Part shown: piece after piece, positions 1 to 64,000 of the stretch | Numbering within the stretch: position 1 is the first letter of the stretch | How the letters are laid out: every line of letters starts with the position of its first letter | From: Closterium sp. NIES-65 | Lineage: Eukaryota; Streptophyta; Zygnematophyceae; Desmidiales; Closteriaceae | Direction: 5' to 3' | Length of the DNA stretch: 64,000 nt | Assembly (NCBI GenBank): GCA_948144175.1 | Contig: CANXME010002008.1 | Coordinates: 310,001-374,000, forward strand | Notes under the pieces: model-generated | The model's input: only the letters and a program-made list of their open reading frames with translations | The model's database searches: none | What the model was told of the DNA's origin: nothing | Position numbers and translations under genes: made by a program

Positions 1-3000
1 TGAGCCAGCGAAGCTCCTGGGCAGCCATGGCCGTGGCGTAGATCTCAGCCTCACAGCTGGAGCTAAGAACCGAAGACGAGCGAGTAGAGCGCCAAGAGAC
101 AGAGCCAGAGCCAAGACTGAAGGTGTAACCCTGAGACGACCTCTGAGTAGCCTGGTCGTCAGCCCAAGAAGCGTCTGAGTGCCCAGTGAGCACAGGCCGC
201 TCACGCCCTCCAAGCACTAGCCCCATGCCCGACGTACTGCACAAGTAGCGCAACACCCTCTTAGCTGCATCCATGTGCTCCTTCCGGTGACGGCCGGGAG
301 CAACATAGCGTGCTAAGATGCTGAGAGGGTATGCGAGGTCAGGTCGAGTGCAGGTCATCAGGTACATGAGGCAACCCACAAGCTCTGGATACGGACCACT
401 CGACTCTACGGACTCATCCGAAGGCAGAGCTGAGAGCGAGTGTCCCGTAGGCAGAGGAGTGGACTGAGGCGAGGAGTATGTGAAGCCGAAGCGCTGAAGG
501 ACCTGCTGCACCATGTGTGACTGAGTCAGGGTAATGGTGCGGCGTGCTCTGTCCCGGGTGATCCGTAAGCCAAGATAGCTTGTCAGTTCACCCAGGTCTG
601 TGCACGTGTGTCTCTTCTGCAGCTCGGACTTCACGTGGGCGAGTGCGGCAGTGTCCGCAGTGGCAAAGACCAAGTCGTCGACGTACACGAGGATGTAGAA
701 CGGCGGCAGCGAGGTGTCGGTGCGCAGAAACAGCGACGGGTCAGCAGTAGAAGGAGCAAACCCAAGAGCCGCAAGTGTAGTCCTCAGTGTGTCGTGCCAC
801 TCACGCGGCGCCTGGCGGAGACCGTAGACTGGCCGCCGGAGGCTCCACTGGGTACCAGGAGGGAACGACCCAGTGAAGCCAGGTGGGCGACGCAGCCAGA
901 TCTCCTCGTGCAGGCGGCCCTGCAGGAAAGCAGTGCTGAAGTCAAGAGAGTGTAGCTCGTAGTCACGCTGAGCAGCGATGTGCAGTAGAACCCGAAGAGT
1001 GGTCATCTTCGGGGTCGGGGAGAAGGTCTGAAAGAAGTCAACTCCCTCTCGCTGACTGAAGCCACGAGCCACGTAACGCGCCTTGAAGACAGGCGAAGAA
1101 CCCGGCGGCCGCTTCACCCTGAAGATCCACATGCCACTGACGATGTTCGCCCCAGGAGGGGGGACAGCGTCAACGTAGGTGCCTGTGGACTTCCAGGAAG
1201 CCATCTCTGCGTCCATGGCTGACTGCCACTGAGAGGAGTAGGGACCGGCCATCGCCTCTGCGTAAGAGCGTGGGGTCGGGATGTCTAGAGCATCCGGGTC
1301 TCCCTCAGGGGCAACAAGCATGGACACGAGATGGGGCAAAGCGGCGGCAAAGCACTGGAACTCCTCCTGCCTGTCCTCAAGGACGTCCGTGCCAAGAGCA
1401 CAGTCACCCCCGACGGACGGAGGACAGGCAGACGCAGACGCAGCAGACGCAGACTCAGCAGACTCAGCAACAAGACTGGCAGCGTAGTCCAGATGACACG
1501 CAGCAGCAAAGTCGACCAGCTCAGCAACTAGGGCAGACGCAGCAGCGGACTCAAAGGAAGGGTCAGTGACAAGAGAAGCAAGAAGACGCGTGACAGTAGG
1601 ACTGGCAGCACGGCGAGAGTCCGACTCCGGGTCGGCAAGTGTAGGAAGAGAAGACTGAGGAGGAGAAGGCAAAGGGGCACGCAGAGGAGCAGTGGACGGA
1701 CGCAGAGACATCTGGTGTGTGCCAGGGACAGGAGGAGGACGCTGACGCGAACTGCGACCACTAGAGCGAGCAGCTCGGACTGGCGACGCAGGGCGGGACG
1801 CAGGCTCACGACGCTCAGCAAGACCTCCAGTAGGACCAGCGTAGGGAGAAGGAGAAGGCAGGGGAGAGGCGGGCTGTAACTGTGACTGTGACGGGACAGG
1901 CTGCGGACACTCTACGGGAGGAGAAGGACCAGTGGAAGGCGGGAGACCAAGAACCTGCTGAAGGAGCGGAACGAAGTACGGCCGAGGCCGCGCAGCACCG
2001 CCAGAGACAGCAGGGACAGCACCAACACCTCCAGAGGCAGCACCAGCACCAGTAGCAGCTCCAACTCCAGCACCACCAGCAGCTGCAGAAGTACCCGCAG
2101 TAGGACCGACAGTCGTAGCCTCAGCGCCAGCACCCGCAGCAGCTCCAGCTCCAGAGGCACCCCCGGGCCCGGCAGCTCCAGTGAACTCAGTACGAGCACC
2201 TCCGGGACCCGTGGCACCAGCTCCCTCGGCAGCAACGGAACCTCCAGCACCCGCAGTACCCCCGGCTCCAGCAGCTCGCCTCCAGCGCCGGGCAAACCAC
2301 TCACGCAGCTCCAGAGGAGAGAGCGGCTCGCGGCGCGAAGAACGGTCTGGAGAACCACCAGGAACAGAAGCAGCAGGCGCAGCACTCCCAGACGCAGAAC
2401 CCCCAGGCTCAGCACCCCCAGGCACAGCACCCCCAGGCTCAGCACCCCCAGGCTCAGCACCCCCAGTCTCAGCACCCCCAGGCTCAGTACCCCCAGGCTC
2501 AGCACCCCCAGGCTCAGCACCCCCAGTCTCAGCACCCCCAGGCTCAGCACCCCCAGTCTCAGCACCCCCAGTCTCAGCACCCCGAGGCTCCGCACCCGCA
2601 GCAGCACCAGAGTCACCAGTCACCTCGACAGGCTCGACCGCGTCTACCTGAGACACACCTGAAGGGGCAGGACCCTGAGGGGGGAGGGGGTCTACCGGGG
2701 GGGGACCTGGGACCAGGAAGAGGGGCAGGGGGGGGAGGGACGGAGTACGGTAGGGGAAGAGCCGGTAGAAGGGAACCGACTCGTCGAACGTGACGTCCTG
2801 GGAGGACAGAACACGACGAGAAGTGGGGTGGTAAAACTGCCACCCAGGTGCGTCAGGGGGGAAACCCAGGAAGACGCAAGGAGCAGCACGAGGGGACAGC
2901 TTGTCCGCAGACAAGTCGCGGACAAACGCCCGAGATCCCCAGACACGGAACGCCGACGCATCGCCAACCTTCCCCGTCCACAGCAAAGCTGGGGAGGTCT

Positions 3001-4114
3001 CCGGTCTGGAGACCCTGGGCTGAAGGTTGATCTGATGTGCGGCGTACCGAACCGCAAACGGCCACAGAAAATGGGGGGCAGCCGCATGCACCATGGACGT
3101 ACAGGCGACGTCCATGACAATGCCGATGCGGCGCTCAAAAATCCCATTCTGCTGTGGAGAGTCCGGAAGCGTGAAGGTCTGGCGGATGCCTCGTGCCTGA
3201 CAGTAGGCTCGCAGAAGGCCGGAGGAGAACTCTCCGCCTCTTTCCGAGTGCAGACGCAACACAGGAAAGTCCGAGCCGAAGCTCCGCCTGAGCTGGAGAC
3301 GAGCTGCGCGGATCCAGTCGATCAACACCTCAGTGACCTCACCCTTGCTGCGCAAGGGGAAGACTGTGGTGTAACGCGAGTAGTCGTCAACCACCAGCAG
3401 GAAGTAGCGCTCGTGACCCTGTCCACGGACGCGGGCTGGGCCCCACACGTCCATGTGAAGCGTCTGCATCGGGGCCTCCGTCGGAGGAAACGAGGAGGAG
3501 TGAGGGGTAGCCCGCAGGCGACCCTCGACACAGGGGACACAGGGAGGGCCAGGCCCCTGAGGAAGGGGAGGGAGGGACCGGGGAAGGCCAGAGACAAGAA
3601 GGCGAGAGGCCATGCCCCGGAGACGAGGCAGGGAAGGGTGACCCATCCTGTGGTGCCACAGGAGGGTCTCGTGGGACACGAGGCGACACGAGCAGGGGGC
3701 AGACTCAGGACCAGACCTGGACGCTGCAGCAAACACCTGACCCGACGCAGCTACCTGACCAGACGCAGGAGGAGGAGACGGAACAGTGAGTGTGTACAGG
3801 CTCGACCCCGGCCCACGTGTGAACGTGGTCAAGTGTCGACCCGTGTCCGCGTCCGTGCAGTGGGTGTCCCGTCGGCGTGCAGGGGTGAACTGGTCGACCC
3901 CTGCATCCTGTAGGTCAGCACCCGCCACCAAGTTCGTAGAGAACGAGGGGAGGTAGAGACCGGACAGGGCGCCAGACGGGACCGCAGGGCACGGCAGGAC
4001 AGTGGAGTAGCGAGCCAGAACAGGACCCCCAGAGGGGTCCGCCAGGGAGACCGCCACTGGCCGACTAAGCGGCGTGAGTGTGGTGCGGTCTCGAAAGAAG
4101 GAGCGAGACGCCCC
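1..4114 (-). pseudogene. pol: copia pol: integrase, reverse transcriptase, partial RNase H
   Basis: The frame is open from the stop at 4117-4115 to the window edge, about 1371 codons. The GAG-pre-integrase zinc site is visible (HHRMGH near 3650 and CVPC near 3535). The integrase core has the first Asp in HMDVWGP (3451-3449), but the second position reads LHSERGGEF, with Glu at 3244-3242 where this family has Asp. The third acid is in the NGIFERRIG segment (3136-3134), with 35 residues between the last two. A Pro/Gly/Ala linker with a 15-bp repeat follows. Reverse transcriptase carries KARYVARGFSQREG, the D-F-STAFLQG catalytic segment and YVDD (685-674). RNase H begins with GHSDASWADD. With the upstream protease stop and the integrase substitution this copy is probably dead. 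Confidence 0.9.
2398..2592 (-). repeat. 15-bp tandem repeat in pol linker
   Basis: About thirteen near-identical 15-bp units (reading ...CAGCACCCCCAGGCT... on plus) encode alternating GGAEP/GGAET/GGAVP pentapeptides between integrase and reverse transcriptase. Unit length is a multiple of three, so the frame survives copy-number change. Confidence 0.85.
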
Positions 4115-5696
4115 TTAGTCAAGAGTGAAGGTGAGAGAGGGCGGAGCCGACGCAGTACCTGAGAGAGCAGACTCACCAGCACCTGAGGACACAGACTCAC
4201 TGGCACCTAGAGCGACAGCCTCACCAGCACCTGGAGCAGCAGCCTCAACAGCACTTAGAGCCGCAGTACCAATGCCCGGGTCGGGCGGGAAACACCGGTA
4301 ACAGTCACCCTCCTCACTAATGGTCACAGCATACATGGCAGCAAGAATAGCATCAAAGTCAAGATCAAAGATAGCTACTCCTGCCCTAGACAGCTGGTCC
4401 CAGCGAGGGATCTCAGAGGCGTCAGGAAACTGGCAGCGCGAAGCGTCAGTCAGGCGGCCGAAGCAGCGCAGGGCGGGGTGTGGACCACCACACGGCTCAC
4501 CCGCACGGTCGCCCGTGCGCAAGACGTAGGTGCACGGACCAGTACCCCCACCCCTCTGACGTGCAGCGTACCACTCACGGAGCTGCTGCGGGGAGAGGGT
4601 CTCCTGACCACGCTGCTGCCGCTGCTGTTGGCGCTGACCGCCACCGGAGCCACTCCTCTGCGACGAGCCACGACCTCCTCCGCCGCCTCCTCCGCCGCCG
4701 CCGCCACCACCTCCGCTGCCACCGCCACTCCCACCGTCGCTGCCGCCACCGCCGCCTCCGCCTCCACTCCCACCACCACCGCCGCTGCCACCCCCGCCTC
4801 CACTGCCGTCGCTGACACCTCCACTCCCGACACCACTCCCGCTACCACCCCCACCTCCTCCGGTGCCTCCACCGCCGCTCCCACCGCCCTCGCCGCCTCC
4901 ACCACCGCTCCTGCCCCCTTTGCCCTTGCCAGAGCGACGTCTCCCACTGGGGGCAGACGCCGCACGGACTGACTCAAAACCAACTAGGTCGGCCGTAGCA
5001 GCAGAGGCGACAGAGGGCAGGAGGGGGGAGGGGGAACACCCCTCAAAGATGGGGGTGCGCGGGTCACCACGAGAGGCCCCTACAGCGAGAATGCTCTTCT
5101 CGGCTGCTAGGAGGGACTTCTCGAGGAGGTTAACAGTGAGAGTGGTGGGGCAGACTGAGAGTAAGTCGTCCCTGACTCCGCGGAGGGAGTCAGGGAGGCG
5201 GGTGACAATGTAGTAGAGAGTGAAGTACTGGGGGGGGGGGTTCTTGGCGCAGAACTCAGCAGGCAGCGCGGAAGCGAGCGTCACTAGTGCGCAGGTGGGT
5301 AATGAGGTTGGCGACTGTGGCAAAAGAAGCAAGGTCGGGAAAGAGGTACGGTAGCATGAGGCGGCTCAGTGCAGCAGTGGCAGGGGTGGAGTAGCGTGCA
5401 ATAACGGCGTCGTACAAGGTCTGAGCACTCTTGTACGACCCAAAGTGTGCACGCTCAGAGGGAGGGAGGTGGCGACGCACAGCAAGACGTGCAGCAGCAT
5501 CGCGTGTGGCCCACTGTGAGCGAACAGTGGCATCCTCAGTAGCAGCAGGGGCGGGAGAGGCACCAGAAGTGAGATCAAAGAGAGAGAGGCCGTCAGCTCT
5601 GTCGCACTGTAGGAAAAGCAGCAGGTCGTCTACCCACACGTCAAAGTCGATGGTACTGCCCTCAGCGTCGAAGGTGAGGACACTGGGGGTAGCCAT
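4115..5696 (-). pseudogene. gag: copia gag and start of protease, frameshifted and stopped
   Basis: Gag starts at the ATG 5696-5694 (MATPSV...), the usual opening of this family. The first frame runs to a TGA at 5258-5256; the homologous sequence continues one frame over (LPAEFCAKN...), so a single-base change near 5262 breaks it. The second part holds a Gly/Ser-rich tract (about 4620-4930), a Cys/His cluster spaced C-x13-C-x3-H-x4-C, unlike the classic CCHC knuckle, and ends TFTLD followed by TAA. That stop directly follows the Asp of the expected D-[S/T]-G aspartic-protease motif; the next residues (G-A-S-R-S-F-F-R-D) remain in frame beyond it. Loss of this codon would separate Gag from protease, integrase and reverse transcriptase. 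Confidence 0.85.
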
Positions 5697-5756
5697 GACA
5701 GCAGTGGGGTAAGGGCAGTGCGCAGAGTAAAGCTCAGTGCTCACCAGACAGGGCAG

Positions 5757-6425
5757 TGCAGGCGGCTCGGGCGGCTCGGGCGGCTCGGGCGGCTCGAGCG
5801 GCTCGGGCGGCTCGGCGGGTCGGCTGCTGGGCGGCTCGGGCGGCTCGGCGGCTCGGGCGGCTCGGGCGGCTCAGCTGCTGGGGCGGCTCGGCTGCTGGGG
5901 CGGCTCGGCTGCTGGGGCGGCTCGGTTGCTGGGGCGGCTCGGCTGCTGGGGCGGCTCGGTTGCTGGGGCGGCGCAGTTGCTGGGGCGGCGGGGCCGGGAG
6001 ATGCAGCTGCGGGGTCGTTAGGGGTAGTGGCGGGGCCGGTAGGTGAAGCGGCGGGGCCGTCAGGTACAGCAGCGGGGCCGGCAGGTGAGACGGCGGGGCC
6101 TGAAGGTGCAGCAGCGGGGCCGTCAGGGGTAGCGGCGGGGCCGGTAGGTGCAGTGGCGGGGCCGTCAGAGGGGACGGCGGGGCCGTTAGGTGCAGCAGCG
6201 GGGCCGTCAGAGGGGACGGCGGGGCCGTCAGGTGCAGCGGCGGGGCCGTCTGAAGCAGCGGCGGGGCCGGCAGAGGGGACAGCGGGGCCGTCGGGTGCAG
6301 CGGCGGGGCCGGCAGAGGGGACGGCGGGGCCGTCAAGCGCAGCGGCGGGGCCGGCAGAGGGGACGGCGGGGCCGTCAAGCGCAGCGGAGGGGCCGGTAGA
6401 GGGGACGGCGGGGCCGTCGCAGGCG
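5757..6425. repeat. GC-rich tandem repeats in the retrotransposon leader
   Basis: Between LTR and gag. The first part (about 5757-5990) is built from 9-bp GGCGGCTCG and 18-bp units with GCTGCTGGGGC; the second (about 6020-6425) from ~30-bp units around GCGGGGCCGTCAGGTGCAGC. The minus strand is open for 287 codons (6597-5734, Pro/Ala/Leu-rich), which looks like a consequence of the repeat rather than a recognised protein. Similar arrays on the plus strand are shadows. Confidence 0.75.
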
Positions 6426-6692
6426 ATCGCGGGGCCGTCAGCGACGGCGCCGGCGTCGCGAGGGTCAGAGGGGGGGGCGGCGCGCGACTGGAGGGCGGCA
6501 CGCGCGACGCGGCGCGGCCGTCTAGGGGCGGCGCGACGAGGCCGCGTAGGTGGCGCGTCAGAAATTCGCGGGCGGCTCGACGCGATCGGGCCGCCAAAGG
6601 AAAAAAAAAGGCCCAGCGCGACTCGGGCTAGGGCAGAGCGCGCTCCGGGCAGGACGGAATAGTAGGTGGGCCCTAGGAACAGTTCCCACTAG

Positions 6693-6710
6693 GGAACCTG
6701 CTCGATACCA
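6693..6710 (-). other. primer-binding site, initiator tRNA-Met type
   Basis: Immediately inside the LTR edge the minus strand reads TGGTATCGAGCAGGTTCC. It starts like the TGGTATC(A)GAGC site complementary to the 3' end of plant initiator tRNA-Met that copia elements use. Its junction with ...CTCAACA fixes the inner LTR boundary. Confidence 0.75.
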
Positions 6711-6855
6711 TGTTGAGATAGAGGCGAGGAATGAGTGCACTATGAAATGAAACAAGTACAAGTACCAACCCTAATTGGGTTGTACCCCCTATGGGCTACC
6801 CTACTACAGCCTAAATATATGCATCAGTAATATAATCATCTGACACCTTCTAATG
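6711..6855 (-). repeat. 5' LTR of the copia element
   Basis: The inner end is clear (minus ...TATCTCAACA next to the primer-binding site). The outer end is inferred near 6855, where the minus strand reads ATTAGAAGGTGTCAG; the terminal TG appears altered. The LTR would be only ~145 bp. It contains an AT-rich segment (minus GCATATATTTAGG near 6815) suited to a TATA box. The second LTR is outside the window, so length is not confirmed. Confidence 0.55.
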
Positions 6856-6990
6856 GTAGAATTCAAGCCAATATAAGGGGTGGCATGGCATGATGGCAGA
6901 CCAGGCCATGCATCTGTGGTACAGTCTTGCAATGTTCTTTACATTCCTACTGTTTACAGTGCTCACACCCCAGCTTTTACGATTGCTTCT

Positions 6991-8135
6991 TCAACTTCCC
7001 GCAAAGTGCGTAGTTGTTGTTTGGATGAGACAACACCAACCAGCCAGTTGACGCTTCCTGTATACGTTGTTTGATAAAACTTCGAACAGCAGCCTTCGAC
7101 CCTGGGCCCTCACTAGTGTAGCTGGTGAAGCTGTAGCGCTTGCGCCGACCAATCTGGTAGTCGTGGCGTTCGTCCAGTCACTATTTGCCTCATACTTGCC
7201 AGCAAGGCAAGACAAGACGGTGTCCAAAGATGGCCTGGCCCCTTCAGAGCGGATGTTCTTGATATGCATGTTGTACACAACATAGAAGGCACTTGCAGAG
7301 GCCCTGTCACCAAGGGAGATTATGAGGGAGAGGAGCACCGCTGTAGAATTCATGACCCCTCACATGATATATGTGTAAGAGTGGAAGAATACACCACGTT
7401 CTCACACTTACATGAAATTTAATGCACGAATTTTGAAACTCGTTCAATCTGCATTTAGTTAACTGGGGAAGAAAAATATGAACAAACTGCTGTCAGGACT
7501 TGCAGGGATACACTGAATTATGGTTACAGAACAGAGAGCTTACTTGACACCCTTCAAAACCACTCTTCCATTTGCTCCCCGGTCGCCTACCACTTTTCCG
7601 TTGCTACGAGTAGGAGTGAGCCTGGCCGCATAGCCCACTGGAAAGAGAATGGGGGTGCAATAACCAAGGAAAGCATCACAAAAGTTAAGAAAACAATCAA
7701 AGTACTTTCGAGGAAGCATTGATGTGCTCTGGCGCTTTTTTAGAGTTCAGAAAGACACTAGGCACAATGGGAGCACTTACGGAACGCCTTTCCTTTCACC
7801 ACCCGAGTTGAGGATGCGACAGACAGCGACGCGCCTGGGAGTAATCCTGCGAGGGACGCTGAAGGTGACGTTTGGGGTATCGCTGGGAGCGATGACTTTG
7901 CAGACGTTGCACCCGCCGCGACGAGCGTTACAACTGCACACGGCACAGAGCACCACCCGATCATGCCAAAACGAGCTGAGTCAGAAGGGGTTTGACCGGC
8001 AAAGCCATGGATGCATTTCGCGAACGACGTCAATCGGCGCTCATATATTAGTACCCCAAAAAACGCAGTGCGCTCCATGATAAGAGAGGCGGAGAGACGA
8101 GCCGTTGATAACATTACGAGTGGCCGTAAAAACAT
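6991..8135 (-). CDS. unrecognised three-exon gene, 253 aa
   Basis: Joining 8135-7781, 7637-7544 and 7303-6991 gives 762 nt that close in frame. Donors are GTAAGT and GTAAGC; acceptors are TCTCTTTCCAG and CCCTTGGTGACAG. Exon 3 reads convincingly (ASASAFYVVYNMHIKNIRSE...). The N-terminus is Ala/Ser-rich and could be a targeting peptide; ATGs at 8114, 8078 and 7964 are alternatives. A second acceptor at 7621 would instead fit another exon-1 frame containing CNVCKVIAPSDTPNVTF with strong C-ending codons, so the first exon's frame is not settled. I do not recognise the family. It lies tail-on to the retrotransposon LTR. Confidence 0.45.
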
Positions 8136-9974
8136 TCAGGTTTCACAAGAGGCGGGGCGGGACTAGATAACGCGTTGCTCAGAACAACCAAGTTTGCTGC
8201 TAGAAGTCATGCGGGTGGTGCTCCTAGGGGTAGTTGGTGATACCTTAGACGGATCGTCTCGTCGTCGACCCGCCATTGAAAACATTCACGTGATGCGGGA
8301 TAGGTCATCCAGACAGCACACGCGCAAGGACAGGCGACTCGCTCCGTACATGTCCAAGCGGACAGCGGGAGGACGTATATGTTCACATCTGGACAGGTGT
8401 CTGCTTTCCTATTTCTGACGTGTACGGAGTCGTTTAACATCATCTCAGTCCAGAAGCGTACGTGGAGGGCTCCTGTAACGCATCTCCCGCCAACAGAAGG
8501 ATTCGAACGCGAGCGTACGGAGGCGAATTTCTCGGACCAGTCCGAGCTGACGAAGCGAAGCGAGATGTAGTGGATCCGTTAGTGACGTTTTACTTGCAAA
8601 ACAGAGTAGCTTTGATGACTGGTAGGCTGGAAACTTGGCTGGAAAAGCTCAACAGAGCTGCTGGACTTGGCTTGATGAGAGAAAACTTCACTATGAACAA
8701 GGTTAATAAGCCCACTAAAGCACAACTTGTTAAGCATTACAAACATGCAGATTGATAGCTCAAACCAGGCTGCTAGACAAGGCAAATTCCTTGGGAACTT
8801 GGGCACAATTCAGATTCTATGATCCTTGAGTGACTTGAGAGCCACATGAGGTGCATGAATAAGAAATCTCTGGAATGTACTGTTATAGCTGATTCTGTTT
8901 TGTAGAAACTTGTAGAAACTGTCGACCCTTCTGTTTGAGAGCAATCCCGAACTGTATCGAGTCTTCGGCTGCAATCTGATTTGCTGCGGAAGTTTCTGAA
9001 TTTTCGCGAAGCCTTCAATCCGTCGCCGACATTCTTGCTGCTCCTTGTGTGCAAAGGGCTGGGGCGGCAGAGACTCGATTCTCCAACAGTTTTTGCGAAG
9101 TCGAGTTGGCAGGCGTGGCGATCTCGGGGACGTGTTCGCGAAGTTGAGCTGGCAGTTGATGCGATATTAAACCGCGGTCTCAAGTTCCTCCAGCATCAAA
9201 GTTCCCCCCACCAGGCCGATTTTTTCAAAGCTGACCACCGAGCCTCATTTTGGCGAGCGACTGGGGTCGCCGGGTTCGTATGTAAGGTATCCAATCGAAG
9301 CGAATTCGCCTCCAATGAAATTCGCGCCACTGCTCGCATACGGATGGCTCGACGACGAATGTCAGGCAAAACACAAACGGCCAAGCCTGACGGTCACGCC
9401 TGCCCAAAAGATTTCCCGCTTGACCTAAACCGAACACAATCCAGCCTCATCGACTTTACAGCAAGCCAACCTCGCCATCCCTCATCTAATGGTTCCCTAT
9501 CGGGCAGCGGGCGAAATGTATTTTGAGGTCGATCTGCTTGAAGCAGTCGTTTGAGTTGAGAGTGAAGTGTCAAAACTGAGCAAACGTGGCAGGTGCGGTA
9601 ATGTCGGACAATGACGGACAAAGCAGTCATATCGACCGTGGCCGGTTGGAGTCATCGTGGGGAAACTCAGACCGCGTGAGGGAGCATTCAAATGTGAAGT
9701 AATGCCACGTCAACACATACGAGTCGCGTGAAGAAACTTCTGCTGGTGGGAACTAAAGAATGCGCCCTTAGTGACATAATTCTCGAGTTTCGTTGACCAT
9801 TTCCGCAGAGAACAGCTCGTTGCAGGCCCACTCCCACCGCTTTATAATCCCTTTCCGAAGTGACAATCAATAAATGATTGTGGAAAGGCACATGATACAC
9901 CACATCAAATCGTACTCATCAATTTAACACAGCGTTTTTTAGTACATCTTGCTTACAATACAATAATTGGTTTT
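8136..9974. other. intergenic, no gene supported
   Basis: Several ORFs of 60-180 codons exist on both strands (longest 8981-9526 plus) but none has splice-compatible partners or a recognisable motif. No tandem arrays or clear inverted repeats were seen. Confidence 0.5.
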
Positions 9975-12873
9975 CTACATTTGTGCTTCAGCAGGTGCTG
10001 CTTCCAGTGCTTCCATAACACTGGTCACCCAGCTGCAAATAGAAACAGAGGGAGATGAAGGGGCAGAGAAAAGCCAGCCGAGGAGCAGGCAAATAATTTG
10101 AGGAGACAATTGATACAGCAGAGGTTATTGTAGAGAGTGAGTAGCGCGTGGTCCTGAACAAACTCACCTTTCAATTCCAGGACTATCTGGTGCAAACACC
10201 CTCTTGATCCCTGCTTTTCTCGCAGCCTCGGCGGACGTTCCCCCGATGCATGCTGCAGCTCCGTCCCACTGCGTGCGCGACGCCACCACCTCCATCCACG
10301 CCCTGGGGCGAGGGGCAAGGGCCGAGGGCCGAGGGGCGAGGGGCGAGGGGCGAGGAGGGAAGGGGAGATGCAATGAGCGAAGGGAGTGGGGATTGGGGAG
10401 GGGGGTTAGGGTAACAGGGAGAGGGTGGGGTGAGGGGCAAGGGACGTTAGAAGAGGAGGTGGGGGGAGAAGGGCAAGGGGAGTGGGGAGAGTTGAAGGGG
10501 GCGAATGGCAAGGAGAGCGATAAGCAGAGTGGAGAGGAGCGAGGGACAAGGGAGGTGGGAAGCGGGGAGAGGCGAGACTGGAGATGGTCTGTCTTTGGGT
10601 TGAGAGTGCGATGCTGCTCACCTGACAGCAGTGGGAGAGGCCACAGCAACAACAGGAGCCCTGGCGGCTCTCTGTATGGTGTCCTTGTCCACACTGGTCA
10701 CCGACTCCTGATGCCCACATGCCCAAACACACATAGAGAGATCAAGCCATGGAGGAAGCGGGACAGAAGAAAGCCGGCACAAAAAGGGGGTTCTGTGAGA
10801 TTGTTGAAGCGATGCGTGGGGTTTTCTCTGGCACATGAAAACAACTTCAGAGAGGAAAACCAACAGTTTTAACTGACAGAGGGAAGTGCTGTGACTGTAA
10901 CAGAACGAGGTGAGTGCCATGGCGCGTACCGTGGAGTATGTGTTGAGCCGCGTGACTTGGAAGCCCCTGCTTGCCAGCCCATTCTCTGCAGTCAAACACA
11001 GAAGCACAGAAATGTTTGAAGCACCGACCAAAAAAAAAAAAAAAAAAAATTACTAGTTACAGACCATGAATCAAGCAACCCTCTTCCCCCCTACCCCCAC
11101 CCCTTCTCCCCCGTTCCTTGCATCCCAGGCCAGAGCACCCACGGAGATCCGTGCTGGCTTTGGCCGAGGCGGGGTACAGCACCCGGCGGTTGCCGCCTTG
11201 AATCTCTGGAATCTCAGCTGACAGATACTTGGCCGTGGCTGGGGAAGCAGGGAAGGTGGAGAGCGAGGAGAGGAAGGAGAGGGAGGAGAGGGAAGAGAGG
11301 GGGGAGAGGGAGGAGAGGGAGGAGAGGGGGGAGAGGGAGGAGAGGGGGAAAATAAGAAACGCACATAGTTGCACCAAAAGCACCCGGCGGTTGCCGCCTT
11401 GAATTTCAGCAGACAGGTACTTGGCCGTGGCTGGGGAAGCAGGGGAGGTGGAGAGCGAGGAGAGGAAGGAGAGGGGGGAAATAAGAAATGCACACATAGT
11501 TGCAACAGAAGCACTCTACCGAGCCAGGCGACTCTAAACACCAATTTTGAAGGGAGAAGAAGACGGTTACCTATGGAGGGAACGAACTGGACGGGCAGGA
11601 GGTGCTTCTCACGCTCGCCCAGCTGATGGAACACCTCCGCTGTGCCGCCCCCCACCACTGCCAGCCTCAGCGCCGGCGACCCTGCGGCTCTGAGAGGCGA
11701 CGGGGGAAGGGAGAGGCAGGTGGCGTTGATGCGTGTCATTAAGCGCGTGTTTTTTGAGAATTCTAAAAAAACATGCGTGTCATTAAGGGAGAAAGGAGAT
11801 GTGGCGTGGATGGGTTATGACAGGAAGGTGTGCAGTCAGTAGAAATAAGGAGTCAGACTCGATTGGGATGGGAGAGCACTAGCGTGAAATCATTGCAGGA
11901 TGCAGATGCAAGGTGCGAAGACGGGAACGGAGCATGTCAGCGTGGTGATGCAACCTCACCTCCATCCAGTAAGGAACACTGACGCAGCTTCTGGCGAGGT
12001 TACCACAATCCACTCAAACTCCTCTTCTGCAGTGAAGAGGACACGGGCCAGAAAAGCAGCAGGATGAGAAACCGCTGAGGAAGCACCCAGGATTGAAAGG
12101 GGCACGATTAGGAGGCTCAAAGAAGCAGGAACGAGGATAGGACAGGGAAAAATAGGGGGGACAGGGAAGGTCGGGGGGGAAAGAAAAAGCTGACTGGGAC
12201 AAGGAGGCGGGGAGGCGTGTGGAGTGACCTTGAAGCACGGCTGGCAGTCGGTGGGTGTCGGACCCGTCTGAGTGCTGGATGAGTGGCAGCTCCATCACTG
12301 ACACTCCCCTCGCACTCTGCCAGAAACAACAAGCAGAGAGAAATGCTGCGTTCTGAATGTTTTTGTTGTACACACGCGGTCCCGTCTTGAGTGCTGAATC
12401 AGGCAGCTCTATCTCTGGCACATCCCTCAACCTCAAATGCGCGAGACGTTCATTTGGGATGTGAGCATTTGCAACTGAGGTTCATCACATGGCGAGAAAC
12501 GAGGGTGCATCCATGGCAGTCTCCCGAAGTTTCCCGAAGAAAGTTGTAGCTCAGACTTTGCCCTTTTCTCATCAGCACTTTCAGCGCTGTGCGTTGTGTT
12601 TTGAACACAGTAACTGTTCAGAATGTCAACACTCACCAGTGCCTTCATCAGCTTGCCGTTCTTGCCTTTCTCGCGCGTCGCCACCACCAGGGGTGGCTGA
12701 TCCGAGGCACCACTCTGCTGTTCTTCCTGCGATACTGATCCTGCTGACGCCGTGACAGACCTGCACCGAAATCGTCTCGTTTTCAGTGACGCAGATGACG
12801 TGGCACAGGCGCTAGAAACTGTGTGGAGACGCAGAGGGACCAAGTTGACTGCGCCATTGCTTCTGATGGTCAT
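9975..12873 (-). CDS. UROS: uroporphyrinogen-III synthase, plastid-type, 9 exons
   Basis: Converts hydroxymethylbilane to uroporphyrinogen III, the first cyclic tetrapyrrole of haem and chlorophyll synthesis, in the plastid. Exons: 12873-12637, 12316-12229, 12026-11960, 11689-11571, 11238-11143, 10985-10930, 10707-10622, 10302-10168, 10032-9975; 942 nt close exactly to 313 aa plus TAG. Residues 1-60 are Ser/Thr/Arg-rich, like a transit peptide. HemD-family landmarks in order: VVATREKGKN (63-72), MELPLIQH, WIVVTSPEAASVFL, AVVGGGTAEVF, VLYPASAKAS, GFQVTRLNTYST (the conserved Tyr of the active cleft), VVAVASPTAVR, AACIGGTSAEAARKAG, SWVTSVMEAL. Length fits plant enzymes. Intron 4 holds a truncated second copy of exon 5. 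An upstream regulator was not identified. Confidence 0.93.
11178..11480 (-). repeat. 201-bp tandem duplication of UROS exon 5 edge
   Basis: The segment with acceptor CCCCAG, ATAKYLSAEI and GGNRRVL occurs twice, offset by 201 bp. The copy at about 11182-11285 is the real exon 5; the copy at about 11382-11477, inside intron 4, lacks the PEI residues and runs into intron sequence after RVL without a donor. The flanking purine-rich tract is also copied. Confidence 0.85.
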
Positions 12874-14615
12874 GACTGCTGGTAACAGGAAGAGAAACAG
12901 AAGAGCTAAATCAATTAAACTGGAGGCACCATAGTGAGAATTGACATGGTATTATGAAATCCGTGCAGTCAAGACCGAGAATGACTGAGCATGAAAGCGT
13001 GGGCGACGGGATGAATGAAACATGAACGAATCTTCACGCGATAATGAGATGAGACATATGATGCCGACCTGATGATCTCGAAAGGCCATGGTTTTTTATG
13101 ACTCCCATTAACCGAACGCCACTTAGCGTGCTGGATGCCATGGCTCAGAAACTAGTTTGATTTGCCAAGAAGCACCGATGCTAAACGCTAGGAGTACAGC
13201 GTGGAATACGGTTCCTCTGCCTCCCTTTCTCTTGGGACTACCGAGCCGAGAGTCTAAAATAAATGGAGACTAAACCTGCGGGTGGCTGATTACAATCTGA
13301 AATGTTAATGGAGATTTGTGAATGCAAATGAGGGGCTAAGTTTGAGAATGTGCTGAGAAGGAACTAGAGGCCAGGGTAATCCAGAAAGATGTGCCAGCGC
13401 ATACAGACGCCGATTTATCCAATCACAAAGCTTTCGCTTCAATGTTCTTGCCAAATGTCAATGTTTTATGGGTCGTCTGACGGTCAAATTGGTTCCAGCT
13501 TACAGGACAACCCTGGCAAGCTTGAGGGCTTCGCAGTTGTCTCAGCGAAGTCAAATGGGGATGGTAACTCGACGACTAGGTGCGATCTGCTGTTTCGGAG
13601 TAACCAGAGGACCGCAGGTAGGGCCCATCTCGCGAACCACACAGAGGGAGGTTTGGTCGGTACACCCCCTTCTGGCCGAGAGATGTGTGGCATGACAGGT
13701 AGCACTCTGACAACATGTACAGCACCCGCAGCCAACCAGACCAGAGCTGTTAGACACCAGACAGCCTCATACAGTCACACCACTGCCAGAACAACCTGAT
13801 CCCCGACATTCCCGCTGGCCAATGAGCGTGAAATCCCGAAACCCTTCAGACGAGGGCAGACCACCGGACACGGCGCTCGATTTTTCCGAACCAATAGGCG
13901 TTTGACTGCGAGGAAGTCAGACCCGCACCGCACAAATCGGTCGCGTCGCATTCTCCTGCTGGTGGCAGGAACATTTGTTCTTCTCAAATTCACTCAGAAA
14001 GAGAGAGCATTCCCTTCAACCCTCTTTGGCCTCGATTCATCTCTTGGCCTCTACCACAAGTTTCACGCAGCTATGTCGGCGGATTCGCAACCAGAGTCTC
14101 TTTCGTGTTGTAACTGTGATTGCTGAATCCTCGCCACAGTCGGCGCTGTCTTCTTGTTCAGGTTCTTGCTTCTGTTCTTGTCCCTAACCTCCATACCTAG
14201 AGAGTAGACCGCAGAGAATGAAGTCTTGCGGTGAACGTTGCGAAACCTCCGCCGCGCAACCTCTGTGCCGAACCTGATGGAAATGTTTTCGTTTAGGATA
14301 AATACCAAACCTCACTGAAGCATCTTACAAGCGATCTTACAGAGTTTGTCGACCACAGAGGAGCCCGCGTGATCGTCTATTTATCCTGCAAGGCGCTCGC
14401 TTGCCGTTTAAGTTGCGCCGGGCGACACTTCAGGTCGTCCATTCCGCCAAAGTCAATCCAACGAATATAGACACTCCCATTCGCACGGCCTGCCATTTTA
14501 GTTGCTTCCCCAGATCCACATCTGCTGTGAGACTATACTCGCTAAACGCTGCAGTAGCTGTACATTCCACTGGGAAAAAAAAAAAAAAAAATCCTCCCTT
14601 TCGGCTTAGCTCATC
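12874..14615. other. intergenic between divergent UROS and FkbM genes
   Basis: Must hold both promoters. Short ORFs (13389-13799 plus and others) show no recognisable motif. A run of A (14575-14590) is the only simple repeat. No TATA box stands out. Confidence 0.5.
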
Positions 14616-17127
14616 ATGGAAGGCTCCACCACGCCCGTAAAATCGATACACTGCACGCCGACCAGAAGCCTTTCAGCCCCCGTTAGACCCCCTTCGGCGG
14701 GATTCTCGCCGCGACCTCCGACCTCCCCTTACTCCACCCCTTCCTCCTCCTTTTCCCTCTTCGGCGGCAAGCCATGGCGGTCGTGGGCGTGGGCCGCGAA
14801 CAGCCTCCCGCTGCTCTCCTTCTTCGCGCTCGCGCTTATAGCGACGGGACTGGTGCGCCAGCTCAACTCGCTCGCGGGGGTCGACGTTGCGACTATATCG
14901 GATGCGGAGATGGCGAGGATTCGAGTCGTGGGCGACGTGTGTGGGATGGGTCCGATGGAGTTGAGAAGCATAATGGCGCAAGCGCACGGGTGGCGGCGAG
15001 GTAAGAGGCACTGATGGGAATTCTTAAAGTGGTTCTGATGGGGTCCAATGGAGTTGAGAGGGTCATGGCGGAAGAGCATGGGTGGCGGCGAGGTAATATG
15101 CACTGACGCGCTTGTATCAATTTGAGAACTCTCGACGTGGGTTCAATGGGATCCAAAGGGGTCCAGTGGGGTCCGATGGAGCTGAGCAGTGTCATGGCGG
15201 AAGAGCATGGGTGGCGGCGAGGTAAGATGCACTGACGCTTCCTCTCTTGAACAAGCGCCCTTTCCCCAATCCCTTTTCCGCGCCATTTTTCTCCGCCAGA
15301 TCGATCCGCCATGCTCGTAACTCCCGCCTCATGGCTAAGTCCCAGCTCTATCTCTCTCCCCCACATCTTCTCTCCCTTACCCTCCCTCCCCTTCCTCCTT
15401 CCCCCTACCTCCCCGCATCCCTTCTTTCGTCCCCCTCCTCCCCTTGGTTCTGACCCCTCCCCCCCCAATGCGCCTGCTATATCGCCCCCGTCGCTCCGCG
15501 TTCCGCGCCAGACGAGCCGCGGTACTGGTACGCGGGGCGGTGGCAGACGAACCGGCAGCTCTACCTCGCCTTGGAGATCGTGCGAAAGCAGTTACCACGC
15601 GACGCCGTCGTGTGCGCGCTGGCGGCGGTGCACGGCCAAGTGCCGTGCCTGCACGCGCCGTGCGTGCTGACCCTGCACGTGCGGCCGTACTACTCGGATT
15701 TCAGCGTGCTGAAGCAGCTCGTCGAGATGGATGAGTTCGGGTTCATCAAACACTTTCGACCGCGAACTGTCCTGGATGCAGGTACGCCTAGGTTCCCGAT
15801 TGACTGATGAGTCGACTCAAAAGTCACCTCACCCTGCACATTCGCCCGTACTACTCGGATTTCAGCGTGCTGAAGCAGCTAATCGAGATGGACGAGTTCG
15901 GGTTCATCAAACACTTCCGGCCGGCCACTGTGCTGGACGCAGGTATGCGCGGGTCCCCGGTTTTACTACTCAACCGGTTGTTGCTTCCAAGTCTTGAGTA
16001 CAAGACGGCTTTATGGTTGTCGCCACACATACGGCTGTACCCTCTGGCCCTTCCGATAAGCCGTCGTCACGTTTTTCGTCCGCTGGTTTTTCTCCTCGTT
16101 CCCAGGAGCCAACGTGGGGTATGCGACGCTCATATTCTCCACCTTCTTCCCCAACGCTACTGTGGTCGCCATAGAGGCGAGCGACAAGAACTTTGAGGTG
16201 TTACGCCGTAACACGTATCGCCTGCGCAACGTTTATGCGGTGCATGCGGGGTTGTTTAACCACTCTGGGATGGTGCTGCTAAGAAATGGGACACAAACGA
16301 AGACGAGGGAGGGGTGGCAGTATGTGGTTACGCCAGTGCCCTCTAATAGCAGCGGTGATACAAACGAAGGTGATACTAACGAGCATGTTCAGGAGGGAGT
16401 AGAGGGTGAAGCGAAGAGCAGCAACAGCAGCGGAGTGGCAAGCACGGTGGCAGCTGAGGGGGGTGTTACTATCCGTGCTGTGACTGTAGGCGATGTGCTA
16501 AAGCAGGTTGGGTTGGCGAGATTTGATTTCGTGAAGATGGATATTGAGGGTTCCGAGGCTGAAGTGCTGGCCATGCCACCAATGGCATCCGACTCGGATG
16601 TGACTGAATCGAATGCAGATTCCTCTGCCTCTGGTGAAATAAGCAGCAGCAATGGCAGTGACAATAGCAGCAGCAGCAGCGGCGGCAGTAGCAGCAGCAG
16701 CAGCGGTGGCAGTAGCAGCAGCAGCAGCAGCAGGACCAGTAGCACAGCTGACATCAGCAGGAAATCTGATTGGTACGACCCTAGGCCGTGGTTGGATGAG
16801 GTGCGGGTGATGGCAGTAGAAGTGCACGACCGCATGAAGCCAAATTGCACCGTTACTGTAGAGGCTGCTACTGTAGCGCGGCAGTGGCGGCTGCTAGCGC
16901 GATCAGGAGAGTATCTTGTGCTTGAGAATGAGAGGTGGAGTGTGAGGAGGGGGAGGCGAGGAGGGGCGGCGGGGCAGAGGGCGGAAGACAGGGAGAAGTT
17001 GAGGGAGGTGCAAAGGAAGGAAGGGGAGAGGAGGAAGGAGGGGACAAAGGAGGAGGGGAGGGTGCAGCAAGGAGCGCAGGCAGGTTCAGGAGAGGGGCAA
17101 AGGGGGGAGGTAAAAGCAAGACGATAG
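14616..17127 (+). CDS. FkbM-family SAM methyltransferase, single-pass membrane protein, 558 aa
   Basis: Exons 14616-15000, 15512-15781 and 16106-17127 (1677 nt) close in frame. The product has a Pro/Ser-rich cytosolic-looking head, one hydrophobic segment (about residues 61-80) and then the catalytic part, a type II topology suggesting endomembrane location. The SAM-binding motif VLDAGANVGYAT spans the exon 2/3 junction; AIEASDKNFEVLRRN and FDFVKMDIEGSEAEVL are the other FkbM hallmarks, followed by VRVMAVEVHD. Plant members are mostly of unknown substrate; FkbM enzymes generally O-methylate sugars or small molecules. A poly-Ser/Gly insertion (about 16625-16745) splits the domain and a Lys/Glu/Gly tail ends it. 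Both exon 1 and exon 2 edges are duplicated in the following introns. Confidence 0.88.
15001..15235 (+). repeat. two extra copies of FkbM exon 1 end with splice donor
   Basis: The exon end (TCCGATGGAGTTGAG...GGTGGCGGCGAG followed by GTAAGA) is repeated near 15040-15096 (donor GTAATA) and 15170-15223 (donor GTAAGA). A palindrome-like TTTGAGAACTCTCGA lies at 15121-15135 between the copies. Confidence 0.85.
15808..15948 (+). repeat. duplicate of FkbM exon 2 3' half, joined at a TGAGTCGACTCAAAA palindrome
   Basis: 15833-15942 repeats the last ~110 bp of exon 2 (LTLHIRPYYSDFSVLKQL...TVLDAG) and its donor (GTATGC). It starts right after TGAGTCGACTCAAAA at 15808-15822. No acceptor in the right phase precedes it, so it should be skipped. 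Confidence 0.88.
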
Positions 17128-18365
17128 AATTAGGTTGGAACTTTTGGACATTAGGTGCTAAATATTAGGATTGGAGTACAATAATCTCGGCTGAGAAGCA
17201 GCTCAGCTCACCTGCTCTTCACCCTGCAATACTCTGGATCCTGTTCGTACAGTTTCTCCTGCTCATGTACACTCCGGGTGAGGACTAACTGCAAAAACGA
17301 TCATGTATGCTAATAGATTTTAGACCAACACCAGTAGTGCACTAGTGACACACAAAACACCACACAACAGTCTGTCTCTTCATTAACGAACCCCCTCTCC
17401 TCCCACAAATAACCCCTACTTCCACCTCCACTCCAACTTCCGGTCCCAACCTAAGAACATGGATGCAAGACACATCTGACTGGTTCCAGACTCAGGTTCC
17501 ACTCCCTAAGCAGCAAACAACAACACTACCATCTGCTCTCATCTCAGCCCAGCGCTACTAGCACCGAGAATCCCAAGATCCGATTCTCTCTCTGCACTTG
17601 ATCCGAACGCGCAGTCCTGTGCCTCCACACAACGCGCTGGCTCCTATCGCTCAGACCGGTACCTAGCATGGGGGCAAGGGGGGAAGCTGACTGTTTAAGC
17701 TCAATGCATGTGAGCCTGTTGACACACGCGTGCGTGAGAGTCACCGTCTCGTGCGCGTAACAACAGGACAAGAATTTTCTTGACAGAAACAAGATAACAA
17801 AGAAGGACGAGAAGTGAGCAATGAGGTGAGGAGGGTAGATCGGGAATGGACAGAGGGCATACCTGCAGGGAGGAGGATCGGAACCATAGAGAGAAGTGGG
17901 AGGGAGGGAGAGGGAAAGGAAACCCGCAGACCCGGAAACACGACCACAGGCCACCGCGCATGGGGGGGTGTTGGTTGTTAGGCTGAGAAAGTGCCACCGC
18001 GCACGGGAGCTGGTCTGCTGAGAGGCGTGCGCTGCTCTGTGTGAAAGCAGTGGCGGCACAGGAAGGACAAACTGGTCCGCCCAGAGGGGGGCTGGGACAA
18101 GAGGGTGAGAGGAGGGAGGGACAGCACTGCAGAGAGAGTGCAGGTGCATCCGCTCGAATGCTCACGCATATACACTCACATATGCACAGACTCACGCTCA
18201 GACTTGCACAGAGGCAACAGGTGAAAGTTCTATAATCGACGCTATGGCGTATGATCGAAGGGTATGAGCACGCAGAGTGCCATGGCATGTGTGCTCGATG
18301 CTAGTGCCGCGCATTTAACATAAGACCAGCTAACTGAGAAAGAAAGAAAGAAAGAGAATTCACAC
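17128..18365. other. intergenic, convergent 3' ends of FkbM and PNISR-like genes
   Basis: ORFs on the minus strand (18288-17544) are pyrimidine-rich shadows. A GAAA tetranucleotide run lies near 18336-18356. The PNISR-like C-terminus may extend to a TAG near 18242 or through another intron here. Confidence 0.45.
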
Positions 18366-21300
18366 CGTCGCTTGGGAGTTGGGCTGCGGCTGCTGCTGCT
18401 GCGGCTCCTGCCGCGACTCACACTGCGACTCCTCCTCCTGCTCCTCCTCTGCTCCCCATGCCTCTCTCCCTTGCCCCCCTCCTTGTCCTTCCTCTTCTCC
18501 TTGTCCCTCTTGCTTTCCTTCTCCCGCCTCTCCTCCTTCCCCTTCCTACTCTCCTTCTCCTTCTCGCTGCTCTTCTCTGCTCTCTCTCGCTCCCTCCCCT
18601 TGTCCTTGCTCCCACGCTTCCCATGCCTGGGTTTCAGACGGAGGATAGAAAAGACAGGTAGACGGACGGATCATGCAAGGGCGGATAAAAATGGATCCGT
18701 AGGAATGGAACAGCAACAAGAGACATATTAATAAGCGCAAGACAACTCACTCACACGCCCTCCATTCTCACACGCCCACCCTTGCACAAGCCCACCCCCA
18801 TATGCCCACCCTCACATACTCAACCTCACATGCCCACCCCACATGCCCCCCCCCCATGCCCAACCCTCCACGCCCACATCCCATCCCCACCCCCCATGCC
18901 CACTCGCACATGCCCACATCTCCCATGCTCACCTGCCACGATCTTCCCCCTCCTCGTCCCCATCACTGGAAGAGCGCTCGGGTTGAGGGGACCAGGACCG
19001 GGACCGGGACCGCGACTTGCTGCGATGCCTGCCCTTCCTTCCTGCCTCCTTTCTCTCCAATCGCCCGTGCTTGCTTCCCCTCTCCCGCTCTCCACTCCTA
19101 TCCTCGTCACTGTCAGCATCAGCATCAGCTTCTCCTTTCTTCTCTTTGCTCTCCTCCTTCCTCCTGCCTTCAGACTTGTCTTTCCTCTCACGCTTCTCCT
19201 TGCTCCTACGCTCCTCCTTCTCCTTCTCCTCCTCCTCCTCTTTCTCGCCTTTAGATCCCTTCCTCTCCTTGCCATCCTCCTTACGCTCCTTCCTGCCGCC
19301 CTCCTCCCTGCTTTCGTCCCTGCTCCCCTCCTCATCTCCATCCCTCTTTCTCTCCTTCCCCCTCCTGTCTCTGTCCTTTTCCCTCTCCCCACCCTTCACA
19401 ACACTCCTCTCCTTCTCCCTCTCCTTGCCCCTCCTCTCATCCCTCTCTTTGCTCCTCTCCTCACCCCTACCACTCCTCTTCTCCTTCTCTTTTCCATCAT
19501 CCTTCTCTTCATCCTTCCTTTTATCCTTCTCTTTAGTTTTCTCCTTCTCCTTCGCCCTCTTCCTCTCCTGAGACTCCCTTGCCTCTCGGCTCTTCTGCTT
19601 GCTCCTTGACCCCAACCCATCTTCATCATCCCCCCCCTTCCCTTTCCCATCCCTCTCTTCTCTATGCCTCTTCTCACTTCCCTCCTTCCTCTCATGCTCC
19701 CCTCTATTTTTCTCCTTCCTCCCCTCGCTCTCCTCACTCTCCCCATCCTTCTCCTTATCATCTTCCCTCTCACCCCTCCTGCCCGACTTTCCTTTCTTGC
19801 TTTCCTCCTCCCCTCCCTCGTCCTCTCCCCTCGCCCTCCCACGCCCTTCCCCTGTCTTCTTTCCCTTCCCTACCCCATCATCCTCGCCACACTTTCTCCT
19901 CCTCCCCCTCTCCCCCTCATCATCCGCCCCTGTGCGCACCTCTTCCCCTCCCTCCTGCTGCCCCATGCTCTTATCGCCCCGTTCCTCCTGCCTTCCCTCC
20001 ATCTTCGCCCCTTCATCCCCTTCTTCCCCATCCTTCCCCTCCTCCAACGCACCATCCTTCACTTGCTCCTCCCTCCCCATTCCGTCTCTCGGCACCGCAC
20101 TCCCACCCCCATCACCACCATCAACCCCTCTGTCCTTTGTATCCCTTACAACTCCATTCTCCTCCTCCTTCTCCTTTTCCTCCTCCTCTTCCTTCTCCTC
20201 CTCCTCCTTCTCCTCATCCTCTTCGTCGTCGTCGTCCTCCTCCTCCTCCTCCCCCTCCCCCTCCTCATCCTCATCATCCTCATCATCCTCATCGCTCCCA
20301 TATGCAATCCCCAACAGCCCTCCACCCAACAACCCTCCAACCCCTCCGGCCCGTTTCTTCTTCCTCTTACTCTTCGCCTTCCTCTCGGCACCTGTTGCCT
20401 TGCTCGTCTCAACCACCCCCTTCCTCCCAAACTCACCTGCCCCTCCTTCCACAACCCCCCTGTTTTCCTCAACCACGCCTGCCCCACCTGGTTTTTCACC
20501 TGACTCTTCACCTGCTGTCCCATCTTCCTTCTCCTCCACCTCCATACCCCTGTTTCCATCCTTCTCCCCCCCGGTCCCTTTCTCCTCCTCTTCCTCCTCC
20601 TTCTCCTTCTCATCCTCCTCCCCTTCACCCACTGTCACCCATTTCCCTCCACTAACATTCTTCCCCTTCTCCTCCTCTTCCGCCTCCTCCTCGTCCTCCT
20701 CCTCGCGGGGATCCCTGAGAGCATCCTTGGCAATCCGCCTCACCATGTCGTCAGTCACCTGTTGGCAGGTAGAAGGGGTCGGGGCGGATGGGAGAGCATG
20801 GGGCAGGGCGCAGAGTGAGGAGCGGATGGGAAAAAGTGGGGCGGGGAGAGGGCGGGGAGAGGGTGGGGCGGATGGGAGAATGTGGGGCAGAGGGAAGAAT
20901 GTGAGGGGGGGGGGAGAGTGTGGGCAGAGGGGAGAGTGTGAGGGGGCGGGAGAGTGTGGGGGGAGAGTGCAGGGTGGGGGGGTGGGAATGGGGTGGAAAG
21001 GACTTTGGACATGTTCTGAAAAAAAAAAAGGCGATTCAGCATGTGACTTATGTGACCCCCCTCGCACACAACCCTCCTCGCACGCAACCCTCCTCGCACG
21101 CAACCCCCCTCGCACGCGATTCCCCTCGCATGCAAACCCCTCTGTTTCTCACCCACCTTGCACTCCTGTGAGCACTTGTTCATCAATCCTCAACGCACCT
21201 GACAGCAACGTCTGCAACTCTCCTCCCCTTTCCACTCATTACGTCCTTCGCTACGCCAAGTCACGATAAATACGAGCAACACCGTAAAAGCAGGGGAAAC

Positions 21301-24146
21301 TTCAAAAGCTGCATCCAAGAGGTCTATTCCTCGGGTGTGCTCTCAACGTGATGAAAGAAGCATACATGCCATTTCTGAGCTATTTTTGATACTAGCAGGT
21401 TCGGCCAACAATACCGCTATGGGGTCACCCTGAAAAATCAAACGGTCTTTTCGAGAAGACCCTCCCTCCTGCAACACGGAATGCTCGCAAATATTCTCCT
21501 GTTGCCGGCCAAAAAAAACCAATATAACGTCACCCTGTTGCTATAATGATTTTGTTGGCCGGCAGAAGAATATCTGCAAACATTCCGTGTTGCAGGAGGA
21601 AGGGTCTTCTTGAAAAGACCGTTTTACTTTTCAGGGTGGCTCCATAGTGGCCGAGCCTGCTAGTATTGGCCAATCCACCTCACATCCACCTCAACATCGA
21701 ACCCACCTTGAGCAACACTTGTGTCAGCACGCGCTTGTTCATCGCCATCCTCTATAGGGCACGTTACAGTTCTTCACCATCCCCTCAAAGCACCCACGCG
21801 ACCCACCTCACCTCAACATCTCACCCACCTTGAGCAGCACTTCTGTGAGCACGCGTTTGATCTCATTATTCATCGCCATCCTCCGCTGCACCTCTGTCTC
21901 CTCCTCCTCGTCCTCTTCCTCATCATCACTCTCCACACCCCTTCTCCCCCCACCACCACGACCAGAGGCACCACGCGCAGCACCACCAGCGCCAGCACCA
22001 GTTCCCGCGAGAGGGCCTCTATCGTTGTACCATTTGTCCTTGGGGGGGGCTTTGGCAGGTGAGTCTGCCGCTCCTGCTGCTGCTAAGGCTGCCTTCTTCT
22101 TGATGACCTCGTCCACAAGCCATGAGGGGAGCGACTGAGGGGAGAGATGGAGACACGGGAAACGGGGAAGGGGATGAGGGAGAGGAGAAGCAGGGGGCGT
22201 TTTAGCAGCAGCTAGGGCTGCCTTCTTCTTGACGACCTCGTCCAATAACTACGAGGGGAGCGAATGGGTTAGGGAAGGGGAGGGAGGGAGAGGAAGAGAG
22301 GGAGGGAGGGGGGAAGAGGGAGAGGGAAAGGGAGAGAGAGGAAGAGGGAGAGGGGGAGAGAGGGAGGAAGGGAGAGAGGGATGAAGGGAGAGTTTAAGAG
22401 AGAAAGAGTGAGAAAGAACGTCTTTCATTATGAAAACACCAAGGCTGGAGGGCGCAGGAAAGGGCTGGAGAGGAGGGAGAGAACGGGAACGAGAACAGAA
22501 AGAGGGAAGGGGGGGAGCACTAAGACATTTGTAGTGGTAATTGGAAGCGGGGTTTGTGGGGGGGAGAACGGGGAGAGGACAAGCATACATGTAAGAGGAA
22601 TTGTTAAGGCGCCTCAACAGACGATAGCAGCTCAACTTTTTAGGTTTAACCCCAGGAGTGACAGAGACATCCCCGCCCATGTCATAAACAGCCGGATCAA
22701 AGCACATCCCTGCAAATTTGAGACGCCTTCAAACCCAAACACCCGCAGCCCACCTTCTTTGGTTTAGCGCCGGGAGTGATGGAGCCACCCCCGCCCATGT
22801 CATATACAGCCGGGTCGAAATACATTCCTGCAGATGCTGCTGCCGCCTGTGCCGCCGCCAGCACTGCTGGTGAGAGTACTGACATGTCTGCTGCCTGATT
22901 GGCTGGCGGCACGTACGCGGCTGCTGCTACCGCCCCTGTTGCTGGTGTTGCGGGTGGGGGGTATTGCGGCGGCGGGCCGGGCGGAGGGGGGAGCGCGGAG
23001 GCGTGCGCGGGGGCCGGGGCGGAGAGGAGCGGCGGAGCGGGAGGCGGCGGGGGCAGGCGCGGGTAGTGCTGGTCGTGCGCGTGCTGAGGGGGGAATCCGC
23101 CTGCTGCCGCCGCTCCTGCTGCTGCTGCTGACGCTGCAGCAGCGTCAGGCGCATTGGCATCCCCATATCCCGAGTACACTCCGTTGTACGTACTACCGGG
23201 ACCCGAAGGGGGAAATTGCGGGGGCGGAGGGGGATACTGCATCTGGGGAGGGGGGAATTGCGGCGGGTAGAACGACGCGGGATCAGGCGGGAGAGTGTGG
23301 GGAGGGAGAGGAGGGCCGTGGGAAGGAGGCGGAGGTGGGTACATGTACATTTGCTGCTGCTGCTCTTGCTGTTGCTGCTGATGTTGCTGGTGCATTTCCG
23401 GGGGGTAGTAATACTGCTGGTAATGCTGCTGATAGTACTGCTGCTGCTGCTCTTGCTGGTGCTGCTGCTGTTGCTGTTCCGCCCCTGTGCTACCGCCGTA
23501 CCCACCACCCACATACGTCCCATCAGCAGCAACATACCCCCCGTATCCACCTCCCCCGCCTCCCCCGCCCCCCGCACCCACATCCTGCAGTTGCGTTCCC
23601 GGCGCCCCCCCCCCCCGCATCCGCTGCTGCAATATCCTGCTTCGGCGGTTCCTTGTCCTCGTTAGCTGCTGCTTCTTTACTTGTTGCCGCCGCAGCTGCC
23701 GCCGCCGCCGCGTCCGCCGTTTCCTGCGCCGCCCGCTGCTCCGCCCAGAGCCGCGCCTTGGCCGCCCAGTCGAGCTCCGCCCCTGATACACGGGGTGGGG
23801 GAGTCATGAACGGTTTAAGGGAGTCGTGAACACTTCAAGGGAGCCGTGAACGTTCAAGGGAGTCATGAGGAGTTTAAGAGTGTCATAAACGGGTTGATGC
23901 ACGGATCCACGGAGCCATTAATAAGGCGATGCACGATTCACTGACACGCGACGCGGGTAATGACGCACGGAGATGGAAGCAAAACAAATCAATATGACTC
24001 GACTTGACGCACATGGAAGATAACAAGTCGTTATTGTAAAGCGATTTCGACGCATCAGAGGGACTTGGCGAAAACGATTTACGAGGCGAATCAAGAATCC
24101 GGAAGACTAGCGGAAAGACAATACCGCCAAGCTGAGTCTCCTGCGA

Positions 24147-24181
<35 letters not shown>

Positions 24182-24616
24182 AACCCCACGCTCCGCTCGC
24201 GTCCCAACCCTGCTGACGCCATCATGCGTCAGATTGAAACAGAAGCAAACACGGCGACCACGCATGTCAGCCTGAGGGCTTCCGTAACTCGTTTTTTTTC
24301 TTCAGAATTTCTTCTTTTGCGTTGTTGTAAGAACCGGAAACAGAGCGAGCAATCATGGTTGCTGAAAAAGAGGCTCAATCCCGAAACACGGAAGACACCA
24401 AACAAGAGGGTTCACGCGCGACGCGACGCATGGAACCATCAAGTGAGGATCTAGAGGACAGATAAATGCAACGCAACCACGTTTCGTGGAAGGTTCCGGC
24501 GGCAGCACCTGGTGTGACGGCGCATAGGCACCTGTGCTGCTGGCCGGCTCGCTCCCGGCGCTCATGGCTCCCGCCTGCGACGCGCCTGCTTGCGCTGCCT
24601 GCCATTGATCCGCCAT
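18366..24616 (-). CDS. PNISR: PNISR-like arginine/serine-rich, splicing-associated protein
   Basis: Exons: 24616-24509, 24212-24125, 23782-22754, 22134-21829, 20758-18933, 18626-18366 (end uncertain), ~1205 aa. Family marks in the order of animal PNISR: a Gln/Trp-rich N-terminus (QGWDASGAWGYQQQ), ELDWAAKARLWAEQRAAQE, a long Pro/Gln/Gly low-complexity stretch, LPSWLVDEVIKKKAAL, EIKRVLTEVLLK-VTDDMVRRIAKDA, GIAYGSDEDDEDD, then Lys/Glu/Asp-rich charged sequence and an RS domain (RRSRRRSRSVSRGRSRS). PNISR is a nuclear-speckle protein that binds pinin; the plant role is inferred. Exon 3 needs one base less than present: a 12-C run (23605-23616, plus) shifts the frame, either an assembly error or a real lesion. 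Exon edges are duplicated in three introns. The final donor (GTGTGA) is weak. Confidence 0.78.
21150..21765 (-). repeat. extra copies of PNISR-like exon 4 end
   Basis: The exon 4 3' edge (minus ...GCGTGCTCACAGAAGTGCTGCTCAAG then GTGGGT, 21829) recurs in the intron near 21700-21765 and, more degraded, near 21155-21190. A 16-bp array (GCACGCAACCCTCCTC units) lies at about 21058-21125. Confidence 0.7.
21391..21664. repeat. ~274-bp hairpin / foldback element in an intron
   Basis: The left arm from ACTAGCAGGTTCGGCC (21391) and the right arm ending GGCCGAGCCTGCTAGT (21664) are inverted copies over roughly 110 bp, including CCTGCAACACGGAATG-type and AAACGGTCTTTTC segments, around a ~40-bp loop. Probably a foldback transposon or MITE; the transcribed strand could fold into a long hairpin RNA. 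Confidence 0.85.
22190..22255 (-). repeat. partial copy of PNISR-like exon 4 start
   Basis: The minus strand reads LDEVVKKKAALAAAK, a diverged copy of the first ~20 codons of exon 4 (22134 onward), located in the preceding intron. Confidence 0.8.
22640..22712 (-). repeat. copy of PNISR-like exon 3 end with lost donor
   Basis: The minus strand reads CFDPAVYDMGGDVSVTPGVKPKK, repeating the true exon 3 end (YFDPAVYDMGGGGSITPGAKPKK, 22754). The GTGGGC donor of the true exon is TTGAGC in the copy. Confidence 0.85.
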
Positions 24617-25534
24617 ACCTCCTTAAAAATCGCGCAAGGTAAGCTCGCATGCAGATATTAAGTCAATTCACAGGCCGATCAAAGTAAGTTGAAGACTGGT
24701 ATGCGAAGACACCAGGTGCTGAAGTCATGATTTTTCTAGGTAAAAGCCAATGATGTGAGCACTAAGCAGGAATCATTTGGTTGGCTTACGGTTGACTGGT
24801 GGGTTCACTCTGGTGCGCAACGGTGGAATGCGGTGTATTCCCCAATCCATTTGATAAGTGGTATGATCCGCAATCTTGGGAGGATCAAGGAAAGACGAGG
24901 GAGGAGGGTTTCTGGCGAAAGCAAAATCTCGGCAAAGGCGACAATCTCGTAAGGGCGTGTGTTCTTCGGCCCAAAATTGTCAAAGTTCGAACTTTAACCA
25001 CTTTGAAACGTGGAAAAACCTTTTTTTAAAGTATTATACCGTGTAGAACCTCTTTAAAAAATCGAACTTTTGCCAAAGTTCGATCCGAAGGACACACGCC
25101 CTTACGGCGGTATCGGGTATTCTGCTGGGATGCATCCAGAACAAACAAGCCTCAGGACGCGGTGAAAGTAGACGATCGATCGTCAGTAGCGATCGATTTG
25201 CGGATCGGTTACCCTATTAGCTTTGTTGTAAACTATGCTACAGTACGCTTTCTGGTCAAAATTTCTGTACAGTGTGAGATGCGATTGATCACTGTTCGCG
25301 GGAAATCTGTAAATTTTCAGCCGCGATCGTTACAGCCTCGCGGTCGCCACGTTTCGCCAAACGATCTGCTCACTCGATTTTGGGGATCAATATATGCAGA
25401 CGATCCTGCGATATTTGCACTTTCAACGCGTCCTTAGGACCATCATGAACCTGCATGAACAACAAGCTACCATAACAATCTAAACAGGCTTATAATAAAT
25501 TATGCACAGAATGCACGTATTCTCTATTTACATT
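24617..25534. other. intergenic upstream of the PNISR-like gene
   Basis: Contains the MITE-like element at 24948-25106. The remaining AT-richer sequence has no supported gene; the ORF at 25162-25437 has no recognisable motif. Confidence 0.5.
24948..25106. repeat. MITE-like short inverted-repeat element
   Basis: CGTAAGGGCGTGTGTTCTTCGG (first 20: CGTAAGGGCGTGTGTTCTTC) at 24948 is matched in inverted orientation by the segment ending CACACGCCCTTACG at 25106, with one mismatch over 22 bp and a weaker inner match around AAAGTTCGA. The TAAGGGCG ends resemble PIF/Harbinger-type MITEs, but the flanks do not show a clear direct target duplication. Confidence 0.65.
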
Positions 25535-26467
25535 CTAATCTTTGACCACCATACTAAACCAACCAATAATAAACCTAACCTTGTGCCTTCTTCGGCTGGC
25601 TTTCTTGTCCTGAGTTCCATTGCTTTCACAATGATTTTTAGCAAACCCCTTTTCACAATTGTCATCCAACACCATCTTTTCCCCCCACCCAAGACCCAGC
25701 CCCCTCAGCTTGGTCACCTTATCATCTACTGAACCTCCAAATTCCTCTTCTTCGTCCACCATCTGATCAAATAAAGCTGTGCACTTCTCAGCATCTAAAC
25801 TTTTGTTTATGTCCTCCCCGCACTTCCCCCTCACCCCTCTTTGAACACCACTCCTGAGATTCGATCCCTGGCCCTCTCCCATGCAAAGCTGGCGGAGGTT
25901 AACAGGGGTCCCTATGCGCGCGGGGAGTGTTGCGCCTGTGTCTACGCGCGCGCTCAGCTCTTCCGCTGCCTGTTGCGCCTCCACGACAGCCAATGCCGCC
26001 CCGCTAATTCTCGCACGTGCGCTGTCAATCCACGATGGATCGCATGCCAGCTCCGCGTCTAGTCTCGAGCATTCCACGCACATCAACGTCCGGTTCGCGT
26101 CGTCATGCGAGTATACGGACGACACGGGCGACAGGATGCTGATGTCGCTGCACGACGACGTGCGACGGGAACACGAGCGCCGTTGTCGCATGCTGACTTC
26201 GTCGGAACGGCGGGAAAGAAGGCTTACGTCAGCGTACAACACGTGCGACGGGAGGCTGGCTGGTCGCACCCCGTCGGCGATGCCGTCGTCTCTGCCTGGA
26301 GTGTCGCATTTAAAGTTGCTACTACTACTTGAACGAGCTCCACAGTCGCAACGAAGCTCCCACGCACCGTCGTGCTCCCACGACATAGCTAAATCGCGCG
26401 AGGAATTCTTGGAGGCACCTAAACGGCCAATCGTCCACGTGGAGCCACCTAAGGTTTCCGCCGCCAT
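25535..26467 (-). CDS. unrecognised single-exon protein, paralogue A
   Basis: 310 codons from the ATG 26467-26465 (MAAETLGGSTW...); the frame is open to an upstream ATG at 26596. The sequence is Ser/Arg-rich first, then CVECSRLDAELACDPSWIDSARARISGAALAVVEAQQAAEELSARVD, then an acidic stretch and a Lys-rich end. The segment from the Cys pair to ELSARVD is clearly related to the gene at 28144-29463. The helical Ala/Glu/Gln part could form a coiled coil. Function unknown; two adjacent same-strand copies indicate a local duplication followed by strong divergence outside the motif. Confidence 0.6.
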   Translation of the reverse strand: MAAETLGGSTWTIGRLGASKNSSRDLAMSWEHDGAWELRCDCGARSSSSSNFKCDTPGRDDGIADGVRPASLPSHVLYADVSLLSRRSDEVSMRQRRSCSRRTSSCSDISILSPVSSVYSHDDANRTLMCVECSRLDAELACDPSWIDSARARISGAALAVVEAQQAAEELSARVDTGATLPARIGTPVNLRQLCMGEGQGSNLRSGVQRGVRGKCGEDINKSLDAEKCTALFDQMVDEEEEFGGSVDDKVTKLRGLGLGWGEKMVLDDNCEKGFAKNHCESNGTQDKKASRRRHKVRFIIGWFSMVVKD

Positions 26468-28143
26468 TGCCAATGCACGGAATAACCGCGGGTGGTGCTT
26501 GTAGCTACGAAAGTAACTGAATGGACGAGAAACACACCAGACCACTACATTGATATCATAGAGAATGACCAGTGAAGGGTTGAAGAGCTGAATCACTGTC
26601 GTTCACGTCTGAATCTAGCCCAAAAACTCATGTCACGCCCATTTGCCTCATGGCCACTGCGGGGATGGCTTGGAGACAGCTGGAAAGACGATGAACCGGC
26701 GCGCACTGAAGGACTGGAGTGAAGGTGTAACAGCCGTGCTCACGGGACTGAACAGCTAAGGGATAACGCCTACGTACGTGCAGTGCACTGAACTGCATGC
26801 CTTTTCAGACCGTACAGTGTGGTGTGTACACGCCGTTCAGTCCCGGTTCACGCGCCGTTGTCATTGTGTGCAAGAACGTGCTTAGAGCGCCATTGGCGGG
26901 AGCGATATTTTCTCGAAATACCGACGCGAAGAACCAATCGCGGACGAAGGGAACATTTCGCACCCGTCCTCCCTGACAAGCCCCGCGCGCGTATACAGTA
27001 GAATAGTACTGTAGACATTAGCAGGCCCTCCCCCTCATCCCCCTTCCCCTGAAGTTTCCTTTACCACACTTCCCATTCTCGTCAAAGATTTCATACGTAT
27101 TTCATTCGGGAACCCATAATAATCCCTCCGCAACACACCCCCTCGGTCGGCAGGACGCCAGTCCCCCACTCCCGGCGGCTCTCTGTCAAGAATTCGAGAC
27201 TGGGAGCTTGGTGTGTGTGAGTGAAATGCGAGGTTGGGGCCGAGCAGAATTCACTACGGACTGGCAATGAGTGCAGGATCAAAATCGAATTTGTGAATGG
27301 TCGAAGTGTATGGAATGGACATGCACACAGTCAGCGCTGTTATTGGCCCCCCTTGTGGGATATCTCAACAAGGGCAAGTACAGCTGTAAGTGGCGGGAAA
27401 GCGGGAAGAGCCAGAAACATGGATACGCCAGTTAGGAAATAAGCACCCCACTGGTGTGTGAGGTGACTCAGGTCTCCGTGTCGCATGACGTGTTACGAGC
27501 GGTTGTGCAGGGCAGTTCTGGTGGTTGCCATGTCACGATATTCTCGCATTCCCTGCCAGCTGTTTCGGTATGGGGGAGTGAAGACAGGATAGGGAGGTGT
27601 TCTGCGAGTACACGAATCTGTCAGTTTTCTCGCGATTTAACACGGTTCTTGTGCATTTTATTTCAAAGCTTTAGATATGGGGAGGAGTTGAGACTAGGAA
27701 TTTTCTCGGCATTCCTTACGGGGCCCGACTACATCGCGTACAGCAACAGCCGTTGTTCACCCTTTACTGCTAACGGGACTTCGCCAACTTCGCGCGCACT
27801 GTTTTGCCAAACCTCGCACTGCTGGCCCGGCCGTGTCGGCCTACGCTTCGGGACTAGCCCGAGCCTCGCTGCCAGCGTAGCACTAGCTAGCTCGCACGCA
27901 CCGCGTTACCGTTTGCATGTTCGCATATAAATGTTCGCTCATGCCTTCGCTCACATCTTTGTACTCATTCGACACCTTAGTGCAATCCTCGCTACTTCGA
28001 TTCATTGCACCCGTAACACTCTCTGAATATCTACTGATTAACACAATCTAATAACTTTCTCTAGTTCAATCATGCTCAATGGTAAATATAACTGTCATAG
28101 TGCAAGAGATTCAGAACTCATCTACTGAAAAATATCGTGTAGT
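26468..28143. other. intergenic between the two paralogues
   Basis: No supported gene. A short inverted match (GGGACTGAAC near 26736 and its complement near 26834) is too small to call an element. Otherwise unremarkable. Confidence 0.45.
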
Positions 28144-29463
28144 TCAAACCTTTGTCATGCTGAACAGTTTAGCTATTCTTCTGCCAATGTACGACCCTTC
28201 ACTTCTTGTTCTGTTGGCTGCAAGAAGTGAGGCTCCTTTGGGTGAACCGATACCTCCTTCCATTGTCCGATGCCCTAGACTTCCCACTCCATCAAAGCTC
28301 CTCTTTGTCACAGGGGAGGGCAATCCTGGTAGTCCCCTCGCTGCAAGCCCTCCTGTCGCACGTCCCTCTGCCTCATCAATCCGCGCACTCAACTCCACAG
28401 CTGCCTGCTGTGCTTCCACCACAGCCAGTGCTGCCTCCTGAATCCGTGACCTGGCACTATCCACCCACATCGGGCTGCATGCCAGCTCAGCAGCACGCCA
28501 AGAACACCCCCCACAGAGTGAATCCCCATGAACATGACCCGGATCAGAATGGTCCTCTGTTCTCAAGTCGTCTGCGTGGAGGCTGTCTTGCTGTGAGAGA
28601 CCCAGGGCCTCCTCAATCAGAGCAAGTTCCGAGAGAGACGCTCCCAAGGAGTGCCTGTGGCTGCTTTGCAAGCGAGTGCAGAGACCCAAACCTGACGCAC
28701 TGCGGTGATTTGAATCACGCGTCTCCAAGAAACTGCCTGTGGCGCTCAGAGAACCCAAATTGGCAAAACTGGCGGACTGGCTGTAAGCAGTGTCCCGAGC
28801 AGAGCCCCAAGTCCTTCCCTGGGAGCGATACCGATCAGATTCGCCACGAATGTGAACCGGGTCAGAATAACGCGCCGAAATCTGATCAACGTCGCTCATG
28901 ACCCGCGGAATGCTGCTCGATGACTTCCTTCCCAGCGGCTTCTTGGGCGTTGAAGGGTGCGGGGAGGCATCAGATCGTCGTGTGGGCTCTCCCGGGAACG
29001 CCTCCAGGCCTCGGAAGCACATGTTGTCGCAGCGGTAGGAGCGGCCACAGCAAGATTCCTCCAGGGAGACGCGGCCGCTGCCGCTGGGGCTGCGGGGTGG
29101 CATGCGGCTCATTCCCTGCTGCTGCGCGTCCAAAGAGGCCCGGCCTGCTTCCAGAGAAACGCGATCAGCCCACCCTGCAGAATTCCTCTCAGCATCATTC
29201 CGCTCAACAGCAGCAGCAGTCAGCAGATCACGCCCGTTGCACGGTGACGCGTCTCTTGATGATGGAAGCGTGTCTTTCGAAGGCGCTGCTACCGCCAAGG
29301 CAGGGAATTCGCCGCCCTGAGGGCGAGCAGGATCGTCGACCCGGGGAAGCGAGTGGGAGGGGTTAACGCGGCGCTCTGAGGAGGCGAAGGGGGCTGCGCG
29401 GTTTTCCCCCTCGTGCTCGTCCGCGAGACGTAGGAACGCGGAGGGCAGGCAAATGCGAATCAT
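28144..29463 (-). CDS. unrecognised single-exon protein, paralogue B
   Basis: 439 codons from the ATG 29463-29461 (MIRICLPSAFLRLADE...); an upstream in-frame ATG at 29583 is an alternative. Ser/Arg-rich with short pseudo-repeats (RVSLE, RASLDA, GRVSLEE). Near the C-terminus it carries CGGCSWRAAELACSPMWVDSARSRIQEAALAVVEAQQAAVELSARID, shared with the gene at 25535-26467. The C-x2-C pair just before the motif and a conserved later Cys suggest a small metal site, which is inference. No known domain recognised. Confidence 0.6.
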   Translation of the reverse strand: MIRICLPSAFLRLADEHEGENRAAPFASSERRVNPSHSLPRVDDPARPQGGEFPALAVAAPSKDTLPSSRDASPCNGRDLLTAAAVERNDAERNSAGWADRVSLEAGRASLDAQQQGMSRMPPRSPSGSGRVSLEESCCGRSYRCDNMCFRGLEAFPGEPTRRSDASPHPSTPKKPLGRKSSSSIPRVMSDVDQISARYSDPVHIRGESDRYRSQGRTWGSARDTAYSQSASFANLGSLSATGSFLETRDSNHRSASGLGLCTRLQSSHRHSLGASLSELALIEEALGLSQQDSLHADDLRTEDHSDPGHVHGDSLCGGCSWRAAELACSPMWVDSARSRIQEAALAVVEAQQAAVELSARIDEAEGRATGGLAARGLPGLPSPVTKRSFDGVGSLGHRTMEGGIGSPKGASLLAANRTRSEGSYIGRRIAKLFSMTKV

Positions 29464-31134
29464 CTTGAATGGCTGACGCAGTGGGTCACGCGGAGGGGAA
29501 GTAAAAGCCACTGTCACGGAGTGGATCGTTACTAACGAGTTTCCGAGTTGATGCAGTGGGTGAGAGCTCCGTGTTCGGCGCAAATGACTGCTCAGATCAG
29601 TCTGTTGCTAAATCGTGAGGACATGAGCGGACTCGAGATTGCCATTCGAGAAAAAGATTGTTAGTAGCATTTCTAGTGTCCGCAAAATGGGGCATGAAAC
29701 TATCTGAAACTGAACCTGTGGGTGGGGGTGTGAGGACCTGAGGTCCTGGATGGTGTTGCAGCATGCACAGTGGCTTCTCCGCCGGGGCGAATCATTGTGC
29801 TTGACGATATTCCCGCCATGATAAATGGCGAATTTAAAACCACAAATTGCGTAGACTGTACTAGCACCGACAGACGACAGTTCAGACTTGAAACCGGCTG
29901 GCTCGTCGTAACCAGCCGCGACCCGCGGATTGATAGTAGCAGCGCCCCGAATCGCGTGCTTGACGTCATGGGCCTCGTCGCTTCACGTGATGTTCCACTC
30001 GACAGTCTGGTGGAAGTTTGGGGATTGGATCGCTGATGCTTCTGGAAGGGACTGAAGAAGAAGCTGAGGCGACTACTGGGACACACTTAACTAACACCGC
30101 CTGACGTGAGAGAGCGGACAAGCCGATACAGCTCAGCGTCACATGGCCTTTCCGCGGAAACATCATTCGTAAGCAGACTGGACAAATGCCCGGTAATGCC
30201 GAGTTTAGACCTGCTCGGCAGCTATTTAGGTATCCAACTACACAAGATCTGTGGGGGATATCGTTGTGGTGGGTGGGTCAGTTGTCCTCTGAACCGAATC
30301 TACTCAAGGCATCCATGCTGCTCTTTTACTTGTCCATTTTTCTGTGTGCTTTGCCATTCAGACACGTAAAAACTTGCTGAACCGTACTGTCTCTGGTTGT
30401 TTTGGTCCTATTTGTTTGTCGGGGAAGTAGATCAGATGCGCCGTTCAGTTGGCTGTTGCGCCTGTGGTTTGGAAGAAATATATTCGACCAAACCGGAGCC
30501 AATCACGTGTTGGGAGGATCTGGCCCCCTACAGTGTGCCCGCCCACTCTCATCTCAAGGGTGAATGGTTTGTACGCATTGAGAAACTCTGTACAGTTTCG
30601 AAGGTCTATGCCATGCTTATAGCATTGCTTATAGGGCTGAAAATAATGCAGCAAAACGTGACATGAATCATGCTTTGCATTAGCACCGATTACGCCTACA
30701 GATTTGAGTACACACACAAGGAGAAATTGCCATTGATGAAGCCAGTAAAGAATCCAGCAATAGGTTTTGTTTGGAATTAGAATTAGCTGATGCGAGGCAC
30801 ATTAGTACAGTGTTGCGTAACTATTTGTGTTTTCGATTGTATCGAGCAATTTGGTTGGCCATCGATGGAGGCGGGACATCGACCATTTTTCCAGCGCCAA
30901 GCATTTCCACCTGATGAACATCCTCGTAGCACCCCCGAGATTCACGGTTGGTCGAGCTAGTTCATGATCATCATGGTTCAAACGCTATGACCGTGAAGCT
31001 TTCAGCTGTTTGTGCAGGGTCCATGGGGTGATGGCCTATCCTGCACCGTGGTTTTTCTAACGGAGACAAAGCTCCTGACCTACGTTGTGTTGTATCTGAT
31101 TGCTATAACGAAGGCGGTCATCGATTTAGCCGCC
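29464..31134. other. intergenic upstream of alpha-mannosidase
   Basis: A plus-strand open frame 29770-30036 (IIVLDDIPAMINGEF... ending EVWGLDR, ~88 codons) reads like protein but begins at GTG after a CAG, so it could only be an exon of an unresolved gene. The rest contains no supported feature. An ATG at 31012, in frame with the mannosidase, could extend its N-terminus by 41 residues. Confidence 0.4.
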
Positions 31135-34100
31135 ATGCCTCTGAGTCGTACGGCCTCGGCCGCTCTGCCTTTCCTGATAGGGATTCTGGCAGGCGCTACG
31201 TTATTGACAATTCAGCAGATTATGACCGGAGGGAACATTTCGTTCCCCATCGCTTCTTCGTCCCTCTTTGCTTTCATGAATCCAGACAACCAATCCGTCG
31301 CCCAACACGTGGGAAACCCTGATTGGCTGGCCTCTTCTGCTTCGATCTTCGCTGCTAATGAAGAGATTCGTTATAACACGGACGCAGGACCTGTAGAAAG
31401 CAAGCTGAACGTGCATCTGGTAGCACATTCACACGATGACCTGGGATGGACGAGCACCATTGACAAGTACTACGTGAGTTCCCTCTCCCAGAAGGTCCAG
31501 AAACTCCCCTGAACTGAGCCTGTTCTCGTGAAAACGATTATCACACTGTGTAACAGTCATCTGTGACTTTCAGATTGGTACACTAATGCACGATATTATT
31601 CATTTTGAAAATCTTATTGTGAATGTGTGCAGGTTACATCAGTACAGTACATTATCGAGACTGTCATTGACCAGCTTGAGGCAAACCCTGACCGCAAGTT
31701 CATTCAGGTGGAGCAGGTGAGAGTGGCCAGCGTTGGGAACCAACAGTGTGTTTTTGTAATGCTGACCATGTCAGTCTAACTAACCGTGAAACGTTTCATA
31801 CTAATCTCAGGCTAAAAGTGTTCATTAATCTCAGGAGAAACATGTCGTTGGGATATTCAACCTTTGTCAGTTTGATTCTAGGCTAACCATCCATCTCAGG
31901 CTGTTCATGTCGCACATTCAAACTTATCATGACTTCAGTTCCAGAATAGCCTTGTCACATCAAACAATCTGAGGTGAACCAGGATAATTTTCCAACGCTC
32001 CCTCCTTTCGTTCCAGGCATTCTTCTATCGATGGTGGCAGCAGCAGCGAGAGGTCATGCGCAAGAGAGTGCGTGCTCTGGTTGCATCAGGTCAACTCGAA
32101 TTCGTGTACGCCAGTTAACCTCATTCTCATTGTCATCGTTTAGAATCTACTCCTTTGATTGTTGGCTCTAATGATTTACCTGCCTTCAAAATGGTAAAGG
32201 ATACAAAAACGGATAATCAATAAGAGTGAAAGTCATCTTTCACTGAAGTTTTTTTCGTCTGAATCTGCAGTAACTTGTTGTCTATTCTATTTGCTCCTGC
32301 TTACATGACAGCAACGGAGGGTGGGTGATATACGAGGAGGCCACCACACACTACACTGACATGGCCCACCAGATGTCAATTAGGCTGCGCTTCATTCTCT
32401 CCCCTCCCCCACTCCCCCCTCCCATGCCCTCACTTGCCTCGTGCGTGCAGCAACGGAGGGTGGGTGATGCACGACGAGGCCAGCACACACTACACCGACA
32501 TGGTCCACCAGATGTCGCTGGGGCTGCGCTTCCTGCGCTCCGAGTTCAACGTCACGCCGCGCATTGCATGGCAGATTGACCCGTTCGGCCACTCGGCAAC
32601 TCAAGCCAGTCTCATCACTGCTCAGGTGGGAAGGGGAATAGGAAGGAGGGTTTCTGGTTTACCCACGTTACATAATTGTTCTTTCCATGTAGTACCTTTT
32701 GACTCCACGGACCTCCCTCTGTAAATATAACATTTCCCCTCAACTCGATCCGCCCCCTCTCCGCCTCCTCCCACCTCCCACGCGCTTCCTCAATCTTTCT
32801 AACCTGCTGTTTGTGCCTGTATACTGTTGAGCCTCGCATATGAGCAGGCTGGGTTTGATGGAATATTTTTCTCCCGGGCAGACTATCAAGATGTTGCCAA
32901 TCGACAACAAGAAAAGAAGGAAGAGTTTGTGTGGCGCGCATCTAAAACATTTGGGAAATCGGCCCAGGTAAGCACTCTTCTGCAAAGTCGGGGCTTTCAT
33001 GGCATTCTTGCATGTAAGGACTGCTGTTGTCACACCATATTCTTCTTATTCTTGTACCCACTTTCAAGAATCTTTACAACCTGGCTGTCTTGACCAGGTG
33101 TTTGGTGGGCACCTCTATTGGATGTACGATCCTCCTCCCGGGCTTGATTGTGAGGACCTTAATTTTCCACCGTTTGTCCAGGTAAGACAAAGCACATGCC
33201 GGGCATGTGTGGGGCGACATGTGTGGTATGTGTGTGGTGTGTGTGTGGTATGTGTGGAGCGTGTGTGGGGCATATGTGGGGCACGTGTCAGGCAAAGACA
33301 CATGCCAACACGCCTGTCTTTCAGTTTCCCCAATTTCCCCCGCACTTCGGCAACAGAAAAAATTCTTCTGTGATGATCTTGTCCGCCAGCTCTAAGCTTT
33401 GGTCCCTTCCTGGACTCCTCGTTACAGGATGATCCGCAATCAGGGGAGTCAAACATCCGGAAGCTTGTCGGCCTGTTTGTCCAGCAAGCTTGGGAGCAGG
33501 TATGACTGGATGCTCGTGCGTAAAGCGTCTCCTGTCAATTGCTGCACTGCAAATGTGCATGCCTGAACAACGTCTTTGTGATTCTTGAAATACATGTCCA
33601 TCCATGCTTGCTCCGACCAACCACATTATGCTCACAGCTGTGACAGCCCTTGTCAGGATGCGCTTCTTCCCTGTGCCTATCTCCAACCCCTCATGTGCAG
33701 GCAAAGGTGACGCGGTCGAACCATGTGATGTTCACCATGGGGAAGGACTTTGCCTACTCCAACGCCATCATGTGGTTTAAGAACATGGACAAGCTCATTC
33801 ACTACGTCAACCTGGTATGCTGGAGTGGCACGGTGTGGTGTGATGCAATGCGGTAGGGTAATGCTTCATGTGGTTCAAGAACATGGACAAGCTCATTCAC
33901 TACGTCAACCTGGTATGCTGGAGTGGCACGGTGTGGTGTGATGCAATGCGGTAGGGTAATGCTTCATGTGGTTCAAGAACATGGACAAGCTCATTCACTA
34001 AGTCAACCTGGTCAGTGGCATGTTGTGGTGTGGTGTGGTATGGTGTGATGCGACGTAGGGTATGGTATGTGAGGGGAGTCGACGCTTTTTGGGGGGACTG

Positions 34101-37100
34101 TGAGGGGAGTCGACGCTTTTTGGGGGGGCTGTGAGGGGAGTCGACGCTTTCTGGGAGGGCTGTGAGGGTAGTCGACGCTTTTTGGGGGGGCTGTGAGGGG
34201 AGTCGACGCTTTTTGGGGGGGCTGTGAGGGGAGTCGACGCTTTTTGGGGGGGCTGTGAGGGGAGTCGACGCCTTTTGGGGGAGCTGTGAGGGTAGTCGAC
34301 GCTTTTTGGGGGGGCTGTGAGGGGAGTCGACGCTTTTTGGGGGGGCTGTGAGGGGAGTCGACGCTTTTTGGGGGGGCTGTGAGGGGAGTCGACGCTGCCC
34401 TGGGGCTTGAGTCAACTCAAAAAGGCCCATCTTCTTGTGCAACGTGTGTTCATCCACCCCCTCACCCCTGCCGGGATGGTCGGGTCAACATCCTCTACTC
34501 GCTCTGCCATGCCATGCCATGCCATGCCATGCACGTCCCCTCTGCAACGTGTGTTTTCATCCACTCCCTCACCCCTGCCAGGACGGTCGGGTCAACGCCC
34601 TCTACTCCACGCCCTCAATTTATCTGGACGCCAAGCAGCAAGCTGAGGAGACCTGGCCGGTCAAGACTGGCGACTTCTTCCCGTGAGTAGTGCATGCATT
34701 GCAGTGCTCATGCTAATGCAGCCTGCTCTTGAGGCAAGGCAGCATGCTGACAAGACTCGTCGTCCTCCTCCTTCTCATCCTCTTCCCCCCTACCTCCCCA
34801 CCCCGTTCTTTCCTCCTCCCCCATGCATCTATGCCGACGCACCGCACGCCTACTGGACCGGCTTCTACTCTTCCCATCCAGCCTTCAAGCGCTACGTGCG
34901 CGTGTGCAGCGTTTTCTGAGATTTGAGACGTCTTAACACCCTTCCACCCCCTTCTTTTCCCCTCCCCACCCACACCCCCACCATGCAGATATGCTGATGC
35001 ACCGCACGCCTATTGGACCGGCTTCTACTCCTCTCGCCCAGCCTTCAAGCGCTACGTGCGCTCCTGCAGCGCGCTGCTGCTAGCAGCAAGTATTCTGGAA
35101 GCAGCAGTGGGGCGAGAGGCCCTGCAAGCATGGGGAGGCGACACCGACGGGATGAATCTTGTGGGATCTGGCGCTGGCAGAATGATGGTCGCGAGTTTCC
35201 ATCCCTCGGAGGCGCCTAGTGTGGCAACTGGGGAGGGTGGGAGTGGCGGCGGAGACAGCAATGCTGGTGCAGGATACGGGTCTGCTGCTGCTACTGGTGC
35301 CGGTGGTGGTGGTGGTGGGGATAGTAATGGTGGTGTTCCTGGTGCTGGGAGCCGGGAGGCTCGGGCCGCGTCGACAGCATCGCTGGGGGAGGCAGTGGCA
35401 GTGGTGCAGCACCACGATGCCATCACAGGCACGGCCCAGCAGCACGTGAATGATGACTACACACTCCGCCTGCACCGAGCAGCACAGGAGGTGAGAAACT
35501 GGGAGGTTGGAGGTGTTGGAAGGAGTGGGAGAAGGGGGCTGAGATGACAGAGCAGCACAGGAGGTGAGGAATTGGGAGGTTGTTTGGTGGTAAGCGCACT
35601 CAGACCAAGGAATCGCACACTATGCATATCCCTGAACCCCTTTTCCACAGTTTTCCCTCACTTGTTCCCCCACCTTGTTTCTCCTGTTCCTCCTCTTTTC
35701 CCCAGCCTGAAGCTCTGACTCTGTTTTCCCCTCACCTGCCCTCCTCTCCCCACGCCAGGCCTCCACTGTTCTCACCAGCGCCCTGGCATACCTCATTCTG
35801 CACCCGCCGCCTCCTCTTTCTCCCTCGCCTCCCACCGGCACCAACTCCTCTGCACCAGGTCCCACCCATGCGGCGCCTGCTGCCACTCCCGCCAATAGGC
35901 CTGCTGCAGCTGGCACCGGTGCTGCTGCCACCGCTGCCGCCGCCGCCGCCACTGCTCCTAGTGTCACTCCCCAGGAACCTGCCACTGCTGGTGCGGATAC
36001 TGCTGCTGCTGGTGACGAGCCTGCTGCCCCAGATGCGGCTGTGCCTGCAAACACCAGCGCAACGCCACATCGTGCTCCTCTTGAAACACAGGGCTCATTG
36101 CAGGAAGAAGGTATTAACAGGGGGAGGCGGTTGCAGGAGAAGCCGAAGCTGCTGCTCGAGACGGTGAGTGGGGATTGAAGTGTGGTTGGTGGGAGGATTG
36201 GTGATGGAAGAGATTGGTTTGGTGTCGAGCCTCTTTCTTGATGAAGAGCTGCATGTTTCAGCAGCTCTTACACCCTTGATGGGACTGTTTTCCTTGTCAT
36301 CTCTCCCAGATGTCTGGAAACTTCTGCTTTAAACTTGTGCATGTTTCAACAGAGAATTCCCCTTCCTACTCCCTCCTCCTCTCCCCTTTTTCCTGCTCCC
36401 TGCAGTGCCCTCTGCTGAACATCTCCTTCTGCCCACCCTCGCAGTCTGGTCTTGAACCCGGCAAGACCCTGGTGAGTCCTCAATCAGTCAATCTTCCTGG
36501 TAACCTCTACCCGTTTTAAGTTGACCCCCTAGCGAGTTGACGCTCTGGTGAGTCCCACCACCTCATCTGGTGCGTTGTGCATGGGGCACGTTGCTCATCA
36601 TCAGGATTGTGACTGTTAGCTGTGCTTCAACAGCCGATGCTCCAGCCAGCTGACGGCACACTGCTGCCATGCTGTGCCATGCTGTGCCATGCCGTGCCAT
36701 GCCATGCCATCCCACCACCGCTTGTCTCATCCCCAACCACCACCACTCCCCCCCATCCTCCCTTGCATCAGGTGGTGGTCGCCTTCAATCCCCTTGCCTG
36801 GGGTCGCACTGAAATCATCCGCATTCCAGTAAGCTCCTATCTCCAGCATCCTTTTGAGTTTCAGCAGGTAATATTCAAGCCATGAGCCCTTCCCTGTGTT
36901 AGCTCTGATTTCCGAAAACCACCTGCTTTCAAGTGCTAACTCACTATACTCCACTGTTCCTCGCACCCTCCCACCCTTTCCCAGTATCATTCTCTTCCCC
37001 TTCCCCTCCCATCCCACATTCCCCTCGTCTCCTTCTTTCAGTACCCTCTCCTTCCTCACGCCCTCCTGCCATCCGCTCTCTGCTCTCCACTCCACTCCCT

Positions 37101-40100
37101 CTATCATCCCCACCAACTTTACCCACCAGTCTGTGCTATTACACCTCATCCCTCAGTTTTCCTTCTTGCAACCATCCGCTACTGCCCACCCAAGCATGTC
37201 CCTCCCCTGCCCTCCATTCGTCTTTTCCCCTCTCCTGCCGCTCTCCCTTTCTCCCCTCTCCTGCCGCTCCCCCTTTCTCCCCTCTCCTGCCGCTCTCCCT
37301 TCCTCCCCTCTCCCGCCGCTCTCCCTTTCTTCCTTCCTCTCTTCCCTCTCCCTCCCCTCGCCGTACCCATCACCCCCTGCCATCAGGTCTCCGCTCCCTC
37401 GGTCATTGTCACAGACTCGACCCACAAGCCCATCCCATCACAGCTCATCCCAGACCTCCTCCCTCGTCCAGTAATCCGCACGTTCTACGCAGCAGCACAT
37501 GCAGGCGCCAGCGTGCCTCCAGTGGAGCAGCAGCAGGGGGTGACGTCAGTGGTGTTCCGTGCTGAGGTGCCTCCTTTGGGCTACTCCACATTCTTCCTCA
37601 CTGCAGCCCAGCCAGGTTTGACTCTTTTTTTTTTTGGTCAAGAGTGAATCATCTGTGCACTCTACGCAGCACCGCATGCAGGCGCCAGCGCACCTCCTCC
37701 CAAGAAGCAGCAGGGGGTGATGTCAGTGATGTTCCGTGCTGTGGTATTCCACTTTGTTCCTCGTTGCAGCCCAGCCAGGTATGGCATTCGCTGAGCTTTC
37801 TCAGAGGTGGGTATCTTCGATTTCTGAACCTCTCACCTCTTGTTACAATGCTTCTCTCAAATTCTCCCCTTTTCAGGAGCTGTGGGGGCAGCAGTGAGCA
37901 GCAGTGACTGGATCTTGGGACCAAAGAAGCAGAGGGGACGGAACACGAGGAGCAAGAAGGGGAAGAAGAAAAAGAAGAAGGCAAAGAAGGATGACTATGA
38001 GGAGGGGGGGGAAGGAGGAGAGGGAGGGGAGGGAGGGGAGGAAGGGGAGGCAGAAGAGGAAGGGTATGAGGAGGGGCAGGAGGAAGGGGTTGAGGCAAAA
38101 GGGGAGGAGGGCTATGCTGGAGGGGAGGAAGGAGGGGAAGGCGGGGAAGGAGAGGAGGAGGAGGAGGTGGGCTATGGTGTAGGTCAGGGGGATGAGATAG
38201 TTCTAGGGGGGGTGGTGGCTGGTCGGCCAGCAGCGCGTGTCTATTTCTCCAAGGCTGCTCGTGGAATGACACGTGCTGAGCTCATCAAGCCGAATGGCAA
38301 GGCCTTTGCCACGGTATGTGTGCCATGCCTTTCCTTGTGCCATGTCGTCCATGTGCCATGTCTTTCCATGTGCCATGCCCCTTACATGTGCCATGTCTTT
38401 GCATGTGCCATGCCCCGTCCATTTGACATGCCATTGCACCTTTAGAATCCAATGTGTTGCAACTTTCACTCTTGCTGGCAGTACACTGTTTTTCTTCTCC
38501 CTGTGCCCTCTCTCCCTATGCCCCGGTTGATGCCTCCCTGCGGTGCTATCAGCTAGCAGCAGCCAACATCAGCAGCGAAACGCTCTTTTACTCATCTGCA
38601 GAGGTCAGTTGTCGCCCTCCACTTGTCCTTTGTCAATTGTCAGTTGTCAGTTGTCAGTTGCCCGTCCACCTCCTCCACGTCAGTTGCCCCCCCGCCTCCT
38701 ACACGCTCATGCATCAGTCTCCGTGTTAATTCCTGCTGTTGCATGCCACTGTTCCCTCACTTTCCCTTCCCCCTCTATCCGCCTTCTGTTATCACATCAC
38801 TTGCACCTCCTTACTTTCTCCTCACCTCTTATTTCCAGTCCCCGTCACAATCCACTCTGCACATATTTCAACACCCCCCCTTTTTTTGCATCCCCTACTC
38901 CCCCCCCACCCCACCCCTCCAGTCAGGAGCATACATCTTCAAGCCCACAGCAGACGGTGCGCTGCCGTTCCGGCCTTCGCAGTATGATTGTTTATATTCT
39001 CAGAAAAACTCTCTCTTATCCCCCTCCTTGCATCATAACCGCACCCCCTCCAGTCAGGGGCGTACATCTTCAAGCCCACAGCGGACGGTGCGCTGCCGTT
39101 CCGCAGGAAGCAGAGGGTGCCGATCCGCGTGCTGCGAGGGCCCATCGTGGAGGAGTTTCACCGCCAGGTGGCGCGTGACGTGTCCGAGGTGAGGAGATGT
39201 GGTGAATAGAGACGGTTATGCAGCACCATGGTTGCTGCGAGGGCCCAGTGTGGAACGAGTTACACCGGCAGGTGGCTCGTGACGTGTTGGAGGAGAGGCG
39301 ATGGAGTGAGTGGAAGAAGATGGCTACTGAGCAGCAGCGAATAGAGATGATTGGGGTGCCAGTGGTTGCTGCGAGGGCCCATCGTGGAGTAGTATCACCG
39401 GCAGTTGGCGCGTGACGTGTCCGAGGTGAGGGGATGCGGTGAATAGAGACGGTTATTGCAGCACCATGGTTGCTGCGAGGGCCCATTGTGGAGGCGTTTC
39501 ATCGCCAGGTGGCGCGTGACGTGTCCCAGGTGAGGCGATGGAGTGAGTGGAAGGAGATGGCTACTGAGAAGCAGCGAATAGAGATGCATTGAATAGAGAC
39601 GATTGGGGTGCCAGTGGTTGCTGCGAGGGCCCATCGTGGAGGAGTTTCACCGGCAGTTGGCCCGTGACGTGTCCGAGGTGAGGGGATGGAGTGAATGGGG
39701 ACGAATAGAGATGCAGGAAAGCATCAAATAAAGAGATTTGGTGAATAGAGGCAATTGTGGTGTCTCTCTCACAGTGGTTGCTGCGATGGGCGCTTGTTGC
39801 TAGCAGCAGGGAACCGAGGTGCAGTGAAAAGAGGCGGATAAGAGGGTGCCGATCCATGTGCTGCGAGGACCCATAGTGGAGGAGTTTAGCTGGCAGGTGA
39901 CTCGTGACGTGTCGGAGGTGAGGTGATGCAGAGGAAGTTCTCTGCCTCTAAGGTGCTCTGCCTCTAAGGTGCGCTGCCTCTAAGGTGCTCTGCCTCTAAG
40001 GTGCTCTGCCTCTAAGGTGCTCTGCCTCTAAGGTGCTCTGCCTCTAAGGTGCTCTGCCTCTAAGGTGCTCTGCCTCTAAGGTGCTCTGCCTCTAAGGTGC

Positions 40101-43100
40101 TCTGCCTCTAAGGTGTTCTGCCTCTAAGGTGCTCTGCCTCTAAGGTGCTCTGCCTCTAAGGTGCTCTGCCTCTAAGGTGCTCTGCCTCTAAGGTGCTCTG
40201 CCTCTAAGGTGCTCTGCCTCTAAGGTGCTCTGCCTCTAAGGTGCTCTGCCTCTGAGCTGCTCTGCCTCTAAGGTGCTCTGCCTCTAAGGTGCTCTGCCTC
40301 TAAGGTGCTCTGCCTCTAAGGTGCTCTGCCTCTAAGGTGCTCTGCCTCTAAGGTGCTCTGCCTCTAAGGTGCTCTGCCTCAACGTGCTCCGCCTCTAAGC
40401 TGCTCTGCCTCTAAGGTGCTCTGCCTCTAAGCTGCTCTGCCTCTAAGCTGCTCTGCCTCTAAGGTGCTCTGCCTCTAAGGTGCTCTGCCTCTAAGGTGCT
40501 CTGCCTCTAAGGTGCTTTGCCTCTAAGGTGCTCTGCCTCTAAGCTGCTCTGCCTCTAAGCTGCTCTGCCTCTAAGCTGCTCTGCCTCTAAGGTGCTCTGC
40601 CTCTAAGCTGCTCTGCCTCTAAGCTGCTCTGCCTCTAAGCTGCTCTGCCTAAGCTGCTCTGCCTCTAAGCTGCTCTGCCTCTAAGCTGCTCTGCCTCTAA
40701 GCTGCTCTGCCTCTAAGGTGCTCTGCCTCTAATGTGCTCTGCCTCTAAGGTGCTCTGCCTCTAAGCTGCTCTGCCTCTAAGCTGCTCTGCCTCTAAGGTG
40801 CTCTGCCTCTAATATACTCTGCCTCTAAGGTGCTCTGCCTCTAAGCTACTCTGCCTCTAACGTGCTCCGCCTCTAAGCTGCTCTGCCTCTAAGGTGCTCT
40901 GCCTCTAAGGTGCTCTGCCTCTAAGCTGCTCTGCCTCTAAGCTGCTCTGCCTCTAAGGTGCTCTGCCTCTAAGGTGCTCTGCCTCTAACGTGCTCTGCCT
41001 CTAACGTGCTCCGCCTCTAAGTTGCTCTGCCTCTAAGGTGCTCTGCCTCTAAGCTTCTCTGCCTCTAAGGGAAGGATTGTGGAGGGCTTGAGTTCCTTGG
41101 ATTGGGGGTGTGCGTCTCTGAATGCCTCTTAACTGACTGATATGTCGTCTTCCCTGCGTATGCATCGTACCTACTCTAGAAAGAACTAACTGGAACTTGG
41201 GTGCTCGCGTCATACCTTTGTCACTTTGTGTCATGTCTCCCCTGCAGGTGTATCGAGTTTACCCGGGGGAGAATTACGCCGAGCTTGGCTACTCCATAGG
41301 GCCTCTTGTTGAGGATGGGTCCCTGGGGAAAGAGGTTGTTGCCTCCTTCTCCTCTTCCATTCAGAGTGGCGATATCTTTCACACGGACTCCAACGGCCGT
41401 GACTACCTCAAACGAGTGAGCTTATATGGAGGATATATCATAGAGCGGATTGGTAGGATACGAACAGGTCAAATATATCAGAGTAAGCCTTTCCTCTGTA
41501 GATTGTACAGCCTCTTGTTCACTTCTCTTCTAAAAGAGTATCATCCTCTTGGTTTCGGCTCTCCCCTGACCTTCTCTCTGCCGGTTGCCCATCACTCCCC
41601 CTCCCTACACCTCTCCCCCTCCCTACACCTCTCCCCCTCCCTACACCTCTCTCCCTCCCTACACCTCTCCCCCTCCCTACACCTCTCCCGCCCCCTACAC
41701 CTCTTCTCACTTCGCTCCTACCTACTGTGCTGTCCTACAGGTTCGTGACTCTCGCCCTGACTGGACCCTCACAGTCAAGGAGCCCATAGCAGGGAACTTC
41801 TACCCCGTGAGTAACTCACTTTCACAAATGCTCAGAAGTAAGGTCCTCTCTCAAGCAATTCACGCCAGTATTGAGCTCCAAATTCCGCTCAGTCAAAGAC
41901 CCCATAGCAGGTAACTTCTACCCAGTGAGTTCTTATTGCATCTTCTCCCCCAAGGCACATCAGAAGTCCTTATTGCTTCCTCACTCTCCCATCTCTCCCA
42001 CCCCTCACTCCCGCCCCTCTCTCACCCTCACTCCCTCCTGCAGGTGACGGTGGGGGCGTTCATCGGGGATGGGGAGGCACAGCTGTCGCTGCTGGTGGAC
42101 CGAGCAGCCGGTGCTGCCAGCCTGGCAGCCGGACAGCTCGAAGTCATGCTGCACCGGTGAGCCTACAACTCAACTCATGCTGCACCGGTGAGCCTACAAC
42201 TCAACTCATGCTGCACCGGTGAGCCTACAACTCAACTCATGCTGCACCGGTGAGCCTACAACTCAACTCATGCTGCACCGGTGAGCCTACAACTCAACTC
42301 ATGCTGCACCGGTGAGCCTACAACTCAACTCATGCTGCACCGGTGAGCCTACAACTCAACTCATGCTGCACCGGTGAGCCTACAACTCAACTCATGCTGC
42401 ACCTGTGAGCCTACAACTCAACTCATGCTGCACCGGTGAGCCTACAACTCAACTCATGCTGCACCGGTGAGCCTACAACTCAACTCATGCTGCACCGGTG
42501 AGCCTACAACTCAACTCATGCTGCACCGGTGAGCCTACAACTCAACTCATGCTGCACCTGTGAGCCTACAACTCAACTCATGCTGCACCGGTGAGCCTAC
42601 AACTCAACTCATGCTGCACCTGTGAGCTTCACACCGCACTGATGAGCTTCACGCTGCACCGGTGAGCCCCTGAAGTATCGGCATACTAGCGGCATTGTTT
42701 CAGCGTAGATCCCCAACTCATGCTGCAAGGTTAAGCGCCTGTAGCAGAGGCCTGGTTTTCAGCCTGGGTCAACTGTTTAAAATGCAGTCAAAATGGCCTC
42801 TGCTGTGATACGTGCAACCTTTGTAATGCTTGTCGTTTTTATATATATATATTTTTTATCCCCCTATCCAAATTTCCAGCCGCTTGGATACGGTGGACAA
42901 CAAGGGAGTTGGAGAGCCGTTAAACGAAGATGTCTGTGTGGAGGATAAATGCTACCACCTTGTCGTAAGTTCCAATGCGCCTATATAACAAAAAATCATT
43001 TGGCATTTAAGCGCAAATTCTGAACATTGGACGCTGATCAACATCGTTCTCTCTTTTTGAGGTCACCTTTCGCGGTGATGGTCACCTTTTGAGCCGAGTC

Positions 43101-43675
43101 AACATTGTTTCTTTGCCCGTAAACCGGAGATAAAGTCACTTCCCTCCCTTGGGCGTCCAGGTGGTGGGATCACTCCGCTTCGCAGTGCTGCCAGACACAC
43201 GGGCACGGCCAGGCACACCCCCACAGCAGGCATCAGGCGGGGCAGCAGCAGGGGCCTTCTGGCGGAGAGATCACTCCCAGAGGATGCTGTCCCCGCTGCA
43301 GCTCGCTTTTGCTGTCGAGGTGAGCAGTGACTCCTGAGTTGGCTCAAAGGTCGCAGCAAGTATCAGGCGGGGCGGCAGCGGGGGCCTTCTGGTGGAGAGA
43401 CCACAGCCAGCGGATGCTGTCCCCTCTGCAGCTCGCTTTCGCTGTCGAGGTGAGAAATGGGCTGTTAGTCCACTCGAAAACAGGTGAGAGATCTCTTCTG
43501 AGTCGACTCAAAGGAGGTGAGGGATGGCTTCTGAGTTGACTCACATGTCACAGCAGGCATCAGGCGACCACACTCAGTGCCTGCTCTCTCCCCTGCAGCG
43601 TTTTCTCTGTCTAGGTGAGAGATTGAGGTTTGTGTGGTTGGGAAGGGGAGGGCAAGGGATAGGGGAGAAGGGGGG

Positions 43676-43745
<70 letters not shown>

Positions 43746-45059
43746 AAGGCAGCGTATGCAGTGGGAGGGAGGTGAGGGCGGAAGGTTCACACTCACTGCT
43801 GTGTCCACCTCTGCCTGTTGCTCTCCTCCACACTCCCTCCTCATGCGCTTCTTCTCTCTTCTCAATTTCCTTCGTCTCTTCAGTCGACTGAGGATCTGGC
43901 AGCAGCAGAAACAGAAGCAGTGGACGCAGCAGAGGCAGCAGAAGCAGCAGCTGCTGCTGCCACTGCTGCAGCTGACACTCCAGACCCTGCTGCAACCGAC
44001 GTTTCTGGCACATCTGCTGAACCTGCTGCTGACAGCACAGGAGCGACGGGGTTCTTGTGGCGCCACTCCCTCTTCCAGAGCGCTCAGCAGGAGGTGGCAA
44101 GGGCAGGAACACGTGGCAGCACCAGAGGGAAGGCGGCAGCACCCTCAGCTAGCTACCAGCTGCCTCGAAATGTGGCTATAACGACATTGGAGGTACACTT
44201 GATGAGAATAATAGCTTAAGTTGCTAATAATATCCAGTAGACATCCTCTGCCAGAATTTATATCCCTCCGTCCATGTTGTTCCTAGCTCGCTTCCAATAC
44301 ACGTGTATGTTACAGTTCTGTTTGTGTGTTTGTGTGTGTTTTTGTCCTGCTCCCATCTTCGCCGCCCACGTGTTCGTCCAACAGGAGGTATCACCAGGAG
44401 CAATTCTCCTGCGACTGGCTCACCTGTACGAGGTATGTGAAGGCTACGCTAGGAGCATACCATGTGGCACTTCAGTCAGCCCTCGCTGATACACATCCTG
44501 AATATTCGATTATGTTAGTGCCTTTGCAAGGCTAGTCATCCCCCCTCCAACCTCTCTTGCTTCCTCACCCATCACATCCACCCTCCCTCCCCGCTCTCTC
44601 CCTCCTGGCGAACATACAACTTACTCCCACAGGCTCAAGAGCACCCAGTGTTTTCTCGGCTTGCAGCAGTAAAACTCCGGCAGCTCTTTGCCGGTCGAGA
44701 GGTAGGCTGCCTTATGTGATAAAGGATTTGCCATTTTCCATTCGCGAGTGTTATGTCATTGTTGTAGGATTTACACGTCACCCTGGCCTGTGTTCTTTAT
44801 CTTCCAAACATGCAACCATCATACCATTGTGTTGTTTTTCTTGTTGTCTCTACCCCAGGTTCTGAAGGTGACCGAGCTAAGTCTCATGGCAAACCAAGAA
44901 CGCTCAAGCATGCGACCCCCTTTAACTTGGCAGCTTGATGAAAGTGAAGGAGGTGTGGATGTGGAGGCTATAACAGGCCGTGACATTGATAATTCCACTT
45001 ATATTGTGGAACTCGGGCCTATGGAAATTAGGACTCTCTTTGTCCAACTCTCCACCTGA
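31135..45059 (+). CDS. GH38 lysosomal/vacuolar alpha-mannosidase, 26 exons, 1425 aa
   Basis: Trims alpha-mannose from N-glycans in the vacuole/secretory path. Exons: 31135-31473, 31633-31716, 32017-32105, 32451-32625, 32848-32967, 33098-33181, 33428-33499, 33701-33814, 34582-34682, 34989-35490, 35759-36163, 36406-36471, 36772-36828, 37387-37615, 37877-38313, 38553-38603, 39054-39188, 41248-41415, 41741-41806, 42044-42156, 42880-42964, 43161-43319, 43884-44192, 44385-44432, 44633-44701, 44859-45059; 4278 nt in frame. A signal anchor lies at residues 10-28. Zn ligands are in HSHDDLGW (98-105) and QHHDAITGT (~533-541); the nucleophile is Asp214 in WQIDPFGHS. The C-terminal GH38 part ([39 protein letters not shown]) is intact. 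Plant enzymes are ~1000 aa; the excess is Gly/Ala/Pro (exons 10-11), Lys/Glu/Gly (exon 15) and Ala/Glu (exon 23) insertions. Confidence 0.93.
32312..32403 (+). repeat. decoy copy of mannosidase exon 4 start with 3' splice site
   Basis: A CAG acceptor followed by [22 protein letters not shown], 139 bp upstream of the true exon 4 ([17 protein letters not shown]...). It then enters pyrimidine-rich intron without a donor. Confidence 0.85.
33815..34003 (+). repeat. two extra copies of mannosidase exon 8 end and donor
   Basis: The stretch TGTGGTT(T/C)AAGAACATGG...CAACCTG followed by GTATGCTGGAG, belonging to exon 8 and its donor (33814), is repeated at about 33863-33914 and 33967-34010 with a ~104-bp period; the last copy's donor is changed. 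Confidence 0.85.
34073..34398 (+). repeat. 31-bp minisatellite with GGGAGTCGACGC core
   Basis: About ten units of GAGGGGAGTCGACGCTTTTT plus GGGGGGGCTGT. The GAGTCGAC core resembles the dispersed palindrome, and a TTGAGTCAACTCAAAAA copy follows at 34408-34424. Confidence 0.85.
34437..34505 (+). repeat. decoy copy of mannosidase exon 9 start
   Basis: Intron end plus exon 9 start (GCAACGTGTGTTCATCCACC ... GGTCGGGTCAACATCCTCTACTC) duplicates the true junction at 34545-34610, with the acceptor CAG mutated to CGG. A TGAGTCAACTCAAAAA palindrome lies 15 bp upstream. Confidence 0.8.
34825..34940 (+). repeat. decoy copy of mannosidase exon 10 start
   Basis: [25 protein letters not shown] is read here just before the true exon 10 (34989). 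The acceptor AG is lost (GCATCT). TTTGAGACGTCTTAA, a palindrome variant, sits at the copy's right edge (34922-34936). Confidence 0.85.
37662..37782 (+). repeat. partial copy of mannosidase exon 14 end
   Basis: Repeats TCTACGCAGCA...GCATGCAGGCGCCAGCG...CAGCAGGGGGTGA...TTCCGTGCTG and GCAGCCCAGCCAGGT of the true exon (37480-37617) with internal deletions. Confidence 0.75.
38932..38983 (+). repeat. decoy copy of mannosidase exon 17 start
   Basis: CCAG then [17 protein letters not shown], ~130 bp upstream of the true exon 17 (39054), with a usable-looking acceptor but no downstream donor. Confidence 0.8.
39230..39921 (+). repeat. five extra copies of mannosidase exon 17 end
   Basis: GCTGCGAGGGCCCATCGTGG ... 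CGTGACGTGTCCGAG with donor GTGAGG (true end 39188) recurs, increasingly diverged, ending near 39291, 39425, 39530, 39675 and 39916. Confidence 0.85.
39938..41070 (+). repeat. 1.1-kb minisatellite, 16-bp unit
   Basis: About 70 units of GCTCTGCCTCTAAGGT with point variants (AAGCT, AACGT) fill intron 17. Higher-order blocks of GGT- and GCT-type units suggest repeated segmental expansion. Confidence 0.95.
41587..41703 (+). repeat. 18-bp pyrimidine minisatellite before exon 19
   Basis: Six to seven units of CTCCCTACACCTCTCCCC directly upstream of the acceptor of exon 19; it extends the polypyrimidine tract. Confidence 0.85.
41887..41930 (+). repeat. copy of mannosidase exon 19 end
   Basis: CAGTCAAAGACCCCATAGCA...AACTTCTACCCAGTGAGTTC repeats the exon 19 end and donor (41772-41811). 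Confidence 0.85.
42157..42625 (+). repeat. 31-bp minisatellite regenerating the exon 20 donor
   Basis: About fifteen units of CATGCTGCACCG plus GTGAGCCTACAACTCAACT start exactly at the exon 20 boundary (42156); each unit contains the last 12 bp of the exon and the GTGAGC donor. Confidence 0.95.
43331..43620 (+). repeat. two further copies of mannosidase exon 22 end, joined at palindromes
   Basis: After the true donor (43319), CTGAGTTGGCTCAAAGG (43334-43350) leads into a good copy (CAGGCGGGGC...GCTTTCGCTGTCGAG, donor GTGAGA, to 43449). CTGAGTCGACTCAAAGG (43499) and CTGAGTTGACTCACA (43531) precede a third, degraded copy to about 43614. Confidence 0.88.
43676..43744 (+). repeat. (TG)n microsatellite
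   Basis: About 34 TG dinucleotides in intron 22. Confidence 0.97.
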
Positions 45060-46280
45060 AGCTTTCTAAGTGAACTGCGCTGTATGATATGTTTTTATTA
45101 ATGCTGATACTAGTGGCTGTGCCACTAGCTCTACGAGGCAACTTTGGCGCCTTTTATGGCTGCAGACGTGGAGGACCAGAAACGGGGTTCCGAGCTGAAG
45201 TGAAGCCTGCATGGCGAGGTAAATATCGTGAACGTCCATAAGTGCGAGGATTTCAGTGTTCACTAACCCTAAACGCAGAAGGGAGCTCAGAGTTGAAGCG
45301 AGTCGCCGTTGAAGAACGGAAAGAGTGTTTGCGCCTTTTTAACGCCAAACTGCATAGTTTTTTTTTACTAGCCACTTTAGGCTCGTGCTTTCTACCTTCT
45401 CGAGTATCCTCCTTTTTAACCGGACAACTAACCTCCTGAACAGAACCAGTTTGACTTTGCCGAGTCACCGACAATTATTTCTGGGACCAGCCAAGTGCAG
45501 GAAACACCCATTTCACGATTCACGAAACCGAAGCAGGAGCCAATACTCTGTGCGCCTAAGGGCGCGTTCCTGGCTAATGTCAAACTTCCGGTCAAACTTC
45601 ATGTTTTCCGAGCCAGGGGCGATTTTTTGCGGGAAGACCCGAAGTGGGGCCAGCTGTGGGGCGAGCTTCGTGTCATCCCGGGAAGACCGGAAGCTTGACA
45701 CGAGCCAGGAACGCACCCTAAGGAACTCCACCCATCTGATGAATTCCGGCCATTCGATCCGGTTCAAGGCAAGAGTCTCCATCTCGGGATCGTCGCCGCT
45801 GTGACCCGCCCTGTCCCACAATTGTGGAACTCCCTGTGCACTTTTTGGCTGAACGATCCCAAATGTTTCATTTGGTCCATCACAACCGCTTCAGATGTCC
45901 AGAGACTATTTTCAAATCGTCCAGAAACGTACTGAACCGAAGGCTTAAACACTTTTTGGTGGCTCCCGCCTAGAGTTGGTCTGTTATCAGCCAGCTAACG
46001 GCATCGTAGTTGCAATCCGAAGGTATCGACGTTCCGGAGCAGTTAGTCTGTCCTCTCCCAAGTATCACTTGATTCTGTTCCGACCGCTGCAAGCCCTAAA
46101 ATATTATCCTCTCCAGACGGTCTCTTCAGTTCATTTCTCATCCTGTCGAAGTCTAGTCCGCCGTGAGCGAGACCAGGTTCCTGACGTCTCGACATGATAG
46201 CTCCATTCAGGGAGATCGCGATGCTTGTAATACGACCTCGGGTGTAGAGGACTCATTACGGAGACTGTACAGAGGTGACG
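45060..46280. other. intergenic between mannosidase and EDR2-like genes
   Basis: Holds a MITE at 45560-45718; otherwise no supported gene. Short ORFs here cross the MITE. Confidence 0.5.
45560..45718. mobile_element. PIF/Harbinger-like MITE
   Basis: 159 bp bounded by inverted GGGCGCGTTCCTGGCT / AGCCAGGAACGCACCC, with inverted similarity extending ~40 bp inward (TGTCAAACTTCCGGTC against GACCGGAAGCTTGACA). TAA flanks both ends (45557-45559 and 45719-45721), a 3-bp direct duplication typical of that superfamily. Confidence 0.75.
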
Positions 46281-49200
46281 ATGGCGAGCCTAGAGTCGAC
46301 ACCAGCGGCGGGATATGCGGAAGACAGGGCGAGGAGCTCATCACTCCCTCGCGGCGAGTCAGAGCCGGGATCCGACCGAAGGTGATTATTGAACAGAACC
46401 GAAAGGGGGATCGGAGAATCTTTTGCGAGTTAGGCATTTATGCGGAATCAAATTATCCATTCTGGTTTGCAATTCTCTGCGATTTTCCGGATCGCTAATC
46501 AGTAACTAGGGTTATCAGAGGGAACCATTATACAAGCTTCTTATTCATCCACCTTTCTGTTTCCTCAGACGTCAACGGAGACCTAGCAGCGGCATGTCCA
46601 CGTCAGCGATCGAGCAGGTATCATGGGAGATTAAGCTGGGGGTTGGTTATATCAGATATTGCATTTCAGCAACCTTCTATCTCCACACCTATCTGTTTCC
46701 TCAGGAACCAATGGCGACCGAGCAGCGGGCTGTCCACATCAGCGATCGAGCAGATTTCACGGGAGATGAAGCTTTGATAAAAATTTAACCAGATACCACA
46801 CTCAAACATCCCTCCCCTCCACCGTCGCACCTATCTGTTCCCGCAGGACCCGGCGGAGTCCCAGCGGCGGGCTGTCGACGTCAGCGATCGAGCAGATGTC
46901 GCGCGAGGTGAAGCTGATGGGGTGGCTGTACAAGCAGTCTCAACTTTAAAAATCCGGAACACCCCCCTTCTCCCCCCTCCTCATGCCTACCTGTTCCGCA
47001 GGACCCGGCGGAGACCCAGCGGCGGGTTGTCCACGTCAGCGATCGAGCAGATGTCGCGGGAGGTGAAGCTGATGGGGTGGCTGTACAAGCAGTCCAAGTC
47101 GCGGCCGTTCGGCCACCACTGGGCGCGCCGCTACTTCGTGCTGCGCGCGCAGCGCATCAGCTACTTCCGCAGCCTGCCCTGGCAGCACGAGGTGCGCGAT
47201 GGAGGAGGGGGGGGCAGAGAGGGGAGGGGATGGGATCCGGTAACGAACTCTGAGAACGTCTCAAACCTAGAGACTCCGTGCTGCGCGAACAGCGAATCAG
47301 CTTTTGAGTCGCCACAAAAGTCGTCTATCAAGGCGCCCAAAAGTCGTCTCAAACCTAGAGACTCCGTGCTGCACGCACAGCGCATCAGCTACTTCCGCAG
47401 TCTGCCATGGCAGCATGAGGTGCGCGCGTAGCCCGGGGGAAGGAAGGGGGGGGAGGGGGAGATGGGATGAGGTAATGAGTTCTGAGAACGTCTCAAACCT
47501 AGAAACTTCATGCTGCGCGCGCAGCAAATCAGCCACTCCCGCAGCCTGCCGTGACAGCACGTGTACGCGTGTGGTGGAAGGATAGGGCTACTACTTGTGA
47601 GAGGATAGCTTCTGGGGCAATACGAGCTGACCGCTTTGCACCATCCCTTGGTCCCCCTTGGGAAGACTAATCAACACCTTCCCCAACCCAACCATTTCCC
47701 CCAAACTTTCTCCCAACTTTCTCCATATCCCCCTCCCCATTCTCCCCTCTCCCTTTCCCCCTCCCCCTTGCCCCCTCCCCGCTCCTCCCCCCCAACGCCC
47801 CCTTCTCTCCCGCATCAATGTTCCCTGCCAAACGTGTCGCACAGATTCCAGTGAAGGAGTTTGATCTGACGCCCAGATGTCGTGTGGAGGACACAGGCCG
47901 GATTTCCACCAACACCAAGGTACGAACCAAGGTCACCAAGGTCACACCCGCACTGCCTGTTTCTGTGCTGCACGTTCGTGTGATGCTTGCGTGTGCGCTG
48001 CCTGTGTTTGCGCTGCTTATGAAACTCTGGAGCTTTATGCCTCAATAGCTCTGACCCTTTCAGGGCTGCTCCTGACATTCCCCTGTATTCTGCACCCTCT
48101 ACTGTTTCTGTCATTCCCCTGTTGCTTTTTTTTTGTCATTCGCCAGGAGCTCTACACCTTTTGTATACACCCAGAGCTTCCCAAGCCGTGTTTGGTGGGT
48201 GCACTTGCTAAGGACACACTCTTTATTGTGTAATGCACTCTACAGCGGTGCCAAACATACGCTGCCTCGAACGACTTTAAGCTCATATGTGCCGAGCCGC
48301 CTTGCGCCTTAATCGAAGCGCGATTTCTTTGCCCTGCTTATGGTCTTCTGACCCTATTGATCTTCTAATGCTTTAACACATACTCTGTCATCCGTTATTC
48401 CCCCTTTGATTGACACTATCCATGCATCTGCTGTCGCTGAATTCTCATGCCTCTCTCGTGCTCCTCTGTGCCCTCCCGTACTCCTCTTTCCCCTCCCGTA
48501 CTCCTCTTTCCCCTCCCGTTCTCCTCTTTCCCCTCCCGTACTCCTCTTTCCCCTCCTGTACTCCTCTTTCCCCTCCCGTACTCCTCTTTCCCCTCCCGTA
48601 CTCCTCTTTCCCCTCCCGTACTCCTCTTTCCCCTCCCGTACTCCTCTTTCCCCTCCCGTACTCCTCTTTCCCCTCCCGTACTCCTCTTTCCCCTCCCGTA
48701 CTCCTCTTTCCCCTCCCGTACTCCTCTTTCCCCTCCCGTACTCCTCTTTCCCCTCCCGTACTCCTCTTTTCCCTCCCGTACTCCTCTTTCCCCTCCCGTA
48801 CTCCTCTTTCCCCTCCCGTACTCTGCTGCACGTCCTATGTGCCCATCCCGTGCCCCATCGTGTTCCAGGTGGGAACCAAGGACCCAGAGCTAGTGGCGGT
48901 GTGGATGCAAGCCATTCGGGAGACAATAGAACATGTGAGCACAGCAGACAATAGAATGGGTCATGTGAGCACAGCTGTAGACGGTTTGGCTTGGTGATGC
49001 ATGTTGTGCGTTTACTAGGCGCCTCAGAGCTAGTGGCGGTGTGGATGCAATGCAAGCCATCCGAGAGACAATCGAACATGTGAGCATTGGTGGTGCATAT
49101 TGTGCATCTATTAGGCGTCTCAAAGCTCGTGATGGTGTGGATGCAAGACGTTCGGGGGACGATAGAACATGTGAGCACAGCAGCGGAAGAATTAGTGGTT

Positions 49201-50011
49201 CAATCCTGCATCCACATCGCGTGATTGTGCTTTTGTGACCGTCTGAATACGAATTCCCATGGCCTTCTTCCACAGGTCAGTTGCCCCCTCGCTTTCCAAT
49301 TCTTCCCGCCATCTCGTGTCCTGCTTCCGCCTCCTCCGTATTTCCGCTCCCTCCGCCTCTCTCCTGTTTCCCATCTCCCATCTCCCCCCCTCCCTCCCCC
49401 TCTCTCTTCCCTTGGCAGAACGTGGCGCCCACAATCAGAATGCCGTTGACCCGCCCCACCAGCACCAACAGCCTATCAGACGAGGAGGAGGGAGAAACGC
49501 CACCGCACCCCAACATGATGACCTCGTGCGTTCCCTCTCGAACGGTCCTTGTACTCATTATAGGGTGTTACAAGGTCGATGCAAACACATGTCATTGTGC
49601 ATGCACTCGAATCTATAACCAGCACATTTGATTTGTTCAAGGCAGGATACTTAAAAGTCCGCTCCACCCCTCACCTTTTCAGGGCACAGCACTTACTCTT
49701 CCGCCTCACCACTTGTTCCGTTCCGTTCCCTCTCATTCCGTACAGCCATTTCCTTTTCCCCTTTCCTTTCCCTCTCACACCAGCTGCCGTGATTCCATGG
49801 ACAGCAGTGAGCCTTTTGATGGGGATGGGGATGAGATGGCACGAGATGACTTGCCAACACCGCAGCGACTTCTGCTCGATAGAAGAGGCTCCATTGGCTT
49901 CGGTAGGTATGCCTCCACATGGCTTTCAAGCACCACTGTCCTGAGAACATGGTCGGCACAATGCACACTCAAGGCATGCTCCACGTCGTGCCTTCCTTTC
50001 CCTGTGTTGCA

Positions 50012-50098
<87 letters not shown>

Positions 50099-53000
50099 AT
50101 TTTCTTACTTCCCCCCAGCCCCCCCCCCCCATGGAGCTAGGTCTGATGCTTGAGGCCATGATGGCAAAGCAGTGCGGTGCAGTGCGGTGAGTAAATCGAA
50201 CTCTCTTCGCCCCCATGGAGCTGGGTGGCATGCTCGAAGCCATGGTGGTAATGCGCAGTGCAGTGCGGCTCAATGCAGTGCAAGGCAGTGCGCTGCAGTG
50301 CAGTGAATAAACTGAACTCTCGTCCCCATTGCCCCCAGGGCCTCCTATGGAGCTGGGCGGCATGCTCGAGGCCATGGTGGCAATGCGCAGTGCGTCAACG
50401 GCGTCAGGCATCGCATCCGACGGCTCCTGGCGCCTCATCAAGCTATCCAACGGTGAGTAATGGCCCTGTCCATCCAGTGGTAAGGGCAGGCGGGCAGATG
50501 TGGCCGCAGCCAGTCACCGGTGAATGAAGCATCGCACACTGCACATGCCTTTTGAGTTGTCAGCTCGAAAGTCACCCTGTCACTGGTGAATGAAGTATTT
50601 CACACTGCACACGGCATATGAAATCGTTCCATTTACACGTCCATCCATTCCCCATAGCCCCATTCCCAGGCCATTCCCCATGGCCCATTCCCCATGGCCC
50701 ATTCCCCATGGCCCATTCCCCATGGCCCATTCCCCATGGCCCATTCCCCATGGCCCATTCCCCATGGCCCATTCCCCATGGCCCATTCCCCATGGCCCAT
50801 TCCCCATGGCCCATTCCCCATGGCCCATTCCCCATGGCCCATTCCCCATGGCCCATTCCCCATGGCCCATTCCCCATGGCCCATTCCCCATGGCCCATTC
50901 CCCATGGCCCATTCCCCATGGCCCATTCCCCATGGCCCATTCCCCATGGCCCATTCCCCATGGCCCATTCCCCATGGCCCATTCCCCATGGCCCATTCCC
51001 CATGGCCCATTCCCCATGGCCCATTCCCCATGGCCCATTCCCCATGGCCCATTCCCCATGGCCCATTCCACAGGGCTGCGTTTCTTTGAGGAGTTGAACG
51101 AGGAGCGCGGGCAGGCGGGCATGTGTGGCAGCCTGCCGTGTCTGAGCGCCGTGGGAACGGTGGACGCCCCCAGCGATGCCGTCTTTCGACTCGTGCTCGA
51201 CCTCTCCTCCTCGCGCAACGAGTGAGCATCTTGCTCCTGTCACCCCTAAGCCCCGTGAACTCCCCTTGCTGCTTTGGTAAGTCTCTGAGCAAGTTGACTT
51301 TTGAGTCGACTCAAAAGCATCTTGCTCCTGTCACCCCTCAGCCCCGTGAACTCAACTCCCCTTGCTGCTTTGATAAGTCTCTGAGCATCAAGATGCTCAC
51401 TCCCGTCATCTTGACGCTCTCTCTGATGCCACACCGACTGCGTCCAATGCCGGTTCTGCCCTCTGCCATTGCCCTGACCCCATCCTCCTTCTCTTGCCCT
51501 TTCGTGTACCGACCCTCTCGTTCACCAGGTGGGACGTGGCATACGGAGGAGCACGAATGGTAGAAGCTCAGGACGGTCACACAGACTGCATCCACTACCG
51601 CTTCCGACCGCTCCCAGTCGGCTTCGGCCCCTTCACCCTCACAGCGCGCGACGTGTGCCTGCGGCGCTACTGGCAGCGCACGGCCGACGGGTGCTACGTG
51701 GTGCTCTATCAGTCCATGGAGCACCCCCTATGCCCGCCTGTCATGGGCTGCGTTCGCGCCAATCTCACCTACGGAGGGTTTATCATCGCCCCAGCGGGGC
51801 CGTCGGCGATCGGACGGTCGGTAGTGATGCACGTGTTGCAGATGGATGCAAAGGGGTTGCTGCCGATGTGCAGCGGTGTTGCGACCGAAGTGCATTTTTA
51901 CCTGCTGTCGAGAGTTGCAGGCATTCGGGAGTTTTTCGCGCAGACGAGGGGGGACTCGCTGGCTGCGCTGCTGGGTCTGAGGGACACGCAGCAGGCTACA
52001 GCTGCTGCTACAGCCGCGGCTGTAGCGGCTGCAGAAGGGAGGGAGCTTGGAGGGGGTGGGAGGAAGGGCAGCAGGCGGGATCGGGAGGACGGGCGGATCG
52101 GGCCGATACCAGAAGGGGGAGGGGAGGGGTTTGATGAGGTGGAGGGGGTGGGACGAGAGAGAAGGAGAGGCAGCAGTGGGGACGTTATGGGTGGTGAGTT
52201 CAGCGGTAGCGATGCCGGGAGCACAGTTTCAGAGCCCTTACCAGGCACTAGCAGTTTCTTTGGAGCAAGAGGAGCTGGAACAGCAGCAGGAGACGCAGCA
52301 GTTGCTGCTAAGGCTCTCCTGACTGAAACTCTCCCTGTGGCCTCTCCTCGGTTCTGGCAGCTAGGTTCCCGACCCTCCACCGGGTCTCGACTAGCTGGTT
52401 CGGCAAGGGCGGCAGGTTCGGTAGACCCTTGGGCATGGGCGTACAAGACTGGAAACCTGGCCCGGGGGTCGCCGATGGGGGGGATTAACTGCTGGAGCGA
52501 GGCGGAGGTTCGGAACTTTACAGTGCGGTCGAAGAGCTATTTGAGGGATAAGATGAAGCAGAGTGCGGGGCAGCCGGGGATGGCGCTGGTGGCAGTGGAT
52601 TGGCTGAAGCGCGTTGAGAGGATTGACCATGTGGTGGAGCTGAAAAGGACTCCTGTGCATGTGAGTTGGGCGGGCATCTGTGCGTGTGAGTTGGGCGGGC
52701 ATCTGTGCATGTGAGTTGGGCGGGCATCTGTGCATGTGAGTTGGGCGGGCATCTGTGCATGTGAGTTGGGCGGGCATCTGTGCATGTGAGTTGGGCGGGC
52801 ATCTGTGCATGTGAGTTGGGCGGGCATGTGTGCATGTGAGTTGGGCGGGCATCTGTGCATGTGAGTTGGGCGGGCATCTGTGCATGTGAGTTGGGCGGGC
52901 ATCTGTGCATGTGAGTTGGGCGGGCATCTGTGCATGTGAGTTGGGCGGGCATCTATGCATGTGAGTTGGGCGGGCACCTGTGCATGTGAGTTGGGCGGGC

Positions 53001-54652
53001 ACCTGTGCATGTGAGTTGGGCGGGCACCTGTGCATGTGAGTTGGGCGGGCACCTGTGCATGTGAGTTGGGCGGGCACCTGTGCATGTGAGTTGGGCGGGC
53101 ACCTGTGCATGTGAGTTGGGCGGGCATCTGTGCATGTGAGTTGGGCGGACACCTGTGCATGTGAGTTGGGCGGGCATCTGTGCATGTGAGTTGGGCGGGC
53201 ACCTGTGCATGTGAGTTGGGCGGGCACCTGTGCATGTGAGTTAGGCGGGCACCTGTGCATGTGAGTTGGGCGGGCACCTGTGCATGTGAGTTGGGCGGGC
53301 ACCTGTGCATGTGAGTTGGGCGGGCACCTGTGCATGTGAGTGTGAGTCACCATTCATGTGAGTTGTGCTGACCTCCATGCTTGTGTGTGGGAATGGACCG
53401 GCACTGGTGGCTGTGGATTGGTTGAAGAGCGTGCAGAGGATTGACCATGTGGTGGAGCTCAAGCGTACCCCCGTGCATTGCATGTGAGTAAGATCTCGCT
53501 TAATGCGCCTGTGGGAATCCATGCCCGACCTGTCTTAGAAGCAACTGTTGGTGGCTTCGGGTCGGGAATGGATTGGCTGAAGCGTGTGGAGAGGATCGAC
53601 CATGTGGTGGGAGAGTTGAAGTGAACCCGTGCTTGGATGTGAGTGTTCTGCCCCTGCCTCTCCCTCTCGCCCCTCTCTCTCATGCATGACCACCCCTTCC
53701 ATCATGCCACGCCCATCCATCCACCCCCACCCTTTTTCACCAGGGCATGCGCGAGCTGATGGCCAGCAGTGACGCCTCGTCGCGGCCATACTTCTTCATT
53801 GTGAATATGCAGGTGCGTGGTTGGGTGGTGGGGCGGTGGGAGGGGTGGAGGTCGGTGGGTCCGTGGGGGAGGCTGGTCCAATGGGGGCTCTTTATGCTGG
53901 ATGCGTCAGTGGTTGTTGGGGAGGTGGTGATTGGGTCAGTGGGGCTGTGGGGGAGTAGAAGATGTGGGGCAGTGGGGCAGTGGGACAGGTGCTCATTGCC
54001 CTCCCAGTCACCCATTCTCTTACATGAATTTCACCCCACCAGGTGCCAGCCAGCAGCGCAGCAGTTTCCACTGGGCCTTGGAGGAGGGTGCAGGGGACAA
54101 TGCTGCTCATTCCTGGCCTAGTCACGCGTCTTAACTTCTCACTCTCACATATGTCACCCCACCAGGTGCCAGCAGCGCAGCAGTACAGCATGGCGTTCTA
54201 CTGGGCCATGGAGGGGTGCTGTGTGGGGACATGTGCTCATTGCTCTGCCTGTCACCCATTCTCTTACATCAATTTCACCCCACCAGGTGCCGGCAGCGCA
54301 GCAGTACAGCATGGTGTTCTACTGGGCCATGGAGGAGCCGCCCACAGATTCATCCATGCTGGGGCAGTTCATCAACGGGGATGACATCTTCCGCAACACA
54401 CGCTTCAAGCTCATTCCCCGCATCCACCAGGTGGGTGGTGTGTGTATGCTCTGTATGCTCTGTATGCTCTGTGTGCTCTGTGTGCTCTGTGTGCTCTGTG
54501 TGCTCTGTGTGCTCTATGTGCTCTGTGTGACCTGTGTGACCTGTGTGCTCTGCTATACCGTCCATGCAGCAGACATGTGCCACTTTAATCTGCCTTGCTT
54601 GTGCATTCACCCTCTCATGCCTCCATGTATTGGCCATTCTGTGATGTGAGGT

Positions 54653-54690
<38 letters not shown>

Positions 54691-55202
54691 CATTGGCGCT
54701 GGTGTATGACAGGGCGCATGGGTGGTGAAGAGAAGTGTGGGGACGACGCCGCTCATCATTGCTGGTGCTCTCACTGTGCAATATTTCAAAGGACCCGACT
54801 ACTTTGAGGTACACTGCTTTGAGGTACACTCCTTTGAGGTACACTGCTTAGAGGTACGGTACTTGGAGGTACAGTGCTTTGAGGTACACTACTTTGAGGT
54901 ACATTGCTTTGAGGTACAGTGATCTGCAAATATGTGATGGAAATTTATTTGTCATGTTGTGGCATTGTCTGTATCGCATGGGCACTCTTTGAATGGATGA
55001 AGTGAGTTTCGTTTGTGCTGTTTCCACACTCTCCCTATGACACCACTGGAATGTAGGTGGATGTGGATATTGGGTCATCAGCTGTGGCCAATGGGGTGGT
55101 GAGATTCGTGCTAGGATACGTCCGTACACTCATCATCGACATGGCATTCTTAATCCAGGTATTGTACGCATTCAATAAGTTTTTATTTATTTGTTTATTT
55201 GT

Positions 55203-55233
<31 letters not shown>

Positions 55234-55459
55234 TGTGCTATTGATCCACTGTTTGCATTGTGGTGGTTTGTACAAAGTTGCTTATGGTGTACGCTATTTA
55301 TGTTACTTGCAGGGAAACACAGACGCGGAGCTCCCGGAGAAGCTTCTAGGAACCATTCGCATTTCACATCTAGAGCCAAACGCAGCGTTAGACATGGACC
55401 TTGACAATCCAGAGCCACCCCCTCATCCTGTCTCTCCCCATGAAGATCCTAAATCTTGA
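46281..55459 (+). CDS. EDR2L: EDR2-like PH-START-DUF1336 protein, 15 exons, 885 aa
   Basis: Lipid-binding protein of the ENHANCED DISEASE RESISTANCE 2 family, which in Arabidopsis restrains defence-related cell death; role here inferred. Exons: 46281-46381, 47002-47191, 47845-47919, 48147-48194, 48869-48934, 49419-49525, 49784-49902, 50339-50452, 51074-51221, 51529-52660, 53744-53812, 54287-54430, 54713-54808, 55057-55158, 55313-55459; 2658 nt close in frame. PH domain (about 55-165): LMGWLYKQ...WARRYFVLRAQ, PRCRVEDTG, ELVAVWMQAIRETIE. START (about 290-490): GLRFFEELNEE, RRYWQRTADGCYVVLYQSMEH, CVRANLTYGGFIIAP. DUF1336 (about 640-870): ALVAVDWLKRVERIDHVV, QQYSMVFYWAMEE, GDDIFRNTRFKLIP, VDVDIGSSAVANGVV, GTIRISHLE. 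START and DUF1336 are linked by a long low-complexity spacer. The first exon is the least certain; it was chosen because its phase fits exon 2. Confidence 0.88.
46567..46925 (+). repeat. three decoy copies of EDR2-like exon 2 start
   Basis: CAG plus CGGAGACC-AGCGGCGGG...ACGTCAGCGATCGAGCAG occurs at about 46570, 46706 and 46848 before the true exon 2 (47002). Copies keep acceptor AGs and partly the frame (GGMSTSAIEQ; LSTSAIEQMSREVKLMGWLYKQ). Confidence 0.88.
47245..47560 (+). repeat. two further copies of EDR2-like exon 2 end with palindrome-like joints
   Basis: Copies of VLRAQRISYFRSLPWQHE with donor occur at about 47273-47420 and 47508-47560. TCTGAGAACGTCTCAAACC precedes each (47250, 47481); TTTTGAGTCGCCACAAAAG lies at 47303. 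Confidence 0.82.
48474..48830 (+). repeat. 20-bp pyrimidine minisatellite before exon 5
   Basis: About eighteen units of CTCCTCTTTCCCCTCCCGTA. Long ORFs on both strands here are products of the repeat. Confidence 0.95.
49019..49180 (+). repeat. two extra copies of EDR2-like exon 5 with half-palindrome joints
   Basis: GAGCTAGTGGCGGTGTGGATGCAA...GAACAT plus GTGAGC (true exon 48869-48934) is repeated ending at 49080 and 49171. The copies begin at GGCGCCTCAGAG (49019) and AGGCGTCTCAAAG (49113), right halves of the dispersed palindrome. Confidence 0.85.
50012..50096 (+). repeat. (CT)n microsatellite
   Basis: About 40 CT dinucleotides with one TTT interruption, in intron 7. Confidence 0.97.
50130..50320 (+). 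repeat. two decoy copies of EDR2-like exon 8 start
   Basis: ATGGAGCT(A/G)GGT..ATGCT(T/C)GA(G/A)GCCATG...ATGGCA/GTAATGCGCAG recurs at about 50130 and 50213 before the true exon 8 (50339); the copies decay into GCAGTGCGGTGCA runs. Confidence 0.82.
50673..51066 (+). repeat. 15-bp minisatellite before exon 9
   Basis: About 26 near-perfect units of CATGGCCCATTCCCC in intron 8, running into the acceptor CCATTCCACAG of exon 9. It is open in several frames on both strands, none of them a real gene. Confidence 0.95.
51222..51400 (+). repeat. duplicated intron start joined at a perfect palindrome
   Basis: AGCATCTTGCTCCTGTCACC...CTTGCTGCTTTG(G/A)TAAGTC occurs twice (from about 51225 and 51315). The second copy follows CTTTTGAGTCGACTCAAAAG (51298-51317). 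Confidence 0.88.
52661..53340 (+). repeat. 25-bp minisatellite regenerating the exon 10 donor
   Basis: About 27 units of GTGAGTTGGGCGGGCATCTG plus TGCAT begin exactly at the exon 10 boundary (52660). Every unit ends like the exon (TGTGCAT) and restarts with GTGAGT. Two longer, decayed copies of the exon 10 end follow at about 53401-53490 and 53566-53645. Confidence 0.95.
54036..54230 (+). repeat. two decoy copies of EDR2-like exon 12 start
   Basis: CACCAG plus GTGCCAGC..AGCGCAGCAGT..., followed by a version of TACTGGGCCATGGAGG, at about 54039 and 54162 before the true exon 12 (54287). Acceptors are intact. Confidence 0.88.
54654..54688 (+). repeat. poly-T tract (35 T)
   Basis: Uninterrupted T run upstream of exon 13; preceded by a TGCTCTGTG decamer array (about 54440-54550). 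Confidence 0.97.
54801..54920 (+). repeat. 15-bp minisatellite regenerating the exon 13 donor
   Basis: Eight units of CTTTGAG plus GTACACTG start at the exon 13 boundary (54808); each contains the exon's last codons (YFE) and a GTACAC-type donor. Confidence 0.92.
55178..55234 (+). repeat. (TTTA)n microsatellite
   Basis: About fourteen tetranucleotides in intron 14. Confidence 0.95.
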
Positions 55460-56763
55460 TTGAATGGTGTTTTTTGGCTTATAATTTGCTTTCTCGTCAA
55501 CCGCCAGTTTTTACATCCCATTTACCAGCCATCGTGGAATCAAGGATTCATCCGCAGTGCGAAAGCCCATTGGGGAGGGGGAGTCCTTGGATTTCATGGC
55601 AGCATTTTGGTTATTTGACAGGTATGGTGTATACACACGGCAGCTAAAAAAACATGTACATGGAGGGAAACGTGTACAATACACTAGTAGTTTCTTATTG
55701 TGTGGTTTCTCCTAGCAAGACCGTTGGACGGTTCTTCAACTTGAAAAATATATGGAGACAAATGATTGGACAGTGACGGCCGTTATAGCCGTATACAGAC
55801 AAAACAATGGGTCGCCTACATTTGTCGTCTTCGAAGCCTCGAACAATTGCTTATCAAGTAACGGTAGCTGTCGCTTAGCATTGGGGGTTCTGATTCCTCC
55901 ACGTGTAGGCAACGTACTGTATTGCACAAATTCTCAGACCAGATTCTCTCGTCCACCACGTCAGCATCAAATTACAGTAGCCCAAGTGCACACAACAGTC
56001 GTACAGTGCGCGACACGATACCCAGTCAACACGGTTCGCCTGCTTTCATCTCATCCAATCAAACCTTACGCCCTCGCGTTCACCAATGGTTGCCTGGCGC
56101 CAAAGCCCAGACCTTCAAGGGACATGCCATGTCAGGTCTCACCACGCAGACCAGCCAGTGAGATCACAGATTTCTAGTTCCCGCCAATCCACGCATGGTC
56201 ATAGTGCCCCCGTCACAGAGTCAAGCACAATATTCCAGAGCGTGTTTGAAACAGATATTGTTGGCACGATTTGTTACTTGGAACATTTTATCGTTGTCGA
56301 AATCGCGACTGAAAAGTGTAGAGTGACGGTAATTTCACAGAAGTGGTTGGCTTTTCGGCTTCATGAATACGCCCCTGATAGTCTGAAGTGGACAGGTATG
56401 CCACAACAGAACCTGGAAATTGCGAGATTAAAAGTCGAGCAGCAGTGAAAACCGCGTGAATGAATTTGGTAGGAAATGTGCAAGGGGCGTGCACCTTTGG
56501 GTGACCGGCGTGGCGCCCTGTCGAGGATCCTAAAGTGAGTCAAACTACAGATTTCGAGCCGACTACTATGATCCCCACGCAATGATGACGTTACATTTCG
56601 CTGCGACTGCAACTGCGAATAGGGTTACCGTCGGATCCCCGCGGAAGCGCGAGTTCTGGCGAGTACTCGGCGGTGTTAGATCCTCGAGTATAAATTGCTT
56701 TCCGGAAACTCAGCGCATATTCTTTCTTTACAAGAGCACAACTGCGTTATCGCCGCCAATGCA
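55460..56763. other. intergenic between EDR2-like and MYB genes
   Basis: No supported gene. Includes the EDR2-like 3' flank and the MYB promoter with a TATA-like box. Confidence 0.5.
56689..56695 (+). promoter_or_regulatory. TATA-like box of the MYB gene
   Basis: TATAAAT 69 bp before the chosen start codon; position and sequence suit a core promoter with a short leader, but no transcript evidence is available. Confidence 0.4.
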
Positions 56764-56783
56764 ATGCGTGAACGGTATTATCC

Positions 56784-56815
<32 letters not shown>

Positions 56816-59800
56816 CGCTTTCCCGGGCGCAATTTTCGAGAGGGGCGCCTTCGCAGTCCCAACAATCAGTCAATGCAGTCAACGCGTCGGTCAACTCGTT
56901 CAATGCGGTCAATGCGCCCACAGTAGGGGCAGGAAACGTCACCTCCGGCTCCCTCGGGATGCCTTACGATCAGTTTCGCGACATCCAACGACTATGGGAG
57001 TCGCAAGGGTCGCATCGTGCTGTCGCACAAGGAAGCGCTGTCGCACAAGTTAGACCTTTCGCACAACACGAAACGGGAACAAACAACACCCCCCTAGGCC
57101 AAGCTACAGGGTCCTTTGGCGGGTATGTTTCCGCTGATGGTCCTATTTCCCCGTCCGGAAGCATGGTGGGCGGAATGAGTGGCGGAATGGCGAGGGGGAG
57201 CAGTTTTGGCGAAGGGATTGGGGGAAGGCGGGGGGGAATCGCCACGCCCGCGCTGCCTGTTGGAGTTATTGGTCCTCCAGGCCTGGGGGGCGGAAGAAAT
57301 ACGGGGGTTGCAGCAGCAGGGGGAGGCGTAGGATACACCGCGGACAGCGCAACGATGATAGGCGCGGGGATGGCGGAGGGGAGGCTGGAAAGCTTGCTGG
57401 CGGAGGCGCTACTTGGGGGAGGGGCTTTCCAGGCGCTGGCGGGAGGAGGTACTTTCCAGCGGCAGCCTGCAGCTCCCCAGGTGTCACCTGCAAGCAGGGA
57501 GGTGGGATCTGGTGCAGGTGGGAATATGGCATTACTTGAGCTGATGAGAATGTCAGGGCTCGCTAGTAGCCTCCCTCTCAACCGTACTGTATCAAGCAGC
57601 ACCGGGAGCGGATACCACTCAGCTAGCCTACCAACCAACTTCGACATGACTTACGCTGGTACAAGGAATCAGCCGCTGCAGTCTTTCTACGGGCAGCCCG
57701 GGCAGATGGCAACGAATTCCGAGCGGGGGAACCAAGATCGCGGGCAGCAAGCTACTATGAGAAGCTGGGGGGCGGTTGGGGGGTTGGGTTTAGAAGGAGT
57801 GACGGTAGGTGAGGGGTTAGGGTTGACGGCTGGTGAGGGGCTGGGACTGACGGCGGGCGAGGGGTTGGGGGTTTTAGCGGGCTGCCACGACCTGTCTGCA
57901 GTTCTGGCTGCTGCTGCCGCCGCCGCTGGTGCCAGCAGCGCACATGGCGCCGCTAGCAGCGCACAGGGTGGCGCTAGCAGCGCACATGGCGGCTTCCCCA
58001 GGTCTGGGCTAGGAGGGGGAAGCACAGGGGGAGGGTACGTGAGCGGGGGCATGGTGGGCGGGGGTTGTGTGAGCGGAGGGGGCGGGGTGGGGGAGGAGGC
58101 GCGGGGATGGCGGAAGGGGAGAGCGATGGGGAGGGGTCGGGGGAGGAGGAGGAGGGCGGAGATGGCGCCCCTCGCGCCAGCACCAACGCGAAAGGCCAAT
58201 GGACCCCGGTATGTGCGTGCGCCGCAAGGTGCATTAGTTGGTGGTACGTGCCTGCATTGGCTTTTGAGTTGACTCAAAAGTCGCGCCAGCACCAATGCCA
58301 AAGGCCAGTGGACCCCGGTACGTGGCTGTGTCCGTCGCAAGACTAGTGATTGATGGTACGGGCCTGCATTGATTCTTGAGTCGACTCAAAACTTACGCCA
58401 GCACCAACGCGAAAGGCCAATGGACGCCGGTACGTGCCTTTGTCGCAAGCATAGCTGATGCTACGTGCCTGCATTGCAGGGTAGGGGTTGATAATCGACC
58501 ATGCCTGTGTTGCAGGGTAGTGCTCGATGGTGCGGAGCGTGTGTGCACTGCCAGGCTTGGACTATGGTAGAGGAGTGTAATAGTAACAGCTTACTTGCAA
58601 GGCTCCTCTCTTCCGCTCCCGCCTATCGCCTCCCCTCTCCACACCGGCTTTTCAAGTCGACTCAAAATTCGCCTCCCCTCTCCACACCGGCTTTTCAAGT
58701 CGACTCAAAATTCGCCTCCCCTCTCCACACCGGCTTTTCAAGTCGACTCAAAATTCGCCTCCCCTCTCCACACCGGCTTTTCAAGTCGACTCAAAATTCG
58801 CCTCCCCTCTCCACACCGGCTTTTCAAGTCGACTCAAAATTCGCCTCCCCTCTCCACACCAGCTTTTCAAGTCGACTCAAAATTCGCCTCCCCTCTCCAC
58901 ACCGGCTTTTCAAGTCGACTCAAAATTCGCCTCCCCTCTCCCCTTTTCGAGGTTCTCCCTTCCCGCCCTTGTTCCCTCACCCCATCCCCCTCCCACCTCC
59001 CACCTCCCCTCCCTTCTCACCCCCCACTGTTGGCCCAACAGGAGGAGGACGAGATTCTGAGGAGGTTGGTGGAGAGGGGGGGGGCGCGGCGGTGGTCCGC
59101 CATAGCAGCGCAGCTCAAGGGGCGCGCGGGGAAGCAGTGCCGTGAGCGGTGGCACAACCACCTGAAGCTGGGGATCAAGAAGGACGCGTGGACGGAGGAC
59201 GAGGAGGAGACGCTGATAGAGGCGCACAAGCGCGTGGGGAACAAGTGGGCGGAGATTGCGAAGCTGCTGCCTGGGCGGACGGATAACAACGTGAAGAATC
59301 ATTGGAATTCGACTGTGAGGCGGAAGGAGGACGTGGGGCGGACCGGGGGGAAGGTTGGGGGGAAGCCCACGCTGCTGCTGAGGTATATACAGTCGTTGAA
59401 AGGGGGGAAGGATGGGGGCGGGGGGAAGGGGGGGAAGGGCGCGGGGGGGAAGGATGGGGGGCGGGGGAAGGAGGCTGCAGGGAAGGCGGAAGAGGGAGGG
59501 GAGGAGAAGGGTGGAGAGGGGGAGGAAGGAGAGGAGGGAAAGGGAGATGGGGGAAAGGACGGATGGAAAGAGAAGGGAGGTGGGAGAGAGGGAGGAGGAA
59601 CGGGAGAGGAAGGGGAGGAGGGAGAGAAGGGAGAGAAGGGAGAGAAGGGAGAGAAGGAGAGAGTAAAGGGACAGGAAGATGAGCGTGAGATAGTGGAAGG
59701 CATGCAGGGAGGGAGGGAAGGGAGGGAAGGGATGGCAGATGGTGGGGATGGGGATGGGGATGGGGATGGGTGTGGGGATGGGGATGGGGACGGGAATGGT

Positions 59801-60568
59801 ATTAGGGATGCAGGGCACAGGGAGAAAGAAGGAGAAGGGCCAGCTTTAAGAAGAGAGGAAGAGAATGGTTTGGGGAAAGACAAAAGAGAGAAGACAGAAG
59901 AGACACGGGCAGGCGAGGAAAGGGGAAAAGAGCTACAGGCAAGGGAGGAGAGGGCAGGAGAGACGCGGAAAGACAAGGAGAGCATAGAAGAGGAACGAGC
60001 AGGAGAGGAGACCGAAGAGATGGAAGTTGGGGAGAAGGAAAGGAGGGAAGGGACGGAATCAGGAGGAGGGTTGGGGGACGGAGAAGGGAGAAAGGTGGAT
60101 GCAGAAGTAGCACAGGGGCCCAACAATGGTAGAGAGGCAAGCAGTGACGCTGCGAATGGAGCAAATGAAGGGAAAGGAGGGGTGAGGCAGTCCCATGTAA
60201 ACGGGAGCGAAGGAGCAGAGGAGCAGAGGAGCGAAGTAATGGGAGAGGAGCAGATGCGTCTGACAGAAAAGGTGGGGCCTGACACGGGCAGACAGACGCG
60301 GGCAGGAAAGGAGGAAGAGAAGGAGCAGCAGACGTCTGAGTTGCCTCAACAGACAAGGGCAAGGAAGGAGGAGAAGCAGGGAAAGGAGGAGAAGGAGGAA
60401 GAGGAGGAGGAATGGAAGGGAAAGGAGGGGAAGGAGAGGAAGGAAAGGCAGGAGAGGAGGAGGACGGGAGGAAGAGGAAGGTCCGAGGGTGGAGCCAGGG
60501 CAGCAGAGGATATAGGTGATGCAGTCTCCATGGACATTGATGTGAGTGGAGAGGAGGGGGGAAGAGGG

Positions 60569-60607
<39 letters not shown>

Positions 60608-62998
60608 GAATGGGTAAACGATTTAAAAAACCTGATAATTTCATGTGTCCCATCCAACATCATGTATCCCATCCAACATCAGTCCTCATCCTTGCACGCT
60701 TACTCTGCTGACTATTTCCGTTCCCTCCCATCCCCTCCCTTACCCCTCGAATCCTTCCCGTGCCCCATCAGACCCACCACGTCACGTCCCACAGCAGCAG
60801 CAGCCTTTCCATTCGAGGCTCGTCAGCGACAGGGAGGGCAGCAGCACCAGCAGCAGGAAGCGCAGCAGCACCAGCAGCAGGAAGCGCAGCAGCACACACA
60901 CAAACAGCAGGAAGCCCAGCAGCACACACACAAACAGCAGGGAGGGCAGCAGCACAAGCGGTTCAAGGAGAGACCACCACACCTGCAGCAACAGCAGCAG
61001 CTTCTTCCTCTCACGCTCTTTCCTCCAGCCATCCGCGTTTTGAGACGACTCGACACTCGATCAGTGCAGACACTGCCTCAGCAGCGTCGCCCTTACGCTC
61101 GCGTTCTTTCAGCAATGCTCGCCTCTCCTCCTCCCATGTCCCTTTTGAGTCAACTCAAAACGCAGAGACTGCTGCTGCAGCAGCGTCGTCCCTCCGCTCG
61201 CATTCTTTCAGCAATACTCGCCTCCCCTCCCAAGTGACTTCTGAGTCGACTCAAAACGCAGAGACTGCCGCAGCAGCAGCAGCATCCTTGCGCTCGCGTT
61301 CCTTCGGCAACGCACATCTCTCCTCCTCCCGTGTCCCCAGTTTCGAGGCGCCTCAAAATTCCTCACCCTCAAAATTCCTTACCTCCCATGTCTCTCTCAG
61401 AGCTGCTTCGTTCCCCCGCGCTCCCGCTTTCCTCCCGCCCACCTGGCCCCCCTCGCCTTTTGAGACGTCTCAAAATCCGTCCTCCTGGCCCCTCTCCCGC
61501 TCGCTCCCAAACGCTCCCACAGCCAACACTACTGCTTCCGCTGCTGCTGCCGCCGCCACCGCTGCTGTTGCCACTGCTGCCGCTGCTGCCATTGCTGCCA
61601 CTGTTGCCACTGCAGCCGCTGCTTCAAGCGAAGCTACTCCTGCTGAGGCTAGTGTAACAACTGGGGCTGCACCTGCCGTTGCTCTTACAGCGGAGAGGCA
61701 CAGGGAAGCAAACAACAACACACAGCCACACCACGGCCCCGGTGTGTTTGACTTTGTCCCAAGGAGACAGCACACAGGTGCAAGGGAGGCGATGCTGGGA
61801 CAGGAGCATGCAGCCCAAGCGTGTCTAGGGCAGATGCAGCCCACAGGGGAGAGGCACAGGGAAACAAACCCACGGCAATTCCAAGGCCCCAGTGGGGTTG
61901 ACCCAAGGAGACAGCCCACAGGTGCAAGGGAGGCGATGCTGGGACAGGAGCATGCAACCCAAGCGTGTCTAGGGCAGATGAGCACTGGGCAGCCATTGGT
62001 GGAGCAGGAGCAGATGTGTGTGGGGCAAACATTGACAGCACAGACGAGTGTGGGCGACCAGAGGGATCTAGCAAAGGCTATGGGCGACCAGAGGGAGCTA
62101 GCGAGGGCCATGCTTCAACTGGACGCACTCTCCTCTGCTGGCCTGCTCATGGGCCTCCCTGCTGCTGCCGCTGCTCACTCTGCTGCTGCTGCTACTTCTT
62201 CTACATCTGCTGCTGCTCCGTGCTCGTCTGCCCCCACTCGTGCCCCTCCTGCTTCTCCCTCCACCGTCTCCTCCCCCCGTTCTGCCCCCTCCTCTCGCCC
62301 CCCATTCCCTCCCTTTCCTTCCCCAGCACCGCTCTCCACCACATTCCCCCGCTCTTTCTCCACCCCTCAAGGCCGAATCCCTGCTTTTTCCCCCTCTTTG
62401 TCATCTCTCACTAATTCTCTCCCAAATACACTCCAGCCTATCAACCCTTTCCCGCACAACCCTTCTCTTCCTCTCCCCACCTCCGCTTCTATCTCTGTTC
62501 CCTCTACCTCCTCTGCTGCACCCACCAATCACCCCCTCCCCTGCCTCTCTCGCTTCGCCACAGTGTCAGCTTCCGACCAATCAGCAGCCGGCGGTCTGAC
62601 CACCCGGGCAGCTGAAATTGCGAGTGGGGTGCAAAATCTTTTCGACGCGCTCATGCGCTCGGACATCCTCCCTGCCCCCTCCGTTCCATCCTTCTCATCT
62701 CAACCGTCCATTCCTGATGCTACGCGAAGATCGGCACCGTTGACCCAGCATCCACATCCCCATCTCCCATCCCCATACCATCCTGCCCCAAGTCAACCTC
62801 CCGCCTTCTCTACCCTCCCGCCTCCCCTCACATCCTCTTCCCGAGCTCCTTGGGCTGGGGGGAAGAACCCAGGGATGGCAGGAGGGGAGGTAAACGTGTC
62901 TAGTGTGTCAACCACAGGGCGTCTAGAGGGCGGTGAGCTGTGGACTGGTAGAAGCAGTGGCACCACCGGATCTGCTGGTAGCGCTGCTGCTGCTGGTG

Positions 62999-63030
<32 letters not shown>

Positions 63031-63397
63031 ACTCGTCCTGCTGCCTCTGGTAGTGCTGGCAGTGCACACATCATTGGATCAGGCGGTTTTGTAATCCCTT
63101 CTCCACATCTCAACCATCTTCTTGCTCTCCCTTTTCCTCTCGCTACTTCTCCTGCTGCTGTCCCTGCTGGTAATATTGCATCTGCTGCTGTCCCTGCTGG
63201 CAATATTGCATCTGCTGCTGTCCCTGCTGGTAATATTGCATCTGCTGCTGTCCCTGCTGGTAATATTGCATCTGCTGCTGTCCCTGCTGGTAATATTGCA
63301 TCTGCTGCTGTCCCTGCTGGTAATATTGCATCTGCTGCTACTGTTGCTGATGTTGATGGCGGTGGTGGTGGTGGTGGTGCTGCTGCTGCTGCTCCTG

Positions 63398-63435
<38 letters not shown>

Positions 63436-64000
63436 GCCGCAGATAGAGACAACTGTGATACGCTGCCCAACCCGTCTCAGCTGCCCGATTTTTCTCAACT
63501 GCCCAATTTCTCCCAGCTGCCGAAATTCCTAACGCAGGAGCAACTGGCACTACTGAAACAGGTATGCACCATACCCACACCTTCTGTACCATACCCACAC
63601 CTTCTGCACCATCACCAACCCCGCTGCACCATCACCAACCCCGCTGCACCATCACCGCGCCCTCTGCACCGATTCTGCATTGGTCTCCCTCAATCTACAC
63701 AACCCCTTTGTTTCCCCCTCCATTGCCCTCTTCCCCAACCCTTCCCCATCCCCCTCCCTCTCGTTCTCTGTCCTTTCGCCAACATGTGACCTTTGCTCCG
63801 ATCGTGCCCCACTGTCGACTCACCTCCATCCCCATCCCCATCCTCATCCCCATCCCCATCCCCATCCTCATCTCCATTCCCATCCCCATCCCCATCCTCA
63901 TCCCCATCCCCATCCTCATCTCCATTCCCATCCCCATCCCCTTCCCCTTCCCCATCCCCATCCCCATCCCCATCCCCATCCCCATCCCCATCCCCATGCC
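56764..64000 (+). CDS. large R2R3-type MYB transcription factor, 3' end outside window
   Basis: Start ATG 56764 ([10 protein letters not shown]...). Proposed exons: 56764-57804, 58002-58208, 59042-60541, 60772-63561, then an intron past the edge; 1846 codons so far. Exon 1 is Gln/Gly/Ser-rich. Exon 2 ends KGQWTP and exon 3 continues EEDEILRRL, giving R2 (W...RRWSAIAAQ...[12 protein letters not shown]) and R3 ([16 protein letters not shown]...[25 protein letters not shown]). Trp is kept at the first R3 position, as in 3R-MYBs and the FGMYB/MYB98 group; no R1 was found. The rest is Lys/Glu/Gly-rich, then Ser/Ala/Thr/Pro-rich. The intron 57805-58001 is a guess needed to change frame; intron 60542-60771 fits phase 0 well. 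A nuclear DNA-binding role is expected; targets are unknown. Confidence 0.8.
58209..58450 (+). repeat. two extra copies of MYB exon 2 end joined at palindromes
   Basis: GCGCCAGCACCAACGCGAAA GGCCAATGGACCCCG-type sequence with a GTATGT/GTACGT donor occurs three times (ends 58208, ~58318, ~58431). The copies start directly after TTTTGAGTTGACTCAAAA (58262-58279) and CTTGAGTCGACTCAAAA (58375-58391). Confidence 0.9.
58632..58932 (+). repeat. 43-bp tandem repeat, each unit carrying the palindrome
   Basis: Seven units (CCCCTCTCCACACCGGCTTT then TCAAGTCGACTCAAAATTCG) in the intron between R2 start and R2 body of the MYB gene. Each unit contains TTTTCAAGTCGACTCAAAA, the palindrome with one extra base. 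Confidence 0.95.
60572..60606 (+). repeat. poly-G tract (35 G)
   Basis: Uninterrupted G run inside the proposed intron 60542-60771 of the MYB gene; a risk point for assembly and for RNA/DNA quadruplex formation. Confidence 0.95.
61038..61475 (+). repeat. five palindrome copies inside the MYB coding exon
   Basis: TTTTGAGACGACTCGACA (61038), TTTTGAGTCAACTCAAAA (61143), TTCTGAGTCGACTCAAAA (61239), TTTCGAGGCGCCTCAAAA (61341) and TTTTGAGACGTCTCAAAA (61458). Read in frame they give FETTRH, FESTQN, SESTQN, FEAPQN and FETSQN, each beside a duplicated Ser/Ala-rich coding block (LRSRSF-N-RLSS). Confidence 0.88.
63160..63340 (+). repeat. 30-bp in-frame repeat encoding [10 protein letters not shown]
   Basis: Six nearly identical units in the last MYB exon give six copies of the decapeptide; flanked by Ala runs encoded by GCT repeats. 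Confidence 0.95.
63815..64000 (+). repeat. CCCCATC/CTCATC simple array at the right edge
   Basis: Hexanucleotide CCCATC units with CCTCAT variants run to the window end, in the last MYB intron seen. Confidence 0.95.

Follow-up and report, generated by a model that had tools for sequence, protein, structure and literature searches.

A short palindrome, TTTTGAGNNNNCTCAAAA (hereafter P), recurs in nuclear DNA of the desmid alga Closterium, often between two copies of an exon edge or an intron segment. An earlier note on this DNA proposed that it was the target or the product of an enzyme that cuts or recombines, or the scar of a tiny foldback element. The question is which of these P is, and how it comes to lie where it does. 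The window, i.e., the whole stretch of 64,000 nucleotides analysed, was examined together with 200 kb from the contigs first listed with P (C6, C9, and C10), which are P-rich (264 kb in total), and with the 874-Mb assembly.

Abundance of P and its loci in the window

The window contains 30 P matches at up to three mismatches, compared with 2.48 ± 1.64 in 100 dinucleotide shuffles (maximum 7); the observation in the earlier note is confirmed and exceeds what that note claimed. One array at 58650-58925 accounts for 7 of the 30, and four sites are exact (51299, 58262, 61143, and 61458). A window-wide scan of every 7-base palindrome arm, with up to one mismatch between the arms, ranks TTTTGAG at the top for spacing 4 (9 loci). 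Most of the coordinates in the earlier note hold. At four of them (15121, 49019, 49113, and 50550) P has decayed or is broken, and an AATT-type P at 11752 was absent from that list. The matches at 27353, 29670, and 30702 appear to be due to chance. The loci are as follows (strand in parentheses where one applies):

11752-11769, within 11729..11787: AATT-type P TTTTGAGAATTCTAAAAA, between identical 15-bp copies at 11729-11743 and 11773-11787
15667..15801 (+): FkbM-methyltransferase exon 3′ end and intron start, copy 1, contiguous with the real exon (exon protein LTLHVRPYYSDFSVLKQ...); 85% identical to copy 2
15805..15822: P TGATGAGTCGACTCAAAA, inside the 26-bp spacer GACTGATGAGTCGACTCAAAAGTCAC
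15828..15962 (+): intronic copy 2 of the FkbM-methyltransferase flank
22628-22715 and 22745-22832 (−): exon-edge copies of a minus-strand gene; degenerate P at 22716-22733, another at 22602-22619
34405..34422: P GCTTGAGTCAACTCAAAA, at the end of a 31-bp array; no two-sided abutting direct repeat
34771-34911 and 34932-35071 (+): exon-edge copies in a gene (34771..35071) that we take to be of the alpha-mannosidase-like family; degenerate P at 34921-34938
43224-43329 and 43354-43459, within 43224..43630 (+): exon-edge copies; three P (43332-43349, 43496-43513, and 43529-43546), a further stretch that resembles P but is more degenerate around 43463-43480, and short 3′-end copies between P sites
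47133-47301, 47361-47533, and 47489-47587 (+): copies of exon 3′ end and intron start in an EDR2-like gene; P at 47302-47319, further P-like stretches at 47250 and 47481
50507..50611 (+): intron segment of about 40 bp, duplicated (score 27, 39 bp) around the widened P TTTTGAGTTGTCAGCTCGAAA at 50550-50570
51226..51291 (+): EDR2-like gene intron, copy 1
51299..51316: exact P TTTTGAGTCGACTCAAAA
51317..51387 (+): EDR2-like gene intron, copy 2
58175..58490 (+): MYB gene, three copies of exon end and intron start, with P at 58262-58279 and 58374-58391 between them
58626..58941: 43-bp array of 7.3 units with TTTTCAAGTCGACTCAAAA; seven P
61038..61475 (+): putative coding exon with five in-frame P between diverged segments of about 100 bp

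The five in-frame P have the centres ACGA, TCAA, TCGA, GCGC, and ACGT and read FETTRH, FESTQN, SESTQN, FEAPQN, and FETSQN. Protein searches found no coding orthologs with which to compare the in-frame P units of the MYB exon. Between live and dead exon copies, the differences at codon positions 1:2:3 are 11:10:33 in five window pairs (the MYB pair and the minus-strand pair excluded), a ratio near the 1:1:2 expected for one constrained and one neutral copy that supports no further conclusion.

The outcome named earlier as refuting the observation, a genome-wide frequency no different from expectation, decisively fails to appear: the assembly contains 30,327 exact copies of P and 4 of the reversed pattern. 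Taken together, the shuffles, the arm scan, and the reversed-pattern count rule out chance or base composition as the source of P. The density of P may be uneven across contigs, as 12 stretches of 4 kb from other contigs gave no exact P and one with two mismatches. The exact TCGA 18-mer was found in four stretches of prokaryote contigs, about the chance level, and in none of viral contigs, and the window gave no match to a known structured RNA family in Rfam at the gathering score.

Flank copies and P-free paralogous sites

In the 264-kb sample, direct copies of the flank abut P on both sides at 68 of 88 sites, compared with 109 of 600 random positions, all outside tandem arrays (Fisher p 5e-28). 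The proportion is 36/40 for exact sites, and in the window alone 10 of 15 deduplicated sites (up to two mismatches) adjoin a duplication. The proposal that copies abut duplication endpoints is thus borne out, although 20 of the 88 sites lack an abutting repeat at the threshold used. Earlier forms of the test, in which the controls were not cleared of minisatellites, gave p of about 0.04-0.1 for strong sites taken singly. The flank copies measure 20-194 bp (median 66.5, 30 loci). At ten young loci they match closely on both sides of P, for instance over 60/60 bp on either side of ACTTTTGAGTCGACTCAAAAGTC and over 23/23 bp at another, and only P and a few bases lie between them. A typical two-copy locus has its single P between the two copies. 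Events also recur at one spot with differing P types, as at L015:4156 (GCGC) and then L015:4215 (ACGT), which follows the same flank end. In the reverse direction, P was present in 12 of 33 spaced local duplications and in 13 of 660 control windows. It was absent from the spacer in the other 21 (up to four mismatches), although some of these, such as 34771, have a P that is degenerate or displaced. Duplication thus does not depend on P.

In the comparison with paralogous sites, twelve loci had a spanning match and four were aligned, of which two are clear, one is compatible (L027:2811), and the fourth is L012:2528. In the two clear cases, L016:8971 compared with L012 and L015:9299 compared with L016 and L015:9780, the paralogs have the flank once and no P; these are paralogs 70-78% identical and not alleles. 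Near-identical copies of three comparable loci all carry their P. Flank copies around P, together with a single flank where P is absent, suggest that a duplication of about 20-200 bp accompanies the arrival of P, and insertion of P is very probably coupled to that duplication. Of the readings first offered, that of a pre-existing target does not fit, since P behaves as a product. P is hugely enriched and found at duplication junctions, and it looks like what a break-and-rejoin process would leave.

Centre, arms, and possible routes of insertion

The central four bases had been described as variable. They do vary, but not freely: 69 of 91 deduplicated sites of the 264 kb have one of the self-complementary tetramers TCGA, ACGT, GCGC, or AATT at their centre, where 1 in 16 would be expected of free bases (p ~1e-63), and 19 of the remaining 22 differ from one of these by a single change, as decay would leave them. 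Genome-wide, exact P with TCGA occurs 13,080 times and with CCGG 4 times, so a free spacer between the arms is rejected.

P is the kept centre of longer palindromes, of about 40 bp in the TCGA family and about 50 bp at some ACGT sites. The centre of the inserts is conserved and the outer ends are variably absent, the opposite of the pattern in ordinary transposons. At the 40 TCGA-family sites, the outer master GTCACCTCGTG is matched over at least three bases on the left at 18 and on the right at 15. In an uncontrolled comparison of the 19 young loci listed, 15 have flank copies that start, on both sides, within three bases of the end of this match. Outer arms agree within a locus at 4/16 sites of the ACGT family, 1/40 of TCGA, and 0/13 of GCGC. 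The opposite arm is present (up to two mismatches) in 100 of 106 tip-bearing half-sites; as a two-armed exact site is counted from both sides, this amounts to 6 one-armed cases among about 70 sites. Arm changes in 79 sites comprise 3 matching double changes (about 1 expected) and 70 one-sided ones, which indicates that inserted copies mostly decay freely; maintenance of the palindrome by compensating changes is weak at most.

We slightly favor the reading in which P marks a recurrent event that places a palindrome at a staggered break and duplicates about 20-200 bp of the target by two-ended templated extension. Nicks on opposite strands, 20-200 nt apart, would release two 3′ ends, and a few bases of each would pair with a short template, of one kind for both and made of RNA or single-stranded DNA, that for the TCGA family would end in NCGN′-CTCAAAA-GTCACCTCGTG (an RNA would start NCGN′CTCAAAAGTCACC). 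Both 3′ ends would be extended to the very end of the template. The two identical tails, each finishing in TCGA, ACGT, GCGC, or AATT, could then pair tip to tip and be sealed, and filling in the long overhangs would duplicate the target. This would resemble twin-primed reverse transcription with run-off, with a hypothetical enzyme and template; no template gene, RNA, or enzyme for P was found. The two-ended extension itself is proposed tentatively, at rather less than even chances. The left and right truncation lengths are correlated (r = 0.48), which counts against it because independent priming does not predict a correlation, and so does the agreement of outer arms within a locus, seen in the ACGT family but hardly in TCGA and not in GCGC. 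At L023:4018 a unit is repeated on one side of P, (TCGACTCAAAAGTCACC)x2, as from repeated copying up to the same end. Some ACGT-family sites (L028:4603, L018:5291) combine long palindromic arms with direct repeats that are weak, and fit snap-back copying or a hairpin element equally well.

Another way to retain the centre while the outer ends vary would be the capture of a ready-made palindrome of about 40-50 bp, double-stranded or hairpin and abundant in the nucleus, that is trimmed at its ends and ligated into staggered breaks, with fill-in duplicating the target. The small overlaps at the joints also fit such a patch, and tandem duplications by opposing nicks are described in other organisms (PMC8355091). 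However, trimming should enter TTTTGAG and seldom does, given the few one-armed sites, and the self-complementary tip tetramer of every family and the doubled half-unit in L023 are left unexplained. We also know of no source of such free palindromic DNA, and on balance we consider this capture unlikely.

Two-ended extension also has to be weighed against P as a minimal mobile hairpin element, REP- or MITE-like, moved by a transposase with unusually long and variable target-site duplications. Its high copy number, its four sequence families, the longer palindromic versions, and the duplicated target with P-free sites would all suit such an element. Transposases, however, produce target duplications of fixed length, which those of P are not, and it is the centre of P that is conserved and not its ends. 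Nor was a longer element sharing the P ends, or one with P as its inverted ends within 600 bases, seen in the 264 kb. Among single spacings below 40, pairs of TTTTGAG and CTCAAAA pile up solely at 4 (54 pairs), and the 32 pairs in the 40-119 bins are attributed to neighboring P within arrays. These results and the two-armed half-sites also speak against the foldback scar of the earlier note, and a mobile hairpin is improbable. Least probable, to the point of being very doubtful, is that P came first as a fragile palindrome, at which stalled replication or cutting later duplicated the adjoining segment: palindromes are unstable DNA and some P sites lack direct repeats, but a duplicated segment containing P would give two P where typical loci show one, the two clear P-free paralogs are also free of the duplication, and one array has five P, among which at least three types of centre occur, as if P were renewed at each step.

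If two-ended extension is correct, P would reflect a desmid nuclear insertion process not described so far, in which two ends on one short template build a palindrome inward as far as a fixed centre and are joined by the tetramer, with the target duplicated; we regard this as possible but somewhat short of likely. Small tandem duplications contribute importantly to new DNA, to change at exon edges, and to coding repeats, yet they rarely leave a signature. Those linked to P bear a constant mark that could allow thousands of them in one genome to be found, dated, and typed by centre. Should the mark be synthesized at break ends, the alga would possess an enzyme and a template for writing one set sequence into breaks, and we know of no element class that does so. 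Such a process would help explain intronic exon-edge copies and in-frame coding repeats in a sister lineage of land plants; having left tens of thousands of marks, it may have contributed to the growth of introns and coding repeats in this close algal relative of land plants.

Comparison with known systems

No such nuclear palindromic element was among the papers listed in searches of the literature, and the main text of the Closterium genome paper has no word starting with “palindrom” (PMC10407611). The short palindromic repeats of Volvox carteri occur in organelle and nuclear DNA, in intergenic DNA and introns and often nested, and those in mitochondria are 11-77 nt long with a loop of 3-5 nt; they are organellar, and in the nucleus, where they make up about 0.06% of the portion studied, they were considered inert; the main text on them has no word starting with “duplicat” (PMC2670323). 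Like P, these are short palindromes of an alga, but they are organelle residents with TAAA or TTTA loops, whereas the P window carries nuclear protein genes with introns and P centres are TCGA, ACGT, GCGC, or AATT. Palindromic repeats have reportedly been seen in other algal mitochondria as well (PMC4524435).

MITEs and foldback elements are short, non-coding, inverted-repeat elements of high copy number with conserved ends and fixed short target duplications. P is similar in its copy number, inverted repeat, and target duplication; it differs in its conserved centre, in the lack of conserved terminal inverted repeats, and in duplications that are long and variable. The REP sequences of bacteria, associated with RAYT transposases, are prokaryotic hairpins of 20-40 bp with a tetraloop and high copy number but no target duplication. 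They share with P the short hairpin form and abundance, but P has a target duplication and a non-prokaryotic host.

In the twin priming of LINEs, two target ends are primed on one RNA and form an inverted joint at a microhomology, with duplication of the target. The process proposed for P shares the two primed ends and the target duplication, which is of variable length with P-free sites, as in LINE and SINE target-primed insertion. However, P has no LINE body or poly(A) tail, with only itself and a few bases between the copies of the young loci, and its product is symmetric, nearly always two-armed, and of the same tip.

Junctions of staggered-break duplications are clean or have varied filler without a fixed sequence. 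Work by Vaughn and Bennetzen in 2014 reportedly concerns natural insertions in rice of this kind. Small tandem duplications from opposing nicks or staggered breaks have been described with fill-in by Pol alpha-primase and with consecutive rounds at the same site (PMC8355091). As at P loci, tens of bases between two break points are duplicated; the direct copies of P loci meet at the junction and the two clear absent sites are single-copy. In staggered-break duplications any filler varies; at P loci the junction carries a fixed palindrome of four possible types, present exactly at 30,327 places.

Abundance and genomic setting of the palindrome

Closterium is a desmid of the Zygnematophyceae. 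In the window, the 18-bp palindrome P (TTTTGAG, a four-base centre and CTCAAAA; TTTTGAGNNNNCTCAAAA) occurs 30 times with up to 3 mismatches against 2.48 expected (100 shuffles, largest 7), and a scan without a preset sequence ranked TTTTGAG first among palindrome arms with a spacing of 4 (9 loci). When 200 kb sampled elsewhere in the assembly (loci designated L0xx) were added, TTGAG or CTCAA was present in 83 of 119 near-perfect 18-bp palindrome loci. Genome-wide, exact P is found at 30,327 sites and the reversed pattern at 4, which bears out the enrichment proposed in the earlier note; the exact form with a TCGA centre accounts for 13,080 places (its reversed control for none), and the same arms with a CCGG centre occur 4 times. 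In a prokaryote collection of 257 billion bases, the TCGA 18-mer was found in 4 stretches, about chance by arithmetic, and in viral contigs it was not found.

The assembly (G000) comprises 874,075,685 bases in 2,400 contigs, the window being C1710:310001-374000. Some regions have two or three copies that are 99.7-100% identical (contigs C1710/C1953, C2251/C1702 and C6/C347/C1658), as either haplotypes or recent duplicates. The locus at 15.5 kb in the window is repeated on C1953 with 8 substitutions and one 2-bp indel in about 3.6 kb, an offset at one end aside, and a locus of C6 has three copies, 100% identical. Because of these near-identical copies, counts of P sites are not counts of independent events. 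The 200-kb sample was drawn from the contigs heading the P-site list and is hence P-rich; no exact P was seen in 48 kb taken from twelve other contigs, where the genome average would give about 1.7. Two other features of the window are a run of 35 G at 60572-60606, probably intronic within the MYB gene and a possible weak point of the assembly, and a foldback element at 21414-21650 (inverted arms of 101 nt that are 83% complementary and stand 35 nt apart), which looks like an ordinary MITE-like repeat and not P.

Many P in the window are intronic and lie beside copied exon edges of four genes; others are in frame or in arrays:

FkbM methyltransferase gene (Pfam): intronic P beside exon-edge copies
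MYB gene (Pfam): intronic P beside exon-edge copies
EDR2-like gene: intronic P beside exon-edge copies
Gene that we take, from its peptide, to be alpha-mannosidase-like: intronic P and exon-edge copies
61038-61475: five P in frame in a putative coding exon, read as FETTRH, FESTQN, SESTQN, FEAPQN and FETSQN
58626-58941 and, outside the window, L026:8134-8302: uniform P arrays
11752: AATT-type P between two identical 15-bp copies, absent from the sites of the earlier note

Window exon 51494-52714 encodes an EDR2-like START protein (domain search) with 99% identity to Closterium sp. Naga37s-1, 85% to NIES-68 and 98% to NIES-53 (40% of the query). The intronic exon-edge copies largely keep their reading frame, and differences by codon position in five copy pairs (11:10:33) are close to the expectation for one live and one dead copy. 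At 61038-61475, P with differing centres separate diverged segments of about 100 bp, which we take for a series of events that each brought a P, not for the multiplication of a single unit; the uniform arrays look like later unit expansion. Elsewhere, a 31-bp array of 10.6 units at 34068-34396, whose unit includes AGTCGACGCTTTTT, ends at a P (34405), and a duplicated segment at 51220-51402 starts with GAGTGAGCATCTTG, the reverse complement CAAGATGCTCACTC following right after the second copy.

Palindromes between duplicated flanks

The proposal that P abuts duplication endpoints was scored on direct repeats that bracket P, with at most 12 bases between the end of the first copy and P and at most 12 between P and the start of the second. 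With array duplicates and P within about 300 bases of a stretch end left out, 68 of 88 P scored at least 15. Random positions, chosen to avoid tandem arrays and to lie 250 bases or more from every P with up to 2 mismatches, reached that score in 109 of 600 cases (p = 5e-28). The proposal held both in the window (10/15) and at the other loci (58/73). The fraction was 36/40 for exact P and 52/61 with up to 1 mismatch; it was about 77% of 71 non-array P sites and 94% of 34 TCGA sites. The random background of 18% shows a DNA rich in local duplications, and cruder nulls, inflated by minisatellites, gave only p of about 0.04-0.1 for strong single sites. Conversely, among 33 spaced local duplications picked without regard to P, 12 held P (up to 4 mismatches) in their spacer, versus 13 of 660 control windows. 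Most examined P thus mark a duplication, and many duplications are without P. In the EDR2-like gene (46533-47094), an intron 3′ end plus exon start is repeated several times head to tail at intervals of about 137 bp; the copies are diverged and carry no recognisable P, so exon-edge duplication also occurs without the palindrome. The spacer of another P-free exon-edge duplication (37621-37660) has a hairpin of another sequence, ACTCTT...AAGAGT, which encloses a run of T.

Young events are represented by ten loci with a net score of at least 80% of copy length. At L015:9299, ACTTTTGAGTCGACTCAAAAGTC is flanked by two identical 60-bp copies, and at L017:3337 the same 23 bases stand between two identical 23-bp copies. 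At L015:4156, one and the same flank end is followed by a GCGC-type P and, past the second copy, by an ACGT-type P, so the site was used again by a second event with a different type of P. Over 30 clear loci, copies measure 20-194 bp (median 66.5); the duplication length is variable, not fixed.

Empty sites were sought by reconstructing, for the 68 repeat-flanked P, a single copy joined directly to the flank on either side and searching the sampled DNA for paralogs. Matches spanning the joint were found for 12 of the 68, some being merely array units or the same locus, and four were aligned; these are paralogs of 70-78% identity, not alleles. The L016:8971 paralog in L012 has a single copy and runs straight through without P. 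Paralogs of L015:9299 (in L016 and at L015:9780) pass from the copy to the right flank without P, but on the left have diverged too far for alignment; the match for L027:2811, at about 70% identity, is compatible with an empty site, and L012:2528 was the fourth. Comparable copies of three loci all carry their P, and no allele differing in a P was found.

A conserved middle and variable ends

A census of 119 sites (up to 2 mismatches, 264 kb), less 28 near-identical array units, left 91 centres: TCGA 35, ACGT 15, GCGC 13 and AATT 6. Of the other 22, 19 are one change from these tetramers, several by the change expected at CpG (TTGA, TCAA, ACAT). The centre is thus one of four distinct self-complementary tetramers, modified by decay. 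The variable centre described earlier therefore stands insofar as the four differ, but it is no free spacer, 69 of 91 sites belonging to these types. Compensating change in the arms is slight (at 79 sites, 3 double changes match, with about 1 expected, and 70 changes are one-sided), so that an inserted copy mostly just decays. The 49-bp arrays of L043 and L044 (C2251, C1702) have nine P units each, near-identical between copies, with single units deviating at the centre (TGGA, TCGG).

Outward from its tip, the central end of each half, the TCGA family reads CTCAAAA-GTCACCTCGTG over a variable distance, with at least 3 bases of GTCACCTCGTG matched in 18/40 left and 15/40 right arms (chance <2%). 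Of 19 listed young loci of the TCGA family, 15 have a flank copy that starts, on both sides, no more than 3 bases from where the match stops; four do not fit. At L028:369, 5 and 11 bases match and 5 and 11 lie outside the copies; at L016:8971, 7 and 2 match and 7 and 1 lie outside. The opposite arm (within 2 mismatches) accompanies 100 of 106 tip-bearing half-sites; as two-armed exact sites count twice, this leaves 6 one-armed among roughly 70 sites, and truncation rarely reaches the core. At some sites of the ACGT family the outer arms are longer and variable and agree within a locus (at least 75% over 12 bases in ACGT 4/16, TCGA 1/40 and GCGC 0/13; between loci 0.4%), several terminating in CACGTG-like sequence. 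On the right of L023:4018, the half-unit TCGACTCAAAAGTCACC is written twice. The 20-bp array at L018:7340-7500, of TTTTGAGGCACTTTTNCGAC-like units, is a GCGC-type half P amplified without the other arm and terminates in a nearly complete P.

Possible origin and comparison with known systems

The variable duplication length speaks for two nicks on opposite strands at a variable distance, followed by fill-in, which would duplicate the target. In the proposed process, the two break ends would both be copied along a single template as far as it reaches and joined tip to tip. Such two-ended extension would be expected to give a fixed tip, a self-complementary tetramer, variable ends, inserts with both arms, a half-unit written twice and outer joints with small overlaps; both the enzyme and the shared template are putative. 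Capture of trimmed ready-made palindromes would account for most of the insert features, but it leaves the protected core unexplained. A fixed-length transposase does not fit copies of such unequal length. Whereas a transposon keeps its ends, P keeps its middle.

Organelles of Volvox carteri contain short palindromes (11-77 nt in mitochondria; loops of 3-5 nt, often TAAA or TTTA), also found in the nucleus, where they account for about 0.06% of the DNA analysed and are presumed to be inert transfers; the main text of that paper contains no word beginning "duplicat" (PMC2670323). Closterium genomes are reported to show extensive gene copy-number variation, in a paper whose main text contains no word beginning "palindrom" (PMC10407611). 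Among the matches listed from open-licence papers, none described a P-like nuclear element. Two nicks with fill-in have a precedent: they are shown to yield small tandem duplications in mammalian cells, and consecutive rounds at one site are mentioned (PMC8355091). Compared with those duplications, what is new in Closterium is the fixed joint.
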